From Bacteroidales bacterium (GTDB taxonomy: Bacteria; Bacteroidota; Bacteroidia; Bacteroidales; UBA932): a stretch of 54,885 nt of DNA. The translations under genes were made by a program, and so were the position numbers. The DNA lies in the NCBI GenBank assembly GCA_017617475.1, contig JAFZWC010000055.1, positions 1-54,885 on the forward strand, written 5' to 3'. Below the pieces are notes generated by a model, which did not search any database, was not told the DNA's origin, and saw nothing but the letters and a program-made list of their open reading frames with translations. Positions 1 to 54,885 of this stretch are shown here, one piece after another. Numbering within the stretch: position 1 is the first letter of the stretch; each line of letters opens with the position of its first letter.

Positions 1-651
<651 letters not shown>

Positions 652-655
652 TATT

Positions 656-702
656 TGTCATTTCGAGCGAAGCCGAGAAATCTTAGCGAAGTCGAGCAAT
701 CT
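656..702 (+). repeat. Dispersed repeat type 1 (GTCATnCYGAG family), between atpD and atpC
   Basis: Begins GTCATTTCGAGCGAAGCCGAG and carries the AATCT end twice (around 678-682 and 697-701). It ends one base before the atpC ATG at 704, so it occupies the whole position where a ribosome binding site would be expected. It is related to the copies at 10336, 12582, 22882, 30536, 39758, 44488, 44944, 45797, 50619, 53058 and 54612. Confidence 0.8.
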
Positions 703-703
703 C

Positions 704-949
704 ATGGACGACATTCAATTACATATCCTTTCCCCCGAGGGGACGCTGGTGCAGACGGCCGTGTCACTGGTGACGCTGCCGGGTGTGGTGAGCCCGTTCA
801 CCGTGCTCAAGGACCACGCCGCCATGGTTACCGCCCTGGTGGAAGGAGACGTCCGTTACGTGACCGGTGACAGGGAAGAGCATCTGCATATCCGTGAGGG
901 ATTCGTGGAAGTGAAGGACAACCTGGTAAAAGTGTGCGTGGAGGTATGA
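704..949 (+). CDS. atpC: F1Fo ATP synthase subunit epsilon, short form
   Basis: Epsilon is part of the central rotor stalk of the ATP synthase. The product is 81 residues and covers only the N-terminal beta-sandwich domain (ILSPEGTL, LPGVVSPFTVLKDHAAMV, VEVKDNLVKV). The C-terminal helical hairpin that inhibits ATP hydrolysis in longer homologues such as the E. coli protein is absent. Short epsilon subunits are common in Bacteroidota, so this is probably a family trait and not a truncation. The start at 704 is the only sensible ATG, but no Shine-Dalgarno is visible because a type 1 repeat abuts the start. The stop overlaps the atpB start (ATGA at 946-949). Confidence 0.93.
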   Translation: MDDIQLHILSPEGTLVQTAVSLVTLPGVVSPFTVLKDHAAMVTALVEGDVRYVTGDREEHLHIREGFVEVKDNLVKVCVEV

Positions 950-1995
950 TGCTGACGCTCCTCATATCGTTCCTTCTTCTGCTGCAGGCCCCCGGAACCG
1001 CAGAGGCTTCCCAGGCGTTCGACATGGACGAGTATCTTTACGGTCACGTGATGGATGCCTATGACTGGCACATCACCACCGTGAACGGCAAGCATATCAG
1101 TGTTCCGCTGCCGGTCATCGTACACAGCAAAACCACGGGATGGCATGTGTTCTCTTCCGGGAAACTGGCCCACGGGCACGAGTATGAGGGCTTTTTCATC
1201 CAGCATGACGCAGAATCCCACAAGGACAGGGTGATGGAACATACCCCTTCGGGCGACGCTCGTCCGCTGGACATCTCCATCACCAAGAACGTGGCCGGGC
1301 TCATGTTCAACAGCCTGATCCTGGTGTTGCTGGTGTTGCTGGGCGTAAAGTGGTACCGGAAACACGACGCCCGCGAGGAAGCCCCGGGCGGCTTCAGCGG
1401 CCTGCTGGAGATGCTGGTGATGATGGTGGAAGACGACATCATCAAGCCTTGTATCGGCCGGGATTATAAGCGTTATTCGCCGTACCTGCTCACCGCTTTT
1501 TTCTTCATCTTCGTGAACAACCTGCTGGGAATTGTCCCGTTCTTCCCGGGCGGCGCCAACATTACCGGCAACATTGCCATCACCTTTGCGATGGCCATGT
1601 TCACCTTCCTGGCCGTGAACCTTTTCGGCAACAAGCACTATTACAAGGACATTTTCTGGCCGGAAGTGCCCGTTTTCCTGAAGGCCATCCCCCTGATGCC
1701 CCTCATCGAGATCATCGGCCTGTTTACCAAGCCCTTCTCCCTGATGGTGCGACTTTTCGCCAACATCCTGGCCGGTCACATGATGATCCTGGGTGTGGTG
1801 TCGGTGGTGTTCCTCACCGCGGAACTGGGCCCGGCTATGAACGGAGGCCTCAGTGTCATCGCCGTCCTGTTCGGCGTATTTATGGACATCCTGGAACTGC
1901 TGGTCGCATTCCTCCAGGCCTATATATTTACCATGCTTTCCAGTGTGTTCATCGGCCTCAGCCGGCAACACCCGGAAGAAGAGAATGCAGAATAA
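946..1995 (+). CDS. atpB: F1Fo ATP synthase subunit a
   Basis: Subunit a forms the proton half-channels beside the c-ring in the inner membrane. The product is about 349 residues. An N-terminal hydrophobic segment ending in TAEA looks like a cleavable signal peptide, followed by a periplasmic stretch and then five to six membrane helices. The hallmark KPFSLMVRLFANILAGHMM contains the essential arginine (about residue 268) and the conserved AN and GH residues. The start at 946 (or the adjacent ATG at 949) follows GGAGGT and overlaps the atpC stop; a GTG at 934 is possible but lies inside atpC. The long N-terminal leader is typical of Bacteroidota a subunits. Confidence 0.96.
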   Translation: MMLTLLISFLLLLQAPGTAEASQAFDMDEYLYGHVMDAYDWHITTVNGKHISVPLPVIVHSKTTGWHVFSSGKLAHGHEYEGFFIQHDAESHKDRVMEHTPSGDARPLDISITKNVAGLMFNSLILVLLVLLGVKWYRKHDAREEAPGGFSGLLEMLVMMVEDDIIKPCIGRDYKRYSPYLLTAFFFIFVNNLLGIVPFFPGGANITGNIAITFAMAMFTFLAVNLFGNKHYYKDIFWPEVPVFLKAIPLMPLIEIIGLFTKPFSLMVRLFANILAGHMMILGVVSVVFLTAELGPAMNGGLSVIAVLFGVFMDILELLVAFLQAYIFTMLSSVFIGLSRQHPEEENAE

Positions 1996-2016
1996 TAACT
2001 TTAAAACAATAGTATT

Positions 2017-2268
2017 ATGATTTTGTCTACTATGCTCCTTCAGGCTGCCACCACTGCAGCTCTTGGAAAGGCCGGTGCCGCCCTGGGTGCCGCTATCGCC
2101 GCCATCGCCGCCGCTTTCGGTATCGGCAATATCGGTAAGGCCGCTCTCGAGGCCGGTGCCCGCCAGCCGGAGAAGGCCGACCACTACCGTCTTACCGCCA
2201 TCATCATCGGCGCACTGGTAGAAGGCGCCTGCCTCTTCGCTATCCTGGTCTGTCTTATCGGCAAGTAA
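2017..2268 (+). CDS. atpE: F1Fo ATP synthase subunit c
   Basis: Subunit c is the rotor-ring proteolipid. The product is 83 residues with two membrane helices joined by the polar loop ARQPEKAD, as in all c subunits. The ion-binding carboxylate is the glutamate in GALVEGACLFA of helix 2. The position matching the sodium-liganding glutamine of Na+ c-rings (helix 1) is isoleucine, and the two residues after the glutamate are Gly-Ala instead of Ser-Thr. The ring therefore looks proton-specific; this is inferred from an alignment made by eye to the known Na+ signature. A 21-base gap separates it from atpB, and atpF starts 3 bases after its stop. Confidence 0.96.
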   Translation: MILSTMLLQAATTAALGKAGAALGAAIAAIAAAFGIGNIGKAALEAGARQPEKADHYRLTAIIIGALVEGACLFAILVCLIGK

Positions 2269-2271
2269 GAG

Positions 2272-2778
2272 ATGTCGCTGATTACGCCAGATTTCGGGCT
2301 GCTGTTCTGGATGACGCTGATCTTCGGCATCGTCTTCTTCATCCTGGCCAAGTTTGGATTCCCAGTGCTGACGGACATGGTCCGCAAGCGCCAGGAAAGG
2401 ATTGAGAAATCCATTCAGGACGCCCGTGAAATCGAAGCCAGGATGGTAACCTGGAAGACCGAGCAGGCCCAGATGATGGAGGAAGCCCGCCGGGAACACA
2501 GCGCTATCCTGAAAGAAGCCACCGACACCAAGGCCAAGATATTGGCCGATGCCAAGGCGCAGGCCAAGGCCGAGGCCGACAAGATCCTTGCCGAAGCTCG
2601 CACGCAGATTGCGGCCGAGAAAGAGAGCGCCCTGCGCGACGTGCGCAAGGAAATCGCCCTCCTGAGTGTGCAGGTGGCAGAAAAAGTGCTCCGTAACGAG
2701 CTTTCCGACGAAGGTAGCCAACGCGCCTTCATAGACAAGCTGGTAGACGAAGCCGGCGAGGCACAACTCCGCTCATGA
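2272..2778 (+). CDS. atpF: F1Fo ATP synthase subunit b
   Basis: Subunit b is the peripheral stator stalk that ties F1 to Fo. The product is 168 residues: one N-terminal membrane helix (FWMTLIFGIVFFILAKFGFP) followed by a long charged Ala/Glu/Lys/Arg-rich coiled coil running to the C-terminus (for example EARREHSAILKEATDTKAK). Length and architecture match the family. The gene ends inside the start of atpH (4-base ATGA overlap at 2775-2778), which indicates translational coupling within the operon. Confidence 0.95.
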   Translation: MSLITPDFGLLFWMTLIFGIVFFILAKFGFPVLTDMVRKRQERIEKSIQDAREIEARMVTWKTEQAQMMEEARREHSAILKEATDTKAKILADAKAQAKAEADKILAEARTQIAAEKESALRDVRKEIALLSVQVAEKVLRNELSDEGSQRAFIDKLVDEAGEAQLRS

Positions 2779-3335
2779 ACCGAAGCATCGTCATAACGCG
2801 CTATGCAACAGCCCTGGTGAAGTATGTCCGGGAAACCGGGCAGGGGGAAATCGTGTGCTCCGAGGCCGAAACCCTTATGCGCACCATCCAATCTACGCCC
2901 GACCTCCGGCGCATGCTGTCGGCGGCCGACGACGTGGTGAGTCCCTTTGAAAAGAAGAAGCTCCTCCAGACGGCCCTGGGCAACCGCATGTTCCCGGACC
3001 TGAGCCGCTTCCTCACCCTGCTGAACCAGAACGGCCGCATGGACCTGGTGGAAGAGATACTGCGTGACTACGTTACCCAGTATCGCAGGAGCATCGGCAT
3101 CCGCAGGGCCCACCTGGTCACGGTAACGGAGCCCTCCGAGCGCCTGCTGCAGCGCCTCAAAGCCCTGGTCAAGCAAAAGACGGGGGACGATGTAATCATT
3201 GAAGTGGAAGTGGATCCGTCCATCATCGGCGGTTTTGTCTTTGACATTGACGACTACCTCATAGACGCCAGCGTCAAACGCCAGCTGGACCTGATCCGCC
3301 AGCAATTTATTGAAAAGAACAGAAGAATAATCTGA
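2775..3335 (+). CDS. atpH: F1Fo ATP synthase subunit delta
   Basis: Delta caps F1 and binds the b stalk (equivalent to mitochondrial OSCP). The product is 186 residues. The N-terminal helical domain begins [17 protein letters not shown] and the C-terminal region contains the conserved end [20 protein letters not shown] followed by QLDLIRQQF. It overlaps atpF by 4 bases at its start and atpA by one base at its end (TGATGG). Identity rests on the C-terminal IIGGF motif and on operon position. Confidence 0.95.
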
Positions 3336-4918
3336 TGGCAACAAGTTTGAAACCCAGTGAAGTGAGCGATATCCTGCTTGGGCAGCTCAAAGACATGAAG
3401 ACCGACCTCCAGTTCGAGGAGATTGGCAAAGTCCTGCAGGTAAGTGACGGTGTAGTGAGAATCTACGGACTGGACCATGCCGAGGCCGGCGAACTGCTGG
3501 ACTGCGGCAATGGGCTCATGGCCGTGGTCATGAACCTGGAGGCCGACAATGTGGGCGCCGTGCTCATGGGTCCCACAGACCAGGTGAAGGAGGGTATGGT
3601 GGTGCGCCGTACCGGCCGTATCGCTTCCATCGGCGTGAACGACAAGCTGGCGGGCCGCGTGATTGACCCTCTGGGCAATCCGCTGGACGGCCTGGGCCCC
3701 ATCGACGGGGAAAAAGTGGACATGCCGTTGGAGCGCAAGGCTCCCGGTGTCATCTACCGTCAGCCGGTGAGCGAACCGCTGCAGACGGGCCTCAAGGCCA
3801 TCGACGCCATGATTCCCATCGGCCGCGGCCAGCGTGAACTCATCATCGGCGACCGCCAGACGGGTAAGACGGCCATTGCCATCGACACCATCATCAACCA
3901 GCGCCAGGCTTACGAAGCCGGCGACCCTGTGTTCTGCATTTACGTGGCTGTGGGCCAGAAAGGCTCTACCGTGGCTTCCATCGTGAAGACCCTGCGGGAG
4001 CACGGCGCCATGGATTATACCGTGGTAGTGGCCGCAACGGCTTCCGACCCGGCCGCCCTGCAGTACTACGCCCCCTTCTCCGGAGCGGCCATCGGCGAGT
4101 ATTACCGCGACACCGGCCGCCATGCCCTGGTGGTTTATGACGACCTTTCCAAACAGGCCGTGGCGTACCGCGAGGTGTCTCTTATCCTGAAGCGCCCTTC
4201 CGGACGTGAAGCCTATCCCGGTGATATCTTTTATCTCCATAGCCGACTGCTGGAGCGTGCCGCGCGTATCATCGACCAGCAGGAAGTGGCCCAGACCATG
4301 AACGACCTTCCGGAGGCCCTGAAGGACAAGGTCAAGGGTGGCGGTTCCCTTACCGCCCTGCCCATCATTGAGACGCAGGCCGGTGACGTGTCGGCCTACA
4401 TTCCCACCAATGTGATTTCCATCACCGACGGTCAGATCTACCTGGAGCAGGCCCTGTTCAACCAGGGTGTGCGTCCCGCCATCAACGTGGGTATTTCGGT
4501 GTCCCGTGTGGGCGGCAGCGCCCAAGTCAAGTCCATGAAGAAGGTGGCCGGTACCCTCAAGATTGACCAGGCCCAGTGGGCCGAGCTGGAGGCCTTCTCC
4601 AAGTTCTCCTCCGATGTGGACAAGGTGACGGAACTGGCCCTGGACAAAGGCCGCAAGAACAACCAGCTGCTCATTCAGCCGCAGTACAGCCCCATGCCCG
4701 TGGGCGAGCAGGTGGCCATCCTCTACTGCGGAACCCGAGGCCTCATGCGGGACATAGCCATTGACCAGGTGCGCCCCTTCCAGGAAGCCTTCCTGGACCG
4801 CCTCCGCGCCACCGCCAAGGCCGAAGTCCTCGAACCTCTGGGAGCCGGCAAGCTCACCCCCGAAATAGAAAAGATCCTGGCCGATACTGCCGAATCCGTT
4901 ATTCTGGCCATGAAGTAA
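3335..4918 (+). CDS. atpA: F1Fo ATP synthase subunit alpha
   Basis: Alpha is the non-catalytic nucleotide-binding subunit of F1. The product is 527 residues, full length. An N-terminal beta-barrel precedes the P-loop GDRQTGKTA (residues 172-180, Lys178). The alpha-specific segment [20 protein letters not shown] and the arginine-finger segment [13 protein letters not shown] are present. The gene starts with ATG overlapping the atpH stop and ends overlapping atpG by one base (TAATG), so the eight subunits are made from one polycistron. No palindromic insertion was seen in this gene, in contrast to atpG. Confidence 0.97.
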
Positions 4919-5850
4919 TGCCTACATTAAAGGAAATAAAGGGCCGGATTTCGTCGGTCAAGAGTACGCTGAAGATAACGTCGGCCATGAAGCTGGTGTC
5001 GTCGGCCAAACTGCGCAAGGCGCAGAACGCCATCGAGGCCATGCGGCCCTATGAGGCGACGTTGCTGGATATGCTGACGGCTGTCAGTGGTGTCATGCCT
5101 GGGACCGACCGGACATCTCGGCTGATAGCGGAAAGCGGAGAGTTTTCCGTCGCTAAAATGATGGCCGATGCTCCGGAAAACTCATCCGCTTCCCGGCCTA
5201 CGGTCATCATTGCCATTGCTTCCAACTCTTCGCTTTGCGGCGGGTTCAACGCCAACGTCATTGCCAAGGTGCGCAGCGTGCGGCAGCCTGGCGACATCGT
5301 GTACTCCGTGGGCCGCAAGATGGCCGATGCCATGCGTCGCGATGGGTTTACCACGCCGGAAGACCTGAACGCCCTTATCGAGCATCCTTCCTATGGCCCT
5401 GCCGCTAAATTGGTGGAGAAACTGGCCGATGATTGCAAGGAAGGCCGCGTAGAAAAGGTGCTCCTGGTGTACACCCACTTCGTCTCCACCGCCAAGCAGG
5501 TGCCGGTGGTGGAAACCCTGCTGCAGAAGGCGGGAGGGGACTCCCTTTCCGTAGCATCGGCCCTCTCTTTAGCGGAGGAAAAGGAGTCCTCCTCCCGGGA
5601 GGACCTTCTCATCGAACCCGGGCGTAAAGAGCTTCGTGCGGCGCTGGAGCCCAAGACGCTCAAGCTCAAACTTTACGCTGCGCTGCTGGACAGCTCGGCC
5701 GCGGAGCACGCCGCCCGCACCGTGGCCATGCAGACAGCCACGGACAACGCGGAGAACCTCCTTTCCGAACTCACCCTTCAGTACAACAAGGGCCGTCAGC
5801 AGAAGATCACTTCCGAGATTCTGGACCTGGCCGGCGGTCAGACGGAATAG
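4918..5850 (+). CDS. atpG: F1Fo ATP synthase subunit gamma with two palindromic inserts
   Basis: Gamma is the central rotor shaft. The product is 310 residues, somewhat longer than the roughly 290 usual for the family. The conserved ends are intact: the N-terminal helix (RISSVKSTLKITSAMKLVSSAKLRKAQ), SNSSLCGGFNANV in the middle, and the C-terminal helix (MQTATDNAENLLSELTLQYNKGRQQKITSEI). The extra length is in two low-similarity loops, at about residues 71-93 and 205-227. Each loop is encoded by a complete copy of the roughly 65-bp type 2 palindromic element. Both loops fall where gamma subunits vary in length, so the protein is probably functional. This is the last gene of the atp operon in the window. 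Confidence 0.96.
   Translation: MPTLKEIKGRISSVKSTLKITSAMKLVSSAKLRKAQNAIEAMRPYEATLLDMLTAVSGVMPGTDRTSRLIAESGEFSVAKMMADAPENSSASRPTVIIAIASNSSLCGGFNANVIAKVRSVRQPGDIVYSVGRKMADAMRRDGFTTPEDLNALIEHPSYGPAAKLVEKLADDCKEGRVEKVLLVYTHFVSTAKQVPVVETLLQKAGGDSLSVASALSLAEEKESSSREDLLIEPGRKELRAALEPKTLKLKLYAALLDSSAAEHAARTVAMQTATDNAENLLSELTLQYNKGRQQKITSEILDLAGGQTE
5130..5194 (-). repeat. Type 2 palindromic element, copy 1 (in frame in atpG)
   Basis: The left arm at 5130-5149 (ending AGAGTTTTCCG) pairs with the right arm at 5174-5194 (starting CGGAAAACTC) over about 20 positions with one bulge. The core between the arms reads, on the minus strand, CGGAGCATCGGCC, six bases, TTAGCG. It encodes about residues 71-93 of gamma. 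The orientation is opposite to copy 2. Confidence 0.8.
5532..5596 (+). repeat. Type 2 palindromic element, copy 2 (in frame in atpG)
   Basis: The left arm at 5532-5551 (GGGAGGGGACTCCC then TTTCC) pairs with the right arm at 5576-5596 (GGAAAAGGAGTCCTCCTCCC), allowing G-T pairs and one bulge. The core is CGTAGCATCGGCC, six bases, TTAGCG. It encodes about residues 205-227 of gamma. The arms are unrelated in sequence to those of the first copy 340 bases upstream. Confidence 0.8.
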
Positions 5851-5856
5851 TTTTAT

Positions 5857-5864
5857 TATCTTTG
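5857..5864 (+). promoter_or_regulatory. Bacteroidota -7 promoter element TATCTTTG
   Basis: A perfect match to TAnnTTTG, 16 bases upstream of the M20 dipeptidase ATG at 5881 and just after the atpG stop. No clear -33 TTTG is found at the usual 19-21 base spacing, so strength is uncertain. Confidence 0.6.
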
Positions 5865-5880
5865 TGCAAAAGCCACAAAG

Positions 5881-7242
5881 ATGAAAAACTATATCCAAGA
5901 AAACCGGGAACGCTTTTTTGAAGAGCTGTTTTCCCTTTTGCGAATCCCTTCTGTCAGCGCCAAGCCGGAGCACAAACCGGACATGTACAAGTGTGCCGGG
6001 CGCCTGGTAGAGCTTCTTAAAGAGGCCGGGGCCGATGACGCCGCCGTGTACGAAACCGCCGGCCACCCCGTGGTCTATGGCTTCAAAGACATGGGTGCAG
6101 AAAAGACCGTGCTGGTGTACGGCCACTACGACGTCCAGCCCCCGGAACCGCTGGAGAAATGGCGCACGGACCCCTTTGAACCTGTGATAGCCAAGGACCC
6201 CGCCACCGGCGAGGAGGCCATCTACTGCCGCGGCGCCAACGACGACAAGGGCCAGCTTTTCATGCACATCAAGGCCTTCGAGTTCCTGCTGCGCACGGGT
6301 CGGCTCAAGCACAACGTTAAGTTCATCTTCGAGGGCGAGGAAGAGATTGGCAGCGGCTCCCTGCCCGCGTGGGTAGAGTCCCATAAGGATCTGTTGAAGG
6401 CCGATGTCATCCTGGTCTCCGACACCACCATGATAAGCGAGAAAGTGCCGTCCATCAACTGCGGCATGCGCGGCCTGGCCTATCTGGAAGTAAAGGTGAC
6501 AGGCCCCAACAAAGACCTCCATTCCGGCCATTACGGCGGTGCGGTGGCCAACCCCATCAACGAGCTCTGCGCCCTTATAGCCTCGCTCCACGATGCTGAC
6601 GGCCGCGTCACCATTCCCGGCTTTTACGACGACGTGGTGGAGTTGTCGGCCGATGACAGGGCCCTCCTGAACAAGGCACCCTTCGACATGGAGGAATACA
6701 AGAAGTTCCTGGATATCAAGGAAGTGAAAGGGGAGAAGGGCTATACCACCCTGGAGCGTACCGCCATCCGGCCCTGCCTGGACGTGTGCGGCATCTGGGG
6801 CGGCTACACGGGAGTGGGCGCCAAGACGGTGCTGCCTTCCGTGGCCCACGCCAAAGTATCCATGCGGCTGGTGCCCTGGCAGACATCGGCCAAGATTACC
6901 CAACTGTTTCTGGAGCACCTTCAGCGCATTGCACCGCCTTACATTAAGGTTGAGGTGACGCCTTGCGAGGGCGGCGACGGCTTCCTCATTCCCATCAGTT
7001 CGCACGCCTATCAGGCGGCTTCCAAGGCCATGAAGGAGGTGTACGGCATAGAGCCCGTCCCGGCCCGCGGCGGCGGTTCCATAGCCATCCTGGCCGATAT
7101 GCAGCGCATCCTGGGAATCGATCCGCTGCTCATGGGCTTCGGCCTGGAGCGCGACACCATCCATTCGCCCAACGAGAGTTACCTCCTGCGCCAGCTCTTT
7201 GCCGGAATGGAATCCATTGTTGGATTTTATAAGTATTATTAG
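5881..7242 (+). CDS. M20 family metallodipeptidase
   Basis: A cytoplasmic zinc dipeptidase or exopeptidase of the M20 (ArgE/DapE/ACY1/CPG2) family, 453 residues. No signal peptide is present. Metal-site motifs are visible: VYGHYDVQPPEP (His82, Asp84), RGANDDKGQ (around Asp121) and EGEEEIGSGS (catalytic Glu and metal Glu around 153-155). The dimerisation or lid domain lies between about 190 and 310 (GMRGLAYLEVKVTGPNKDLHS), and GFGLERDTIHSPNE near the C-terminus holds the last metal His. The N-terminal wording (LFSLLRIPSVSAKPEHKPDM) is typical of Bacteroidota dipeptidases of this size. Substrate cannot be read from the sequence. It has its own promoter motif 16 bases upstream and follows the atp operon. 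Confidence 0.92.
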   Translation: MKNYIQENRERFFEELFSLLRIPSVSAKPEHKPDMYKCAGRLVELLKEAGADDAAVYETAGHPVVYGFKDMGAEKTVLVYGHYDVQPPEPLEKWRTDPFEPVIAKDPATGEEAIYCRGANDDKGQLFMHIKAFEFLLRTGRLKHNVKFIFEGEEEIGSGSLPAWVESHKDLLKADVILVSDTTMISEKVPSINCGMRGLAYLEVKVTGPNKDLHSGHYGGAVANPINELCALIASLHDADGRVTIPGFYDDVVELSADDRALLNKAPFDMEEYKKFLDIKEVKGEKGYTTLERTAIRPCLDVCGIWGGYTGVGAKTVLPSVAHAKVSMRLVPWQTSAKITQLFLEHLQRIAPPYIKVEVTPCEGGDGFLIPISSHAYQAASKAMKEVYGIEPVPARGGGSIAILADMQRILGIDPLLMGFGLERDTIHSPNESYLLRQLFAGMESIVGFYKYY

Positions 7243-7289
7243 CTGTTTTTCCAGAAAAGTGTTACCTTTATAGGCTAAAACTGAACAAA

Positions 7290-8207
7290 ATGAAAGAAAT
7301 CCTTCAGACCCTGGGAACCTGGAAGTTCTGGAAAGAACTCATCATCATGTCGGTGGCCATGCTCATAGCCGCTGCCGCCGTGTATTATTTCCTTATGCCC
7401 AGCAACCTGGTCATCGGTTCCATCACCGGTTTGTCCATGGTCATCTCCGGCCTATTCGGCCTGGCGGGCATGACGGTGAAGGTGTCCGTGGTGGTGACCA
7501 TTATCAACGCCATCCTGCTGGTCCTGGCCTGGTTCCTCATCGGCGCGGAGTTCGGCGCCAAAACCGTATACACGGCCCTTATCCTGGGTCCCTTCATCGA
7601 GTTCTGGGAGAAGGTGTTTCCGGTGAGTCGCATTATGGAACCCGGTTCCACGTCGCTGATGGGAGACCCCTGGTTCGACCTCCTGTGCTTCGTGCTCATC
7701 CTCAGCGCCTCGCAGACCATCCTCTTCCATATCAACGCCTCTACCGGCGGTCTGGATATTCTGGCCAAGATTGTGAACAAATACCTGCACTTCGATATCG
7801 GCACTTCTGTGACGGTGGCCGGCGCCCTCATCTGCTGCACAGCCTTCTTCATCAACCCGTTCCGGCTGGTGATTATCGGCATCATCGGCACCTGGATCAA
7901 CGGCCTGGCCCTGGATTACTTTACCGCCAGCCTGAACCGCCGCAAGCGCGTGTGCATCATTTCTTCCCGCTACGAGGAAATCCGCAAATACATTATTGAA
8001 GACTTGCAGCGCGGCTGTTCCCTGTACAATGTTACCGGTGGCTATAACGGTCATCAGAACATTGAAATCCAGGCCCTGCTTACCCAGGACGAGTTCGCCA
8101 GCCTGATGAATTACCTCAAGAATAATGATATCCATGGTTTCATCACGGCGGGCAACGTAAGTGAGATTTATGGCGACTGGAATCAGAAAAAGAAGAAAAA
8201 GCATTAA
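7290..8207 (+). CDS. YitT family membrane protein (DUF2179 C-terminal domain)
   Basis: An integral membrane protein of 305 residues with about five to six hydrophobic helices over residues 15-210 (for example ELIIMSVAMLIAAAAVYYFLMPSNLVIGS). A soluble C-terminal DUF2179-type domain follows from about 215 (CIISSRYEEIRKYIIEDLQRGCSLYNVTGGY), ending in a Lys-rich tail. The family is widespread and its transport role is not established. A near-consensus promoter (TACCTTTA, about 7263-7270, one mismatch) precedes it. It is read alone, between an M20 peptidase and a HAD phosphatase. Confidence 0.9.
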   Translation: MKEILQTLGTWKFWKELIIMSVAMLIAAAAVYYFLMPSNLVIGSITGLSMVISGLFGLAGMTVKVSVVVTIINAILLVLAWFLIGAEFGAKTVYTALILGPFIEFWEKVFPVSRIMEPGSTSLMGDPWFDLLCFVLILSASQTILFHINASTGGLDILAKIVNKYLHFDIGTSVTVAGALICCTAFFINPFRLVIIGIIGTWINGLALDYFTASLNRRKRVCIISSRYEEIRKYIIEDLQRGCSLYNVTGGYNGHQNIEIQALLTQDEFASLMNYLKNNDIHGFITAGNVSEIYGDWNQKKKKKH

Positions 8208-8337
8208 AAATTTTTCACCGTTTGCCAGTTTTGGCACGGTATTGGAATAATGTGGTATCAGACATAAATATTGATACCTTACTATAAATCCCGCCGCCAT
8301 TTGTGAAAATCGCGAGCGGGAATTTCTTTTAAAGTAT

Positions 8338-8345
8338 TAACTTTG
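8338..8345 (+). promoter_or_regulatory. Bacteroidota -7 promoter element TAACTTTG
   Basis: A perfect TAnnTTTG ending only 7 bases before the HAD phosphatase ATG at 8353. It implies an extremely short leader of a few bases. The rest of the 8208-8352 gap holds a short inverted repeat (TCCCGC at 8289-8294 with GCGGGA at 8316-8321) and nothing else recognisable. Confidence 0.6.
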
Positions 8346-8352
8346 TGTCCGT

Positions 8353-8964
8353 ATGGCAAAAGCTATTGTATTCGATATTGGAGGCGTTCTCATCGAGCTG
8401 GATCCGGGCCGATGCATAGAGGCGTTCCAGACCATCCTGGGCTTCGGGCGCATTACGGAGATTCTGGATCCTTCTCATCAGAAAGGCATTTACGGAGACA
8501 TGGAAGCCGGCATTCTTCCGGCCGATGAATTCCGCAGGCTCATCCTGGCCGAATCCCGCCCGGGCTGCCAGCCCGCCGACGTGGACTGCGCCATGGCCGC
8601 CCTGCTGGTGGGCATGAGGGAAGACACCGTGCAAACCATCAAGCGTCTTTCCATGCGCTATCCGCTTTACCTCCTGTCCAACAATAACCCCATCTCCATG
8701 GCCCGCACCTACCAGATTTTCCGGGAGAATGGAATTGAGCCCCGGACCACTTTCCGGGGAGAGTTCATTTCCTGGGAGATGAAGATGCTCAAGCCTTCGC
8801 GGGAATTCTATGAGGAAACCATCCGCCGCGTGGGCCTTCCGGCCCGGGACATCCTGTTCATAGACGACAACCAGACCAACGTGTCTGCCGCTGCAGCGGT
8901 GGGCATCGAGGCACGCTATTACCAGCCCGGCACCAGCCTGGCCGCCCTCTTGGCCGATCTGTAA
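8353..8964 (+). CDS. HAD superfamily phosphatase (subfamily IA, YihX-like)
   Basis: A cytoplasmic haloacid dehalogenase-type hydrolase, 203 residues, probably a small sugar-phosphate or nucleotide phosphatase. Motif I is VFDIGGVLIELD near the N-terminus (Asp8, with the usual second Asp replaced by Gly as in the YihX-like group). Motif II is YLLSNNN around residue 110, motif III lysine lies in MKMLKPSREFYEE, and motif IV is ILFIDDNQTNVSAAAAVG. The C-terminal AR-YYQPGTSL wording is typical of this group. It ends 6 bases before the MFS gene, suggesting a two-gene operon with a sugar-phosphate-type carrier. The substrate is not evident. Confidence 0.88.
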   Translation: MAKAIVFDIGGVLIELDPGRCIEAFQTILGFGRITEILDPSHQKGIYGDMEAGILPADEFRRLILAESRPGCQPADVDCAMAALLVGMREDTVQTIKRLSMRYPLYLLSNNNPISMARTYQIFRENGIEPRTTFRGEFISWEMKMLKPSREFYEETIRRVGLPARDILFIDDNQTNVSAAAAVGIEARYYQPGTSLAALLADL

Positions 8965-8970
8965 ACCGCC

Positions 8971-10323
8971 ATGTCCCTGTTTTCCTATTTCCGAATCAGC
9001 AAACCGTCGGCCCGGAAGGTGCCGGAAGGGGAGGTGGACGCCGCCTACAAACGCCTGCGAGCCCGAACCTTCTGGGGCGTTACCGTGGCGTATACCCTTT
9101 ACTACGTGTGCCGGGGTACGCTGGGCGTGGTCAAGCAGCCGCTCATCGATGGCGGCGTACTCACGGCGGGCCAGCTGGGTATGATTGGATCGGCCTTCTA
9201 TTTTGTATACGCCATAGGCAAATTCATCAACGGTTTCATTGCCGATTATTGCAACATCCGCCGCTTCATGGCGGTGGGCATTGGCATTTCGGCCGCCGTG
9301 AACCTTATTCTGGGCATTCTGGGGCTGTTGGGAACGCCGCTGGGGATGGGCTCGCTGCTTGTGTTTGTGTCCTTCCTGCTCCTGTGGGGCGTCAACGGCT
9401 GGATGCAGAGCATGGGCTCGCCGCCCGGCACCATAAGCCTGAGCCGCTGGTTCCCGCTCAAACAGCGCGGTACCCGGTACAGCATTTTCAGCTCTACTCC
9501 GCAGTTGGGCAAGTCCGTTTCCATGGTCATGACGGGATTCATCGTTGCGGCCGCCGGCTGGCAATGGGGCTTCCTGGCCGCCGCCGTGGCCGGTGTCATC
9601 GGCCTGGCCGTTTCCCTGATCTTCATTTCCGACACGCCCGAGAGCGAGGGGCTTCCGTCCGTGCAGGAACTGTCTGGCGAACCGGTTCGCGAGATGGACA
9701 AAAAGCCCACCAAAGAGCTCCAGAAATGGGTTTTCCGGCATCCGGGCATCTGGGTCATTGCCATTTCCACGGCCTTCCTGTACATCACGCAGCATGCCGT
9801 GAGCGACTGGGGCGTCCTCTTCCTGCAGAAGCAGAAGGCTTTTTCGCTGGAAGGGGCCACGCAGGTAATCGGTTATGCCGAGGCCTTCGGCCTTACGGGC
9901 AATCTGGCGGCGGGCTGGCTCTCGGACCGGCTGTTCCGTGGCAACCGAGTGCGGCCGGTGGTGATAGCCGGTTTCCTGGCCGTCGCCTCCCTCTTCGGCT
10001 TCCTTTTCCTGGAAGGTGGCTTTGTACTCAATCTGGTGTATGTGGCCGTGTTCAGTTTCTCCTTCAGCATAGTCTTCTGCATCGTGGCCGGCCTTATGGC
10101 GTTGGACTTTGTGCCCCGCAAGGCCACCGGCGCCGCCCTGGGTATTGTGGGCATCTCCAGCTACGCCGCCGCCGGCCTGCAAAGCATGGCCAGCGGTTTT
10201 CTCATCGACGGTTTCGCCGCCGAAGGCGTGTACAACTTCACCCCCGTTTCCATCTTCTGGATAGTGGCGTGTTTACTGGCGTTTGTCTTGCCGGTGATTG
10301 GCTGGAAGTACCTTAGGAAATAG
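8971..10323 (+). CDS. MFS organophosphate:phosphate antiporter-like carrier (GlpT/UhpT type)
   Basis: An inner-membrane transporter of 450 residues with about 12 helices, of the OPA branch of the major facilitator superfamily. The N-terminal helix reads TLYYVCRGTLGVV and places Arg48 where GlpT has its first phosphate-binding arginine. The MFS loop signature is ADYCNIRRFMAVG. At the second phosphate-binding site (GlpT YLLRYGVLDW) the sequence is YITQHAVSDW, so Gln274 replaces the arginine. Substrate binding may therefore differ from glycerol-3-phosphate or hexose phosphate; this is inferred from a by-eye alignment. It is coupled to the upstream HAD phosphatase and converges with the MATE gene, whose stop is one base away. 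Confidence 0.88.
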   Translation: MSLFSYFRISKPSARKVPEGEVDAAYKRLRARTFWGVTVAYTLYYVCRGTLGVVKQPLIDGGVLTAGQLGMIGSAFYFVYAIGKFINGFIADYCNIRRFMAVGIGISAAVNLILGILGLLGTPLGMGSLLVFVSFLLLWGVNGWMQSMGSPPGTISLSRWFPLKQRGTRYSIFSSTPQLGKSVSMVMTGFIVAAAGWQWGFLAAAVAGVIGLAVSLIFISDTPESEGLPSVQELSGEPVREMDKKPTKELQKWVFRHPGIWVIAISTAFLYITQHAVSDWGVLFLQKQKAFSLEGATQVIGYAEAFGLTGNLAAGWLSDRLFRGNRVRPVVIAGFLAVASLFGFLFLEGGFVLNLVYVAVFSFSFSIVFCIVAGLMALDFVPRKATGAALGIVGISSYAAAGLQSMASGFLIDGFAAEGVYNFTPVSIFWIVACLLAFVLPVIGWKYLRK

Positions 10324-10324
10324 G

Positions 10325-11749
10325 CTATTCGCCCTTGTCATCTCGAGCGAAGTCTCCTTTGTCATCTCGAGCGAAGTCGAGAGATCTATACCTCAGCGTA
10401 AGATATCCTGCCCTTATGGCCAAATGCATGAAATAGGCGGCCATCAGAAGATGGATGGCGGCTTCCGGCGTGGTCATGAAGCGCTCTCCCGCGAACCAGA
10501 CGGAAAAGAAACCCACGGCGCACAGCAGCGTGCTGTTGCGCAGGGCTTTGGAAGCCGTGGCGCCTATGAAGATGCCGTCCCACACAAAAGCGGGGCAGCC
10601 GATAACCGGCATCAGCAGCAGCCAGGGCAGGAACTGACGTCCGGCGTCCACCACGGTGGCGTCCTCTGTCATCAGATGCAGGATGGGGATGCCGCCCAGG
10701 CCGTACAGCAGCATGAAGAATACGGCCATCCCCGCGCCCCAGAGGAAGGTCTGGCGCACGGTGGAACGCACCCCGTCCTCCGAGCGCTCGCCAATGAACC
10801 GGCCCGTAAGTGCCTCACCGGCATACGCGAAACCGTCCGTGAAATAGCTGAAGAACATGAGGAGTTTCATGAGGATGGCGCTCACTGCCAGCAGCACATC
10901 CCCATACCGGGCCGATATCACCGTAAACCCAATGTACACCGCAATCATCCCTATAGACCGCAGGAACAGGTCCCGGTTCAGCGCGAAGAAGCTAACATCC
11001 CCGGCCTGACCGGGGATCTCCTTCCTCAGCGTAACCCCATACCTTCTCCTGGCGGCAATCACGCAATAAGTGAACCCGCTCCACTGGGCCAGGAAGGTGC
11101 CCAGCGCTATGCCCGGGAAGCCGATGACTATGCCCAGCAGCACGGAGGCGCCAATGTTGATAAAGTTTACCAGCAGGTCGGCCGTCATGGGACGCACGGT
11201 ATCCTGCAGGCCGATGAACCAGCCCTTGAAGGCAAAGAGCGAAAGCGTAGCCGGCGCCGCCCAGATGCGGATGTAGAAGTACTGCGAGGCCAGGGCCTGC
11301 ACCTCCGGAGAACAGTCTACCAGCAGGAACGCCAGCTTCACCACCACCCACTGCAGCGCAATGAGCCCCAGGCCGGAAAGAAAAGCAATCCGCAGCGCCC
11401 GCCGGAGGATGCCGTTAATCTCTGCGTGAGCACCAGGGGCTTTCCATGCACACCGACCGTCCGAAAAACCTTCTCCGTGTGCATCAGAGGCCTTTTGTGC
11501 ACACGCGCGGCCGTAGGCCTGCGCCGTGAGGCCTCCCGTTCCCACCCGGAGGAAGCCGAAGTTCCAGTACAGGAGGTCGAACAGCATGGCGCCGATGGTA
11601 ATACCGCCGATAAGCGCCGCCGCCGAAGCGCCGGGCAGATGCCCCGCCACGGCCATGTCCACCATTCCCACCAGGGGGACGGTGATATTGGCCAGGATGC
11701 TGGGAAGCGCCAGGCGCAGTATTTCCCTGTTTAATTTCATGCCATTCAA
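10325..11749 (-). CDS. MATE family efflux transporter with repeat-derived insert and tail
   Basis: A multidrug/toxin extrusion antiporter in the inner membrane, 474 residues, about 12 helices. The N-terminus (REILRLALPSILANITVPLVGMVDMAVAGHL) is diagnostic for the DinF/NorM group. Two features are odd. Residues of about 82-110, directly after TAQAYGR, are an insert encoded by DNA with three alternating TGCACAC/GTGTGCA repeats. The last 20 residues (from SLDFARDDKG) are encoded by two tandem type 1 repeats. Neither part is expected in the family. The start may be 11749 or the ATG at 11740 (MKLNREIL). A type 2 palindrome separates it from rsgA upstream. Confidence 0.9.
   Translation of the reverse strand: MNGMKLNREILRLALPSILANITVPLVGMVDMAVAGHLPGASAAALIGGITIGAMLFDLLYWNFGFLRVGTGGLTAQAYGRACAQKASDAHGEGFSDGRCAWKAPGAHAEINGILRRALRIAFLSGLGLIALQWVVVKLAFLLVDCSPEVQALASQYFYIRIWAAPATLSLFAFKGWFIGLQDTVRPMTADLLVNFINIGASVLLGIVIGFPGIALGTFLAQWSGFTYCVIAARRRYGVTLRKEIPGQAGDVSFFALNRDLFLRSIGMIAVYIGFTVISARYGDVLLAVSAILMKLLMFFSYFTDGFAYAGEALTGRFIGERSEDGVRSTVRQTFLWGAGMAVFFMLLYGLGGIPILHLMTEDATVVDAGRQFLPWLLLMPVIGCPAFVWDGIFIGATASKALRNSTLLCAVGFFSVWFAGERFMTTPEAAIHLLMAAYFMHLAIRAGYLTLRYRSLDFARDDKGDFARDDKGE
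10336..10387 (+). repeat. Dispersed repeat type 1, tandem pair forming the MATE C-terminus
   Basis: Two head-to-tail copies start GTCATCTCGAGCGAAGTC at 10337 and 10361; the second ends GAGATCT at 10387. On the minus strand they are translated as the duplicated peptide DFARDDKG at the end of the MATE protein. Confidence 0.8.
11420..11506. repeat. Intragenic insert with alternating TGCACAC/GTGTGCA repeats in MATE gene
   Basis: TGCACAC at 11447-11453, GTGTGCA at 11477-11483 and TGCACAC at 11498-11504 can form two alternative hairpins. The segment corresponds to about 28 residues that interrupt the MATE family sequence between TAQAYGR and INGILRRAL. The length keeps the frame open. It is not obviously related to repeat types 1 or 2. 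Confidence 0.5.
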
Positions 11750-11751
11750 CC

Positions 11752-11818
11752 AGTCCGGAAGAAGCGCTTCCCTCCGCTAAAAAAAGGCCGATGCTCCGGG
11801 AAGAGCTCCTTCCGGACT
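11752..11818 (-). repeat. Type 2 palindromic element, copy 3 (rsgA-MATE junction)
   Basis: The arms AGTCCGGAAG (11752-11761) and CTTCCGGACT (11809-11818) are perfect 10-bp complements, and pairing continues inward to a stem over 20 bp with a few mismatches. The minus-strand core is CGGAGCATCGGCC, five T, TTAGCG. The outer end supplies two bases of the rsgA TAG stop (11817-11819). The hairpin fills the whole gap to the MATE gene. Confidence 0.8.
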
Positions 11819-12782
11819 ATCTGAACTTTTTATCCTCTTCCAACATGCCTAAATAGGAGTTGTAGCGCTCCGGGGAGATGATGCCGGCGTCCACGGCGGC
11901 CTTGACGGCGCAACCGGGTTCGTGGGTGTGGGTGCAGGGGGTGAAGCGGCAATCGGCCGATGCCCGCAGCATCTCGGGGAAGTACTTGGCAATTTCCTCC
12001 TTTTCCACATCCACCAGTCCGAAGCCGCGGATGCCGGGGGAGTCAATCACATAGCCGCCGCTAGATAGCGGGTACATCTCATATAGGGAAGTGGTGTGCT
12101 TGCCTTGCAGATGCGCAGCAGAAATGGCGCCGATCTTGGGATCCAGGGAAGGGTCCAGCGCCTTGATAAGGGAGCTCTTTCCCACGCCGGATTCCCCTGA
12201 AAACAGGTTCACGCGGCCCTTGCATGCCTCCCGGATTTCGGCGATTCCCTCGCCGGTTTTCACGGAGGTCTCTATTACCGGATAGCCGGCGCCTTCGTAG
12301 ATGGTGCGGAAGTGGGCTATTTCATCGGCCGCCATTTCCCTGTACATGTCCGTCTTGGAAAGGACGATGGTGGCGGGGATGCCGTAAAGTTCGCAAGTGA
12401 CCAGGATGCGGTCCAGGAAGGGCAGTTTGATTTCTGGAAAGAAGAGCGACACCACCACATACGCCCTGTCTACGTTGGCGGCGATGATGTGCGCCTGGCG
12501 GGACAAGTTGGTACTCCGGCGAATCACGTAATTCCGACGGGGAAGGATTTCCGTAATCACCGCCGTTTGCCCGGACGTTTCTGTCATACCGAGCGGAGCG
12601 AGCGTATCTCCTGCCCATCCGTACCTGACCCTGTCTCCCACGGCCACGGGGTTGGTGATTTCGCTGGCCTTGAGCCTAACCTTGCCGCGCAGCACGGCCG
12701 GGAACAGGTCCCATGCCGGCAACTCGGACAGCAGATAATGGCTGCCCGCATTCTTTACCACCGTTGCTTCACCGCTCTTCAT
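11817..12782 (-). CDS. rsgA: Ribosome small subunit-dependent GTPase A with repeat-encoded insert
   Basis: RsgA is a circularly permuted GTPase that checks late 30S ribosome assembly. The product is 321 residues. An OB-fold at the N-terminus is followed by permuted G motifs: G4 as VLSKTDM, G1 as GESGVGKSSL, and G3 as DSPGIRGFG. A zinc domain has the pattern CRFTPCTHTHEPGCAV. Within the OB-fold, residues 58-67 (DTLAPLGMTE region) come from a type 1 repeat inserted in frame, and the family has no such segment there. The start at 12782 (MKSGEATVV) is set by family alignment, as the frame stays open far upstream with no homology. The promoter motif on the minus strand ends 4 bases before the ATG, implying an almost leaderless mRNA. 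Confidence 0.94.
   Translation of the reverse strand: MKSGEATVVKNAGSHYLLSELPAWDLFPAVLRGKVRLKASEITNPVAVGDRVRYGWAGDTLAPLGMTETSGQTAVITEILPRRNYVIRRSTNLSRQAHIIAANVDRAYVVVSLFFPEIKLPFLDRILVTCELYGIPATIVLSKTDMYREMAADEIAHFRTIYEGAGYPVIETSVKTGEGIAEIREACKGRVNLFSGESGVGKSSLIKALDPSLDPKIGAISAAHLQGKHTTSLYEMYPLSSGGYVIDSPGIRGFGLVDVEKEEIAKYFPEMLRASADCRFTPCTHTHEPGCAVKAAVDAGIISPERYNSYLGMLEEDKKFR
12582..12610 (+). repeat. Dispersed repeat type 1 inside rsgA
   Basis: Reads TGTCATACCGAGCGGAGCGA then GCGTATCTC. On the rsgA strand it is translated as GDTLAPLGMTE, keeping the frame. This is a clear case of the repeat contributing residues inside a conserved housekeeping protein. Confidence 0.8.
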
Positions 12783-12786
12783 GGCA

Positions 12787-12794
12787 CAAAGATA
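12787..12794 (-). promoter_or_regulatory. Bacteroidota -7 promoter element for rsgA (TATCTTTG)
   Basis: A perfect TAnnTTTG on the minus strand, ending 4 bases before the rsgA ATG. Transcription would begin at or very near the start codon. It lies back-to-back with the fucosidase promoter, 11 bases apart. Confidence 0.55.
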
Positions 12795-12805
12795 GCGAAA
12801 ATGAC

Positions 12806-12813
12806 TATATTTG
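12806..12813 (+). promoter_or_regulatory. Bacteroidota -7 promoter element for the GH29 gene (TATATTTG)
   Basis: A perfect TAnnTTTG 23 bases upstream of the fucosidase ATG at 12837. It is divergent from the rsgA promoter. No good -33 element is seen. Confidence 0.55.
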
Positions 12814-12836
12814 TAAGGATAACCGCATAATTGAAG

Positions 12837-14219
12837 ATGAAAAAACTCGCCTTTGTATTTGTCTCGGCCTTGATGGCCCTGTCGGCCTGTGCACAACAGA
12901 AAAGCCTGCACCAGCTGCAGCAGGAATTCGTAGACCTGCGCTTCGGCATGTTTATTCACTTCGGCCTGCCCACTTTCCAGGAGGCCGACTGGACAGATCC
13001 GCAGCTGAGTCCGGAGGTGTTCAACCCCGTCAAACTGGACACGGACCAATGGGTGAAGGTGGCCAAGAGCGCCGGAGCCAAATTCATCTGTATTTCCGTG
13101 AAGCATCACGCCGGATTCTGCATGTGGGATACGGCCACCACGGATTACAGCGTCATGAACACGCCGCTGCACCGGGATGTGCTCAAAGAGCTGGTGGAAT
13201 CCCTGCGGAAGGAAGGCATGCAGATTATGTATCATTTCTCCATTCTGGACACCCATCACGGCATTCGGCCTACCCTGCCGTTCACGCCGGAGAAGACGGC
13301 TTTCATCAAGGAACAGCTGCGGGAAATCCTCACCAACTACGGCCCGGTGAATACCCTTATGTTTGACGGCTGGGACGCCCCCTGGGGCCGCATTTCCTAC
13401 CAGGACATCTCCTTCCCGGAGATCTACGACTTCGTCAAGAGTCTGCAGCCCAACTGCCTGGTGATGGACCTCAATGGCTCCAAATATCCGGAGGAGGCCC
13501 TCTTCTATTCCGACATCCGCTGCTACGAGCAGGGCGCCGGACAAACCATATCGGCCGATGTGAACAAGCTCCCGGCCATGGCCTGCTACCCGCTCCAGCG
13601 CACCTGGTTCTGGAAAGAGGAATTCCCCACGGCCGAATTGAAGGACGTGGAGGAGATTGTGCGGGAGAACATCATCCCCTACGGCCAGGCCTACTGCACT
13701 TATATCCTCAACGCCGCCCCCAACCGCGACGGCCTCATTGACGACAACGCCGCAGCGGCGATGGCCCGCATCGGCCAGCTTTGGAAAAATACCGGGCACA
13801 TTGTGAACGTCCCCAAGGCCCCCGCTCCCATTACGGAAATCAATCTGGCCGTGGGCAAACCCTGCGACTCCTCCTGGTCCGAGGACATGATGATCATGGA
13901 TTTTGCCAACGACGACAACTTCAGCTCCCGCTGGATCTCCAGCTCGCAGGTGAAAGAGCCCTGGTGGGGCGTAACGCTGGACCCTGGCACGCCCGTGGGC
14001 ATGGTGGTGGTGACGGAGGGAAAGGCCGATGTTCTCCAGTCCTTCCAGCTGGAACTGCTGCAAAACGGTAACTGGACGCCTGTCAAGGCCAAAGAAGAAG
14101 GTGCCGGCCGCGTCCATATCCTCCGCTTCTCCCAGCGTCCGGCAGATGCCGTCCGTCTCCGTTTCCTCAAGTGGAACGGCGAACTCTCCATTGCCGAAGT
14201 GGGGGTGTATAACAAATAG
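12837..14219 (+). CDS. GH29 alpha-L-fucosidase lipoprotein with C-terminal F5/8-type domain
   Basis: An exported glycosidase that removes alpha-linked fucose from glycans, 460 residues. The signal peptide ends in the lipobox LSAC (Cys about residue 19), so it should be lipid-anchored. The GH29 barrel occupies about residues 25-325: FGMFIHFGLPTF, KFICISVKHHAGFCMWDTATTDY (conserved HH), and TLMFDGWD, whose Asp (about 177) matches the catalytic nucleophile. A discoidin-like (F5/8 type C) domain covers about 340-460 (NLAVGKPCDSSWSED to ELSIAEVGVYN). The start at 12837 is preferred over a TTG 6 bases earlier. An MBL hydrolase follows after 5 bases. Confidence 0.93.
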   Translation: MKKLAFVFVSALMALSACAQQKSLHQLQQEFVDLRFGMFIHFGLPTFQEADWTDPQLSPEVFNPVKLDTDQWVKVAKSAGAKFICISVKHHAGFCMWDTATTDYSVMNTPLHRDVLKELVESLRKEGMQIMYHFSILDTHHGIRPTLPFTPEKTAFIKEQLREILTNYGPVNTLMFDGWDAPWGRISYQDISFPEIYDFVKSLQPNCLVMDLNGSKYPEEALFYSDIRCYEQGAGQTISADVNKLPAMACYPLQRTWFWKEEFPTAELKDVEEIVRENIIPYGQAYCTYILNAAPNRDGLIDDNAAAAMARIGQLWKNTGHIVNVPKAPAPITEINLAVGKPCDSSWSEDMMIMDFANDDNFSSRWISSSQVKEPWWGVTLDPGTPVGMVVVTEGKADVLQSFQLELLQNGNWTPVKAKEEGAGRVHILRFSQRPADAVRLRFLKWNGELSIAEVGVYNK

Positions 14220-14224
14220 GCGGC

Positions 14225-15211
14225 ATGAAAAGAACCATTCTGATAACGGCCCTGATGGCCTTTGCGTTCGTGGCCGCAGGCCAGGAGCGCGCATGGGAGT
14301 ACTGGCGCAATCCGGACGGGTATATCCGTCACCAGGCCGATGTTGTCCTGGGGCTGGTGGACCGGACGCTGCAGGAGCATCCGGCCAGTGCGGCTCCTTC
14401 GGCCGAAAGGCAGCTGGCGCTGGCTGCGCTGGACGCCATAGTGCACGATACGGCCAACGACGATTCCCCGGAGCTGCATGCCTTCATGGATACCCGCATA
14501 GGGCGGGTGCTGGAGCAACTAAAGGGGAAAGCGCCCCGGAAAGGGTTGGAAATCTTCAAGTTATACAACGACGGATTCATCGTCCGCTCCCGCAGTTTCA
14601 CCATCGGATTCGATCTTTGCGGCACGCGCGGCCAGGTGAAATGGATTCCCGACGATGTAATGCAGGAGCTGGTGCATCAGTGTGACGTCCTGTTCATCTC
14701 GCATCGCGATCCGGACCATGCCGACGCCAACGTGGTACGGATGGCCACGGAACGCGGCATCCCGGTCTATGCCCCGGAGGATTATGACAACCCTGCAGTA
14801 ACGCACGTGCGGCAGGATTTCTCTGCCGGAATATTGCAGGTGCAACTGCTTCCCGGGCATCAAGATAACCTGCAGAACAACATCTACGTGGTCACCTTCC
14901 CGGAGGGGAATACCGTAGCCCATTGTGGAGACCAGTACAACCGCGAAGACCTTCCCTGGCTCAAGATCGTTTCAACGCAGTTAGCCCGCCCCCTGGATGT
15001 CCTGATTATTGACTGCTGGGCCCTGGAGCTGAAGGAAACCATCCAGGGCTTCGCTCCCAGAACGGTAATCTTCGGCCATGAGAACGAGATGGGCCACACC
15101 ATAGACCACCGCGAGGCCTTCTGGCTCACGCAGCACAAGCTGGACACCATGGCCCTGCCCATCCCCGGCGTCATCCTCTGCTGGGGAGAAGGGTATCGTT
15201 ATAAGAGATAA
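14225..15211 (+). CDS. Exported metallo-beta-lactamase-fold hydrolase
   Basis: A predicted secreted hydrolase of 328 residues. The N-terminus (MKRTILITALMAFAFVAAGQ) is a signal peptide. An MBL fold is indicated by FISHRDPDHADANV, where the usual HxHxDH becomes HRDPDH: His160, Asp162, Asp164, His165, so the second metal-binding His is Asp. Downstream LLPGHQDN, AHCGDQYN and FGHENEMGH supply further likely metal ligands. Residues 20-110 form a helical region without a recognised domain. It sits 5 bases after the fucosidase gene, so co-transcription is likely. The substrate is unknown. Confidence 0.8.
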   Translation: MKRTILITALMAFAFVAAGQERAWEYWRNPDGYIRHQADVVLGLVDRTLQEHPASAAPSAERQLALAALDAIVHDTANDDSPELHAFMDTRIGRVLEQLKGKAPRKGLEIFKLYNDGFIVRSRSFTIGFDLCGTRGQVKWIPDDVMQELVHQCDVLFISHRDPDHADANVVRMATERGIPVYAPEDYDNPAVTHVRQDFSAGILQVQLLPGHQDNLQNNIYVVTFPEGNTVAHCGDQYNREDLPWLKIVSTQLARPLDVLIIDCWALELKETIQGFAPRTVIFGHENEMGHTIDHREAFWLTQHKLDTMALPIPGVILCWGEGYRYKR

Positions 15212-15214
15212 TCC

Positions 15215-15970
15215 TTAATACAGATCCCCTTTCTCGGTGATTTCCCGGAGCATTTGGACGTAGAGCGCCACGCAGTCTTCCACGTAGCGTTTTCCCTTAT
15301 CGGCCGATGCTTTGGCCGGGTTGCCTATGCCGGTGTCTACGGACACGCGGGACCAGTCGCGCGGGTGCCAGGCCACGTGGTTGCGCAGGCCCTCGATGCC
15401 GAAGGACTTGGATTCGCCCGTTCCGGCATACTCCATCTTCACCAGTTCGGGGCGCAGGTACATCACCACAGAGGTTTCCTGCTCGCCGGCGTGGTCGTCG
15501 ATGTCGGCCTCAAAGTACTCCTGGCGGGGCAGCACCGTGTACCAGTCGCTGGTCAGGATGAGGAAGGAAGGATCCTCTACCGTCAGGTCCCGCACCATTC
15601 CCTTGAAGCTGTTGCCGCCGTGGCCATTGATAATGAGAAGACGGCCGATGCCCTGGCGCTTGAGGGAAGCGACGATGTCCCGGAGAATGGCCATCTGCGT
15701 CTCCTGGCGGGTATGGAGACAGAAGGGAAGTCCGGTCTGCCCGGGATTTTGCGCGCCGAAGGGAACCCCCGGCAGTGCCATGGCGTTTATGCCGGCCTTG
15801 GCCAGTCCTTCGGCCACCCGGCAGGCTATTCCAGAAGAACAAATGACATCCGTCCCATACGGCAGATGCCCGTTGTGGGGCTCCGTAGATCCCCACGGCA
15901 GGATGGCCCAGTCATACCTGGCCAGCTTTTTTACCTCGCCCCAAGTGGCGCAGGAAAGGTTGTGTTGCAT
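15215..15970 (-). CDS. Creatininase family amidohydrolase
   Basis: A cytoplasmic metal-dependent amidohydrolase of 251 residues with no signal peptide. Family motifs are complete: LPWGSTEPHNGHLPYGTD near the N-terminus (metal Glu, His and Asp), INGHGGN around residue 117, and DDHAGEQETSVVMYL around 160. The family includes creatininase and riboflavin/F420-related formamide hydrolases, so the exact substrate is not assignable. It ends 3 bases from the convergent MBL gene and begins 2 bases after the SGNH esterase stop, so it is in an operon with that gene. Confidence 0.9.
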   Translation of the reverse strand: MQHNLSCATWGEVKKLARYDWAILPWGSTEPHNGHLPYGTDVICSSGIACRVAEGLAKAGINAMALPGVPFGAQNPGQTGLPFCLHTRQETQMAILRDIVASLKRQGIGRLLIINGHGGNSFKGMVRDLTVEDPSFLILTSDWYTVLPRQEYFEADIDDHAGEQETSVVMYLRPELVKMEYAGTGESKSFGIEGLRNHVAWHPRDWSRVSVDTGIGNPAKASADKGKRYVEDCVALYVQMLREITEKGDLY

Positions 15971-15972
15971 AG

Positions 15973-17055
15973 CTATTTCAGTACTTTCTTCAACGTCTTG
16001 GCCAACAAGTCGGCGTAGTGGGTCATGCCCAAGTCCGTGAGATGGACGCCGTCCACGAAGTCGTCGGGGCCGGTCATTTTTTCGGCGGGAACGTAGTAGA
16101 TTTTCTTTACTCCGGCTTTCTTCAGTTTCTCAAACAGGGCCTTCTGGGCAGCGTTTTTGCTGCGCACTTCCTCTGCGATGGCCTTGTCCACAATGCCGTG
16201 CGGGAACAGCGGGTCTTCCACAAAGATCACCGGCACATCGGGGTGCTTGTCCCGGATAATATGGAAGAACTTCTCCCCGCGTTCTTCAATGCGCTCGGGC
16301 TTGGCGTTGGGAACGTAGTCCATCACAAACACGGCGGGGTTCTCCACGCTGGCCATCAGCTCTGCCACCTCGTAATCCAGGTGGGCATTTCCGCTGAAAC
16401 CCAGATTGATCACCGTGCGGTCAAAGCGGCGGGCCAGGATGTTGGTATGGGCCATGCCGGGCCGGGATGCGCAGCCGCCCTGCAGGATGCTGGTGCCGTA
16501 CATCACGATGGGCGCATCGGCCTTGGGGCTGTTCAGCAACGGCTGCTCCAGGGTATAACCTTCCGGAACGCCCAGTTCCAGGGTCTTGACCTCGTCGTAC
16601 AGGGACAGATAAAGCATGTACTCCCGCTCTACGGGGTCCATGTGGCCTACCACGCGGCGCGTATGCTCCGTCTTGCGGGGACCGTTCCAGTCGAAGCCGG
16701 AGCCCACGAACTTCCATTCGCCGTCAATGTAGGCATACAGGTCCAGGCCTCCCGTGCCCACATCCGTCATGTGCGGCATGGTGTAGCCCGTATTGGTCCA
16801 GTGGGCGTATATCTCCGGGGCGTTGGTGCGGAAACGGATGTACAGGCCGGCCGAATTGCGGGCCAGGCTCCAGAGGGCGTTCCGTACCACGCCTTCCAGG
16901 TTGGCGGGCATGCGGCGGTAGCGGGGGCCGTCGTCGGAATAGGCTTTTCCATACACCGGGAAGGCCGATGCGTCCGTATACTTTACAGAGTCCTGCGAAA
17001 AAGCCGCCAGGCAGCCGCCCAGCAGCAAAATGGCAACAAGAAGGAGTCTTTTCAT
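15973..17055 (-). CDS. Exported SGNH/GDSL-family esterase
   Basis: A predicted secreted carbohydrate esterase of 360 residues. The signal peptide is MKRLLLVAILLLGGCLAAFSQ. An N-terminal jelly-roll-type domain carries GTGGLDLYAYIDGEW (the GxDLY domain seen next to SGNH domains in Bacteroidota). The C-terminal SGNH domain has block I MYGTSILQGG (catalytic Ser), block II NLGFSGNAHLD (Gly and Asn) and block V DGVHLTDLGMTHY (Asp and His). The start at 17055 is chosen because the signal peptide begins there; the frame remains open 72 bases further. A minus-strand -7 motif lies at 17076-17083. Together with the GH29 gene it suggests processing of acylated or fucosylated glycans. Confidence 0.9.
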   Translation of the reverse strand: MKRLLLVAILLLGGCLAAFSQDSVKYTDASAFPVYGKAYSDDGPRYRRMPANLEGVVRNALWSLARNSAGLYIRFRTNAPEIYAHWTNTGYTMPHMTDVGTGGLDLYAYIDGEWKFVGSGFDWNGPRKTEHTRRVVGHMDPVEREYMLYLSLYDEVKTLELGVPEGYTLEQPLLNSPKADAPIVMYGTSILQGGCASRPGMAHTNILARRFDRTVINLGFSGNAHLDYEVAELMASVENPAVFVMDYVPNAKPERIEERGEKFFHIIRDKHPDVPVIFVEDPLFPHGIVDKAIAEEVRSKNAAQKALFEKLKKAGVKKIYYVPAEKMTGPDDFVDGVHLTDLGMTHYADLLAKTLKKVLK

Positions 17056-17075
17056 GGTTAGTGCTATTATAGAGA

Positions 17076-17083
17076 CAAAATTA
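17076..17083 (-). promoter_or_regulatory. Bacteroidota -7 promoter element TAATTTTG for the esterase operon
   Basis: A perfect TAnnTTTG on the minus strand, 20 bases from the esterase ATG. The -33 region is only a partial match (TTGC). It diverges from the malQ promoter in the same 168-base gap. Confidence 0.5.
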
Positions 17084-17142
17084 CAAAAAATGTTCATTCG
17101 TCGCAATATATGCGCGGTTCGGACCAAAACTTCTCTCCACCC

Positions 17143-17174
17143 GTTGTTAAATCGGCCCCGATTGTGTAAATTTG
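17143..17174 (+). promoter_or_regulatory. Promoter for malQ: GTTG, 20 bases, TAAATTTG
   Basis: The -33-like GTTG at 17143-17146 and perfect -7 TAAATTTG at 17167-17174 are spaced 20 bases apart, the expected distance. A small hairpin (GATTCCC at 17180-17186, GGGAATC at 17189-17195) lies in the 5' leader before the ATG at 17224 and could affect mRNA stability or translation. Confidence 0.65.
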
Positions 17175-17223
17175 TTAAGGATTCCCAAGGGAATCTTTAA
17201 CCGCAAAAATACACTAGACTTAT

Positions 17224-19656
17224 ATGACCGTAAACATCCAATTACATTACCGTACATCCTGGGGAGAGGGCGTCCAGCTCCGTCTGGGCAAGCGTCGTAT
17301 TCCCATGGAGTATTCCTTCGGAGACTTGTGGCAAATCATGCTCACCGGCCGGGACATCCACAGCGGCGATCCCTTCACCTTCGAGGTGGTGCGGGACGGC
17401 AAGGTTGTCCAGCGCGAGTGGCGCCACCACGTGTTCACGGCGCCGGTGTCCCAGAAGAACATCATCATCCGTTCGTACTGGAAGGCACGCCCGGCCAATT
17501 CGGCCTTCTACGCATCGGCCTTCAGCGACGTCATCTTCCGCAGGCCGGACGGCTGCTCTTTCCGCCATCCGCGCCACGAGGGTCCCAGCCTGGGTAACGT
17601 GTGCTTCCGTATAGCAGCCCCCGAGGTCCGCAGCAATGAGTCGGTGGGTATCGTGGGTTCCGGCAAAGTCCTGGGCAACTGGAACAAGGTGCACCTGATG
17701 ACCGACGCCCAGTTCCCCTGGTGGTTCCTCACCATGGACATTGACGAACCCATGGAATACAAATATGTGATTGCCGACACCAAAACCAAGCAGATCCGTT
17801 GCTGGGAAGAGGGTCCCAACCACTTTTTTGCCGAAGTTCCTCCCAAGGACACCCAGCTCATAGTCTCCGACATCCAGCCCAAGTTCCCCACCGAGCCCTG
17901 GCGCGGTGCGGGTGTGGCTGTTCCGGTGTTCTCCCTGCGCACGGAAGACAGCTTTGGAGTAGGTGAGTTCCACGACCTCAAAAAGCTGGTGGACTGGGCC
18001 GTAAAGGCGGGCCAGAACGTAATCCAGATCCTGCCCATCAACGACACCACCATGACCCACGCCTGGCAGGATTCCTATCCCTACAATGCTGTGAGCTCCT
18101 TTGCCCTGCACCCGCAGTTCGTGCATCTGCCGGACGCCGGTGTGCGCAAGGACGCTGCCTACAAGGCCAAGCAGGCCCAGCTGGAAGCCCTTCCTCAGGA
18201 AGACTACGAGCAGGTGAACAGCATCAAGCTGGAAATGCTGCGCAAGCTGTTCATGGGCGCCAAGGGCAAACAGGTCGTGGCCAGCCCGGAATATCAGGCC
18301 TTCGTAGAGGCCAATAAGGAATGGCTGCTCCCTTATGCCGTGTTCAGCGTGCTCCGGGACCAGCATGGCACCCCGGAATTTGAAAAATGGGGAAAATATG
18401 CCACCTACAGCGCCAAAAAGGCCGATGATGTGGCCAAGGCCAACCCCGAAGAAGTAGGCTTCTACTGCTACGTCCAGTACTTGCTTGATGTCCAGCTTAA
18501 GGACGCCATCAACTATGCCCACCTGCACGGCGTAGCCCTAAAGGGAGATCTCCCTATCGGCGTAAGCCGCCAGAGCGTGGATGCCTGGCAGCACCCTAAC
18601 CTCTTCCACATGGACAGTCAGGCGGGCGCACCGCCGGATGCTTTCGCCGAAGACGGCCAGAACTGGGGCTTCCCCACGTACAACTGGGAAGAGATGGAAA
18701 AGGACGGTTATGCCTGGTGGAAGGCCCGCATGGGCAAGATGGCCGAATACTTCGACGCCTTCCGCATCGACCATATCCTCGGCTTCTTCCGCATCTGGGA
18801 AATCCCGTCCCAGTACAAGAGCGGCCTCATGGGCCACTTCAACCCCGCCTTGCCGTACTCCGAGGACGAGCTCCGCATGCGCGGCTTCAACCCCCGCGAA
18901 GGCGAAGGAACGGACGTGCTCTTTGTGGAAGACCCCCGCAAACCGGGTTACTGGCACCCCCGCATCTCTGGCGAAAAGACAAGCCGTTTTGCCGCCTTGT
19001 CGGAGGACATGAAGCGTCGCTATATAGACCTGTATACAGATTTCTTCTGGTTCCGCCACAACGACTTCTGGAAAGAATGCGCCATGCGCAAACTTCCGGC
19101 CCTGCTGCGTTCTACCGGCATGCTCTCCTGCGGTGAAGACCTGGGTATGATCCCCGGCTGCGTACCTTCCGTCATGGAGGACCTCAATATCCTGAGCCTG
19201 GAAATCCAGCGCATGCCCAAGAATCCGGCCGATGCCTTCGCCCGCCCCGACCAGTATCCTTACTGGTGCGTATGCGCCACGGGCACGCACGACACCTCGC
19301 CGCTGCGCGCCTGGTGGGAAGAGGACCGCGCCCTCACTCAGCAGTACTACAATCAGATGCTGGGTTGCGAAGGCGACGCTCCGTACTTCTGCGAGCCCTG
19401 GGTGGCCGACCTCATCCTGGCCCAGCACATGAAGTCGCCTGCCATGCTGGCCATCCTGCCCCTGCAGGACTACCTGGCCACCGACGGAGACATCCGCTAC
19501 CAGGGCAATCCGGCCGACGAGCGCATCAACGTCCCCGCCATCCCGCGTTACTATTGGCGGTATCGCATGCACTGCACGCTGGAGAGCCTCATAGCCAACG
19601 ACAAGTTCAACGGCCACATCCGCACCCTGGTAGAGGCCGCCTCCCGTAACCGCTAA
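17224..19656 (+). CDS. malQ: 4-alpha-glucanotransferase (GH77) with N-terminal CBM20 modules
   Basis: Amylomaltase rearranges alpha-1,4-glucans in cytoplasmic maltodextrin or glycogen metabolism. The product is 810 residues. Residues 1-250 contain two starch-binding (CBM20-like) modules; the second has VGSGKVLGNWNKVHLM, typical of CBM20. The GH77 barrel follows (VFSLRTEDSFGVGEFHDLKKLVDWA). Catalytic signatures are DAFRIDHILGFFRIWEIP (nucleophile Asp516), SCGEDLGMIPGCVP (acid/base Glu638) and GTHDTSPLRAWWEED. The CBM20-fused long form is the usual one in Bacteroidota. It carries its own promoter, and its stop overlaps the next start (TAATG). Confidence 0.96.
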   Translation: MTVNIQLHYRTSWGEGVQLRLGKRRIPMEYSFGDLWQIMLTGRDIHSGDPFTFEVVRDGKVVQREWRHHVFTAPVSQKNIIIRSYWKARPANSAFYASAFSDVIFRRPDGCSFRHPRHEGPSLGNVCFRIAAPEVRSNESVGIVGSGKVLGNWNKVHLMTDAQFPWWFLTMDIDEPMEYKYVIADTKTKQIRCWEEGPNHFFAEVPPKDTQLIVSDIQPKFPTEPWRGAGVAVPVFSLRTEDSFGVGEFHDLKKLVDWAVKAGQNVIQILPINDTTMTHAWQDSYPYNAVSSFALHPQFVHLPDAGVRKDAAYKAKQAQLEALPQEDYEQVNSIKLEMLRKLFMGAKGKQVVASPEYQAFVEANKEWLLPYAVFSVLRDQHGTPEFEKWGKYATYSAKKADDVAKANPEEVGFYCYVQYLLDVQLKDAINYAHLHGVALKGDLPIGVSRQSVDAWQHPNLFHMDSQAGAPPDAFAEDGQNWGFPTYNWEEMEKDGYAWWKARMGKMAEYFDAFRIDHILGFFRIWEIPSQYKSGLMGHFNPALPYSEDELRMRGFNPREGEGTDVLFVEDPRKPGYWHPRISGEKTSRFAALSEDMKRRYIDLYTDFFWFRHNDFWKECAMRKLPALLRSTGMLSCGEDLGMIPGCVPSVMEDLNILSLEIQRMPKNPADAFARPDQYPYWCVCATGTHDTSPLRAWWEEDRALTQQYYNQMLGCEGDAPYFCEPWVADLILAQHMKSPAMLAILPLQDYLATDGDIRYQGNPADERINVPAIPRYYWRYRMHCTLESLIANDKFNGHIRTLVEAASRNR

Positions 19657-19997
19657 TGGAAAACGACTGGAAAGCACGCCTGGGGGTGGTTTATTCCACC
19701 AATCCCGACTTCCAGTACCAGACGGAGTCGGCCGTTGAGGAAGAAACCCTTCCTCCCCAGAAACAGCGTCTCATTGTTGGAATAGACCGCCGCAACCGGG
19801 GTGGCAAACAAGTCACCCTGGTCAGCGGTTTTGTGGGGAAGGCCGACGACCTCAAGGAGCTGGGCCGCGCGCTCAAGACCAAGCTGGGGGTGGGCGGAAG
19901 CGCCAAGGACGGCGAAATCACCATCCAGGGCGATTTCCGGGACAAGGTGGTATCCATTTTGCAGCAAATGGGCTACCAAGCCAAAAGAGGCAACTAA
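19656..19997 (+). CDS. SUI1/eIF1-type translation factor (YciH family)
   Basis: A small cytoplasmic protein of 113 residues. The C-terminal SUI1 domain is clear: RRNRGGKQVTLVSGFVG, then LGRALKTKLGVGGSAKDGEITIQGDFRDKVVSILQQMGYQAKR. Bacterial members (YciH) act in start-site discrimination or stress-related translation control; the bacterial role is only partly known. It begins on the last base of the malQ stop and is followed 3 bases later by the DUF4271 gene. Confidence 0.9.
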   Translation: MENDWKARLGVVYSTNPDFQYQTESAVEEETLPPQKQRLIVGIDRRNRGGKQVTLVSGFVGKADDLKELGRALKTKLGVGGSAKDGEITIQGDFRDKVVSILQQMGYQAKRGN

Positions 19998-20000
19998 ACC

Positions 20001-20705
20001 ATGCTCGATTCCCTTTTCACCTCCGGCAAACTGTTGCTGGAAACCACCGTACCGCCGGACGCCCCCGCTCCGGCCGAACCTTCCGCGTGGCTGGTGAACC
20101 TGCTGGTGGTGGTGTTTGCCGTGCTGGCCATCGCTATCCTCAAGCGTTTCCTGCAGGTACTCCCGTACATGGCCGACAGCTACCTCCGCGTAAGGGGAAG
20201 CGCGGCGCTTGAAGGCAGCATCCGGGTTAGTCAGGACCGCAACCTGGTGGCCCTGGTATTCATTATTCCGGCCGTACTGCTGGTGTACCGTTACCGGCTT
20301 TATGACCCCTCCGTGCTCCAGGATTTGGATCCCAACCTCCGGCTGGCAGGAGTGGCCCTGGCCCTCATATCCTATTTCCTCGTGCGGCACATGGTTTACC
20401 TGTGGATCCGTCCCCACCAGCGTGTGGACATTTTCCGCCAGGCCCACCGGGTGGCCTATACCTACTTTATCTTCTTAATGCTGTTGGTGTTAGTGACCAT
20501 CGGCATTCTGGCTCTGGCAGGAGTAGAAAGTGCTATTGTCCGCTATGTCCTTTACGGCGAAATCGGCCTTGTGTTTATTCTCCTTCTATTTCGGAGCTCA
20601 CAAATTTTGTCATTATCTTGCAATCGTTTGCGAACTTTTTTGTACCTTTGCGCGCTAGAAATTTTACCGGCTGCTTTGCTGGTGGTTTCGGCAGTTGTAT
20701 TGTAG
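20001..20705 (+). CDS. DUF4271 domain membrane protein
   Basis: A Bacteroidota-specific integral membrane protein of 234 residues, function unknown. About six hydrophobic helices are visible, the first at about residues 30-50 (WLVNLLVVVFAVLAIAILKRF) and the last at the C-terminus (ALEILPAALLVVSAVVL). The recognised feature is the family's synteny: it precedes hemD in many Bacteroidales. Its last 60 bases contain the likely hemD promoter (TACCTTTG at 20643-20650), so its 3' end doubles as regulatory DNA. Confidence 0.82.
   Translation: MLDSLFTSGKLLLETTVPPDAPAPAEPSAWLVNLLVVVFAVLAIAILKRFLQVLPYMADSYLRVRGSAALEGSIRVSQDRNLVALVFIIPAVLLVYRYRLYDPSVLQDLDPNLRLAGVALALISYFLVRHMVYLWIRPHQRVDIFRQAHRVAYTYFIFLMLLVLVTIGILALAGVESAIVRYVLYGEIGLVFILLLFRSSQILSLSCNRLRTFLYLCALEILPAALLVVSAVVL
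20643..20650 (+). promoter_or_regulatory. Bacteroidota -7 promoter element TACCTTTG (hemD)
   Basis: A perfect TAnnTTTG inside the 3' end of the DUF4271 gene, 73 bases upstream of the hemD ATG. A TTG lies 22 bases upstream of it (20618-20620), slightly beyond usual spacing. Confidence 0.45.
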
Positions 20706-20723
20706 CGAAGAAAGGTTTGTAAA

Positions 20724-21464
20724 ATGAGCATCAAGAAGATCTTGGTATCCCAGAACGCGCCCCGTGTTCTTACCCAGTATGAATCTGTAACTGAGAAGTT
20801 TGGCCCCACGTTCGAGTTCCGCCCCTTTTTCAAGATAGAGCCCCTTACCTCCCGGGAATTCCGCGCCCAGCGCATCAATGTTTTGGACTACACGGCCATC
20901 GTGTTCTCTTCCCGGCACGTGATTGATGCCTTTTTCTCCCTGGCCGAAGAACTCCGCGCCAAAATCCCTGAGACCATGAAGTATTTCTGCACCACAGAGG
21001 CCGTGGCCATGTATCTGCAGAAGCACATCGTGTACCGCAAGCGCAAGATTTTCTACGGCACCGGCACTCCCGAAAGCGTGGTGGCCCTCATCGGCCCCAA
21101 GCACAAAGGGGAGAAATTCCTGATTGCCATGTCCGACACCTCCACCGGTGACGCCCTTACCTCCCTGTTCCAGGCCCACAACCTGGAGTATGCCACCGGC
21201 GTTTTCGTCAAATCCGTGAGCCAGGACCTCAAAGACCTCAAGCTCCAGGATTACGACATGATTGTCTTCTACAACCCGGCCGACGTCAAGTCCCTCCAGG
21301 AGAATTTCCCGGACTTCCAGCAGGGCGATATCAAAATGGTTTCCTACGGCAAGTCCATCGTGAAGGCCATGGAAGAAGCCGGTCTGCGAATTGACGTCAA
21401 GGCTCCCTCTCCCGAGGCCCCGTCCGTGGCCAGCGCCATCGAACAGTATCTGAGTAGCTTATAG
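20724..21464 (+). CDS. hemD: Uroporphyrinogen-III synthase family protein
   Basis: HemD closes and inverts hydroxymethylbilane to uroporphyrinogen III in tetrapyrrole synthesis. The product is 246 residues, family length, soluble. The two-domain HemD pattern is seen as KILVSQNAPRV, YTAIVFSSRHVIDAFF in the first half, and YDMIVFYNPADVKSLQENF with MVSYGKSIVKAMEEAGLRID in the second. The final segment APSPEAPSVASAIEQYL is typical. HemD sequences diverge strongly, so the call leans partly on the DUF4271-hemD-rnpA-yidD order. Confidence 0.87.
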   Translation: MSIKKILVSQNAPRVLTQYESVTEKFGPTFEFRPFFKIEPLTSREFRAQRINVLDYTAIVFSSRHVIDAFFSLAEELRAKIPETMKYFCTTEAVAMYLQKHIVYRKRKIFYGTGTPESVVALIGPKHKGEKFLIAMSDTSTGDALTSLFQAHNLEYATGVFVKSVSQDLKDLKLQDYDMIVFYNPADVKSLQENFPDFQQGDIKMVSYGKSIVKAMEEAGLRIDVKAPSPEAPSVASAIEQYLSSL

Positions 21465-21465
21465 C

Positions 21466-21846
21466 ATGGATGCAACCCTTCCCAAAGCCGAACGCCTCTG
21501 CGGCAAAACTGCCGTAGTGAGCCTGTTCGAGGCTGGGAAGAACGCATCGGCCGGCTGTCTCCGCTGCAAATACCTTCAAAGGGCCGATTCTGAGCCCTCC
21601 CGCATTGTGGTCTCCGTGCCCAAGCGCAGCTTCAAACGTGCCGTTAAGCGCAACCTCCTCAAGCGCCGCATGCGCGAGGCCTACCGCCGTCAGAAAGAGC
21701 TTTTGGGCCCCGGCGTGGACATTCTTTTCATCTACACCTCTCCCGAGGTCCAGCCTTACGAGACTGTCTTTTCCGATATGGCCACTCTTCTCCAGGCGGT
21801 TTATGCCCGTGAAATACAACGTTCTGAAAATCAGAAAGATATATAA
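21466..21846 (+). CDS. rnpA: Ribonuclease P protein component
   Basis: RnpA is the protein cofactor of RNase P, which trims the 5' ends of tRNA precursors. The product is 126 residues, basic. The signature [19 protein letters not shown] matches the RNR motif, and VVSVPKRSF precedes it as in all members. The central loop ([24 protein letters not shown]) is less conserved. It begins one base after the hemD stop. A 16-bp hairpin follows immediately, before yidD. Confidence 0.95.
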
Positions 21847-21877
21847 ATTCTCCTCCGCAAATTGCGGAAGAGAATTT
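21845..21877. repeat. Near-perfect 16-bp hairpin between rnpA and yidD
   Basis: AAATTCTCCTCCGCAA and TTGCGGAAGAGAATTT are complementary with a single mismatch and a one-base loop. It starts at the rnpA stop codon and ends 16 bases before the yidD ATG. It lacks a downstream T tract, so it resembles an RNA-processing or stability element more than a terminator. Confidence 0.6.
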
Positions 21878-21893
21878 GCACAAGTTGTTGATT

Positions 21894-22166
21894 ATGAGTA
21901 AAATCCATTCCACGCTTAAATCTGTTCTGATTTTTCCGTTTGTGTTGCTGATCAAATTTTATCAGCTATGCATCAGTCCTTTCACACCGCCGTCCTGCCG
22001 GTATACCCCCACGTGTTCGCAGTACGGGCTGGAGGCTTTTAAAAAGCACGGCCCCATCAAAGGTTTTTACCTCACGGCCAGGCGCTTACTCCGCTGTCAT
22101 CCCTGGGGCGGAAGCGGTTACGACCCCGTTCCGGAAGAATTCCATTTCTTTAAGAAAAATGCCTAA
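21894..22166 (+). CDS. yidD: Membrane protein insertion efficiency factor YidD
   Basis: A small protein (90 residues from the ATG at 21894) that helps YidC-dependent membrane insertion. The family core is complete: [31 protein letters not shown], then [28 protein letters not shown]. The three conserved cysteines are present. A TTG 18 bases upstream lies in the hairpin and is less likely as the start. Its last 8 bases overlap ubiE, an unusual partner but consistent with one transcript. Confidence 0.94.
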
Positions 22167-22857
22167 GAAAGAGAAAATCCGCCAGATGTTCGATGAGATT
22201 GCGCCCTCGTACGACAAGCTCAATCACATCATGTCCCTGGACGTGGACAAGCTCTGGCGCCGCCATGCACTCAAGGAAATAGTGGACGGAACGGCCCAGC
22301 AAATCCTGGACGTAGCCTGCGGCACCGGTGACAGCACCATAGTCACGGCCAAAGCCGCTGCCGAAGGAAGCCACGTTACAGGGGCCGATATCTCCGAAGG
22401 CATGATGGCCCTGGTCATGGACAAGGCCCGGGCCGCCGGCGTGGAAGACCGCGTGAGCCTGCAGGTGGCCGATGGGGAGGACCTGCCCTTTGAGGACGCC
22501 TCCTTCCACCGTGTGACCTGCGCCTTCGGCATCCGGAACTTTGAGCATAAGGAACTGGGTCTCAAAGAATTCCATCGCGTGCTCAAGCCCGGAGGGAAGG
22601 CCGTTATCCTGGAACTCTCCGTTCCCCACAACCGCGTGATCCGCTGGTTCTACGACCTCTATTTCCTGCATGTGTTGCCTTGGATTGGGGGGCGAATTTC
22701 CGGCGACAAGGCCGCCTATCAGTACCTGCCTGCCTCGGTACACGCCTTCCCCGCACCCGAAGCTTTCCTGCAAATGATGCGCGAGGCCGGCTTCCTCCAT
22801 GTCCGCCACCGCGCCTTCTCCCTCGGCCTTTGCCGAATGTACGTAGGGGAGAAGTAG
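22159..22857 (+). CDS. ubiE: Demethylmenaquinone methyltransferase
   Basis: UbiE/MenG methylates demethylmenaquinone to menaquinone, the quinone expected in this group. The product is 232 residues. SAM motif I is [14 protein letters not shown], preceded by the family start [72 protein letters not shown] carries the remaining SAM motifs and the UbiE signature. The C-terminus ([13 protein letters not shown]) is typical. It overlaps yidD by 8 bases and ends the run that begins at malQ. Confidence 0.95.
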
Positions 22858-22881
22858 GTTTTGTCATTTTCCGGGGCTCAT

Positions 22882-22951
22882 TTGTCATTCTGAGCGTAGC
22901 GAAGAATCTTCGGTTTACAGATCCTTCGGCCTGAAGGCCTCAGGATGACAA
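22882..22951. repeat. Dispersed repeat type 1, inverted pair
   Basis: A forward copy (TGTCATTCTGAGCGTAGCGA then AGAATCT) at 22882-22909 is followed by an inverted copy (AGATCCTTCGGCCTGAAGGC then CTCAGGATGACA) at 22919-22950. It lies directly upstream of the DUF2723 promoter. Confidence 0.8.
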
Positions 22952-22966
22952 GACAATTTTTTTTCT

Positions 22967-22974
22967 TATCTTTG
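22967..22974 (+). promoter_or_regulatory. Bacteroidota -7 promoter element TATCTTTG (DUF2723 gene)
   Basis: A perfect TAnnTTTG 24 bases upstream of the ATG at 22999. It is followed two bases later by a 16-bp perfect palindrome. Confidence 0.6.
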
Positions 22975-22975
22975 T

Positions 22976-22991
22976 AATTCTATATAGAATT
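22976..22991. promoter_or_regulatory. 16-bp perfect palindrome AATTCTATATAGAATT, operator candidate
   Basis: A fully symmetric 16-mer right after the -7 element and before the DUF2723 ATG, covering the expected transcription start. The half TATATAGAAT also appears 5' of the next gene (around 26168-26176). Either a repressor site or a chance AT-rich palindrome. Confidence 0.4.
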
Positions 22992-22998
22992 GCAAAGC

Positions 22999-25900
22999 AT
23001 GGATCAAAAAACCTTCAAGAAGTGGAATTGGATTGTGGCGCTGGCCGTTTTGGTCATTTCCAGCGTTACATATCTGTCTTCTATAGAGCCCACGGCGTCT
23101 TTCTGGGACTGCGGTGAGTTCATTGCTTCATCCTACAAACTGGAAGTGGGTCACCCCCCGGGAAACCCCGTGTTCCAGCTCCTGGCCCGCTTCTTCACCA
23201 TTCCGGTGAACGCCCAGCATGCCGCCGTGGCCGTGAACGCCATGAACGCCATCCTGAGCGCGCTCACCATCTTCCTGCTATACTTCACCATCGTCTTCTT
23301 TGCCAAGAGGGTGGTGCTGGGGGGGACGAATGATCCCCGCCGTAGCATCGGCCCTATTTTAAGCGAAGGCGGGGACATTCGTCCCGCACAGGCCATCGCC
23401 ATCTTCGGCGCTGGGGCTGTCGGCGCTTTGGCGTACTGCTTCTCCGACACCTTCTGGTTCAGTGCGGTAGAGGGTGAAGTATATGCCATGTCGTCCTTCT
23501 TCACCGCCCTGGTCTTCTGGGCTATGTGCAAATGGTACGACCAGGCCGATGAACCCCACGCCAACCGCTGGATTGTGCTCATTGCCTTCCTCATGGGCCT
23601 GAGCATCGGCGTACACCTGCTGAACCTCCTTACCATCCCGGCCTTCGTCTTCATGTACTACTACCGGAAGAACGAAGACAAGCAGCTGCCTTTCAAGAAG
23701 TTGGTGGGCATCTTTGCCATCGGCGTGATCATCGAGTTCCTGCTGGTGTACCTCTTTATTCCGTACTTCCCCAAGACGGCCGCCTGGTTCGACCGCATCT
23801 TCGTGAACGGCTTCGGCCTGCCTTACAATTCCGGCGCGCTGTTCTTCCTGGTGGGTGTGCTGGCCCTCTGTTTCTGGGGCCTTTTCGTCACTTTGAAGAA
23901 GGAAAAGGTATTCCTCAATACCGTGCTGCTGTGCGTGACCACGCTGGCCATCGGCTTCTCGCTGTTCGCCATCGTAATCATCCGTTCCAGTGTGAAAACG
24001 CCCACCAACGAGTATCAGCCCGATAATCCCTACACCCTGGTGCGTTACCTGAGCCGCGAGCAGTATGGCTCTACGCCGCTGCTCTACGGCCAGTACTTCG
24101 GCGCCCCGTACGAGATTAAGAGCGGCACCTACTGGGCCCCGCTGGACGGAAAATACATCAAGGCCACCGCTCCGGCCGACGCCGTGTACAACCCGGAAGG
24201 CAAGATGCTCTTCCCCCGCATGTGGTCCAATGCCGACCAGCGCTACATAGACTTCTATCAGGAATATACCCAGGGTAAAGGCACCCGCATCAGAGGCACG
24301 CAGCACCGCAAGCCCACCTTCGGGGCCAACATGAGGTATTTCTTTGATTACCAGCTTAACTGGATGTACTGGCGTTACTTCATGTGGAACTTTGTGGGCC
24401 GCCAGAACGACATCCACAGCCCGCTGCCCGGCAACGTGTTCAACGGCAACTGGGAAAGCGGCATCTCCTTCCTGGACAACATCCGGCTGGGAGACCAGTC
24501 CTACGCCCCGGAACCCCTGCGGAACAACAAGGGCAAGAACCACTATTTCTTCCTCCCGCTGCTGCTGGGTCTGCTGGGCCTGGTGTTCCAGTTCGACCGC
24601 GACAAGCGCGGAAGCTGGCTGGTGTTCCTCATGTTCTTCATGACGGGCATCGCCATTGTGATGTACCTGAACCAGCCGCCTTACCAGGTGCGTGAGCGTG
24701 ACTACGCCTACGCTGGCTCCTTCTACATGTTTGCCATCTGGATAGGCCTGGGTGTGGCTGCGCTGTACCAGTGGATTACGGAGAAAGCCCAAAAGGCCGA
24801 TCCCAAGCTGGTGGCCGCGGGCGCATCGGCCCTCTGCCTTCTGGTTCCCGCCCTTATGGGCGCCCAGAACTGGGACGACCACAACCGCTCCCACCGCTAC
24901 ACGGCCCCCGAGATGGCTTACAACTACCTCAATTCGGTAGGGCCCAACGGCATGCTGGTAACCCATGGCGACAACGATACTTTCCCGCTGTGGTATGCCC
25001 AGGAGATTGAGGGCGTACGCACGGACGTGCGGGTGGTAAACACCTCGCTGCTGGGAACGGACTGGTACATTGACCAGATGAAGTGGGCCTGCAACGAGAG
25101 CAAGCCCCTGCCCCTCACCGTGCCCGCCAGCCAGTACCTGTACGGCACCAACGAGTTCGTGTACATTGCCTACGACGACGGTTCGCCCATGCTCATCCAG
25201 GATGTGATGGACGTCTTCAAGGATCCCAAGATGAAGGTGGCCCTGGAGGACGGCAGCAAGATGGACTTCATCTGTGCCCGCAACATCGTGATTCCGGTGA
25301 ACAAGGAAAACTGCATCAAGTACGGCATTGTGCCCGAGAAGTTCGCCCAGGAGATTCCGGACCAGATTATGCTCACCATGTCCAAGGACAAGAACTACAT
25401 CTCCAAGCCGGAACTCTTCATGCTGGATCTGCTGTCCAATTACAACTGGGACCGTCCGCTGAGCCTCCTGAGCCAGGGTGGTGACCTCAATATCGGCATC
25501 AAGGATTACCTGATGTATGACGGCTATTCCTACCGCTTCACGCCCATCAAGAACAAGATCAGCACCACGGATGCCGGCAAGGTGGACGCCCTGGAGCTGT
25601 ACGAAAAGATGAAGACGGTGTACAAGTGGGATGCCCTCAAGCGCACCGACTGGTTCGTAGATTACCAGAACATGTACACCTTCCTGGGTGTGCTGAGCCA
25701 GCGCCAGCTGTTTGTGACGGTAGCCAATGCCCTCATCGACGCCGGCGAACCCGAAAAGGCCCTGGAAATCCAGGACATGTGCCAGGAGTGCTTCCCGGAA
25801 GAGAATTTCCCGCTGGAATCCATCTCCCTGGGCTTCTCCGGCAACGACTATATGGTGGCCCAGATCATAGAGAACTACTTCCACCTGGGCGAGGCCGATA

Positions 25901-26157
25901 AGGCCACCGACCTGGCTGTCCGTTTCGGCGACCAGCTGCTGGAAACGGCGGCCTTCTATCTGGACTGGGGCAGCTTGGGCAGCGCCGAGTTTGAGAGCGC
26001 CAGCCGCATTCTCCTGTACGTGGCCGATGTGTGCAAGGACTACGGCCAGACCGACCTGGCCCAAGCCATGATCTCCAACTTGAAGCAACTGCTCCAAGCT
26101 GCTTCCGGAAGCGCCTACGACCTGGAAGTGGAGGAGGATTCCCTGGAAGTTGAATAA
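22999..26157 (+). CDS. DUF2723 (TMEM260-like) membrane protein, putative protein O-glycosyltransferase
   Basis: A large inner-membrane protein of 1052 residues. The N-terminal half has about 12 hydrophobic helices. The family opening EPTASFWDCGEFIASSYKLEVGHPPGNP is complete, with the conserved WDCGEF and GHPPG, and DTFWFSAVEGEVYAMSSFFTA follows. The DUF2723 family is placed with GT-C O-mannosyltransferase-like enzymes, so a role in O-glycosylation of exported proteins is inferred, not shown. The C-terminal part, from about 620, is soluble (NYLNSVGPNGMLVTHGDNDTFPLWYAQE). Residues 109-129 are encoded by a type 2 palindromic element. The ATG at 22999 is preferred over a TTG at 22990 that overlaps the palindrome. 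Confidence 0.85.
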   Translation: MDQKTFKKWNWIVALAVLVISSVTYLSSIEPTASFWDCGEFIASSYKLEVGHPPGNPVFQLLARFFTIPVNAQHAAVAVNAMNAILSALTIFLLYFTIVFFAKRVVLGGTNDPRRSIGPILSEGGDIRPAQAIAIFGAGAVGALAYCFSDTFWFSAVEGEVYAMSSFFTALVFWAMCKWYDQADEPHANRWIVLIAFLMGLSIGVHLLNLLTIPAFVFMYYYRKNEDKQLPFKKLVGIFAIGVIIEFLLVYLFIPYFPKTAAWFDRIFVNGFGLPYNSGALFFLVGVLALCFWGLFVTLKKEKVFLNTVLLCVTTLAIGFSLFAIVIIRSSVKTPTNEYQPDNPYTLVRYLSREQYGSTPLLYGQYFGAPYEIKSGTYWAPLDGKYIKATAPADAVYNPEGKMLFPRMWSNADQRYIDFYQEYTQGKGTRIRGTQHRKPTFGANMRYFFDYQLNWMYWRYFMWNFVGRQNDIHSPLPGNVFNGNWESGISFLDNIRLGDQSYAPEPLRNNKGKNHYFFLPLLLGLLGLVFQFDRDKRGSWLVFLMFFMTGIAIVMYLNQPPYQVRERDYAYAGSFYMFAIWIGLGVAALYQWITEKAQKADPKLVAAGASALCLLVPALMGAQNWDDHNRSHRYTAPEMAYNYLNSVGPNGMLVTHGDNDTFPLWYAQEIEGVRTDVRVVNTSLLGTDWYIDQMKWACNESKPLPLTVPASQYLYGTNEFVYIAYDDGSPMLIQDVMDVFKDPKMKVALEDGSKMDFICARNIVIPVNKENCIKYGIVPEKFAQEIPDQIMLTMSKDKNYISKPELFMLDLLSNYNWDRPLSLLSQGGDLNIGIKDYLMYDGYSYRFTPIKNKISTTDAGKVDALELYEKMKTVYKWDALKRTDWFVDYQNMYTFLGVLSQRQLFVTVANALIDAGEPEKALEIQDMCQECFPEENFPLESISLGFSGNDYMVAQIIENYFHLGEADKATDLAVRFGDQLLETAAFYLDWGSLGSAEFESASRILLYVADVCKDYGQTDLAQAMISNLKQLLQAASGSAYDLEVEEDSLEVE
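23323..23385 (+). repeat. Type 2 palindromic element, copy 4 (in frame in DUF2723 gene)
   Basis: The left arm at 23323-23341 (GGGACGAATGATCCCCGCC) and right arm at 23368-23385 (GGCGGGGACATTCGTCCC) are complementary with one bulged base. The core is CGTAGCATCGGCC, six bases, TAAGCG. At 63 bases it is an exact multiple of three. It encodes GTNDPRRSIGPILSEGGDIR, between two membrane helices. Confidence 0.85.
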
Positions 26158-26175
26158 CCACAAAACGTATATAGA

Positions 26176-28629
26176 ATGAAAAAACGGATTTTACTGGTGG
26201 CGTCTCTGGTCCTGTGCCTGAGCGCCTTTGCTCAGCCCGGCCCCGGCCGCGGACCGCGCCCCGCCGGCGACAAGGATGCTCCCAAGGAGAAAACCGAAAA
26301 GGAAGCACCCGTCAACCTGACCTTCACCCAGGGCCTCTTCTCCGTGGCCCAGAACGAGAAAGACTGGTACATGGAAATCCCCGACACCCTCCTGGGCCGC
26401 CGTTTCCTGGCCATCACCCGCTATGTTAGCAACACCGTGGGTGCCGGCGTGTATGGCGGCGAGGAAGTGAACGAGGCCATGCTCTACTGGGAAAAAGCCG
26501 TCAACGGCAACTTGCTCCTCAGGGCCGATGTCCTGAATATCTATGCCGAAGAAGACCAGATTATTGACAAGGCTGTGAAGGTGAGTTCCGAGAATCCCAT
26601 CGTAGCCTCCTTCAAGCCGGAGAAAAACGGCAACGCCGGTGCCACCCGCATCAAGGTTAACAGCCTCTTCGAGGGCGACACCCAGGTGCTTTCCTTCGAC
26701 AGCGGCAGCAAGCGCCAGTACAATCTGGGCGGCCTCAAGGGTGATGCCAGCTTCATCCAGAGCATCCGCACCTATCCCATCAATACCGAGGTAACCGTTA
26801 CCAAGACGTACACCTACAACCAGCCCCAGGGCGGTGGCCCCGCCGCTGGCGGTCCCGCCCGTTCCTCCAGTTCCCTGCCTGCAGGCCGTGAGACCGGCGT
26901 GGTGACGGTTGTCCTGAACACCTCCATGATCCTTCTCCCCAAGGAGCCTATGCAGCAGCGTTACTTCGACCCCCGCGTAGGTTACTTTGCCAATGGCTAC
27001 AGCCTCTTCTCCGACGACCAGCAGGGCGTAGAAAGCATCCGCTTCATCACCCGCTGGCGCCTGGAAGCCCGTCCCGAAGACGTGGAGAAGCAGAAGAGGG
27101 GAGAGCTGGTAGAACCCGTCAAGCCCATCGTATACTATATCGACCCCGCTACCCCCAAGCAGTGGCGCCCGTACCTCATTGCCGGTATTAACGACTGGCA
27201 GAAGGCCTTCGAGCAGGCCGGCTGGAAGAACGCCATCCGGGGCGAGGAATGGCCGGAGAATGCCGAGGAACTGGGTATGAGCCTGGAAGACGCCCGCTTC
27301 TCCGTAATCCGTTACCTGGCATCCCCCATTGCCAATGCATACGGCCCCAACGTGCACGACCCCCGCAGCGGTGAAATCATCGAAAGCCATATCGGCTGGT
27401 ATCACAATGTGATGACCCTGGTCCACGACTGGTACCAGGTGCAGGCCGGCGCCATCGACCCCCGCGCCCGTTCCTTCAAATTCAGCGAAGAACTCATGGG
27501 CGACCTCATCCGCTTCGTCTCTTCCCACGAGGTGGGCCACACCCTGGGTCTGCGCCACAACAAGGGTTCATCCTATATGACTCCCGTGGAGAAGCTCCGT
27601 GACAAGGAATGGGTCGAGGCCAACGGCCACACCATTTCCATTATGGACTACGCCCGTTTCAACTACGTGGCCCAGCCGGAGGACAACATCACCAAGGACG
27701 GTATCTATCCCCGTATCAACACCTACGACAAGTGGGCCATCGAATACGGTTACAAGCCCACCTACCTGCCCACTCCCAAGGAGGACCACCTGTACTGGAA
27801 CAAGGTCATCATCGACCGTCTCAATGCCGATCCCCGGCTCTGGTTCGGCGGCGAAGGCTATGACCAGGACCCCCGCGCCCAGAGCGAAGACTTGGGTGAC
27901 GACGCCGTGGCCGCCAGCGAGTACGGCATCAAGAACCTGCAGCGCATTATAGGCCAGCTTCCCGAATGGAATGCCGAGGAGGCCAACATGTACACCAACC
28001 TCAAGCGCATGTACGAGGCTGTGGTTTCCCAGTACAACCGGTACATGGGCCATGTGGCCATGTCTATCGGCGGCCGTTTTGTGACCAACCTGAGCATAGA
28101 GATGGACGGCAACAAGTACGCCCCCGTGCCCAAGGCCCAGCAAAAGCGTTCCCTTAACTTCCTGAACCAGAGGGTGTTCACCCGTCCTTCCTGGCTGGTG
28201 GAGCAGCCATACATCTTCAACCTCACCGACACTCCGGACAACTACCTGTACACGTTCATTAACAATGTGGTGAGCACCAGCAGCCTCCTCAGTATTGGCC
28301 GTCTGGACCGCATGGACCAGTTTGCCAAGGCCGATGCCTCCAACTATGCCCCTGAGGAGTATATGGCCGACCTGCACCAGATGGTCTTTACCGAATTGGA
28401 GAAGGGCGGCAAGGTAGACAGCTACCGCCGTTACCTCCAGACCCGCTTTGTGACCACTGCCATCGAGGCTGTTAAGGCCGACCGGACCAAGACTTCCCCC
28501 AGCCGCGCTCTGATTATGGGTGAACTCATCACCATCCAGAAGAAGGCGGCCAAGGCCAAGAGCTCCGACGCCGCCACCGCCGCCCACTGGCAGGCCATTG
28601 CCCAACAGATAACCAATGCATTAGACTAA
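26176..28629 (+). CDS. Exported zinc metalloprotease (metzincin, DUF5117/DUF5118 type)
   Basis: A secreted or periplasmic metalloprotease of 817 residues. The signal peptide is MKKRILLVASLVLCLSAFA. The N-terminal DUF5118/DUF5117-type regions (FTQGLFSVAQNEKDWYMEIPDTLLGRRFLAITRYVS) are followed by the peptidase domain, with zinc site SSHEVGHTLGLRHN (His451, Glu452, His455, His461) and a downstream Met-turn-like SIMDYARFNYV. A Gly/Ala-rich low-complexity stretch lies around residues 218-230. Large proteins of this kind are common in Bacteroidota, but substrates are poorly known. The intergenic gap to the DUF2723 gene is 18 bases, so the two are probably co-transcribed. Confidence 0.9.
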   Translation: MKKRILLVASLVLCLSAFAQPGPGRGPRPAGDKDAPKEKTEKEAPVNLTFTQGLFSVAQNEKDWYMEIPDTLLGRRFLAITRYVSNTVGAGVYGGEEVNEAMLYWEKAVNGNLLLRADVLNIYAEEDQIIDKAVKVSSENPIVASFKPEKNGNAGATRIKVNSLFEGDTQVLSFDSGSKRQYNLGGLKGDASFIQSIRTYPINTEVTVTKTYTYNQPQGGGPAAGGPARSSSSLPAGRETGVVTVVLNTSMILLPKEPMQQRYFDPRVGYFANGYSLFSDDQQGVESIRFITRWRLEARPEDVEKQKRGELVEPVKPIVYYIDPATPKQWRPYLIAGINDWQKAFEQAGWKNAIRGEEWPENAEELGMSLEDARFSVIRYLASPIANAYGPNVHDPRSGEIIESHIGWYHNVMTLVHDWYQVQAGAIDPRARSFKFSEELMGDLIRFVSSHEVGHTLGLRHNKGSSYMTPVEKLRDKEWVEANGHTISIMDYARFNYVAQPEDNITKDGIYPRINTYDKWAIEYGYKPTYLPTPKEDHLYWNKVIIDRLNADPRLWFGGEGYDQDPRAQSEDLGDDAVAASEYGIKNLQRIIGQLPEWNAEEANMYTNLKRMYEAVVSQYNRYMGHVAMSIGGRFVTNLSIEMDGNKYAPVPKAQQKRSLNFLNQRVFTRPSWLVEQPYIFNLTDTPDNYLYTFINNVVSTSSLLSIGRLDRMDQFAKADASNYAPEEYMADLHQMVFTELEKGGKVDSYRRYLQTRFVTTAIEAVKADRTKTSPSRALIMGELITIQKKAAKAKSSDAATAAHWQAIAQQITNALD

Positions 28630-28630
28630 G

Positions 28631-29185
28631 ATGAAGAGAATTATTGTAATAGGCGTCCTGCTCGCAGCCTGCCTGGGCTTCCAGCAGGAAATGAAGGCCC
28701 AGTATGTAGGCCGCATCGAGCGTGAGAATGCCAACCTGGTGGATCAGAGCGGCCACATCCTCACCGACGACGAAATTATCGGCCTGGTGGGCGAGGATAT
28801 TTATTATGATACCGTGGTGGGTGCCCGCCGTCAGCTCAGAGGCGGCAAAGGCCTCATCATCGGCGGTGCCGCCGGCATGGGTACCGGTCTTGTGTTTTCC
28901 GTCTTTGCCCACGTTGCTATGGCCAACAACAAGGTGCAGCATGACCGTGACATGAGGGATGGGCACAGAGACGTCTACAGCTACGGCTGGGCTCCCGGTC
29001 TATTCCTGTGCTCCGCAGCTTTTACCGCAGCCGGCTCGCTGGCCCTGGGCGGCGGCGTCGCTTTACGTTCCATCGGCAAGGGCCGTCTGGGCTGGGTGGC
29101 TGAGCAGTGTAACCCCCGCACCCGCGACGTCACGCTGGAGTGGACCGCCGTCCCCGGCGGCGCCGGCATAGTGATGCGCTTCTAG
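28631..29185 (+). CDS. Unknown exported or membrane protein with glycine-rich helices
   Basis: A protein of 184 residues that I do not recognise. An N-terminal hydrophobic stretch (IIVIGVLLAACLGF) looks like a signal peptide. Two Gly/Ala-rich hydrophobic segments follow, at about residues 77-100 (GLIIGGAAGMGTGLVFSVFAHVAM) and 120-145 (GLFLCSAAFTAAGSLALGGGV), with His/Asp-rich sequence between them. The C-terminus ends in a short beta-like tail (WTAVPGGAGIVMRF) with the terminal Phe common in outer-membrane proteins. It starts 1 base after the metalloprotease stop, so it belongs to that operon. A strong terminator follows. Confidence 0.6.
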   Translation: MKRIIVIGVLLAACLGFQQEMKAQYVGRIERENANLVDQSGHILTDDEIIGLVGEDIYYDTVVGARRQLRGGKGLIIGGAAGMGTGLVFSVFAHVAMANNKVQHDRDMRDGHRDVYSYGWAPGLFLCSAAFTAAGSLALGGGVALRSIGKGRLGWVAEQCNPRTRDVTLEWTAVPGGAGIVMRF

Positions 29186-29195
29186 TTAAAGAATA

Positions 29196-29237
29196 AATGA
29201 ATAATGGGTGGCTCTGTGGAGCCACCCATTATTCATT
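29196..29237. terminator. Bidirectional terminator between convergent genes
   Basis: A perfect 19-bp stem with a four-base TGTG loop: AATGAATAATGGGTGGCTC (29196-29214) and its complement (29219-29237). It is AT-rich at the base on both sides, so it can end both the metalloprotease operon (plus) and pgk (minus), whose stop is 17 bases away. Confidence 0.85.
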
Positions 29238-29253
29238 TTGGGGCGTTTTCGCG

Positions 29254-30507
29254 TTAGTCCTGGATGGCTGCGATGCCGGGCAGGATCTTGCCCTCGATGG
29301 CTTCCAGCATGGCGCCGCCGCCGGTGGACACGTAGCTCACCTTGTCGGCGTAACCCATCTGGGTAACGGCTGCCACGGAGTCGCCGCCGCCCACCAGGGT
29401 GTAAGCACCGTTCTTGGTGGCTTCGGCCAGGTCTTCGGCAATCTGCAGGGTACCCTTGGCGAAGTTAGGAAGCTCGAACACACCCACGGGACCGTTCCAG
29501 AGGATGGTCTTGGAACTCAGGATGATCTTCTTCCAGTTCTCCAGGGAAGCGGGAGCGGCGTCCATGCCTTCCCACTCGTCGGGAATCTCGGTGATGGGGA
29601 AGATCTGGCGGGGCGTGTCGTTGTCAAATGCCTGACCGCACACGGTGGCAACGCTCAGGGAGAGGTTCACGCCCTTCTCCTTGGCTTCCTTCAAGATCTC
29701 GAGAGCATCGGGAATGAGCTCGTCCTCGTGCAGGGAGTTGCCGATATGGCCACCCTGGGCCTTGATGAAGGTATAACCCATGCCGCCGCCGATGATGAGG
29801 TTGTCCACCTTGCCCACCAGGTTCTTCAGAACGGCGAGCTTGGAGCTGACCTTGGAACCGCCGATGATAGCGGTGAGAGGGCGCTGGGCATTCTTAAGCA
29901 CGTTGTCGATGGCCTTGATTTCGCCTTCCATGAGGTAGCCGAACATCTTGTCGTTGGGGAAGTACTCGGCAATGAGGGCGGTGGAACCGTGAGCGCGGTG
30001 GGCGGTGCCGAAAGCGTCGTTGATGTAGCAGTCGGCATAGCTGGCGAGCTTCTTCACGAACTCCTTCTGGCTGGCCTTCACGGCAGCCTTGGCGGCCTTC
30101 TTCTCTTCGTCGGAGGCATCTTCGGCCAGGCCACGGGGCTTGCCTTCTTCCTCGGCGTAGTAACGCAGGTTCTCCAGGAGGAGAGCCTCGCCGGGCTTCA
30201 GGGCGGCAGCCTGTGCATCGGCCTTCTGGCAGTCATCGGCGAACTGGACGGGAACGCCCAGGCATTCGCTCACGCGGCCCACGATGTGCTTGAGGGAGAA
30301 CTTGGGGTCTACCTTCTTGGGACGGCCCAGGTGGGACATGATGATGACGGAACCGCCGCTGGCCAGCACCTTCTTGAGGGTGGGCATGGCTCTGCGGATA
30401 CGGGTGTCGTCCGTGATTTCGAAATTCTCGTTAAGAGGAACGTTGAAATCTACGCGCACGATGGCTTTTTTGCCAGTGAAATCGTACTTGTCAATGAATT
30501 GTTGCAT
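29254..30507 (-). CDS. pgk: Phosphoglycerate kinase
   Basis: Pgk converts 1,3-bisphosphoglycerate plus ADP to 3-phosphoglycerate plus ATP in glycolysis. The product is 417 residues, family length. The N-terminus has [32 protein letters not shown], with the conserved RVDFNVP and R-based substrate site. HLGRPK follows, and GGGDSVAAV near the C-terminus binds nucleotide. [15 protein letters not shown] and the WNGPVGVFE motif are also present. The start at 30507 is set by the family N-terminus, although the frame is open far upstream. The leader of about 110 bases contains two type 1 repeat copies. Confidence 0.97.
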
Positions 30508-30535
30508 ATTATAAGTATTAAAGATTTGCAAGTGG

Positions 30536-30602
30536 AGATTCTTCGCTTCGCTCAGAATGACAATAGTGTCATACCGAGGCCCTTGGGGCCGAGTGTATCT
30601 CA
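30536..30602. repeat. Dispersed repeat type 1, inverted pair in the pgk leader
   Basis: An inverted copy (AGATTCTTCGCTTCGCTCAG then AATGACA) at 30536-30562 and a forward copy (TGTCATACCGAGGCCCTTGG then GGCCGAGTGTATCTCA) at 30567-30602. It lies between pgk and its promoter, so it would be transcribed in the pgk 5' leader. Confidence 0.8.
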
Positions 30603-30603
30603 A

Positions 30604-30648
30604 TTTGTTCCAATTCACAAAGATAGCTATCTTTGTAAAAAATTCAAA
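30604..30648. promoter_or_regulatory. Interlocked bidirectional promoter around a perfect 20-bp palindrome
   Basis: The palindrome ACAAAGATAGCTATCTTTGT (30617-30636) carries TATCTTTG on both strands, two bases apart. On the plus strand, TTTG at 30604-30607 is spaced exactly 20 bases from TATCTTTG at 30628-30635. On the minus strand, TTTG (CAAA at 30645-30648) is spaced 19 bases from TATCTTTG at 30618-30625. Both promoters therefore match consensus fully and cannot be occupied independently. They drive the methyltransferase gene (plus) and pgk (minus). Confidence 0.8.
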
Positions 30649-30651
30649 GGT

Positions 30652-31599
30652 ATGCCCATCGAATTCCCTGCCACCTACTGGAAAGACTACGAGCTTCTGG
30701 ACTCCGGAAACGGAGAAAAACTGGAGCGCTTCGGCAAATATGTGCTCAGAAGACCGGAACCCAAGGCCCTCTGGACCCCTTCCATGAGCGAGGCCGACTG
30801 GAAGCGCCAGCTGCATGTGACCTTCAAGCCCGGCGCCGGATTCGGCAAGGCCGGCAAGGAAGACAGCGGCACCTGGGAGCGCAGCAAGAAGATGGAAGAC
30901 CAGTGGAGCATAGTGTATAACGGTGAGGCCGATCCGGATACCCACGCCGCCAGCGACCTCCACCTGAACCTTCGCCTGGGCCTTACCAGTTTCAAGCACG
31001 TGGGTGTGTTCCCCGAGCAGGCCCCCAACTGGGAATTCATTTATAAGGAAACCTCCCGCCTGGTGCGCATCCACAAGGCCAACGGTCTGCCCGCCCCCAA
31101 GGTGCTGAACCTCTTCGCCTACACGGGCGCCGCCTCCCTGGCCGCCAAGTGCGCCGGGGCCGATGTCACCCACCTGGACTCCGTTCGGCAGGTAGTCACC
31201 TGGGCCCGCGAAAACATGGAGCGCAGCGGCCTGGACGGCATCCGCTGGGTGGTGGAAGATGCCCTCAAATTCGCCAGGCGCGAAGCCAAGCGCGGCAACA
31301 AATACGACGGCATCATTCTGGATCCGCCGGCCTACGGCCACGGCCCGGACGGCGAAAAATGGAAGCTGGACGAGCTTCTCTTCGGCCTGCTGCAGAACGT
31401 GGCCGAAATCCTGAGCCCCCGCGACGCCTTTATGGTGCTGAACCTCTACTCCAACGGCTACAGCGCCGCCCTGGGCGAGACCGTGGTGCGCGAGGCCTTC
31501 AAAAACCAGTTCCGCGAAATGACTTCCGGCGAACTGGCTTTCAACGACTCCTTCGGCAAGGTGCTGCCGCTGAGTATCTACGTAAGACTTAAACGCTGA
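30652..31599 (+). CDS. RlmI/RlmK-like class I SAM-dependent methyltransferase
   Basis: A cytoplasmic methyltransferase of 315 residues, probably acting on rRNA. SAM motif I is [26 protein letters not shown], and the RlmI-like catalytic motif is [15 protein letters not shown] (DPPA). The N-terminal part ([29 protein letters not shown]) is the characteristic opening of this Bacteroidota branch. It lacks the PUA domain of E. coli RlmI, so the target base cannot be assumed. The start at 30652 follows the divergent promoter; upstream open frame is repeat DNA. A phosphoesterase follows after 2 bases. Confidence 0.88.
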
Positions 31600-31601
31600 C
31601 A

Positions 31602-32732
31602 ATGAAAAGATTAGTGTTGCTGGCCGCCCTGCTGCTTTGCGGGGTTTCGGCCTTCTGCCAGGGCGTGCAATGGGGTCCCTGGGTGACGGAAACCCGGGAG
31701 AATTCCCTCAGCATCCTCTGGGTGAGCGAGCAGCCCGGCATGGCCTGGGTAGAGCTGGAAGATGGCACCCGCGTGTGGGAAACCTTCGCCGGCCGCCGCA
31801 TTTTCAAGCGCCTGCACCAGATTCATCTGGAAGGACTGCGGCCCGGGGCCGATTTGCGCTACCGTGTGGGCGGGGAAAACCTCCTGGACGGTTCCCATCC
31901 CAAGAATCCCAAGTTCGGCACCGGGTATGCCGGTAGCTGGAACAGCGTTAAAACCTTCGATTCCTCGGCATCCGTGTGCCGCTTCTCCGTGTTCAACGAC
32001 ATCCATTTGCAGACGGCCGAATACAGCGCCCTGGCTTCCGGGATTGACCCGGCCGCCACGGATTTCGTTTTCCTCAACGGCGACATCGCATCGGCCGGAA
32101 ACTATGTGCTGGACACGCTGGTGAAGTACGAGCTGTCCCCGCTGGGAGGCCTGACGGCAACCCATCCGGTGCTCTTTGCCCGCGGCAATCACGAGGGACG
32201 CGGCAGCAACGTGCAGTTGGTGGCCGATGTCTTCCCCAACGGCGACCCTGCTCCCTTCTACTACACCTTCCGTCAGGGCCCCGTGGCTTTTGTGGTGTTT
32301 GACGCCGGCGAAACCGACCAGGAGCGCTCCATCTTGTACAATGGCGCGGAGGAGTATGACGACTATCTGGCCCAGCAGTTTGAATGGGCCCGGAAAGCCC
32401 TTCTGGAGCCCTCTTTCTTCTATGCTCCGGTAAAGGTGTGCCTCCTGCACGTGCCCATGATTGACCACGAGGACAAGGCCGATTTCTTTCTTCAGCGCTG
32501 GCTCAACGTGCACTTTGTGCCTCTTCTGAATCAGGTGGGCCTGGACCTCATGATCGGCGCCGACCTTCACGAATTCATGTACTGCGAGCCCGGCACCATG
32601 GGGAACGATTTCCCCATCATGGTCAATGACGACGCCCGCCGCCTGGACGTGTGTGCCGATGAAAATAACATTACCCTCCGCATGTGGAATGCAGAGGGTA
32701 AACTGGAGTTTTCGAAAGTGATTGAGAAGTAG
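31602..32732 (+). CDS. Exported calcineurin-like metallophosphoesterase
   Basis: A predicted periplasmic phosphoesterase of 376 residues with signal peptide [20 protein letters not shown]. An N-terminal fibronectin-III-like domain (about 25-110, ending [10 protein letters not shown]) resembles that of purple acid phosphatases. The metal-site blocks follow in order: [42 protein letters not shown] and GADLHEFMY. All core ligands (Asp, His, Asp, Asn-His, His, His) appear present. The substrate is not known. It lies 2 bases after the methyltransferase gene, and lgt follows behind its own promoter. Confidence 0.88.
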
Positions 32733-32749
32733 GTCTCAATATTATTGCT

Positions 32750-32757
32750 TATCTTTG
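32750..32757 (+). promoter_or_regulatory. Bacteroidota -7 promoter element TATCTTTG (lgt)
   Basis: A perfect TAnnTTTG that ends 8 bases before the lgt ATG at 32766. The predicted transcript has a leader of only a few bases. Confidence 0.6.
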
Positions 32758-32765
32758 TCCCTTGT

Positions 32766-33647
32766 ATGGAAACACTGGTTATTCACTGGAATATCGACCC
32801 CGCCATTCTGCATATCGGGGGCTTTGAACTCAGGTGGTACTCGCTGCTGTTCGTGAGCGGATTCATCCTGGGATGGTATATCATGAAGAGTTTCTTCGTC
32901 CGGGAAAAGCTCTCCACGGACCTGCTGGACCCCATGCTGTACATGCTCCTCATCTGCACCATCGTGGGCGCCCGCCTGGGCCATGTGATCTTCTACCAGC
33001 CGGACTACTACTTCGGCAGCTGGCAGGGCTTCTGGGAAATCTTCATGCCCTGGAAAGGCGGTCTGGCCAGCCACGGCGGCACCATAGCACTCCTCTTCGG
33101 CATCTGGTGGTATGCCAAAAAGTATGGCAGAAAGAACGACTTCGACTTTGTCTGGACCCTGGACCACATTGTGATTCCGGTGTCCTTCGCCGCCTGCTTC
33201 ATCCGCCTGGGCAACCTGTTCAATTCCGAGATTTACGGCATCCCCACCACCCTGCCATGGGGCTTCGTTTTCGAGCGCAACGGCGAAACCCTTCCCTGCC
33301 ATCCCACGCAGCTTTATGAGGCCGGCACGTACCTCCTGCTGGGCTGTTTCCTCCTGTGGCTGTATTGGAAAAAACTTGACCAGGTATACCGCGGCACCTT
33401 TGTGGGTATCTTCATGATCGTGTGCTTCGGCTCCCGTTTCCTCATCGAATTCATCAAGAACGACCAGGTGGATTTCGAGGCCGACATGCTCTTGAACCAA
33501 GGTCAGCTCCTGAGCATCCCCTTCGTACTTCTGGGCATCGGCCTGCTGGTGTGGGCCTATCGCAAGAAACTGCCCGCCCGGGCCGTGCATCCCGAGGCCG
33601 GCCCCAAGGCCAAGCCGGAAACCCATTTTGCCCGGCCGCTGAAATAG
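32766..33647 (+). CDS. lgt: Prolipoprotein diacylglyceryl transferase
   Basis: Lgt transfers diacylglycerol to the lipobox cysteine of prolipoproteins in the inner membrane. The product is 293 residues with about seven helices. The Lgt signature is seen as FIRLGNLFNSEIYGIPT (conserved R, N, E, G), followed by PCHPTQLYEAG and GSRFLIEFIKNDQ. GLASHGGTIAL contains the conserved His-Gly-Gly. The ATG at 32766 is preferred over a start at 32745, since the -7 element overlaps the earlier one. Its substrates within the window include GldH, the RND adaptor and the GH29 fucosidase. Confidence 0.95.
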   Translation: METLVIHWNIDPAILHIGGFELRWYSLLFVSGFILGWYIMKSFFVREKLSTDLLDPMLYMLLICTIVGARLGHVIFYQPDYYFGSWQGFWEIFMPWKGGLASHGGTIALLFGIWWYAKKYGRKNDFDFVWTLDHIVIPVSFAACFIRLGNLFNSEIYGIPTTLPWGFVFERNGETLPCHPTQLYEAGTYLLLGCFLLWLYWKKLDQVYRGTFVGIFMIVCFGSRFLIEFIKNDQVDFEADMLLNQGQLLSIPFVLLGIGLLVWAYRKKLPARAVHPEAGPKAKPETHFARPLK

Positions 33648-33663
33648 GTCCGGCCAACTTTTG

Positions 33664-33759
33664 GCGCAGGTCCGGTTTTGTGCCGCGTACCTGCACCACT
33701 GCAAGCCATAGAAAGCCGAAATGCGGCGCAGGTCCTTCAATGAAAATCAGACCTGCGCC
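33664..33759. repeat. GCGCAGGTC direct and inverted repeats, with 10-bp hairpin
   Basis: GGCGCAGGTC occurs at about 33663-33672 and again at 33725-33734, and its complement GACCTGCGCC at 33750-33759. The last two form a perfect 10-bp stem with a 15-base loop. It lies in the 203-base lgt-tolC gap. No T tract follows, so a terminator is unlikely. It may be an operator or another small palindromic repeat. Confidence 0.5.
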
Positions 33760-33779
33760 ATTCTTGTCGAAGACATTTA

Positions 33780-33830
33780 CTACAAAAATAAGCCAAGCTT
33801 TGCGTAGGCGTGATTTTTGTAGTATATTTG
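33780..33830 (+). promoter_or_regulatory. tolC-operon promoter with overlapping inverted repeat
   Basis: TTTG at 33799-33802, a 20-base spacer, and TATATTTG at 33823-33830 form a full-consensus promoter 20 bases before the tolC ATG. The inverted repeat CTACAAAAAT (33780-33789) and ATTTTTGTAG (33813-33822) brackets the -33 and abuts the -7, as expected for a repressor operator controlling the efflux operon. Confidence 0.7.
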
Positions 33831-33850
33831 CCACTTATTTAGTTAGTTAT

Positions 33851-35344
33851 ATGTGTGTTAGAAAATTAGTTATTGTGCTGGCGCTTCTTGTTCCAAGCAT
33901 CGCGTGGGCACAATTCCAAGGAAACGAACGTCCTGCAGGAGACAGCACCCTGGTGCTTTCTCTGGAAGACGCCATCAAGATTGCCCTTTCGGAGAACACC
34001 AGCGTAAAGGTGGCCGACATGGAAATCCAACGTACGGAGTATGCCCGCAAGGGCACCTATGCCGCCCTGTTCCCCCAGGTGAGCGGCTCCGGCTCCTACC
34101 AGCGTACCATCAAAAAGCAGGTGATGTACATGGGCGGCGGAGACGACAGCGGGTCCGGCAGCGGATCGTCCAGCATGTTCTCCGGCATCCTGGAACCCAT
34201 TGAGTGGTACCTGAACCAGCTCATCGCCCAGCATCCCGGCGCCATCCAGCCCTATGTCCCCGAACCCACTCCGGAAACGGATAATTCCGGCGGTATTGCC
34301 GTGGGCCGACTCAACACCTGGAGCGCTGGTATCAGCGCCTCCATGCCCCTGGTGAACGCCCAGCTCTGGAAAAGCATTTCCCTGTCGGCCGACCAGGTGG
34401 AACTGGCCGTGGAAAAGGCCCGCGAATCCCGTCTGGGCACGGTAACCTCCGTCAAGCAGGCCTATTACGCCATCCTGCTGGCCAAGGAAGCCTTCGAAGT
34501 GTACAAGCAGGTATACGAGAACGCCGTAGAGAACTTCCGCCAGACGGAAACCAAATACAATGTGCAGAAGGCCTCCGAGCTGGATTTGACCCGCGCCAAG
34601 AGCAACGTGGCCGCGGCCATTCCCAACGTATACAATGCCGAGAGCAGCGTCATGCTGGCCCTGTGGCAGCTCAAGGCCGTCATGGGCCTGGACCTGGAGC
34701 GTGAGATTGACGTGAAAGGAAGCCTGGACGACTACGCCCAGACCATGTTCCGTGACCTGAACGAAGGGGAGAACTCCGACTTGGAGAAAAACACCACCCT
34801 CCGGCAGCTGGACATGCAGGCCGAGCAGCTGGCCAAGACCGTGCGCATGCAGCAGTACGCGTACCTCCCCAGCCTGAACCTGAGCTTTGCCTACAGCTTC
34901 AACGCCATGACGGACAATTTCAAGTTCAGCGAATACCGCTGGACCCCGTATTCCTACGTGGGCCTGAGCCTGAGCATCCCCATTTTCTCCGGCGGCCAGC
35001 GTTATTACGCCATCAAGCAGACGCGCGTACAGGCCGATGAGCTGGCCCTCCAGCGCCAGAATACCGAACGGCAGCTGAGGATTGGCATCCGCCAGAACCT
35101 CCAGACCATGGATACGGCCATGCGCACCTACGACGCCGCCAGGGAAGCTGCAGGAACGGCCCAGAAGGCCTATGACATTGCCGCAAAGAGCTACCAGCTG
35201 GGCAAGAGCACGCTCACAGACCTGAGCAATACCGAGCTCACCCTTACCCAGACCAAGCTGCAGGCAGTGCAGGCCGTGTATAATTTTGTAGTGGCCAAGG
35301 CCAGTCTGGAGCAGACCCTGGGCTACGATTTCACCGAAGAATAA
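33851..35344 (+). CDS. TolC family outer membrane efflux protein
   Basis: The outer-membrane channel of a tripartite RND pump, 497 residues. Signal peptide MCVRKLVIVLALLVPSIAWA. Two OEP repeats are visible (LEDAIKIALSENTSVKVADMEIQRTEY and, later, LRQLDMQAEQLAKTVRMQQYAYLPSLNLSFAYS), with coiled-coil helices. A Gly/Ser-rich loop with inserted sequence lies at about residues 95-110. The start at 33851 is set by the signal peptide and promoter; the upstream open frame is antisense or repeat DNA. It is first in the operon tolC-adaptor-RND-PG0541. Confidence 0.93.
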   Translation: MCVRKLVIVLALLVPSIAWAQFQGNERPAGDSTLVLSLEDAIKIALSENTSVKVADMEIQRTEYARKGTYAALFPQVSGSGSYQRTIKKQVMYMGGGDDSGSGSGSSSMFSGILEPIEWYLNQLIAQHPGAIQPYVPEPTPETDNSGGIAVGRLNTWSAGISASMPLVNAQLWKSISLSADQVELAVEKARESRLGTVTSVKQAYYAILLAKEAFEVYKQVYENAVENFRQTETKYNVQKASELDLTRAKSNVAAAIPNVYNAESSVMLALWQLKAVMGLDLEREIDVKGSLDDYAQTMFRDLNEGENSDLEKNTTLRQLDMQAEQLAKTVRMQQYAYLPSLNLSFAYSFNAMTDNFKFSEYRWTPYSYVGLSLSIPIFSGGQRYYAIKQTRVQADELALQRQNTERQLRIGIRQNLQTMDTAMRTYDAAREAAGTAQKAYDIAAKSYQLGKSTLTDLSNTELTLTQTKLQAVQAVYNFVVAKASLEQTLGYDFTEE

Positions 35345-35356
35345 AAAAGTACCGAT

Positions 35357-36367
35357 ATGAAAAAGAGTATCCTTCTCCTTGCCGTCCTTGTGGCTGCCGC
35401 AGCCTGCGGCAACCAGGGCGCCAACCAGAACGCCGCCCCGGAAGACACCATTCCCAACGTTGAGGTGGCCACTGCCGTAGCCCGCGACGTTCCCCAGGAC
35501 AACGTATATGCCTCTACCGTGCAGGCCTATGCCATTAACAACATCGCTCCCCAGACCGCCGGCCGCATCCGCAAAATCAATGTGGAAGTGGGCGATTATG
35601 TGGTCAAGGGCCAGGTCCTGGCCGAGATGGACCGCCTCCAGCTGGATCAGACGGAGCTGCAGGTCCAGAACGACGACATAGAATACGAGCGCCTCAAGGG
35701 CCTGTTGCAGGAAGGCGGCGTATCCCAGAGCGATTTCGAGACGGCCGAACTGGCCTACAAGCTGCGCAAGACCACGCTGGACAACCTCCGCGAAAACACC
35801 ATCCTGCGCAGCCCCATCACTGGTTTCGTATCGGCCCGTAATTTTGATGCGGGAGACCTCTTCTCCATGAGCTCCCCGCTGTTCACCGTGCAGCAGGTCA
35901 CCCCTGTGAAGCTGCTGGTGGGCATCTCCGAAAGCGAGTACACCAAGATTGCCAAGGGAGACCACGTGTCCCTTACCGTAGACGCCATCCCCGGCGAAAC
36001 CTTTACCGGCAAGGTGGAGCGCCTGTATCCCACCATCGACCCCGCCACGCATACCTTCAAGGCCGAAGTGGTGGTGCCCAACACCAGCCGCGTGCTGCGT
36101 CCCGGCATGTATGCCCGCGTTACCGTGAACTTCGGCACCCGCCGCAGCGTCATTGTCCCGGACCAGTCCCTGGTGAAGCAGGAAGGCACCGGAACGCGCT
36201 TCATCTTTGTGTTAAAGGCCGATAATACAGTAAGTTACTTGCCTGTTACCGTGGGCCGCCACATGGGCCGCGAATATGAAATCCTCTCCGGCCTGGACGA
36301 GGGCGTCCAGGTAGTGGTCAAGGGCCAGGCCCTCCTCAAAGACGGCGTTAAGGTGAACGTACTATGA
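35357..36367 (+). CDS. RND efflux periplasmic adaptor lipoprotein (MFP family)
   Basis: The membrane-fusion adaptor that links the RND permease to TolC, 336 residues. The signal peptide ends in lipobox AAAC (Cys about residue 17), so it is lipid-anchored. The lipoyl/barrel-sandwich halves are APQTAGRIRKINVEVGDYVVKGQVLAEMD and NTILRSPITGFVSARNFDAGDLF, with a helical hairpin in between. Beta-barrel and membrane-proximal domains follow (FTGKVERLYPTIDPATHTFKAEV). It overlaps the RND gene by 4 bases (ATGA). Confidence 0.94.
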   Translation: MKKSILLLAVLVAAAACGNQGANQNAAPEDTIPNVEVATAVARDVPQDNVYASTVQAYAINNIAPQTAGRIRKINVEVGDYVVKGQVLAEMDRLQLDQTELQVQNDDIEYERLKGLLQEGGVSQSDFETAELAYKLRKTTLDNLRENTILRSPITGFVSARNFDAGDLFSMSSPLFTVQQVTPVKLLVGISESEYTKIAKGDHVSLTVDAIPGETFTGKVERLYPTIDPATHTFKAEVVVPNTSRVLRPGMYARVTVNFGTRRSVIVPDQSLVKQEGTGTRFIFVLKADNTVSYLPVTVGRHMGREYEILSGLDEGVQVVVKGQALLKDGVKVNVL

Positions 36368-39300
36368 GTATCTACAGAACATCCGTAGAACATCCGGTAA
36401 CCACCGCGCTGGTCTTCCTGGCGTTTGCCATCCTGGGTATCTTCTCCCTGGTGCAACTGCCGGTAGACAACTTCCCGGATTTCGAGTCCAACACCATCAT
36501 GGTCATGAGCTCCTATCCCGGCGCATCGGCCGAGGACGTGGAGACCAACCTCACCAAGGTGCTGGAGAACTCCCTGAACGGTGTCCCCAACCTCAAGGAC
36601 ATCACCTCCAACTCCCGTGAAAACATTGCCGTGCTCACGCTGGAGTTCGAATACGGCATAGACATTGACGACGCCACCAACGACGTGCGCGACAAGCTGG
36701 ATATGGTGAGCCAGAGGCTCCCCGACGGAGCCTCGGCGCCCTACCTGTTCAAGTTCAGCGCCGACGACATGCCCATCATGATCCTTTCGGCCACGGCCAA
36801 CCAGAGCGTGAGCGCCCTGGACAAGATCCTGGACGAGCGGGTGGCCACTCCGCTGGCCCGTGTGACGGGCGTGGGTACGGTGTCGGTATCGGGCGCCCCC
36901 AAGCGTGAGATCCAGGTGTACTGCGACCCTTCCAAGCTGGAGGCTTATAACCTGAGTATCAGCGCTATATCGTCCATCATCGCCGCCGAAAACCGCAACA
37001 TTCCCTCCGGCAGCATCGACATCGGCTCCGAAACGTATACCCTGCGTATCAAGAAAGAGTTCCAGGATCCTTCCGAACTTCTGGACATAGTGCTGGGTTC
37101 CGTGAACGGCGGCACCATCTACCTCCGCGACGTGGCCCGCATCACGGACACCGTGGAAGAGAAGTCGCAGGAGTCCTACACCAACGGTGTGCGCGGCGCA
37201 CAGATCATTATCCAGAAGCAGTCCGGTTACAACACCGTGGAGGTTATCCGCAAGGTGAAAGCCACCCTGGCCAACCTGGAGCGTAATCTTCCGGCCGATA
37301 TCAAGATTTCCCCGGTGGTGGACGGCTCGCGCAACATCCTCCGTACCATCAACTCCCTCAAGGAGACTATCTTCATCACCTTCCTGGTGGTTATGCTGGT
37401 GGTGTTCCTGTTCCTGGGCCGCCTCAAGGGTACCCTCATCGTGGTGCTGAGTATCCCTATCGCCCTGCTGGCCTCCCTCATGTACCTGTATGCCACGGGC
37501 AACACGCTCAACATCATTTCCATGAGTGCCTTGTCCATTGCCATAGGCATGGTGGTGGACGACGCCATTGTGGTGCTGGAAAACGTGACCTCGCACCTGC
37601 AGAGGGGCGAGAAACCCAAGGAGGCCGCCGTACACGGAACGGCCGAGGTGGGTATTTCGGTCATCGCTTCCACGCTCACCATGCTGTGCGTGTTCCTGCC
37701 GCTTACCATGATTACCGGCATGGCCGGCATCATGTTCCGGCAGCTGGGCTACATCGTGTCCATCATCATGATTGTGTCCACCACGGCGGCGCTCACGCTG
37801 GTTCCCATGCTGTGCGCTCTCCTCATGAACAACAAACCCACCACCAACAAGCTGTACAAGGCCATCTTCGACCCGGTGAACAAGGTGCTGGACGGCATAT
37901 CGGCCGGTTATTCCCGCATGATTGCCTGGTGCATGAACCGCAAGGTGCTCATCATGGTGGCGGCCCTCGTTATCTTTGCCGCCGTGATGGCCATATACGC
38001 TCCCCGCATGAAGACGGAGTTCTTCCCCAACGCCGACCAGGGCCGTATCCGCGCCACCATCGAACTGCCCATCGGCACTTCGCAGGACGTTACGCGGGAG
38101 GTGGCCGCCAGAATTTATGAAAAGATTCTGGCCGATGTCCCCGAGATCGAAATCCTGAGCTACAGCTTCGGCCAGGCCGATTCGGAGAACGCCTTCGCCT
38201 CCATGCAGCAGAACGGTACATACCTCATCTCCATGAACATCAACGTGGGCTCCATGGAAGACCGTAAGCGCTCTGTATCAGAAATTTCCGACGTCATTCG
38301 CGCCGACCTCAAGCTGTTCCCGGAACTCAACCGCTTCAACGTGACGGAAGGCGGAATGGGCATGGGCGGCCGAGCCTCCGTGCAGCTGGAGATTTACGGC
38401 TACGACTTCGAGGAAACCGAGAACGCCGCCCGTGACATGCGCGCCCACATGATGGAGAGCGGTTTCTTCACCCAGGCCATCCTGTCCCGCGACCAGTATA
38501 CCCCGGAATATGAGGTAGACTTTGACCGCGAGAAGCTGGCCCTGAACGGCCTCAATTCCGTAACGGCTGCATCGGCCGTATCGGCCGCCATGAGCGGCTC
38601 CGTGGCTTCCTACTACCGCGAGGACGGTGAGGAATACAACATCCGCGTGCGTTATGCGCCGGAGTTCCGCACCAGCATTGAAGACATGGAGAACATCATC
38701 ATCACCAATGCCGCCGGAAAATCCCTCAAGGTGAAGGACCTGGGCCGCATTGTGGAGTCCAAGGTGCCGCCCACCATCCAGCGCAAAAACCGTGACCGTT
38801 ACATTTCCGTGAACGGCATCATGGCCAAGGGTTACACCCTCAGCGACGGTGTGGAATATGTCCAGGGTTACCTCAATGCCAACCCGCTGCCCCAGGGCCT
38901 TACCTGGCAGATTGGCGGTGACTACGAGGAGCAGCAGGAAATGTTCGGGAGCATGATTCTCCTGGCCCTGCTCATCATCATCCTGGTGTATATGGTGATG
39001 GCATCCCAGTTCGAATCCTTCATGGGACCGTTCGTAATCATGTTCTCCATTCCGTTCGCCTTCACGGGCGTGGCTCTGGGCAACATGGCCGCCGGCCTGG
39101 CCATCGGCATGATGTCGGCCGTAGGTATCATTATCCTGCTGGGTATTGTGGTGAAGAACGGTATCGTGCTCATTGACTACACCATCCTCCTGCAGGAGAG
39201 GGGATACAGTGTGCGCGAAGCTTCCGTAACGGCCGCCCGCGCCCGTCTGCGCCCCATTCTCATGACCACCCTCACCACTGTCCTGGGTATGCTGCCCATG

Positions 39301-39459
39301 GCGCTGGGCCGGGGCGAAGGCTCCGAAATGTGGAATGGCCTGGGTACCACCGTGGCCTGGGGTCTGTCCATCTCTACCCTCATCACCCTGGTGTTAATCC
39401 CTGTCCTCTACTGTGGTCTCTCAGAACACAGAGAAAGACGCAAAGCTAGAAAAAAATGA
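36364..39459 (+). CDS. RND efflux permease (HAE1 family)
   Basis: The inner-membrane drug/proton antiporter, 1031 residues, full length with 12 helices and two large periplasmic loops. The N-terminus (VEHPVTTALVFLAFAILGIFSLVQLPVDNFPDFE) is typical. The proton-relay aspartates are in GMVVDDAIVVLENV (Asp399 and Asp400). The porter motif SGAPKREIQVYCDPSKLEAYNLS and the C-terminal GIVVKNGIVLIDYTILLQERG are present. Substrates cannot be predicted. It overlaps the adaptor at the start and the PG0541-type gene at the end, each by 4 bases. Confidence 0.95.
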   Translation: MSIYRTSVEHPVTTALVFLAFAILGIFSLVQLPVDNFPDFESNTIMVMSSYPGASAEDVETNLTKVLENSLNGVPNLKDITSNSRENIAVLTLEFEYGIDIDDATNDVRDKLDMVSQRLPDGASAPYLFKFSADDMPIMILSATANQSVSALDKILDERVATPLARVTGVGTVSVSGAPKREIQVYCDPSKLEAYNLSISAISSIIAAENRNIPSGSIDIGSETYTLRIKKEFQDPSELLDIVLGSVNGGTIYLRDVARITDTVEEKSQESYTNGVRGAQIIIQKQSGYNTVEVIRKVKATLANLERNLPADIKISPVVDGSRNILRTINSLKETIFITFLVVMLVVFLFLGRLKGTLIVVLSIPIALLASLMYLYATGNTLNIISMSALSIAIGMVVDDAIVVLENVTSHLQRGEKPKEAAVHGTAEVGISVIASTLTMLCVFLPLTMITGMAGIMFRQLGYIVSIIMIVSTTAALTLVPMLCALLMNNKPTTNKLYKAIFDPVNKVLDGISAGYSRMIAWCMNRKVLIMVAALVIFAAVMAIYAPRMKTEFFPNADQGRIRATIELPIGTSQDVTREVAARIYEKILADVPEIEILSYSFGQADSENAFASMQQNGTYLISMNINVGSMEDRKRSVSEISDVIRADLKLFPELNRFNVTEGGMGMGGRASVQLEIYGYDFEETENAARDMRAHMMESGFFTQAILSRDQYTPEYEVDFDREKLALNGLNSVTAASAVSAAMSGSVASYYREDGEEYNIRVRYAPEFRTSIEDMENIIITNAAGKSLKVKDLGRIVESKVPPTIQRKNRDRYISVNGIMAKGYTLSDGVEYVQGYLNANPLPQGLTWQIGGDYEEQQEMFGSMILLALLIIILVYMVMASQFESFMGPFVIMFSIPFAFTGVALGNMAAGLAIGMMSAVGIIILLGIVVKNGIVLIDYTILLQERGYSVREASVTAARARLRPILMTTLTTVLGMLPMALGRGEGSEMWNGLGTTVAWGLSISTLITLVLIPVLYCGLSEHRERRKARKK

Positions 39460-39749
39460 AAGCGATATTTGTAGCATATAATCAAGCTTACAATCAGGAG
39501 ATTGTAGAGCTGTTTGAACAGTTGGGACAGCGGGGGTATACGGTGTGGAGCGAGATTGGCGGCCGCGGCAGCGTGGATGGCGAGCCGCATCTGGGCAACC
39601 ATGCGTGGCCCACGCAGAACCATGCCCTGCTCACCGTGGTGGACGACACCCTGGCCTCCAAGGCCATGGCCGCCCTGCGGGAGACGGACGCCGCCAACCC
39701 CAAGCTCGGCCTCCGCGCGTACGTTCTTCCTGTGGAAGAGGCCCTGTAG
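39456..39749 (+). CDS. PG0541-type transporter-associated small protein
   Basis: A small cytoplasmic protein of 97 residues that accompanies RND pumps in Bacteroidota. It reads MKAIFVAYNQAYNQEIVELF and later WPTQNHALLTVVDDTLASKAMAALRETD, a PII-like alpha/beta pattern. Its role is not established; the fixed position right behind the permease suggests regulation of the pump. It overlaps the RND gene by 4 bases. The gap after it holds three type 1 repeats. Confidence 0.85.
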   Translation: MKAIFVAYNQAYNQEIVELFEQLGQRGYTVWSEIGGRGSVDGEPHLGNHAWPTQNHALLTVVDDTLASKAMAALRETDAANPKLGLRAYVLPVEEAL

Positions 39750-39757
39750 GGTCCCTT

Positions 39758-39861
39758 TGTCATTTCGACCAAGCGAAGCGCCCTCTGTCATCCCGAGCGA
39801 AGCGAGAGGATCTTATTATGACAATTCTGTGTTTTGTCATTCTGAGCGAAGCGAAGAATCT
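39758..39861 (+). repeat. Dispersed repeat type 1, three copies in one gap
   Basis: A degenerate copy at 39758-39780, a full copy at 39786-39813 (GTCATCCCGAGCGAAGCGAG then AGGATCT) and another at 39834-39861 (GTCATTCTGAGCGAAGCGAA then GAATCT). All are in the same orientation. They account for most of the 159-base gap between the pump operon and trxA. Confidence 0.8.
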
Positions 39862-39878
39862 GTTTTTTGAAAAATCAT

Positions 39879-39886
39879 TATATTTG
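39879..39886 (+). promoter_or_regulatory. Bacteroidota -7 promoter element TATATTTG (trxA)
   Basis: A perfect TAnnTTTG 22 bases upstream of the thioredoxin ATG, immediately after the last type 1 repeat of the gap. Confidence 0.6.
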
Positions 39887-39908
39887 TAGGACATAAAGAT
39901 TATTTACT

Positions 39909-40223
<315 letters not shown>

Positions 40224-40241
40224 TCTAACTATACTTTACTT

Positions 40242-40853
40242 ATGAAAAAAATTCTGACTCTCATCGTGGCCCTCGTTGCCACCGCCACTGTGGCTCACGC
40301 CCAGTTCGGCATTGTTGGCGGTCTTAACTTCTCCAACGCCAAGTTCGAGAACACCAGCCAGTTTATTGATGCTGCCAAGAGCGCAACCCTTTTCCACGCC
40401 GGTGTGGCCTGGAAGATGAAGCTTCCCGTGGGCTTTGCCCTTCAGCCCGAACTCACCTATCAGGTAAAGGGTGCCAAGCTTGAGGAATTCAAGGGCAGTG
40501 AGCTCAATTATAAGAACGGTTACATCGAGCTGGGTGCCGGTCTCCAGTGGGGTCCGGACCTCATTGTCGCCCGTCCTTACGTTTTTGCCCAGCCCTTCAT
40601 CGGCTACATGGTGAACCCCGACAAGACCATCAAGGAAGCCAAGGATGTTACCAACAAGCTGGAATACGGCTTTGGCCTGGGTGCCGGTGTTGAGGTATTC
40701 AAGCACATCCAGGTGTCTGTCCAGTGGTTCAGAAACCTGGGCAACATTATGGAGAACAAGTCCAATGGCACCACCCTTTCCAGTGACTGGGAAAAGGTCA
40801 AGGATGTCAAAAACTATCAAGGCGTAAGACTTTCCCTGGGCATCTTCTTCTAG
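40242..40853 (+). CDS. Outer-membrane beta-barrel (porin-like) protein
   Basis: A predicted 8-stranded outer-membrane barrel of 203 residues. Signal peptide MKKILTLIVALVATATVAHA. Alternating strands are evident (FGIVGGLNFSNAKF, TLFHAGVAWKMKLPVGFALQPELTYQVKGAKL, NGYIELGAGLQW). The chain ends in LSLGIFF, with the C-terminal Phe used by the BAM machinery. It belongs to the OMP_b-brl group common in Bacteroidota. Ligand or function is unknown. Confidence 0.88.
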   Translation: MKKILTLIVALVATATVAHAQFGIVGGLNFSNAKFENTSQFIDAAKSATLFHAGVAWKMKLPVGFALQPELTYQVKGAKLEEFKGSELNYKNGYIELGAGLQWGPDLIVARPYVFAQPFIGYMVNPDKTIKEAKDVTNKLEYGFGLGAGVEVFKHIQVSVQWFRNLGNIMENKSNGTTLSSDWEKVKDVKNYQGVRLSLGIFF

Positions 40854-40859
40854 TAGCCC

Positions 40860-41387
40860 ATGAAGCAGGTTACCGTCTATTGCTCGGCGAGCAATAAGAT
40901 AGACCCCAAGTACAATGCGGCAGCGCGTGAACTAGTTCGCGCGCTGCATGCTTTGGGTTATGGAATAGTTTCCGGCGGTGGTGCCCGCGGTACCATGGGC
41001 GCCATTACCGACGAATCTGTGCGTCTCCACGGCTATCACGTGGCCGTGCTGCCCCGTTTCATGAACGGGCTGGAGAACACGGATGTAACCGATGTGGTGT
41101 GGACGGACACCATGAGCACCCGCAAGGAGTTCATGAGGGCCGATACCTGTGCCGCCATTGCCCTTCCAGGCGGAATCGGCACCCTGGACGAGGTCATAGA
41201 AACCCTGGTGCTGCGCAAGCTGGGCCGCTACGACGGCCCCGTCATCGCGCTAAACATCGACGGCTTTTACGAGCCGCTCAAGGCCCTCCTGGACCACTAC
41301 GTGAAGTACAACATGATGGAACCGGCCGACCGGGAACTCATGCTGTTCCCCAATACGGTGGAAGAACTGATAACCTTGCTAAAGTAA
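40860..41387 (+). CDS. LOG family protein (TIGR00730)
   Basis: A Rossmann-fold protein of 175 residues related to cytokinin nucleoside 5'-monophosphate phosphoribohydrolases. Motif ALPGGIGTLDEVIETL matches PGGxGTxxE, and GIVSGGGARGTMGAITDES carries the phosphate-binding glycines. STRKEFMRA matches the conserved arginine-lysine pair. In bacteria the likely activity is hydrolysis of AMP-like nucleotides, but this is not certain here. It is tightly packed, with 0 bases to the polyprenyl synthase gene. Confidence 0.9.
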   Translation: MKQVTVYCSASNKIDPKYNAAARELVRALHALGYGIVSGGGARGTMGAITDESVRLHGYHVAVLPRFMNGLENTDVTDVVWTDTMSTRKEFMRADTCAAIALPGGIGTLDEVIETLVLRKLGRYDGPVIALNIDGFYEPLKALLDHYVKYNMMEPADRELMLFPNTVEELITLLK

Positions 41388-42371
41388 ATGAACGATCTCC
41401 TGGAGTATCTGAAGCCCGGAATGGAGCAGGTGGAAGCGTTTATAAGAATAGCGCTCCGCAGCGACATTCCCCTTCTGGACGCCACCAACCGCAGCCTGCG
41501 GGAGCATCCCGGCAAGATGATGCGGCCCATGCTGGCCCTGCTGATAGCAGGAGCGACGGGTCCCGCCACGCCGCCGCCGGAGGATGCCTACCGCTATGCC
41601 GCCACGGCCGAACTCCTGCACAACGCCACCCTCCTGCACGACGATGTGGTGGATGGCGCCACAGAGCGTCGCGGCATGCCCACCGTCGCCTCCCTCCTGG
41701 GCGGATCGGCCGCCGTGCTGGTGGGCGATTTCTGGCTGGGTAAATGCCTGAAACTGGTGCTGGGCGGCCGAAGGGAAACCCACCGTGTGCTGGGGCTTTT
41801 TGCCCAGACCATCGGCCACCTGACGGAAGGGGAGATGCTGCAGATGCAGAAGGCAACATCGGCCGATACCACCCAGGAAGATTACCTGCGCATCATCTAT
41901 GGCAAGACGGCCTCGCTTTTTGAGAGTACGGCCTTGTCTGCAGCCATTGCAGTGGGCGCTTCCGAGGAGGTAATCCGTAGCATGGGCGACTATGCCGTCC
42001 AGCTGGGCCTGGCTTTCCAGATCAAGGACGATATCTTCGATTATTCCGACGCCGCCCAGGCGCTGGGCAAGCCCGTGGGCATCGACCTGCTGGAACAGAA
42101 AATCACCCAGCCGCTGTTGTGCGCGCTGGAACAAGTGCCCGCCCAGGAGCAGCAGCGAATCCGTGGCATGGTGGCCCGGATTACCGACGAACCGTCTTTG
42201 GCCCAGGAGGTTACGGCCTTCGTAAAAGAGCATGACGGCGTGTCCCTGGCCATGGCCCAGATGGACCAGCATATCCAGAAGGCCATATCCCATCTGGATA
42301 TTCTCCCTGATTCCCAGGACAAGGAGTATCTTGTGAAACTGGCCCAGTATGTTGGCCAAAGAGAGAGTTAA
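41388..42371 (+). CDS. Polyprenyl diphosphate synthase
   Basis: A trans-prenyltransferase of 327 residues that elongates allylic diphosphates with isopentenyl diphosphate, likely for the menaquinone side chain. The two Asp-rich motifs are LLHDDVVDGATERRG (DDVVD at 85-89) and FQIKDDIFDY (DDIFD at 214-218). GKMMRPMLALL contains the conserved substrate Lys/Arg site. Chain length cannot be read with confidence. It starts right after the LOG gene stop and overlaps the next gene by one base (TAATG), so it belongs to a long operon through ricT. Confidence 0.93.
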   Translation: MNDLLEYLKPGMEQVEAFIRIALRSDIPLLDATNRSLREHPGKMMRPMLALLIAGATGPATPPPEDAYRYAATAELLHNATLLHDDVVDGATERRGMPTVASLLGGSAAVLVGDFWLGKCLKLVLGGRRETHRVLGLFAQTIGHLTEGEMLQMQKATSADTTQEDYLRIIYGKTASLFESTALSAAIAVGASEEVIRSMGDYAVQLGLAFQIKDDIFDYSDAAQALGKPVGIDLLEQKITQPLLCALEQVPAQEQQRIRGMVARITDEPSLAQEVTAFVKEHDGVSLAMAQMDQHIQKAISHLDILPDSQDKEYLVKLAQYVGQRES

Positions 42372-43345
42372 TGAAGGTGTTTGGTAATACGGAAATAGTG
42401 AACGCTTTGCGCCAGATGGTGGAAAGCGGGCACATTCCGCATGCCATGCTGCTGCATCAGGACGACGGCGGCGGCGCCTTCCCTCTGGTCATTAATTTCC
42501 TGGAGCAGCTCTACGGCGGCAATCCGCGCGTGGGCAAGCTCATCCATCCGGACATCCATTTCGTGTTCCCGGTAGCCGGGGCCGACAAACCCGTTTCCCT
42601 GCAGTACATCGCCCCCTTCCGGGAGCTCGTACTGCAGAACCCGTATTTCTACGAGAATGAACTCTACAGCGCCATCGGCATTGAAGGAAAGCAGGCGGGC
42701 ATCTCTGTGAACGAGGCCCGCAGCATCCTGGACCGCCTGGCGCTTAGCGCCGTGGAGGGCGGCTACCGCACCGTGGTGCTGTACCTCCCGGAAAAAATGA
42801 ACGTGCAGGCGGCCAACGCCCTCCTCAAAATGGTGGAGGAGCCGCCCCGCCAGACCCTTTTCCTCCTCATTACCCAGGCTCCCGAGAAGGTGCTTCAGAC
42901 CATATCGTCCCGCTGCCTGCATCTGCGTGTGCAGCCGCTGAGCCCCGAGGCCGATGCCGAGGTCCACGCCCAGGAAGCGGCCGGCAACGCCGTGCTCCAG
43001 GACCTCTTTCACGACCTCCTGGACGCCCTGGTGGCCCGCGACCTGCTCAAGGCCCTGGAAACCGGTGAGGCCGTGGCCGACCTCAAGGTGCGCGAGCAGC
43101 AGAAGACCTTCTGCCGCCTGGCCTCCGAGGACCTCCGCCGCATCTTCATGCTGCAGAAATCGGCCTCCCTGGCCCGCCTTCCTCAGGGGCAGGAAGACTA
43201 TTTCAAGCGCATGGCATCGGCCCTCAAGCCCACCTTCCCGCGGAAGGCCCTGGAGAGCCTGAACCGTGCCCAGCTCCTGCTGGAGCGCAATGTGAACCAG
43301 AAAATACTCTTCACCGACATGGTGAATCAATTATATACACTATGA
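42371..43345 (+). CDS. holB: DNA polymerase III clamp-loader delta-prime-like subunit
   Basis: A clamp-loader ATPase-like subunit of 324 residues. The N-terminal RecA-like part has a degenerate P-loop (MLLHQDDGGGAFPLVINF has no GKT), as expected for delta-prime subunits that do not bind ATP. VVLYLPEKMNVQAANALLKMVEEPPRQTLFLLIT is the DEAD-like region, and TISSRCLHLRV carries the SRC arginine-finger motif. The four Cys of the E. coli zinc finger are absent, as is usual in this phylum. It sits between the polyprenyl synthase and ricT with 1- and 4-base overlaps. Confidence 0.9.
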   Translation: MKVFGNTEIVNALRQMVESGHIPHAMLLHQDDGGGAFPLVINFLEQLYGGNPRVGKLIHPDIHFVFPVAGADKPVSLQYIAPFRELVLQNPYFYENELYSAIGIEGKQAGISVNEARSILDRLALSAVEGGYRTVVLYLPEKMNVQAANALLKMVEEPPRQTLFLLITQAPEKVLQTISSRCLHLRVQPLSPEADAEVHAQEAAGNAVLQDLFHDLLDALVARDLLKALETGEAVADLKVREQQKTFCRLASEDLRRIFMLQKSASLARLPQGQEDYFKRMASALKPTFPRKALESLNRAQLLLERNVNQKILFTDMVNQLYTL

Positions 43346-44484
43346 CCGAATATTCCAATGAGTCCATCCAGTTCGACTGTTTCCGCGGGTGCACCGTGGT
43401 AACGGACGAAGAATCGGGTGAAAAAGATATCCGCTACCGCCAGGGCTGCTGCAAGCTGGAGGTTTACGACGTGCTCAAAGGCATCTCCCAGGAGCAGTTC
43501 AACGACTACTTCGAGGTGCGCTTCAAGAACACCCGCAAGGGCATTTATGTGAATGCCTCGGGCCAGAGCATCAAGACCGGAGACCTGGTGGTGGTTGAGG
43601 CCGCAACAGGCCACGACCTGGGCATTGTGACCCTGGAAGGCCCTATTGTGGGCCGTCAGATGCGCTGCAAAGGCGTGGATCCGGAGAAACAGGAGCTCAA
43701 GAAAATCTACCGCAAGGCCCGTCCCTTCGACATCCAGCGCTGGCAGGAAGCCATTGCCCGCGAGCAGGAAACCATGATCCGCGCCCGCGTGCTGGCCAAT
43801 AACCTGGGCCTGGAAATGAAGATTGGCGACGTGGAGTTCCAGGGCGACGGTACCAAGGCCATCTTCTACTACATTGCCGACGGACGCGTAGACTTCCGCC
43901 AGCTCATCAAAGACTTTGCCGAAGAGTTCCATATCCGCGTGGAAATGAAGCAGATAGGCGCCCGCCAGGAGGCTGGCCTTATTGGCGGACTGGGCGTGTG
44001 CGGCCGCGAACTCTGCTGCGCCAACTACATCACGGAATTCAAGTCCATCACCACATCGGCCGCCCGCGTGCAGGACCTTTCCCTGAACCCGCAGAAGCTG
44101 GCCGGCCAGTGCGGAAAACTCAAATGCTGCCTCAATTACGAGGTGGCCGCCTACCTGGACGCCCACACCCGCATCCCGCGCGTGCAGGAGCCCCTGGAGT
44201 TCGAGGACGGCCAGGCCTGGCTGGTAAAGACGGACATCCTGGCCGAGAAGCTCTATTTCTCCTACGAGAAAGGCTCCCTGGCCCAGACTTTCGCCCTTTC
44301 GGCCGATGAAGTGAAGGAAATCCAGGCCATGAACCGCCGCGGCGAGAAGCCCGAAACCCTCAAGCAGGACGTGGTGGCCGCCCCCGAGTTCATAGACGCC
44401 GTGGGCGACGACGCCATCAACCGCTTCGACCCCGAAAAGCGCAAGAAGCGCCGCAACAGAAACCGAAACCGGAATAAGAAGTGA
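43342..44484 (+). CDS. ricT: RicT-like PSP1 domain protein
   Basis: A cytoplasmic protein of 380 residues of the YaaT/RicT (PSP1 C-terminal) family. RicT is part of the Fe-S-containing Ric complex that affects RNA processing in Bacillus; the Bacteroidota role is not defined. The characteristic cysteine region starts at about residue 220 (GVCGRELCCANYI) and continues to LAGQCGKLKCCLNYE. The C-terminus is a basic Arg/Lys/Asn tail (KKRRNRNRNRNKK), suggesting nucleic-acid contact. It overlaps holB by 4 bases. The gap to gldH is filled by a type 1 repeat. Confidence 0.9.
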   Translation: MTEYSNESIQFDCFRGCTVVTDEESGEKDIRYRQGCCKLEVYDVLKGISQEQFNDYFEVRFKNTRKGIYVNASGQSIKTGDLVVVEAATGHDLGIVTLEGPIVGRQMRCKGVDPEKQELKKIYRKARPFDIQRWQEAIAREQETMIRARVLANNLGLEMKIGDVEFQGDGTKAIFYYIADGRVDFRQLIKDFAEEFHIRVEMKQIGARQEAGLIGGLGVCGRELCCANYITEFKSITTSAARVQDLSLNPQKLAGQCGKLKCCLNYEVAAYLDAHTRIPRVQEPLEFEDGQAWLVKTDILAEKLYFSYEKGSLAQTFALSADEVKEIQAMNRRGEKPETLKQDVVAAPEFIDAVGDDAINRFDPEKRKKRRNRNRNRNKK

Positions 44485-44487
44485 TAC

Positions 44488-44515
44488 TGTCATTCTGAGC
44501 GTAGCGAAGAATCTG
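44488..44515 (+). repeat. Dispersed repeat type 1 upstream of and touching gldH
   Basis: TGTCATTCTGAGCGTAGCGA then AGAATCTG. The apparent GTG start codon of gldH begins at its last base (44515). Confidence 0.75.
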
Positions 44516-44964
44516 TGAAACAAAGCGTTATAGTCATATTGTTGGCCCTTCTGGCCGTCTCCTGCCAGGAGCCTTTTTCCACCGAGATATTCATCCCCGG
44601 TGACGGGCCCTATGCCTTTACGGTGGACATGACAGACTCCACGGCCACGTACGATTTTGACCTCTACACCCGCCTGGACGGCAATCCCGAGGACCTCATT
44701 CCGCTGAGGGGCACGCTGCTCAGGGCCGAATGGCGCTCGCCCTCCGACTCCGTCTTTGTGGAGAAGATTTACCTGCCCCTCACGGGCACCCGCCAGTCCT
44801 TCTTCTCCCGGCAGATATACCAGCCCTACAGGGCCGATGTCCGCCCCGCCGAGCCCGGCCTCTGGACCCTCTCCCTCCGCCAGGAAGACCGCTCCCAGGT
44901 GGTTCCTTTCAGGGGATTAGGACTAGTGGTAAGGAAAACCCCTTGTCATACCGAGGCCCTTTAG
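44515..44964 (+). CDS. gldH: Gliding-motility-type lipoprotein GldH
   Basis: An exported lipoprotein of 149 residues. The signal peptide MKQSVIVILLALLAVSC ends at a lipobox cysteine (residue 17). GldH-like features follow (FTVDMTDSTATYDFDLYTRLDG, KIYLPLTGTRQSFFSRQIYQPYRADV). GldH is required for gliding in flavobacteria, but homologues occur in non-gliding Bacteroidales with an envelope role. The GTG start at 44515 is unusual: it lies at the end of one type 1 repeat, and the C-terminal TPCHTEAL plus TAG stop come from a second copy. So both boundaries of the gene are repeat-made. Position after ricT supports the call. Confidence 0.85.
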   Translation: MKQSVIVILLALLAVSCQEPFSTEIFIPGDGPYAFTVDMTDSTATYDFDLYTRLDGNPEDLIPLRGTLLRAEWRSPSDSVFVEKIYLPLTGTRQSFFSRQIYQPYRADVRPAEPGLWTLSLRQEDRSQVVPFRGLGLVVRKTPCHTEAL

Positions 44965-44980
44965 GGCCGAGTGTATCTCA
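44944..44980 (+). repeat. Dispersed repeat type 1 at gldH 3' end
   Basis: TGTCATACCGAGGCCCTTTA then GGGCCGAGTGTATCTCA. It contains the gldH stop codon (TAG at 44962-44964) and ends 11 bases before the trmB ATG. Confidence 0.8.
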
Positions 44981-44991
44981 ATGAGAATACT

Positions 44992-45795
44992 ATGGGACAC
45001 GGAAAACTTAAGAAATTTGCCGAGAACGAGACCTTCCGCTGCCTGCTGCAGCCGGATGCTTCGGCCGTGCTGGCCAAAGAGCCCGGCTCCAAGGAGCTGA
45101 AGCTGAATCCCAACCCCATCAAAGGCCGCTGGGGGGCCGAAATGTTCGGCAATTCCAATCCCGTCGTCCTGGAACTGGGATGCGGCAAAGGGGACTACAC
45201 CATTGCCCTGGCGCTACGCAATCCCAATATCAACTACATAGGCGTAGACATCAAGGGCGCCCGCCTTTGGAAAGGCGCCAAATACGCCACCGAGAACGCC
45301 CTGCCCAACGTGGCGTTCCTGCGCACCCGCATCGAGTTCATCGACGCCTTCTTCGGCCCGGACGAAGTTTCCGAGATCTGGCTCACGTTTTCCGACCCGC
45401 AGCTCCGCGGCTCTGAAAACGCCCGCCTCTCCTCGCCCCTCTTTCTGGCCCGCTACCGCAACTTCCTCAAACCGGGTGGAATAGTCCACCTTAAAACCGA
45501 CTCCCGCTACCTCTACGAATACACCCAGGCGGTTGTTAAGTGCAACAAGCTCAGCTTGTTGCACTGTGATACAGATGTGTATCACAGCAATGTAAAATTG
45601 CCTGAGGAAGTACGCGAGGTGCAGACCTTCTACGAGAAGATGTTCCTGGAGATGGGGTTGCCCATTACCTACATGGCTTTCCAGATCGGCCACGATGGGC
45701 CCTACGCATACCCCGGCGACACCTTCGACCACGAAAAATGGCTCGAAGCCGAAGGTCCGCGCCGCAGTTTTTCACATCAACCTAACAAAAAGTAA
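44992..45795 (+). CDS. trmB: tRNA (guanine-N7)-methyltransferase
   Basis: TrmB makes m7G46 in tRNA. The product is 267 residues. SAM motif I is VVLELGCGKGDYTIALA and the family motif is IWLTFSDPQLRG, then LSSPLFLARYRNFLKPGGIVHLKTDS. The start at 44992 (MGHGKLKKF) is preferred over a GTG at 44971 that lies in a type 1 repeat. Within the gene, bases 45541-45587 form two tandem perfect hairpins encoding residues about 184-199 (CNKLSLLHCDTDVYHS). Those residues still fit the family, so they are not an insertion. Confidence 0.94.
   Translation: MGHGKLKKFAENETFRCLLQPDASAVLAKEPGSKELKLNPNPIKGRWGAEMFGNSNPVVLELGCGKGDYTIALALRNPNINYIGVDIKGARLWKGAKYATENALPNVAFLRTRIEFIDAFFGPDEVSEIWLTFSDPQLRGSENARLSSPLFLARYRNFLKPGGIVHLKTDSRYLYEYTQAVVKCNKLSLLHCDTDVYHSNVKLPEEVREVQTFYEKMFLEMGLPITYMAFQIGHDGPYAYPGDTFDHEKWLEAEGPRRSFSHQPNKK
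45541..45587. repeat. Two tandem perfect hairpins inside trmB
   Basis: TGCAACAAGCT (45541-45551) pairs with AGCTTGTTGCA (45553-45563) around a one-base loop. Directly abutting it, CTGTGATACA (45564-45573) pairs with TGTATCACAG (45578-45587) around GATG. The stretch is AT-richer than the flanking codons. Confidence 0.75.
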
Positions 45796-45796
45796 T

Positions 45797-45922
45797 TGTC
45801 ATCCTGAGGCCCTTGGGCCGAAGGATCTGTAAACCACAGATTCTTCGCTACGCTCAGAATGACAAGAGGACCCAAAATGACAAGAAATTGTCATCCTGAG
45901 GAGCATTGCGACGAAGGATCTC
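45797..45922. repeat. Dispersed repeat type 1, three copies upstream of merR
   Basis: Copies at 45797-45829 (forward), 45838-45864 (inverted) and 45889-45922 (forward). They fill most of the 172-base trmB-merR gap. The first copy has a longer arm containing GGCCCTTGGGCC. Confidence 0.8.
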
Positions 45923-45952
45923 CAGTTGACCTGTTTTGTCATATATTTTTGC

Positions 45953-45960
45953 TAACTTTG
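45953..45960 (+). promoter_or_regulatory. Bacteroidota -7 promoter element TAACTTTG (merR)
   Basis: A perfect TAnnTTTG ending 7 bases before the MerR ATG at 45968; another case of a very short predicted leader. Confidence 0.6.
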
Positions 45961-45967
45961 TAAGGTT

Positions 45968-46285
45968 ATGGCTAAACTAATCTACACAATGGGTGAAGTG
46001 GCGGAAATGCTGGGGGAGAACGCCTCGGCCGTACGCTACTGGAGTAACTACTTTGAGAAGTTCATCAAACCCCAGCGCAACGCCAAGGGGAACCGGCTGT
46101 ACCATCCGGAAGACGTGGAAACCCTCAAGCAGGTGCAGTATCTGCTTAAGAACCAGGGCCTCACGCTGGAGGGTACCAAGCAGCGCCTCACCGAGGACCG
46201 TCGCAGCGTGGACAAACGCGTGAAGGCCATCGGCATTCTCAAGGGCATTCGCGAAGAACTGGTCCAAGTACGCAAAGCGTTATGA
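45968..46285 (+). CDS. MerR family transcriptional regulator
   Basis: A small DNA-binding protein of 105 residues. The winged helix-turn-helix is visible as YTMGEVAEMLGENASAVRYWSNYFEKFIKPQRNAKGNRLYHPEDVETLKQVQYLLKNQGLTLEGTKQRL. After this there is a short helix and no large effector domain, so the inducer is unknown. It overlaps the Nif3 gene by 4 bases. Such short MerR proteins next to Nif3 and zinc-ribbon genes are common in Bacteroidales. Confidence 0.92.
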   Translation: MAKLIYTMGEVAEMLGENASAVRYWSNYFEKFIKPQRNAKGNRLYHPEDVETLKQVQYLLKNQGLTLEGTKQRLTEDRRSVDKRVKAIGILKGIREELVQVRKAL

Positions 46286-47070
46286 AAATAGGCGACATTA
46301 CCGCGGCGCTGGAGGTGTTTGCCCCGCTCCGCATTCAGGAAAGCTGGGACAACAGCGGCCTCATCATCGGCAGCCCGGAAGACGAAGTGCACGGAGTCAT
46401 GGTGGGCTTCGACTGCACGCCGGAACTCATTAAGGAAGCCGTAGAAAAGGGCTGCGACCTGGTGGTTACCCATCATCCGCTCATCTTCAAGGGCATCAAG
46501 CGCATAGACAGCAAAGACCCCGTGGGCGCCGCCATCATGCAGGCCGTGCGCTCCGGCGTAGCCGTTTATGCCGCCCACACCACGGCCGACAAGGTCATAG
46601 CCGGCGTGAGCGGCGCCATGGCCCGCCGTCTGGGCCTCAAGAACATCGGCATCATGGTGCCGGAAGAAGACGGAACCGTGGGCCTGGGCTGCATCGGCGA
46701 ATTCGAAAAGCCCATGACGGGAAAAGAGGCCCTGGCCTATGTGAAAGAGCGTTTTAACCTGGGTGTAATCCGCAGTTCCAGGCCCTTGGAAACGCCCATC
46801 AGCAAGGTGGCCGTCCTGGGCGGCAGCGGCGGAGGGGAAATCCAGTTGGCCATGGCCAAAGGTGCCCAGCTGTACATCACGGCCGATATTTCCTATCACA
46901 ATTTCTTCACCCCCGAGGGCTTCATGGTCATGGATATAGGCCATTTTGAGAGCGAAGTGGAGATTGTAGACATATTTCTGGCCGAATTACGGAAAAAATT
47001 TCCTACCTTTGCAAGCTACAAAAGTGCCAACATGGGCAGGAGCAACCCTGTCCACTACTTTGGTTTGTAA
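46282..47070 (+). CDS. Nif3-like dinuclear metal centre protein
   Basis: A Nif3/YbgI family protein of 262 residues, often labelled GTP cyclohydrolase I type 2, although the activity is uncertain. Metal ligands are seen in CDLVVTHHPLIFKGIKRID, VYAAHTTAD and FMVMDIGHFESEVE. The middle PII-like insert of longer homologues (about 100 residues) is missing, matching the shorter bacterial class. It overlaps merR by 4 bases. A likely promoter for the next gene lies in its 3' end. Confidence 0.92.
   Translation: MKIGDITAALEVFAPLRIQESWDNSGLIIGSPEDEVHGVMVGFDCTPELIKEAVEKGCDLVVTHHPLIFKGIKRIDSKDPVGAAIMQAVRSGVAVYAAHTTADKVIAGVSGAMARRLGLKNIGIMVPEEDGTVGLGCIGEFEKPMTGKEALAYVKERFNLGVIRSSRPLETPISKVAVLGGSGGGEIQLAMAKGAQLYITADISYHNFFTPEGFMVMDIGHFESEVEIVDIFLAELRKKFPTFASYKSANMGRSNPVHYFGL
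47004..47011 (+). promoter_or_regulatory. Bacteroidota -7 promoter element TACCTTTG (zinc-ribbon gene)
   Basis: A perfect TAnnTTTG inside the 3' end of the Nif3 gene, 77 bases before the next ATG. No clear -33 match. Confidence 0.4.
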
Positions 47071-47088
47071 TTAATCAGTAATTAGAAT

Positions 47089-47916
47089 ATGGCAACAACC
47101 AAAAAACCCACCGCCGCCAAGAAAGTGGAGGCCCCCATCGACAACAGGGAAACTTTTGTGTCGCTGCAGAAAAGTTTCGCCGATTCCGATATGCCCGTGG
47201 AGGAAAAGCTCAAGACCCTCTACCAGCTCCAGGCTGCGGATTCCGAGATTGACAAGATTCTCCAGCTTCGTGGCGAACTGCCGGCAGAGGTAGCGGCCCT
47301 GGAAGAAGAAATTTCCACCCTCAAGGAGCGCAGCGCCGCCCTTTCCGCCGTGGTAGACCAGCTCAACAGAAACATCGCCGATGCTAAACTCTCCATCTCC
47401 GAGCACGAGAGCATCATCGAGAAATACCAGCGCCAGCTGGAAACCATCGCCAATTCCCGCGAGTACGATTCCCTGAACAAGGAAATCGAAAACCAGGAGC
47501 TCCTGCGCCAGATTGACGAGAAAACCATCAACGACACCCGCTTCGAGATCGGCGCCAAGAAGTCCGAGGCCGACGAGCTCAAGGACCGCCTGACCATCCG
47601 CCAGGAAGACCTCAAGGCCAAGAAGGAAGAACTGGAGAACATCGTTGAAGAAACCGCTAAGGAAGAGGCTGTGCTCCGCGCCCGCCGCGAGGAATGCGCC
47701 GCCAAGATCGACGCCCGCACCATGAGCGCCTACGAGCGCATCCGCGAGAGCGTGCACAACCACCTGGCCGTGGTAGGCATCTACAACGGCGACTCCTGCG
47801 GAGGATGCTTCAATACCATCACTCCCCAGCGGCGCGTAGAGATTGCCTCCAACCGCAAGCTCATCATCTGCGAGCACTGCGGCCGCATCATCATCAACCC
47901 GGATTTCGAACAGTAG
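47089..47916 (+). CDS. Coiled-coil protein with C-terminal C4 zinc ribbon (CdsZ-like)
   Basis: A cytoplasmic protein of 275 residues. Residues 20-215 form a long antiparallel coiled coil (Glu/Lys/Leu rich, for example EVAALEEEISTLKERSAALS). The C-terminal zinc ribbon is CGGCFNTITPQRRVEIASNRKLIICEHCGRIII, with two CxxC pairs. It matches the C4-type zinc ribbon family (YacP/CdsZ-like) near nif3 in many genomes. Function is unproven. dnaB begins 7 bases after its stop. Confidence 0.9.
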   Translation: MATTKKPTAAKKVEAPIDNRETFVSLQKSFADSDMPVEEKLKTLYQLQAADSEIDKILQLRGELPAEVAALEEEISTLKERSAALSAVVDQLNRNIADAKLSISEHESIIEKYQRQLETIANSREYDSLNKEIENQELLRQIDEKTINDTRFEIGAKKSEADELKDRLTIRQEDLKAKKEELENIVEETAKEEAVLRARREECAAKIDARTMSAYERIRESVHNHLAVVGIYNGDSCGGCFNTITPQRRVEIASNRKLIICEHCGRIIINPDFEQ

Positions 47917-47923
47917 TCCCGTA

Positions 47924-49408
47924 ATGGCCGAAAGCCCTCGCAAGAACCGCCGCCCGGCAGAGCCCCTCAATCTGGAGACCCTCATGGGGAACAAACCCCC
48001 GCAGGCCCTGGACGTGGAGGAGGCCGTGCTGGGCGCCATGCTGGTAGAACCCGCCACCATAGACGAATCTATGGAGGAGCTCTCGGCGTCGTGTTTCTAC
48101 GACCCGCAGCACCGCATGATCTTCGAGGCCATGGCCGAACTGGTGAACGAACACGTCTCCATCGACCTGGTCACCGTGAGCGAAAAGCTCCGTTCCAAGG
48201 GCAACCTGGAGGCCGTGGGCGGTCCTGTGGTGCTGGCCGGCCTGTCGCAGAACATCGCCGCCGCCGCCCACATAGAGTACTACATCAAAATCCTCAAGCA
48301 GAAAACCATCCAGCGGGACCTCATCACCGCCTCGTACGAGATTCTGAAACAGTCCTTTGACGAGTCCACCAACGTGGACGACCTCATTGACAACGCCCAG
48401 ACCAAGGTGTTTGCGGCCATTCAGAACAACGTGAAGAGGGATGTCCAGGACATCGGCTCCATCATCAACAGCGTGCTGGACAACCTGCAGGAACTGCAAA
48501 ACACCACGGGCCTTTCGGGCGTCCCCTCCGGCTATCCGTCCATTGACCGTGTCACCCAGGGCTGGCAAAAGAGCGACCTCATTATCCTGGCCGCCCGTCC
48601 GTCTGTGGGTAAGACGGCTTTCGCCCTCAATATTGCCCGCAACGCGGCGGTAGAGAGCAACATGCCCGTAGCCGTCTTCTCCCTGGAAATGAGTGCCGAC
48701 CAGCTGGGCAAGCGCCTCATCACCACCGAGAGCGGTCTCTCCGGAGAAAAGATCAAGGGCGGTGTAAAGCTGGAGCAGTACGAATGGGTGCAGTTGGAAG
48801 ACACCCTCAAGCGCCTGGCCAAGGCTCCCCTGTACATAGACGACACCCCCGGCATTCCCATCATGGAATTCCGCACCAAGGCCAAGCGCCTGGTAAAGCA
48901 GAAGGGCGTGCGCCTGATAGTGGTGGACTACCTCCAGCTCATGCAGGGCCCCGTGGAGCTGAGAGGCCTGCGCGAACAGGAAGTGGCCGCCATTTCCCGT
49001 ACCCTCAAGGCCACCGCCAAAGAACTCAACATCCCCATCATAGCCCTGTCCCAGCTGTCCCGTAATGCGGTTCAGCGCACAGGCGGCACGGGCAAACCCC
49101 AGCTGAGCGACCTCCGCGAATCCGGTTCCATTGAGCAGGATGCCGATATGGTCATCTTCATCCACCGTCCGGACTTCGTGGGCATGTCCGAGAATCCGGA
49201 AGACCGCGAGAAGGCATACATCGTAATAGCGAAGCACCGTAACGGTGAGGTCTGCGACATTGAAATGAAGTACAAGGCCAACCAGGTCAAGTTCATAGAG
49301 CCGGACCAGAGCCTGGATGTCTATGCCCAGCAGGGCCCTGTGGCCAGCGCCGCCAACGAGCCCGGCCCGCAGGGAAACTACAACTTCGAAGACCAGCAGG
49401 ATTTCTAG
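47924..49408 (+). CDS. dnaB: Replicative DNA helicase DnaB
   Basis: The hexameric 5'-3' helicase that unwinds DNA at the replication fork. The product is 494 residues. The N-terminal DnaB domain (PQALDVEEAVLGAMLVEPATIDESMEEL) is followed by a linker and the RecA-like domain. Walker A is LAARPSVGKTAFALNIA (Lys230), Walker B lies in RLIVVDYLQLMQG, and the C-terminal DADMVIFIHRPDF motif is present. No intein interrupts it. The start at 47924 is chosen by homology. DUF3108 follows 3 bases later. Confidence 0.96.
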   Translation: MAESPRKNRRPAEPLNLETLMGNKPPQALDVEEAVLGAMLVEPATIDESMEELSASCFYDPQHRMIFEAMAELVNEHVSIDLVTVSEKLRSKGNLEAVGGPVVLAGLSQNIAAAAHIEYYIKILKQKTIQRDLITASYEILKQSFDESTNVDDLIDNAQTKVFAAIQNNVKRDVQDIGSIINSVLDNLQELQNTTGLSGVPSGYPSIDRVTQGWQKSDLIILAARPSVGKTAFALNIARNAAVESNMPVAVFSLEMSADQLGKRLITTESGLSGEKIKGGVKLEQYEWVQLEDTLKRLAKAPLYIDDTPGIPIMEFRTKAKRLVKQKGVRLIVVDYLQLMQGPVELRGLREQEVAAISRTLKATAKELNIPIIALSQLSRNAVQRTGGTGKPQLSDLRESGSIEQDADMVIFIHRPDFVGMSENPEDREKAYIVIAKHRNGEVCDIEMKYKANQVKFIEPDQSLDVYAQQGPVASAANEPGPQGNYNFEDQQDF

Positions 49409-49411
49409 CCC

Positions 49412-50221
49412 GTGCGCAGGTGGATTCTCATACTAAGCCTCTGCCTGGCAGCCCAGCTCTCCCTGGCACAGGAGAACTACCCCTTCCGAAACGGTGAAAC
49501 CGTCACCCTCTCGGTCATGTTCAAATGGGGCGCCATCAACAAAGAAGTGGGTACGGCACGCCTGCAGATAGATTCCCTCCGCTTTGATGGAGACAGGGTG
49601 TACCACCTGGGCTGCAAAGCCTGGACGGTCCCGTTCTTCGACCGTATTTACAAAATAAGGGAAGACCTCCAGAGCTGGGTGCGGGTAAAGGACCTGCGCC
49701 CCTTGCGTTTTACCCGCAGCACCTACGAGGGCGGCTACACCGCCTCCAACGAATACAACTACAACTGGGAAGAGGGAAAGATAGAGGCCGACGTCACCTT
49801 CGAGAACAAAGGCCCCCAGAGGTTGGAAATTCCCATCAAGGATGGGGAGTACGACCTCATAGCCCTGCTGTACCACATCCGCCGGCTTGACCCTTCGGCC
49901 TACCAGAAAGGCGCCGTAACCAAGGTGCGTTTCGCCATTGACGACAACGTCTTTGACGTATACATCCACGCCAACGGCATGGAAAACATCAAGATCCGCA
50001 AGCAGGGCCGAATGAATGCCTGGCACCTTTCCTGTTCGGTGGTGCAGGGCGCCCTCTTTGACGGAGACGAGGACTTGCACCTCTGGATATCGGCCGACGG
50101 CAACCGCATCCCGGTGGCTGCCAAGGTGCCCCTCAAAGTGGGAGCCGTACAGGCCTGGCTTTCCGGCTGGAGCGGCCTCAAGAACCCTTTTGACGCATGG
50201 ACCGATGGGCGAAAACGTTAG
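49412..50221 (+). CDS. DUF3108 domain exported protein
   Basis: A predicted periplasmic protein of 269 residues starting at GTG 49412. Signal peptide MRRWILILSLCLAAQLSLA. The DUF3108 pattern is present: NGETVTLSVMFKWGAINKEVGTARLQI, YKIREDLQSWV, then RFTRSTYEGGYTASNEYNYNW. The family is a lipocalin/YceI-like beta protein of unknown role. It overlaps the RseC gene by 17 bases. Confidence 0.85.
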   Translation: MRRWILILSLCLAAQLSLAQENYPFRNGETVTLSVMFKWGAINKEVGTARLQIDSLRFDGDRVYHLGCKAWTVPFFDRIYKIREDLQSWVRVKDLRPLRFTRSTYEGGYTASNEYNYNWEEGKIEADVTFENKGPQRLEIPIKDGEYDLIALLYHIRRLDPSAYQKGAVTKVRFAIDDNVFDVYIHANGMENIKIRKQGRMNAWHLSCSVVQGALFDGDEDLHLWISADGNRIPVAAKVPLKVGAVQAWLSGWSGLKNPFDAWTDGRKR

Positions 50222-50615
50222 TCATATTGGAAAGATAGTACGGATAACCCCTCAGGTTACCACCGTATCCATTCTGCAGCACGCCGCCTGCGGGGAATGC
50301 CACGCGGCAGGCCTGTGCGGCATGGCCGATCTGGCCGAAAAGACGGTGGAAGTGCCCACCGACCCCTACGCCTTCCGCAACGTGGGAGACCAGGTGGAAG
50401 TGCTCCTCAAGGCCTCCATGGGCATGAAGGCCGTCTGGCTCTGCTATGCCATTCCGCTGGTAATCCTCCTGGGCACCGTCCTGGGCCTAATGGCCCTGGG
50501 TGCCCCCGAAATCCCTGCGGCCTCTGCGGGCCTCGGCGCCATCGGCCTATACTACATTGGCCTATACTTGTTCCGGAATAAACTAAGGAATGAATATGTT
50601 TTCACTATAAAATAG
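50205..50615 (+). CDS. rseC: RseC/SoxR-reducing-system family membrane protein
   Basis: A small membrane protein of 136 residues. N-terminal cysteines HAACGECHAAGLCG (three to four Cys) precede two membrane helices (VWLCYAIPLVILLGTVLGLMAL and AASAGLGAIGLYYIGLYLF). RseC-like proteins accompany rnf operons and are linked to SoxR reduction in E. coli; here the rnf genes follow. The start at 50205 is set by the family. The 105-base gap to rnfB holds an inverted pair of type 1 repeats. Confidence 0.88.
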   Translation: MGENVSHIGKIVRITPQVTTVSILQHAACGECHAAGLCGMADLAEKTVEVPTDPYAFRNVGDQVEVLLKASMGMKAVWLCYAIPLVILLGTVLGLMALGAPEIPAASAGLGAIGLYYIGLYLFRNKLRNEYVFTIK

Positions 50616-50618
50616 TAT

Positions 50619-50686
50619 TGTCATACCGAGGCCCGAAGGGCCGAGTGTATCTCAATGAGATCCTCTCGCTTCGCTCGGGATGACAG
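50619..50686. repeat. Dispersed repeat type 1, inverted pair upstream of rnfB
   Basis: A forward copy (TGTCATACCGAGGCCCGAAG then GGCCGAGTGTATCTCA) at 50619-50654 and an inverted copy (GAGATCCTCTCGCTTCGCTC then GGGATGACA) at 50657-50686. It ends 34 bases before the rnfB ATG, and no TAnnTTTG is seen after it. Confidence 0.8.
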
Positions 50687-50720
50687 AAAGAATATTATAA
50701 CAACAATATAAAGATATCTT

Positions 50721-51689
50721 ATGGTAAACATCATCATTTGGACCATTGCGGTAGTGACCGTCCTGGGCCTTGTGCTGGCTCTGGTGCTCTACTTGGTAGC
50801 CCAGAAGTTCAAGGTGGAGGAGGATCCGCGCATTGATGAGGTGGAGAAGGTGATGCCCGGCGCCAACTGCGGCGGCTGCGGCTTCGCCGGCTGCCGTGCG
50901 TTTGCCGAGGCCGCGGTGAAAGCCCCCAACCTGGACAACAACTACTGTCCGGTGGGCGGCAACGACACCATGGCCAAGGTGGCGGCCATCCTGGGTTACG
51001 AGGTAACGGAGAAAGCCCCCATGGTGGCTGTGGTCCGTTGCAACGGCACCTGCGAGGCCCGTCCCAAGGTGAACCAGTACGACGGCTACGCCTCGTGCTA
51101 CGTGAAATCGCTCCTGTACACCGGCGACACCGGCTGCTCCTTCGGCTGCCTGGGTTGCGGCGACTGCGTGAACGCCTGCCAGTTCGGCGCCCTGTCCATG
51201 GATCCTGCTACCGGCCTGCCGGTGGTGGACCAGGAGAAGTGCACTGCCTGCGGCGCCTGCGTGAAGGCCTGCCCCAAGCGCATCATCGAACTCCGTCCCA
51301 AGGGCCCTCGCGGCATGCGCATGTACGTGAGCTGCATCAACAAGGACAAGGGCCCCGTGGCCAAGAAGGCCTGCGCCAGCGCCTGCATCGGCTGCGGCAT
51401 CTGCGCCAAGACCTGCACCCATGACGCCATCACCGTTGAAGGCAATGTGGCCTACATCGACCCCGCCAAGTGCAAGCTCTGCCGCGAGTGCGAGGCCATG
51501 TGCCCCACCGGCGCCATCCACGGCGTGAACTTCCCCAAGCCCCTGGACAAAGACGCCATCAAGGAGCGAATCAAGGCCCGTCAGCAGAAAGCGGCTGCAG
51601 AAGCTGCTGCCTCCGCTAATAATAAGGCCGATGCTCCGGCAGCAGCACCTGCTGCCGCTAAAGTGAAGGAGGAGAAGAAAGATGAGTAA
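50721..51689 (+). CDS. rnfB: Rnf electron transport complex subunit B
   Basis: RnfB is the ferredoxin-accepting Fe-S subunit of the Rnf complex. The product is 322 residues. One N-terminal membrane helix is followed by the 4Fe-4S domain ANCGGCGFAGCRAF and then four CxxCxxC motifs (CLGCGDCVNAC, CTACGACVKACP, CIGCGICAKTC, CKLCRECEAMCP). The last about 30 residues are an Ala/Lys-rich tail, of which residues 291-313 are encoded by a type 2 palindromic element. It overlaps rnfC by 8 bases. Order B-C-D-G-E is that of Bacteroidota Rnf operons. Confidence 0.95.
   Translation: MVNIIIWTIAVVTVLGLVLALVLYLVAQKFKVEEDPRIDEVEKVMPGANCGGCGFAGCRAFAEAAVKAPNLDNNYCPVGGNDTMAKVAAILGYEVTEKAPMVAVVRCNGTCEARPKVNQYDGYASCYVKSLLYTGDTGCSFGCLGCGDCVNACQFGALSMDPATGLPVVDQEKCTACGACVKACPKRIIELRPKGPRGMRMYVSCINKDKGPVAKKACASACIGCGICAKTCTHDAITVEGNVAYIDPAKCKLCRECEAMCPTGAIHGVNFPKPLDKDAIKERIKARQQKAAAEAAASANNKADAPAAAPAAAKVKEEKKDE
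51591..51658 (-). repeat. Type 2 palindromic element, copy 5 (in frame in rnfB)
   Basis: The left arm at 51591-51611 (ending GAAGCTGCTGCC) and right arm at 51638-51658 (starting GGCAGCAGCACC) are complementary at all but three of 21 positions. The minus-strand core is CGGAGCATCGGCC, six bases, TTAGCG. The arms consist of Ala codons, so the element blends into an Ala-rich tail. Confidence 0.8.
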
Positions 51690-53100
51690 GAATACATTCA
51701 GTATCGGCGGTGTACACCCGCACGACAACAAGATTTCCCGGGAATGCGCCATTACCCCGCTTCCCATTGCTCCCACCGTATATATTGGCGTGTCCCAGCA
51801 CATCGGCGCCCCTTCCGTGCCCTGCGTGGCCGTGGGCGACAAAGTGAAGGTAGGCCAGGTGATTGCCGAACCCGGCGGTTTCGTGGGCGCCTTCATTCAC
51901 TCCTCCGTGAGCGGAACCGTCAAATCCATAGCCCCCAGGGCCGACCTGGCCGGCCGCGCCACCACCCACATTGAGATTGCTGTGGAAGGCGACGAGTGGG
52001 CCGACGGCATTGACACCACCGACACCCTGGTCACCACCATCCCCGATGACCCCAAGGCCATCGTGGAGAAGATTAAGCTGGGCGGCGTTGTGGGTTTGGG
52101 TGGCGCCACCTTCCCCACGCACGTGAAGCTGAGCCCGCCTCCGGGCTCCAAGTGCGAGCGTGTTATCATCAACGGCTGCGAGTGCGAGCCTTACCTCACC
52201 TCCGACTTCCGCACCCTCCTGGAGAAGGGCGAGCAGGTGGTGGTGGGCGCCGCCCTCCTCAAGAAGGCCATGGGCGACGTTCCCTGCACCATCGCCATTG
52301 AGGAGAACAAGCCCGAGGCTATTGCCCACATCAAGGAAGTCATTGCCAAGCTGGGCTTCAGCGGCATTGACGTGATGGTGATGAAGATGATGTACCCGCA
52401 GGGCGGTGAAAAGCAGCTCATCGACGCTGTGATGCACCGTCAGGTAGGTTCCGGCGCCCTGCCCATCAGCGTAGGCGCTGTTGTGCAGAACGTAGCAACT
52501 GCCCTGGCCGTGTACGACGCTGTTCAGAAGAACAAGCCCATCGTAGACAACTCCGTAACCGTAACGGGCGAGTGCTTCCCCAAGCAGGCCAACCTGCTGG
52601 TGCGCGTGGGCACGCCCCTGCGTTATATTGTAGATTATTTGGGTGGAGTACCCGAGGATGCGGCCAAGATCATCAGCGGCGGTCCCATGATGGGCCGCGC
52701 CGTGGCCAACCTGGATGCCGCCACCGTCAAGGGCACCGGCGCCCTGCTTTTCCTTACCGAGAAGCAGACCAAGCGCGCCCCCGAGACCAACTGCATCCGC
52801 TGCGGCAAATGTGCCGATGCCTGCCCCATGGGCCTGGAGCCGTTCCTTCTGAACAAGCTCTCCAAGAATGCCGATTGGGACGCCTGCGAGGCCAACGCCG
52901 CCCAGGACTGCATCGAGTGCGGCTGCTGCCTGTATTCCTGCCCCGCCCACATTCCGCTGCTGGACAACATCCGCGTAGGCAAGGGCTTCGTGCTCAGCGC
53001 TATCCGCGCCCGAGCCGCCGCCGCCAAAGCCGCCGCCGAAGCCGCCAAGGCTGCCTCTGTCATACCGAGCGAAGCGAGCGTATCTCAAAAGAAGAATTAA
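51682..53100 (+). CDS. rnfC: Rnf electron transport complex subunit C
   Basis: RnfC binds NADH and FMN and passes electrons to the membrane part of Rnf. The product is 472 residues. GVVGLGGATFPTHVKLSPP and INGCECEPYLTSD match the FMN/NADH region. Two 4Fe-4S motifs are CIRCGKCADACPMGLEP and CIECGCCLYSCPAHIPL. After an Ala-rich helix, residues 459-468 (SVIPSEASVS) are translated from a type 1 repeat, followed by the stop. It overlaps rnfB by 8 bases and ends 4 bases before rnfD. Confidence 0.95.
   Translation: MSKNTFSIGGVHPHDNKISRECAITPLPIAPTVYIGVSQHIGAPSVPCVAVGDKVKVGQVIAEPGGFVGAFIHSSVSGTVKSIAPRADLAGRATTHIEIAVEGDEWADGIDTTDTLVTTIPDDPKAIVEKIKLGGVVGLGGATFPTHVKLSPPPGSKCERVIINGCECEPYLTSDFRTLLEKGEQVVVGAALLKKAMGDVPCTIAIEENKPEAIAHIKEVIAKLGFSGIDVMVMKMMYPQGGEKQLIDAVMHRQVGSGALPISVGAVVQNVATALAVYDAVQKNKPIVDNSVTVTGECFPKQANLLVRVGTPLRYIVDYLGGVPEDAAKIISGGPMMGRAVANLDAATVKGTGALLFLTEKQTKRAPETNCIRCGKCADACPMGLEPFLLNKLSKNADWDACEANAAQDCIECGCCLYSCPAHIPLLDNIRVGKGFVLSAIRARAAAAKAAAEAAKAASVIPSEASVSQKKN
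53058..53087 (+). repeat. Dispersed repeat type 1 forming the RnfC tail
   Basis: TGTCATACCGAGCGAAGCGA then GCGTATCTCA. It is read in frame as VIPSEASVS just before the rnfC stop at 53098-53100. Confidence 0.8.
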
Positions 53101-53104
53101 GACT

Positions 53105-54076
53105 ATGAATAAGTTATTAGTTTCACCCTCTCCCCATATCCACTCCAAGGACTCCACCAAGTCCCTGATGACGGATGTGGTGATTGCGCTGCTGCCGGCC
53201 GTCATCTGCTCCTTCGTGTTCTACGGATGGAGGGAAATGGTGGTCATGGCCGTGAGCGTGGCCTCCTGCGTGCTGCTGGAATGGGCCATTACCAAATACA
53301 TGCTCAAGAAGCCGTCCACCATCGGCGACATGTCGGCTGTGATTACCGGTATGCTGCTGGCCCTGAACGTGCCCTACACCACTCCTTGGTGGGTTATCGT
53401 GATTGGCTCCATAGTAGCCATCGGCGTGGCCAAGATGACTTTCGGCGGCATCGGCCAGAATATCTGGAACCCCGCTCTGGTGGGCCGCGTGTTCCTGCTG
53501 GTTTCCTTCCCCACTTACATGACCACCTGGGGCGCTCCCCAGGGTGTTGTGGATGCCGTTTCCGGCCCCACCCCCCTCGGTGCCATCCAGGAAGGCCTCA
53601 TGCAGGGTTCTACCGTGCAGGAGCTCACATCGGCCTACAGTTACAAAGACCTTCTGTTCGCCAATCTGGGCGGCAGTGCCGGTGAGGTTTGCGCCCTGGC
53701 CCTGCTGGCCGGCTTCGTGTACCTGTGCATCCGCAAGGTCATCAAGCCTTGGATTACCCTCACCATCTTTGCCACCGTGGCCCTGACGTCCCTCATCTTC
53801 TGGGGCATCAATCCGGCCCGCTTCACGGACCCTGTGTTCAACCTGCTCACCGGCGGTCTGGTCCTGGGTGCCTGCTTCATGGCCACTGACTATGTGACCA
53901 GTCCCATGAGCGTGAAGGGCGGCATTGTCTTCGGCGTGGGCATCGGCTTCCTCACCATGATGATCCGTTACTTCGGCTCTTATCCGGAAGGCGTTTCCTT
54001 CGCCATCCTTATCATGAACTCTGTGGTGCCGCTGCTTAACATGTGGTTCAAACAGAAAAAATTCGGGAGGAACTAA
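53105..54076 (+). CDS. rnfD: Rnf electron transport complex subunit D
   Basis: RnfD is a membrane subunit with covalently bound FMN. The product is 323 residues with about nine helices. The opening SPSPHIHSKDSTKSLMTDVVIALLPA is characteristic. The flavin attachment site is DAVSGPTPLGA, in which the threonine after SGP matches the SGAT-type motif. FGGIGQNIWNPALVGRVFL and ATDYVTSPM are conserved. rnfG follows after 2 bases. Confidence 0.95.
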   Translation: MNKLLVSPSPHIHSKDSTKSLMTDVVIALLPAVICSFVFYGWREMVVMAVSVASCVLLEWAITKYMLKKPSTIGDMSAVITGMLLALNVPYTTPWWVIVIGSIVAIGVAKMTFGGIGQNIWNPALVGRVFLLVSFPTYMTTWGAPQGVVDAVSGPTPLGAIQEGLMQGSTVQELTSAYSYKDLLFANLGGSAGEVCALALLAGFVYLCIRKVIKPWITLTIFATVALTSLIFWGINPARFTDPVFNLLTGGLVLGACFMATDYVTSPMSVKGGIVFGVGIGFLTMMIRYFGSYPEGVSFAILIMNSVVPLLNMWFKQKKFGRN

Positions 54077-54078
54077 CT

Positions 54079-54696
54079 ATGGCGGCAAAATCCAATCTTA
54101 CCAACATGGTTCTGGTCCTGGGCCTCACCTGCCTGCTCTGCTCGGGCTTGCTGGGAGGCGCCTACGCCCTTACCAAGGAATCCATTGACAAGGCGGCCGC
54201 GGCCAAGACCGAACAGGCCATCTCCCAGGTGCTGCCTCACTTCGCGGCCGTAGAGTACAACGAGGCCGATCATTACTACAAGGCTACCGACGGCGAAACC
54301 CTGGTGGGTTATGCCGTGGAGTCCACCGTGGTGGGCTTCGGCGGCCCGCTGAGCCTCATCGTGGGCATCACCCCCGACGGCGTAGTGTACAACACTTCCG
54401 TCCTGTCCCATTCCGAGACGCCCGGCCTGGGTGCCAAGTGCACCACCGACGCCAAGTTCATGGGCCAGTGGAAGGGCTTCAACCCCGCCATCAAGAAACT
54501 CTCCGTAAAGAAGGACGGCGGTGACGTGGACGCCATAACCGCTTCCACCATCACCTCCCGCGCCTACACCCTGGCCGTGGAGAATGCGTTGAAGGTGTTT
54601 GCTCTGCTCGGAGATCCTTCGTCGCCTTCGGCTCCTCAGGATGACAATACTGTCATTCTGAGCGATAGCGAAGAATCTGTTGAACAAAACAATTAA
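54079..54696 (+). CDS. rnfG: Rnf electron transport complex subunit G
   Basis: RnfG is a single-span periplasmic flavoprotein of Rnf. The product is 205 residues: an N-terminal helix (MVLVLGLTCLLCSGLLGGAYALT) then an FMN-binding domain (GFGGPLSLIVGITPDGVVYN, SHSETPGLGAKC). The covalent FMN motif reads DAITASTITSRAY, a variant of DxxSGATxTS that keeps the Thr. Residues 178-200 are encoded by an inverted pair of type 1 repeats and form a Ser/Asp/Glu-rich tail. The start at 54079 is set by homology. Confidence 0.93.
   Translation: MAAKSNLTNMVLVLGLTCLLCSGLLGGAYALTKESIDKAAAAKTEQAISQVLPHFAAVEYNEADHYYKATDGETLVGYAVESTVVGFGGPLSLIVGITPDGVVYNTSVLSHSETPGLGAKCTTDAKFMGQWKGFNPAIKKLSVKKDGGDVDAITASTITSRAYTLAVENALKVFALLGDPSSPSAPQDDNTVILSDSEESVEQNN
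54612..54678. repeat. Dispersed repeat type 1, inverted pair forming the RnfG tail
   Basis: An inverted copy (AGATCCTTCGTCGCCTTCGG then CTCCTCAGGATGACA) at 54612-54646 and a forward copy (TGTCATTCTGAGCGATAGCG then AAGAATCT) at 54651-54678, both in frame in rnfG. Confidence 0.8.
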
Positions 54697-54701
54697 GGAG
54701 G
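54695..54701 (+). promoter_or_regulatory. Strong Shine-Dalgarno AAGGAGG for rnfE
   Basis: AAGGAGG 8 bases before the rnfE ATG. It stands out because most genes in this window lack a recognisable Shine-Dalgarno, as is usual for Bacteroidota. Confidence 0.6.
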
Positions 54702-54709
54702 ATGAAGTT

Positions 54710-54885
54710 ATGAGTAAATTCAAAATGATTACCGACGGGTTGGTCAAGAACAACCCCACCTTTGTGCTCCTGCTGGGCATGTGCCCCACGCTGGCCACCA
54801 CCACCAGTGCCATCAACGGCCTTTCCATGGGTCTGGCCACGCTGTTTGTGCTGGTCCTTAGCAACATGGCCATATCGGCCATTGC
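54710..54885 (+). CDS. rnfE: Rnf electron transport complex subunit E, 3' truncated by window edge
   Basis: RnfE is a membrane subunit of Rnf. Only about 58 residues are in the window: MSKFKMITDGLVKNNPTFVL, then LLGMCPTLATTTSAINGLSMGLATLFVLVLSNM. The motif NNPTFVLLLGMCPTLA is diagnostic of RnfE/NqrD. It starts 13 bases after rnfG, behind a good Shine-Dalgarno. rnfA is expected to follow outside the window. Confidence 0.94.
   Translation, partial: MSKFKMITDGLVKNNPTFVLLLGMCPTLATTTSAINGLSMGLATLFVLVLSNMAISAI

Follow-up and report, generated by a model that had tools for sequence, protein, structure and literature searches.

Short palindromes located inside protein genes are known best from Rickettsia, and to our knowledge the way in which they move is unsettled. 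In the accessible part of their description, the Rickettsia palindromic elements (RPE) are palindromic repeats of ~150 bp carrying a conserved peptide, which lie in frame in unrelated genes and are predicted to be compatible with the host protein (PMC10969869). By analogy, they are the closest named kind to the hairpins analysed here, hereafter called family A, and the comparison with them made in the initial annotation proves apt. The likeness lies in the in-frame occurrence of palindromes in unrelated protein genes (42 of 95 copies here, and atpG, a TMEM260-like and an RnfB-like gene in the sequence under study). In contrast to the ~150 bp and the conserved peptide reported in that part of the source, family A elements have 64 bp, a fixed loop, covarying arms, two orientations and several frames.

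Other described systems share fewer traits with these hairpins. The REPs, as presented in the available portion of PMC8266576, are 20–50 nt long, lie mostly between genes, and have a tetranucleotide, most often GTAG, in front of them. REP/REPtron (TnpA-REP) systems resemble family A in being short hairpins with many copies, but family A elements are longer, often intragenic, and show no conserved 5' tetranucleotide in 94 left flanks. The repetitive hairpins of sponge mitochondria are likewise invading short hairpins, whose stems are conserved and whose substitutions fall in the loops according to the part of PMC2800124 at hand. Family A, with its fixed loop and free covarying stems, displays the reverse of this conservation pattern. 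In nematomorph mitochondria, inverted repeats are kept in functional protein genes and their arms encode conserved protein regions (PMC6649704); unlike in family A, no dispersed common loop is described in the abstract of that paper.

The window, i.e., the whole stretch of 54,885 nucleotides that was analysed, is a bacterial housekeeping region according to Pfam, with F-type ATP synthase genes, an RsgA domain, lgt, dnaB and rnf genes. Five hairpins are found in it, as listed below together with the gene that hosts two of them.

4918..5850, plus strand: atpG (ATP synthase gamma), host of two elements, with varied inserts at both sites in many relatives
5130..5194, minus strand: family A hairpin, atpG site 1; loop strand antisense to the gene, in frame by the gene's own reading, peptide ...FSVAKMMADAPEN...
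5532..5596, plus strand: family A hairpin, atpG site 2; in frame, loop strand sense, peptide ...LSVASALSLAEEK...
11752..11818, minus strand: family A hairpin at the junction between an RsgA-domain ORF and a MatE ORF; empty sites in G001, G277 and G020
23322..23386, plus strand: family A hairpin in a TMEM260-like (PF11028) gene; in frame, peptide ...PRRSIGPILSEGGD...
51591..51658, minus strand: family A hairpin in the C-terminal tail of an RnfB-like ferredoxin protein ORF, ...ASANNKADAPAA...

The initial annotation had described five palindromes with a common core and long complementary arms, and all five lie where it had placed them, with that core and those arms. The RsgA-domain ORF (11817–14294) and the neighbouring MatE ORF (10328–11740) are both on the minus strand, and copies at the same place as the 51591 element occur in the genomes G001, G004 and G277.

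Family A and a second loop family on the same chassis

A family A element is ~64 bp long, with arms of 24 columns and a 16-nt apical loop, which begins with ATCGGCC and is closed by GC/GC. A ring of G.A mismatches usually sits directly under this loop, and columns 20–22 facing 43–45 are often non-Watson-Crick and rich in G.A. Most aligned family A copies have the motif GKAG within the hairpin, immediately beneath the loop. In a gap-free alignment of 29 copies, 84.1% of the arm cells are paired, compared with 61.0% in shuffles, and the covariation score of 0.667 (versus 0.210 for shuffled and 0.12–0.20 for slid controls) is above every shuffle and every slid control. These 29 copies had been preselected for ATCGGCC and for pairing, with G.T allowed, and the invariance of the loop among them is by construction.

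A covariance model trained on these 29 ATCGGCC-chosen copies (R1) detects exactly the five places in the window at E ≤ 0.05, two extra rows being opposite-strand readings of two of the five elements. The training set included three of the five window copies, and the two others are recovered with E = 8.2e-14 (11754–11816) and 7.7e-13 (23322–23386). In 1.02 Mb of related DNA, which was chosen around earlier hits, the same model gives 115 matches corresponding to 95 distinct copies, after removal of 20 rows (18 opposite-strand echoes, an overlap at L164:9789 and a weak match at L174:1982). A wider scan without further copies of the core would have counted against the initial annotation; the outcome is the opposite. 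Exact ATCGGCC is present in 83 of these 95 copies. The description of the arms as unrelated between copies was overstated: they share a weak consensus, approximately GGnGGGnGATGCnTTTTCC, and some of them are near-identical or identical.

The five window hairpins are members of a family of short mobile palindromes whose distribution is lineage-restricted. Counting family B cross-matches (see below) and some opposite-strand echoes, R1 matches number 64 in G002, 63 in G001, 28 in G004, 19 in G003, 18 in G277, 13 in G231 and 11 in G222, with none in 4 of the 16 genomes searched. No match was found in 160 kb of G020, a control of the same family drawn at family level. The model is positive in 18 of 101 genomes of the genus, family B cross-matches included. 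Under stricter filters, with 17 candidates scored per genome, it is positive in 2 of 295 genomes of the order, namely G001 itself and one weak hit, and the strict pattern is found in 1 of 199 family genomes, again G001. A pattern scan of the species-genome collection returned 30 places. Half of them (15) are in five Bacteroidales MAGs, with titles referring to red deer, yak rumen, water deer and sheep, and to Tb.RUG.329; these have complementary arms, with 11–19 of 20 positions paired by a crude score, and the lowest scorer, L001, has 18 of 24 arm positions paired in the later alignment. The remaining 15 (other phyla, Hufsiella and one more Bacteroidales MAG) reach 7–10 of 20 by the same score. 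A scan of viral contigs gave a single place, devoid of long arms. No description of the element was found in the open-access library searched, with the terms tried there. Its identification as an Rfam family was dropped, the window having zero matching families at gathering scores.

A second family, B, has the same chassis of free arms and a GGAGC...GCGGA ring, with a different loop, ATTTGCCCGTACAGGGTCGCGAAGCGAC. Its model R2, whose counts include family A cross-matches, was run on 20 genomes and is positive in 12, G004 (28 matches) and G222 (17) having the most. Among 22 unique family B copies, Watson-Crick pairs make up 452 of 484 arm cells, and the mispairs are G.T 13 versus A.C 6 in the arms and G.T 23 versus A.C 15 just outside them. 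Minor loop variants are also seen (ATCGACC, ATTGACC and ATCGGCG).

Insertion sites and origin of the arms

Placement within genes was assessed with a codon-score test on the 95 copies. The coding frame is equal on both sides, with no internal stop, in 42 of them; 37 are coding on one side, 10 on neither side, 5 have different frames and 1 a stop. This test is conservative: it scored the window copies at 5130 and 51591 as one-sided, although direct reading, for the latter from an ORF start 870 bases upstream, places both in frame. The 37 in-frame copies with exact ATCGGCC use antisense Ala-Asp-Ala (23), sense Ala-Ser-Ala (9) and sense Ile-Gly (5), the other three frames being represented by none of these 37. 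Because the arms mirror each other, the flanks of the antisense Ala-Asp-Ala and sense Ala-Ser-Ala readings encode similar peptides. Many relatives have varied inserts at the two atpG sites and at the TMEM260-like site, both among the best 120 of 8,000 scored homologues per search and in genus genomes. All three sites resemble hot spots located in variable protein loops, and at the atpG sites the loop orientation differs from species to species. Some of the inserts there resemble other palindromic families. The gamma subunit of ATP synthase is thus a core protein that takes up such inserts repeatedly.

The origin of the arms could be approached by comparison with empty sites. Eight cases were aligned, of which two are clean, one retains an arm remnant and five are too diverged or hold other inserts. 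At the first clean site, that of the window copy at 11754–11816, neither arm is present at the junction in G001, G277 or G020; the extra stretch measures ~80 bp and exceeds the 63-bp match. At the second one, L012:7313 of G003, both G005 and G001 have neither the element nor either arm. Identical arms of 16+16 nt are also observed at unrelated loci, L103:19268 in G001 and L170:9697 in G277, which implies that arms can travel with the element. In close relatives of these shared-arm copies, stepwise paired changes are seen.

These observations bear on the mechanism put forward in the initial annotation, insertion of a core whose arm is then made from local sequence by inverted copying. In the version weighed here, a loop-only unit would insert and template switching would produce an inverted copy of one flank. 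Several features agree with it. Complementarity runs past the 64-mer into the copy-specific flank (53–63% paired at +1 to +4 versus ~28% expected) and has faded by ~+12, which a fixed-length element leaves unexplained. The G.A ring is replaced in some copies by fully paired bases, such as GGA/TCC, as template switching would do, and two loci have one arm without the loop, as predicted by local copying. One of them is in atpG, where G208 differs by 54 bp from G240, the carrier of a family B element, and keeps the right arm with no left arm or loop. Deletion fits G208 better, however, because GTGGA, the motif that closes the element itself, is still there. The other is the G001 stretch opposite the window 23322 copy, which resembles the right arm, has no left arm or loop, and is ambiguous, a deletion and a prior target being indistinguishable. 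Local copying of the target is nevertheless rejected at the two clean sites, where neither arm pre-exists, and by the identical arms at unrelated loci; the common consensus of the arms also argues against it. With G208 and the G001 stretch left as ambiguous cases, we regard this mechanism as quite unlikely.

No convincing excess of direct repeats supports a target-site duplication: the excess is slight, 13 against 7.8 for k=4 and 5 against 2.1 for k=5 (94/95 copies), and no conserved target tetranucleotide is seen in the base composition of 94 left flanks. A classical MITE has conserved terminal inverted repeats and a target-site duplication, whereas the arms of family A are variable and its direct-repeat excess is slight.

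Paired arm changes and the probable constrained strand

The initial annotation had offered as a second possibility that the arms co-evolve to keep a hairpin, and this one gains support from the alignment covariation, from double changes between orthologous copies and from the pattern of pairs and mispairs. Orthologous occupied sites gave 43 pairs: 29 agree in orientation and 14 are opposed, some of these 14 because adjacent paired elements were matched to each other's counterparts. The 29 agreeing pairs differ at 317 arm cells. Double changes from one Watson-Crick pair to another account for 168 of these, one-sided changes by which a pair is gained or lost for 106, and other changes for 43. 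The pairs are non-independent, and part of them could reflect reinsertion at hot spots. In one comparison, that of G003 L191 with G002 L195, there are six double changes and nothing else has changed.

The mispairs give an indication of which strand is constrained. Among 81 hairpins chosen on Watson-Crick pairs alone from 2,662 ATCGGC sites, the mispairs read on the ATCGGCC strand are G.T 103 versus A.C 39, and 49 elements have more G.T whereas 8 have more A.C; elements that share descent are non-independent events in this count. The G.T:A.C ratio is 19:8 for copies sense to a gene, 39:5 for antisense copies and 42:19 for others, over the 78 of 95 copies that are exactly 64 nt. It is 26:4 within a subfamily with a second G.A and 77:35 outside it, and all six genomes taken singly have more G.T than A.C, although the margin is thin where the sets are smallest (window 4:3, G002 2:1). 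Just outside the 64-mer of family A, over the first eight positions, no G.T excess is seen (G.T 51 versus A.C 66). The excess holds in antisense copies, where a fold of the mRNA would flip its sign, which argues against an mRNA fold as its source. This strand-resolved pattern of mispairs points to the ATCGGCC single strand, as DNA or RNA, as the constrained form, or to deamination of that strand while single-stranded. The G.T bias could reflect strand-specific deamination rather than selection of a fold; in family B it is small, and G.T outnumbers A.C beyond the arms as well.

The same strand and frame evidence disfavours a structure acting at the mRNA level, whether a regulatory or terminator hairpin or a device for translational bypass. 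The hairpins are strong and many are in or beside genes, as such a role would have it. Both orientations are used, however, and in antisense copies the mRNA would read A.C wherever the loop strand reads G.T; the mispairs of all in-frame copies expressed in mRNA terms are G.U 24 versus A.C 47. In 42 of 95 copies the reading frame continues uninterrupted across the element, and the window, at gathering scores, matches no Rfam family. We consider an mRNA-level role highly improbable.

A more serious alternative is that the arms are homogenised mainly by mutation, through template switching in a quasi-palindrome, with no selection for folding and an element that is inert once inserted. The six isolated double changes between L191 and L195 would be expected from such a process, and so would the different loop orientations at the same site in some species. 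The ring triplet is also in keeping with it: all three of its positions pair in 15 of the 81 hairpins, two in 7, and at most one in 59, a distribution that hints at multi-base template switching. Mutational homogenisation alone nevertheless does not account for the excess of G.T over A.C that the loop strand shows whatever the gene context, and leaves the nearly constant loop and G.A ring unexplained. As the main explanation it seems rather unlikely, although with an appreciable share of our expectation.

Taken as a whole, the material is probably best accounted for by non-autonomous mobile palindromes that are inserted whole, function as one folded strand and have arms that change together. 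Two clean presence/absence sites, identical arms at unrelated loci, arm covariation and a one-strand G.T bias are the direct observations behind this reading. The palindrome of ~64 bp would insert complete with both arms, with no clear target duplication, and would settle between genes or in frame in protein loops and tails, in preferred stop-free frames and in both orientations. Its working unit would be one folded single strand, with the ATCGGCC apical loop and usually the ring of G.A mismatches beneath it, the stem sequence being presumably largely free provided that pairing holds. The arms would then keep changing together by compensatory substitution, probably aided by template switching in the palindrome, and such paired changes would yield the copy-specific arms. 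Recognition of the loop and the G.A ring, in single-stranded DNA (or RNA), would fall to a trans-acting factor, which would also insert the element. Matched arm changes beneath a nearly constant tip, in hairpins of which many are located within working genes, suggest a selfish element that needs its single-strand fold. A strand-resolved signal of this sort points to one single strand as the constrained form, and the family, with its dozens of copies, its empty sites and its orthologous pairs, offers material for testing both insertion and arm evolution.

The loop word and candidate mobilising enzymes

The loop of the element is tied to an over-represented genomic word, GCATCGGCC. It occurs 27 times in the window, five of them inside the hairpins, with 14 occurrences on the plus and 13 on the minus strand. 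In G001–G005 it is present 329–594 times per genome, compared with 36–48 for the reversed word, and its strand distribution in G001 is 271/238. In coding sequences, the counts exceed those of synonymous shuffles in the window (22 versus 2.75), G001 (139 versus 20.75), G277 (60 versus 9.3) and G231 (29 versus 5.05), i.e., by ~5.7- to 8-fold in these four sequence sets, and no excess is found in the coding sequences of the control G020 (4 versus 4.05). The count varies widely across the 101 genus genomes. The word is abundant in G240, G241 and G276, where R1 finds nothing, and it is therefore more than hairpin debris. An origin as decayed hairpins was likewise set aside, as 87 other sites, in a set that kept a few hairpins including the window one at 23345, have no flanking consensus. 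A skewed word of the Chi or KOPS type was rejected too, the strands being balanced. The literature search returned no paper on this word.

DNA uptake sequences are known in Neisseria (DUS) and Haemophilus (USS). Like them, GCATCGGCC is short, strand-symmetric and over-represented genome-wide beyond codon usage; the difference is that it is also frequent in genomes without family A matches. Its distribution resembles that of a DNA uptake sequence, and any role in uptake would be putative. The mobile folded strand could then be viewed in a broader frame, in which the GCATCGGCC loop would be a host-wide uptake-like word, and several loop families (A, B and the variants), built on one chassis of free stem, G.A ring and GC closing pairs, would compete for hot spots in protein loops. 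Their spread would be tied to a host factor that reads the word, for instance during natural transformation. Such an extension appears unlikely at this stage.

The initial annotation had also raised the question of a linked recombinase or reverse transcriptase. No transposase, recombinase or reverse transcriptase is named among the 49 window ORFs searched against Pfam, a subset of the ORFs present. Genome-wide, where the Pfam search was confined to PF01797 and PF00078, no mobilising enzyme was identified. Reverse transcriptases (PF00078) are found in 6 of 20 genomes; they are present in G001 and G004 and absent from the assemblies, of unstated completeness, of four of the six family A-rich genomes (G002, G003, G277 and G231), and were discarded as mobilisers. 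Y1 transposases (PF01797) are found in 19 of 20 genomes, whether elements are present or not, and this association is not discriminating.

The family could still be an unusual REP that a REP-type tyrosine transposase (TnpA-REP/RAYT) moves. In favour of this, these genomes commonly have Y1 genes, and REP transposases read single-stranded hairpins, with their loops and stem mismatches, as far as the available portion of PMC8266576 reports. Against this, Y1 presence does not track the elements, no GTAG is seen 5' of the palindrome, the elements are often intragenic and their stems are variable. Moreover, several of the 12 other Y1 loci examined have flanking short palindromes of their own, distinct from these elements. 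We hold this origin for rather doubtful, on a par with mutational homogenisation of the arms. In G001, one Y1 gene (C24) lies between two family A copies with a common arm, a lead only.

Flanking complementarity and the insertion site

Across 94 element flanks, complementarity between the two sides extends past the 64-mer, that is, the hairpin element proper with its arms and loop, and is lost by about +12. The G.T bias, the excess of G.T over A.C mispairs on the loop strand of family A arms, is absent from this outer complementary stretch. An empty site in genome G005 reads TTTGC-AGACA-GCAAA, which suggests that the elements were perhaps inserted into small palindromes already present at the target.

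Arm changes and partial elements

In two family B copies of G231 (loci L259 and L267), a 3' GGA has become TCC, which pairs fully with the 5' GGA; this three-base change is of the type that template switching would produce. At site 2 of atpG (ATP synthase gamma), comparison of L203 (G208) with L192 (G240) reveals that the right arm and closing bases are present in G208, while the left arm and loop are absent. G208 seems to carry a family B element that has lost its left arm and loop, and this partial element suggests a hairpin-driven in-frame deletion.

The atpG hot spots repeatedly hold other peptides that resemble inserts, namely VMPGxDRAS, EIPGQAGND, ENYFSQGxAKNQFSS and VISSEAEKS (loci L189-L204, proteins P0001-P0120). 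In G001 (L108, around 13070), the site that corresponds to the TMEM260-like element at 23322-23386 in the window has a stretch resembling the right arm, with neither the left arm nor the loop.

The loop word, other repeats and a neighboring Y1 gene

The loop word GCATCGGCC occurs at 27 sites in the window. It is over-represented about equally on both strands there, in G001-G005 and in other genomes of the genus, with counts varying widely within the genus, and its abundance is independent of hairpins. It is possibly an uptake-like signal.

Another word, CAAGGCCAA/TTGGCCTTG, is found 10 times in the window against 0.7 expected under an order-3 Markov model, an approximately 14-fold excess. Other short palindromes, with motifs CTGGACCTGGTCCA and CATCTTAAGCA, are clustered in G277 (L169:14601-14750 and L173-L175).

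In G001 (C24, L158:6048-8070), a Y1 (RAYT-like) ORF is flanked on either side by a family A copy, both in the same orientation. An arm is shared by these two copies, along with some 11 bp of flanking sequence.
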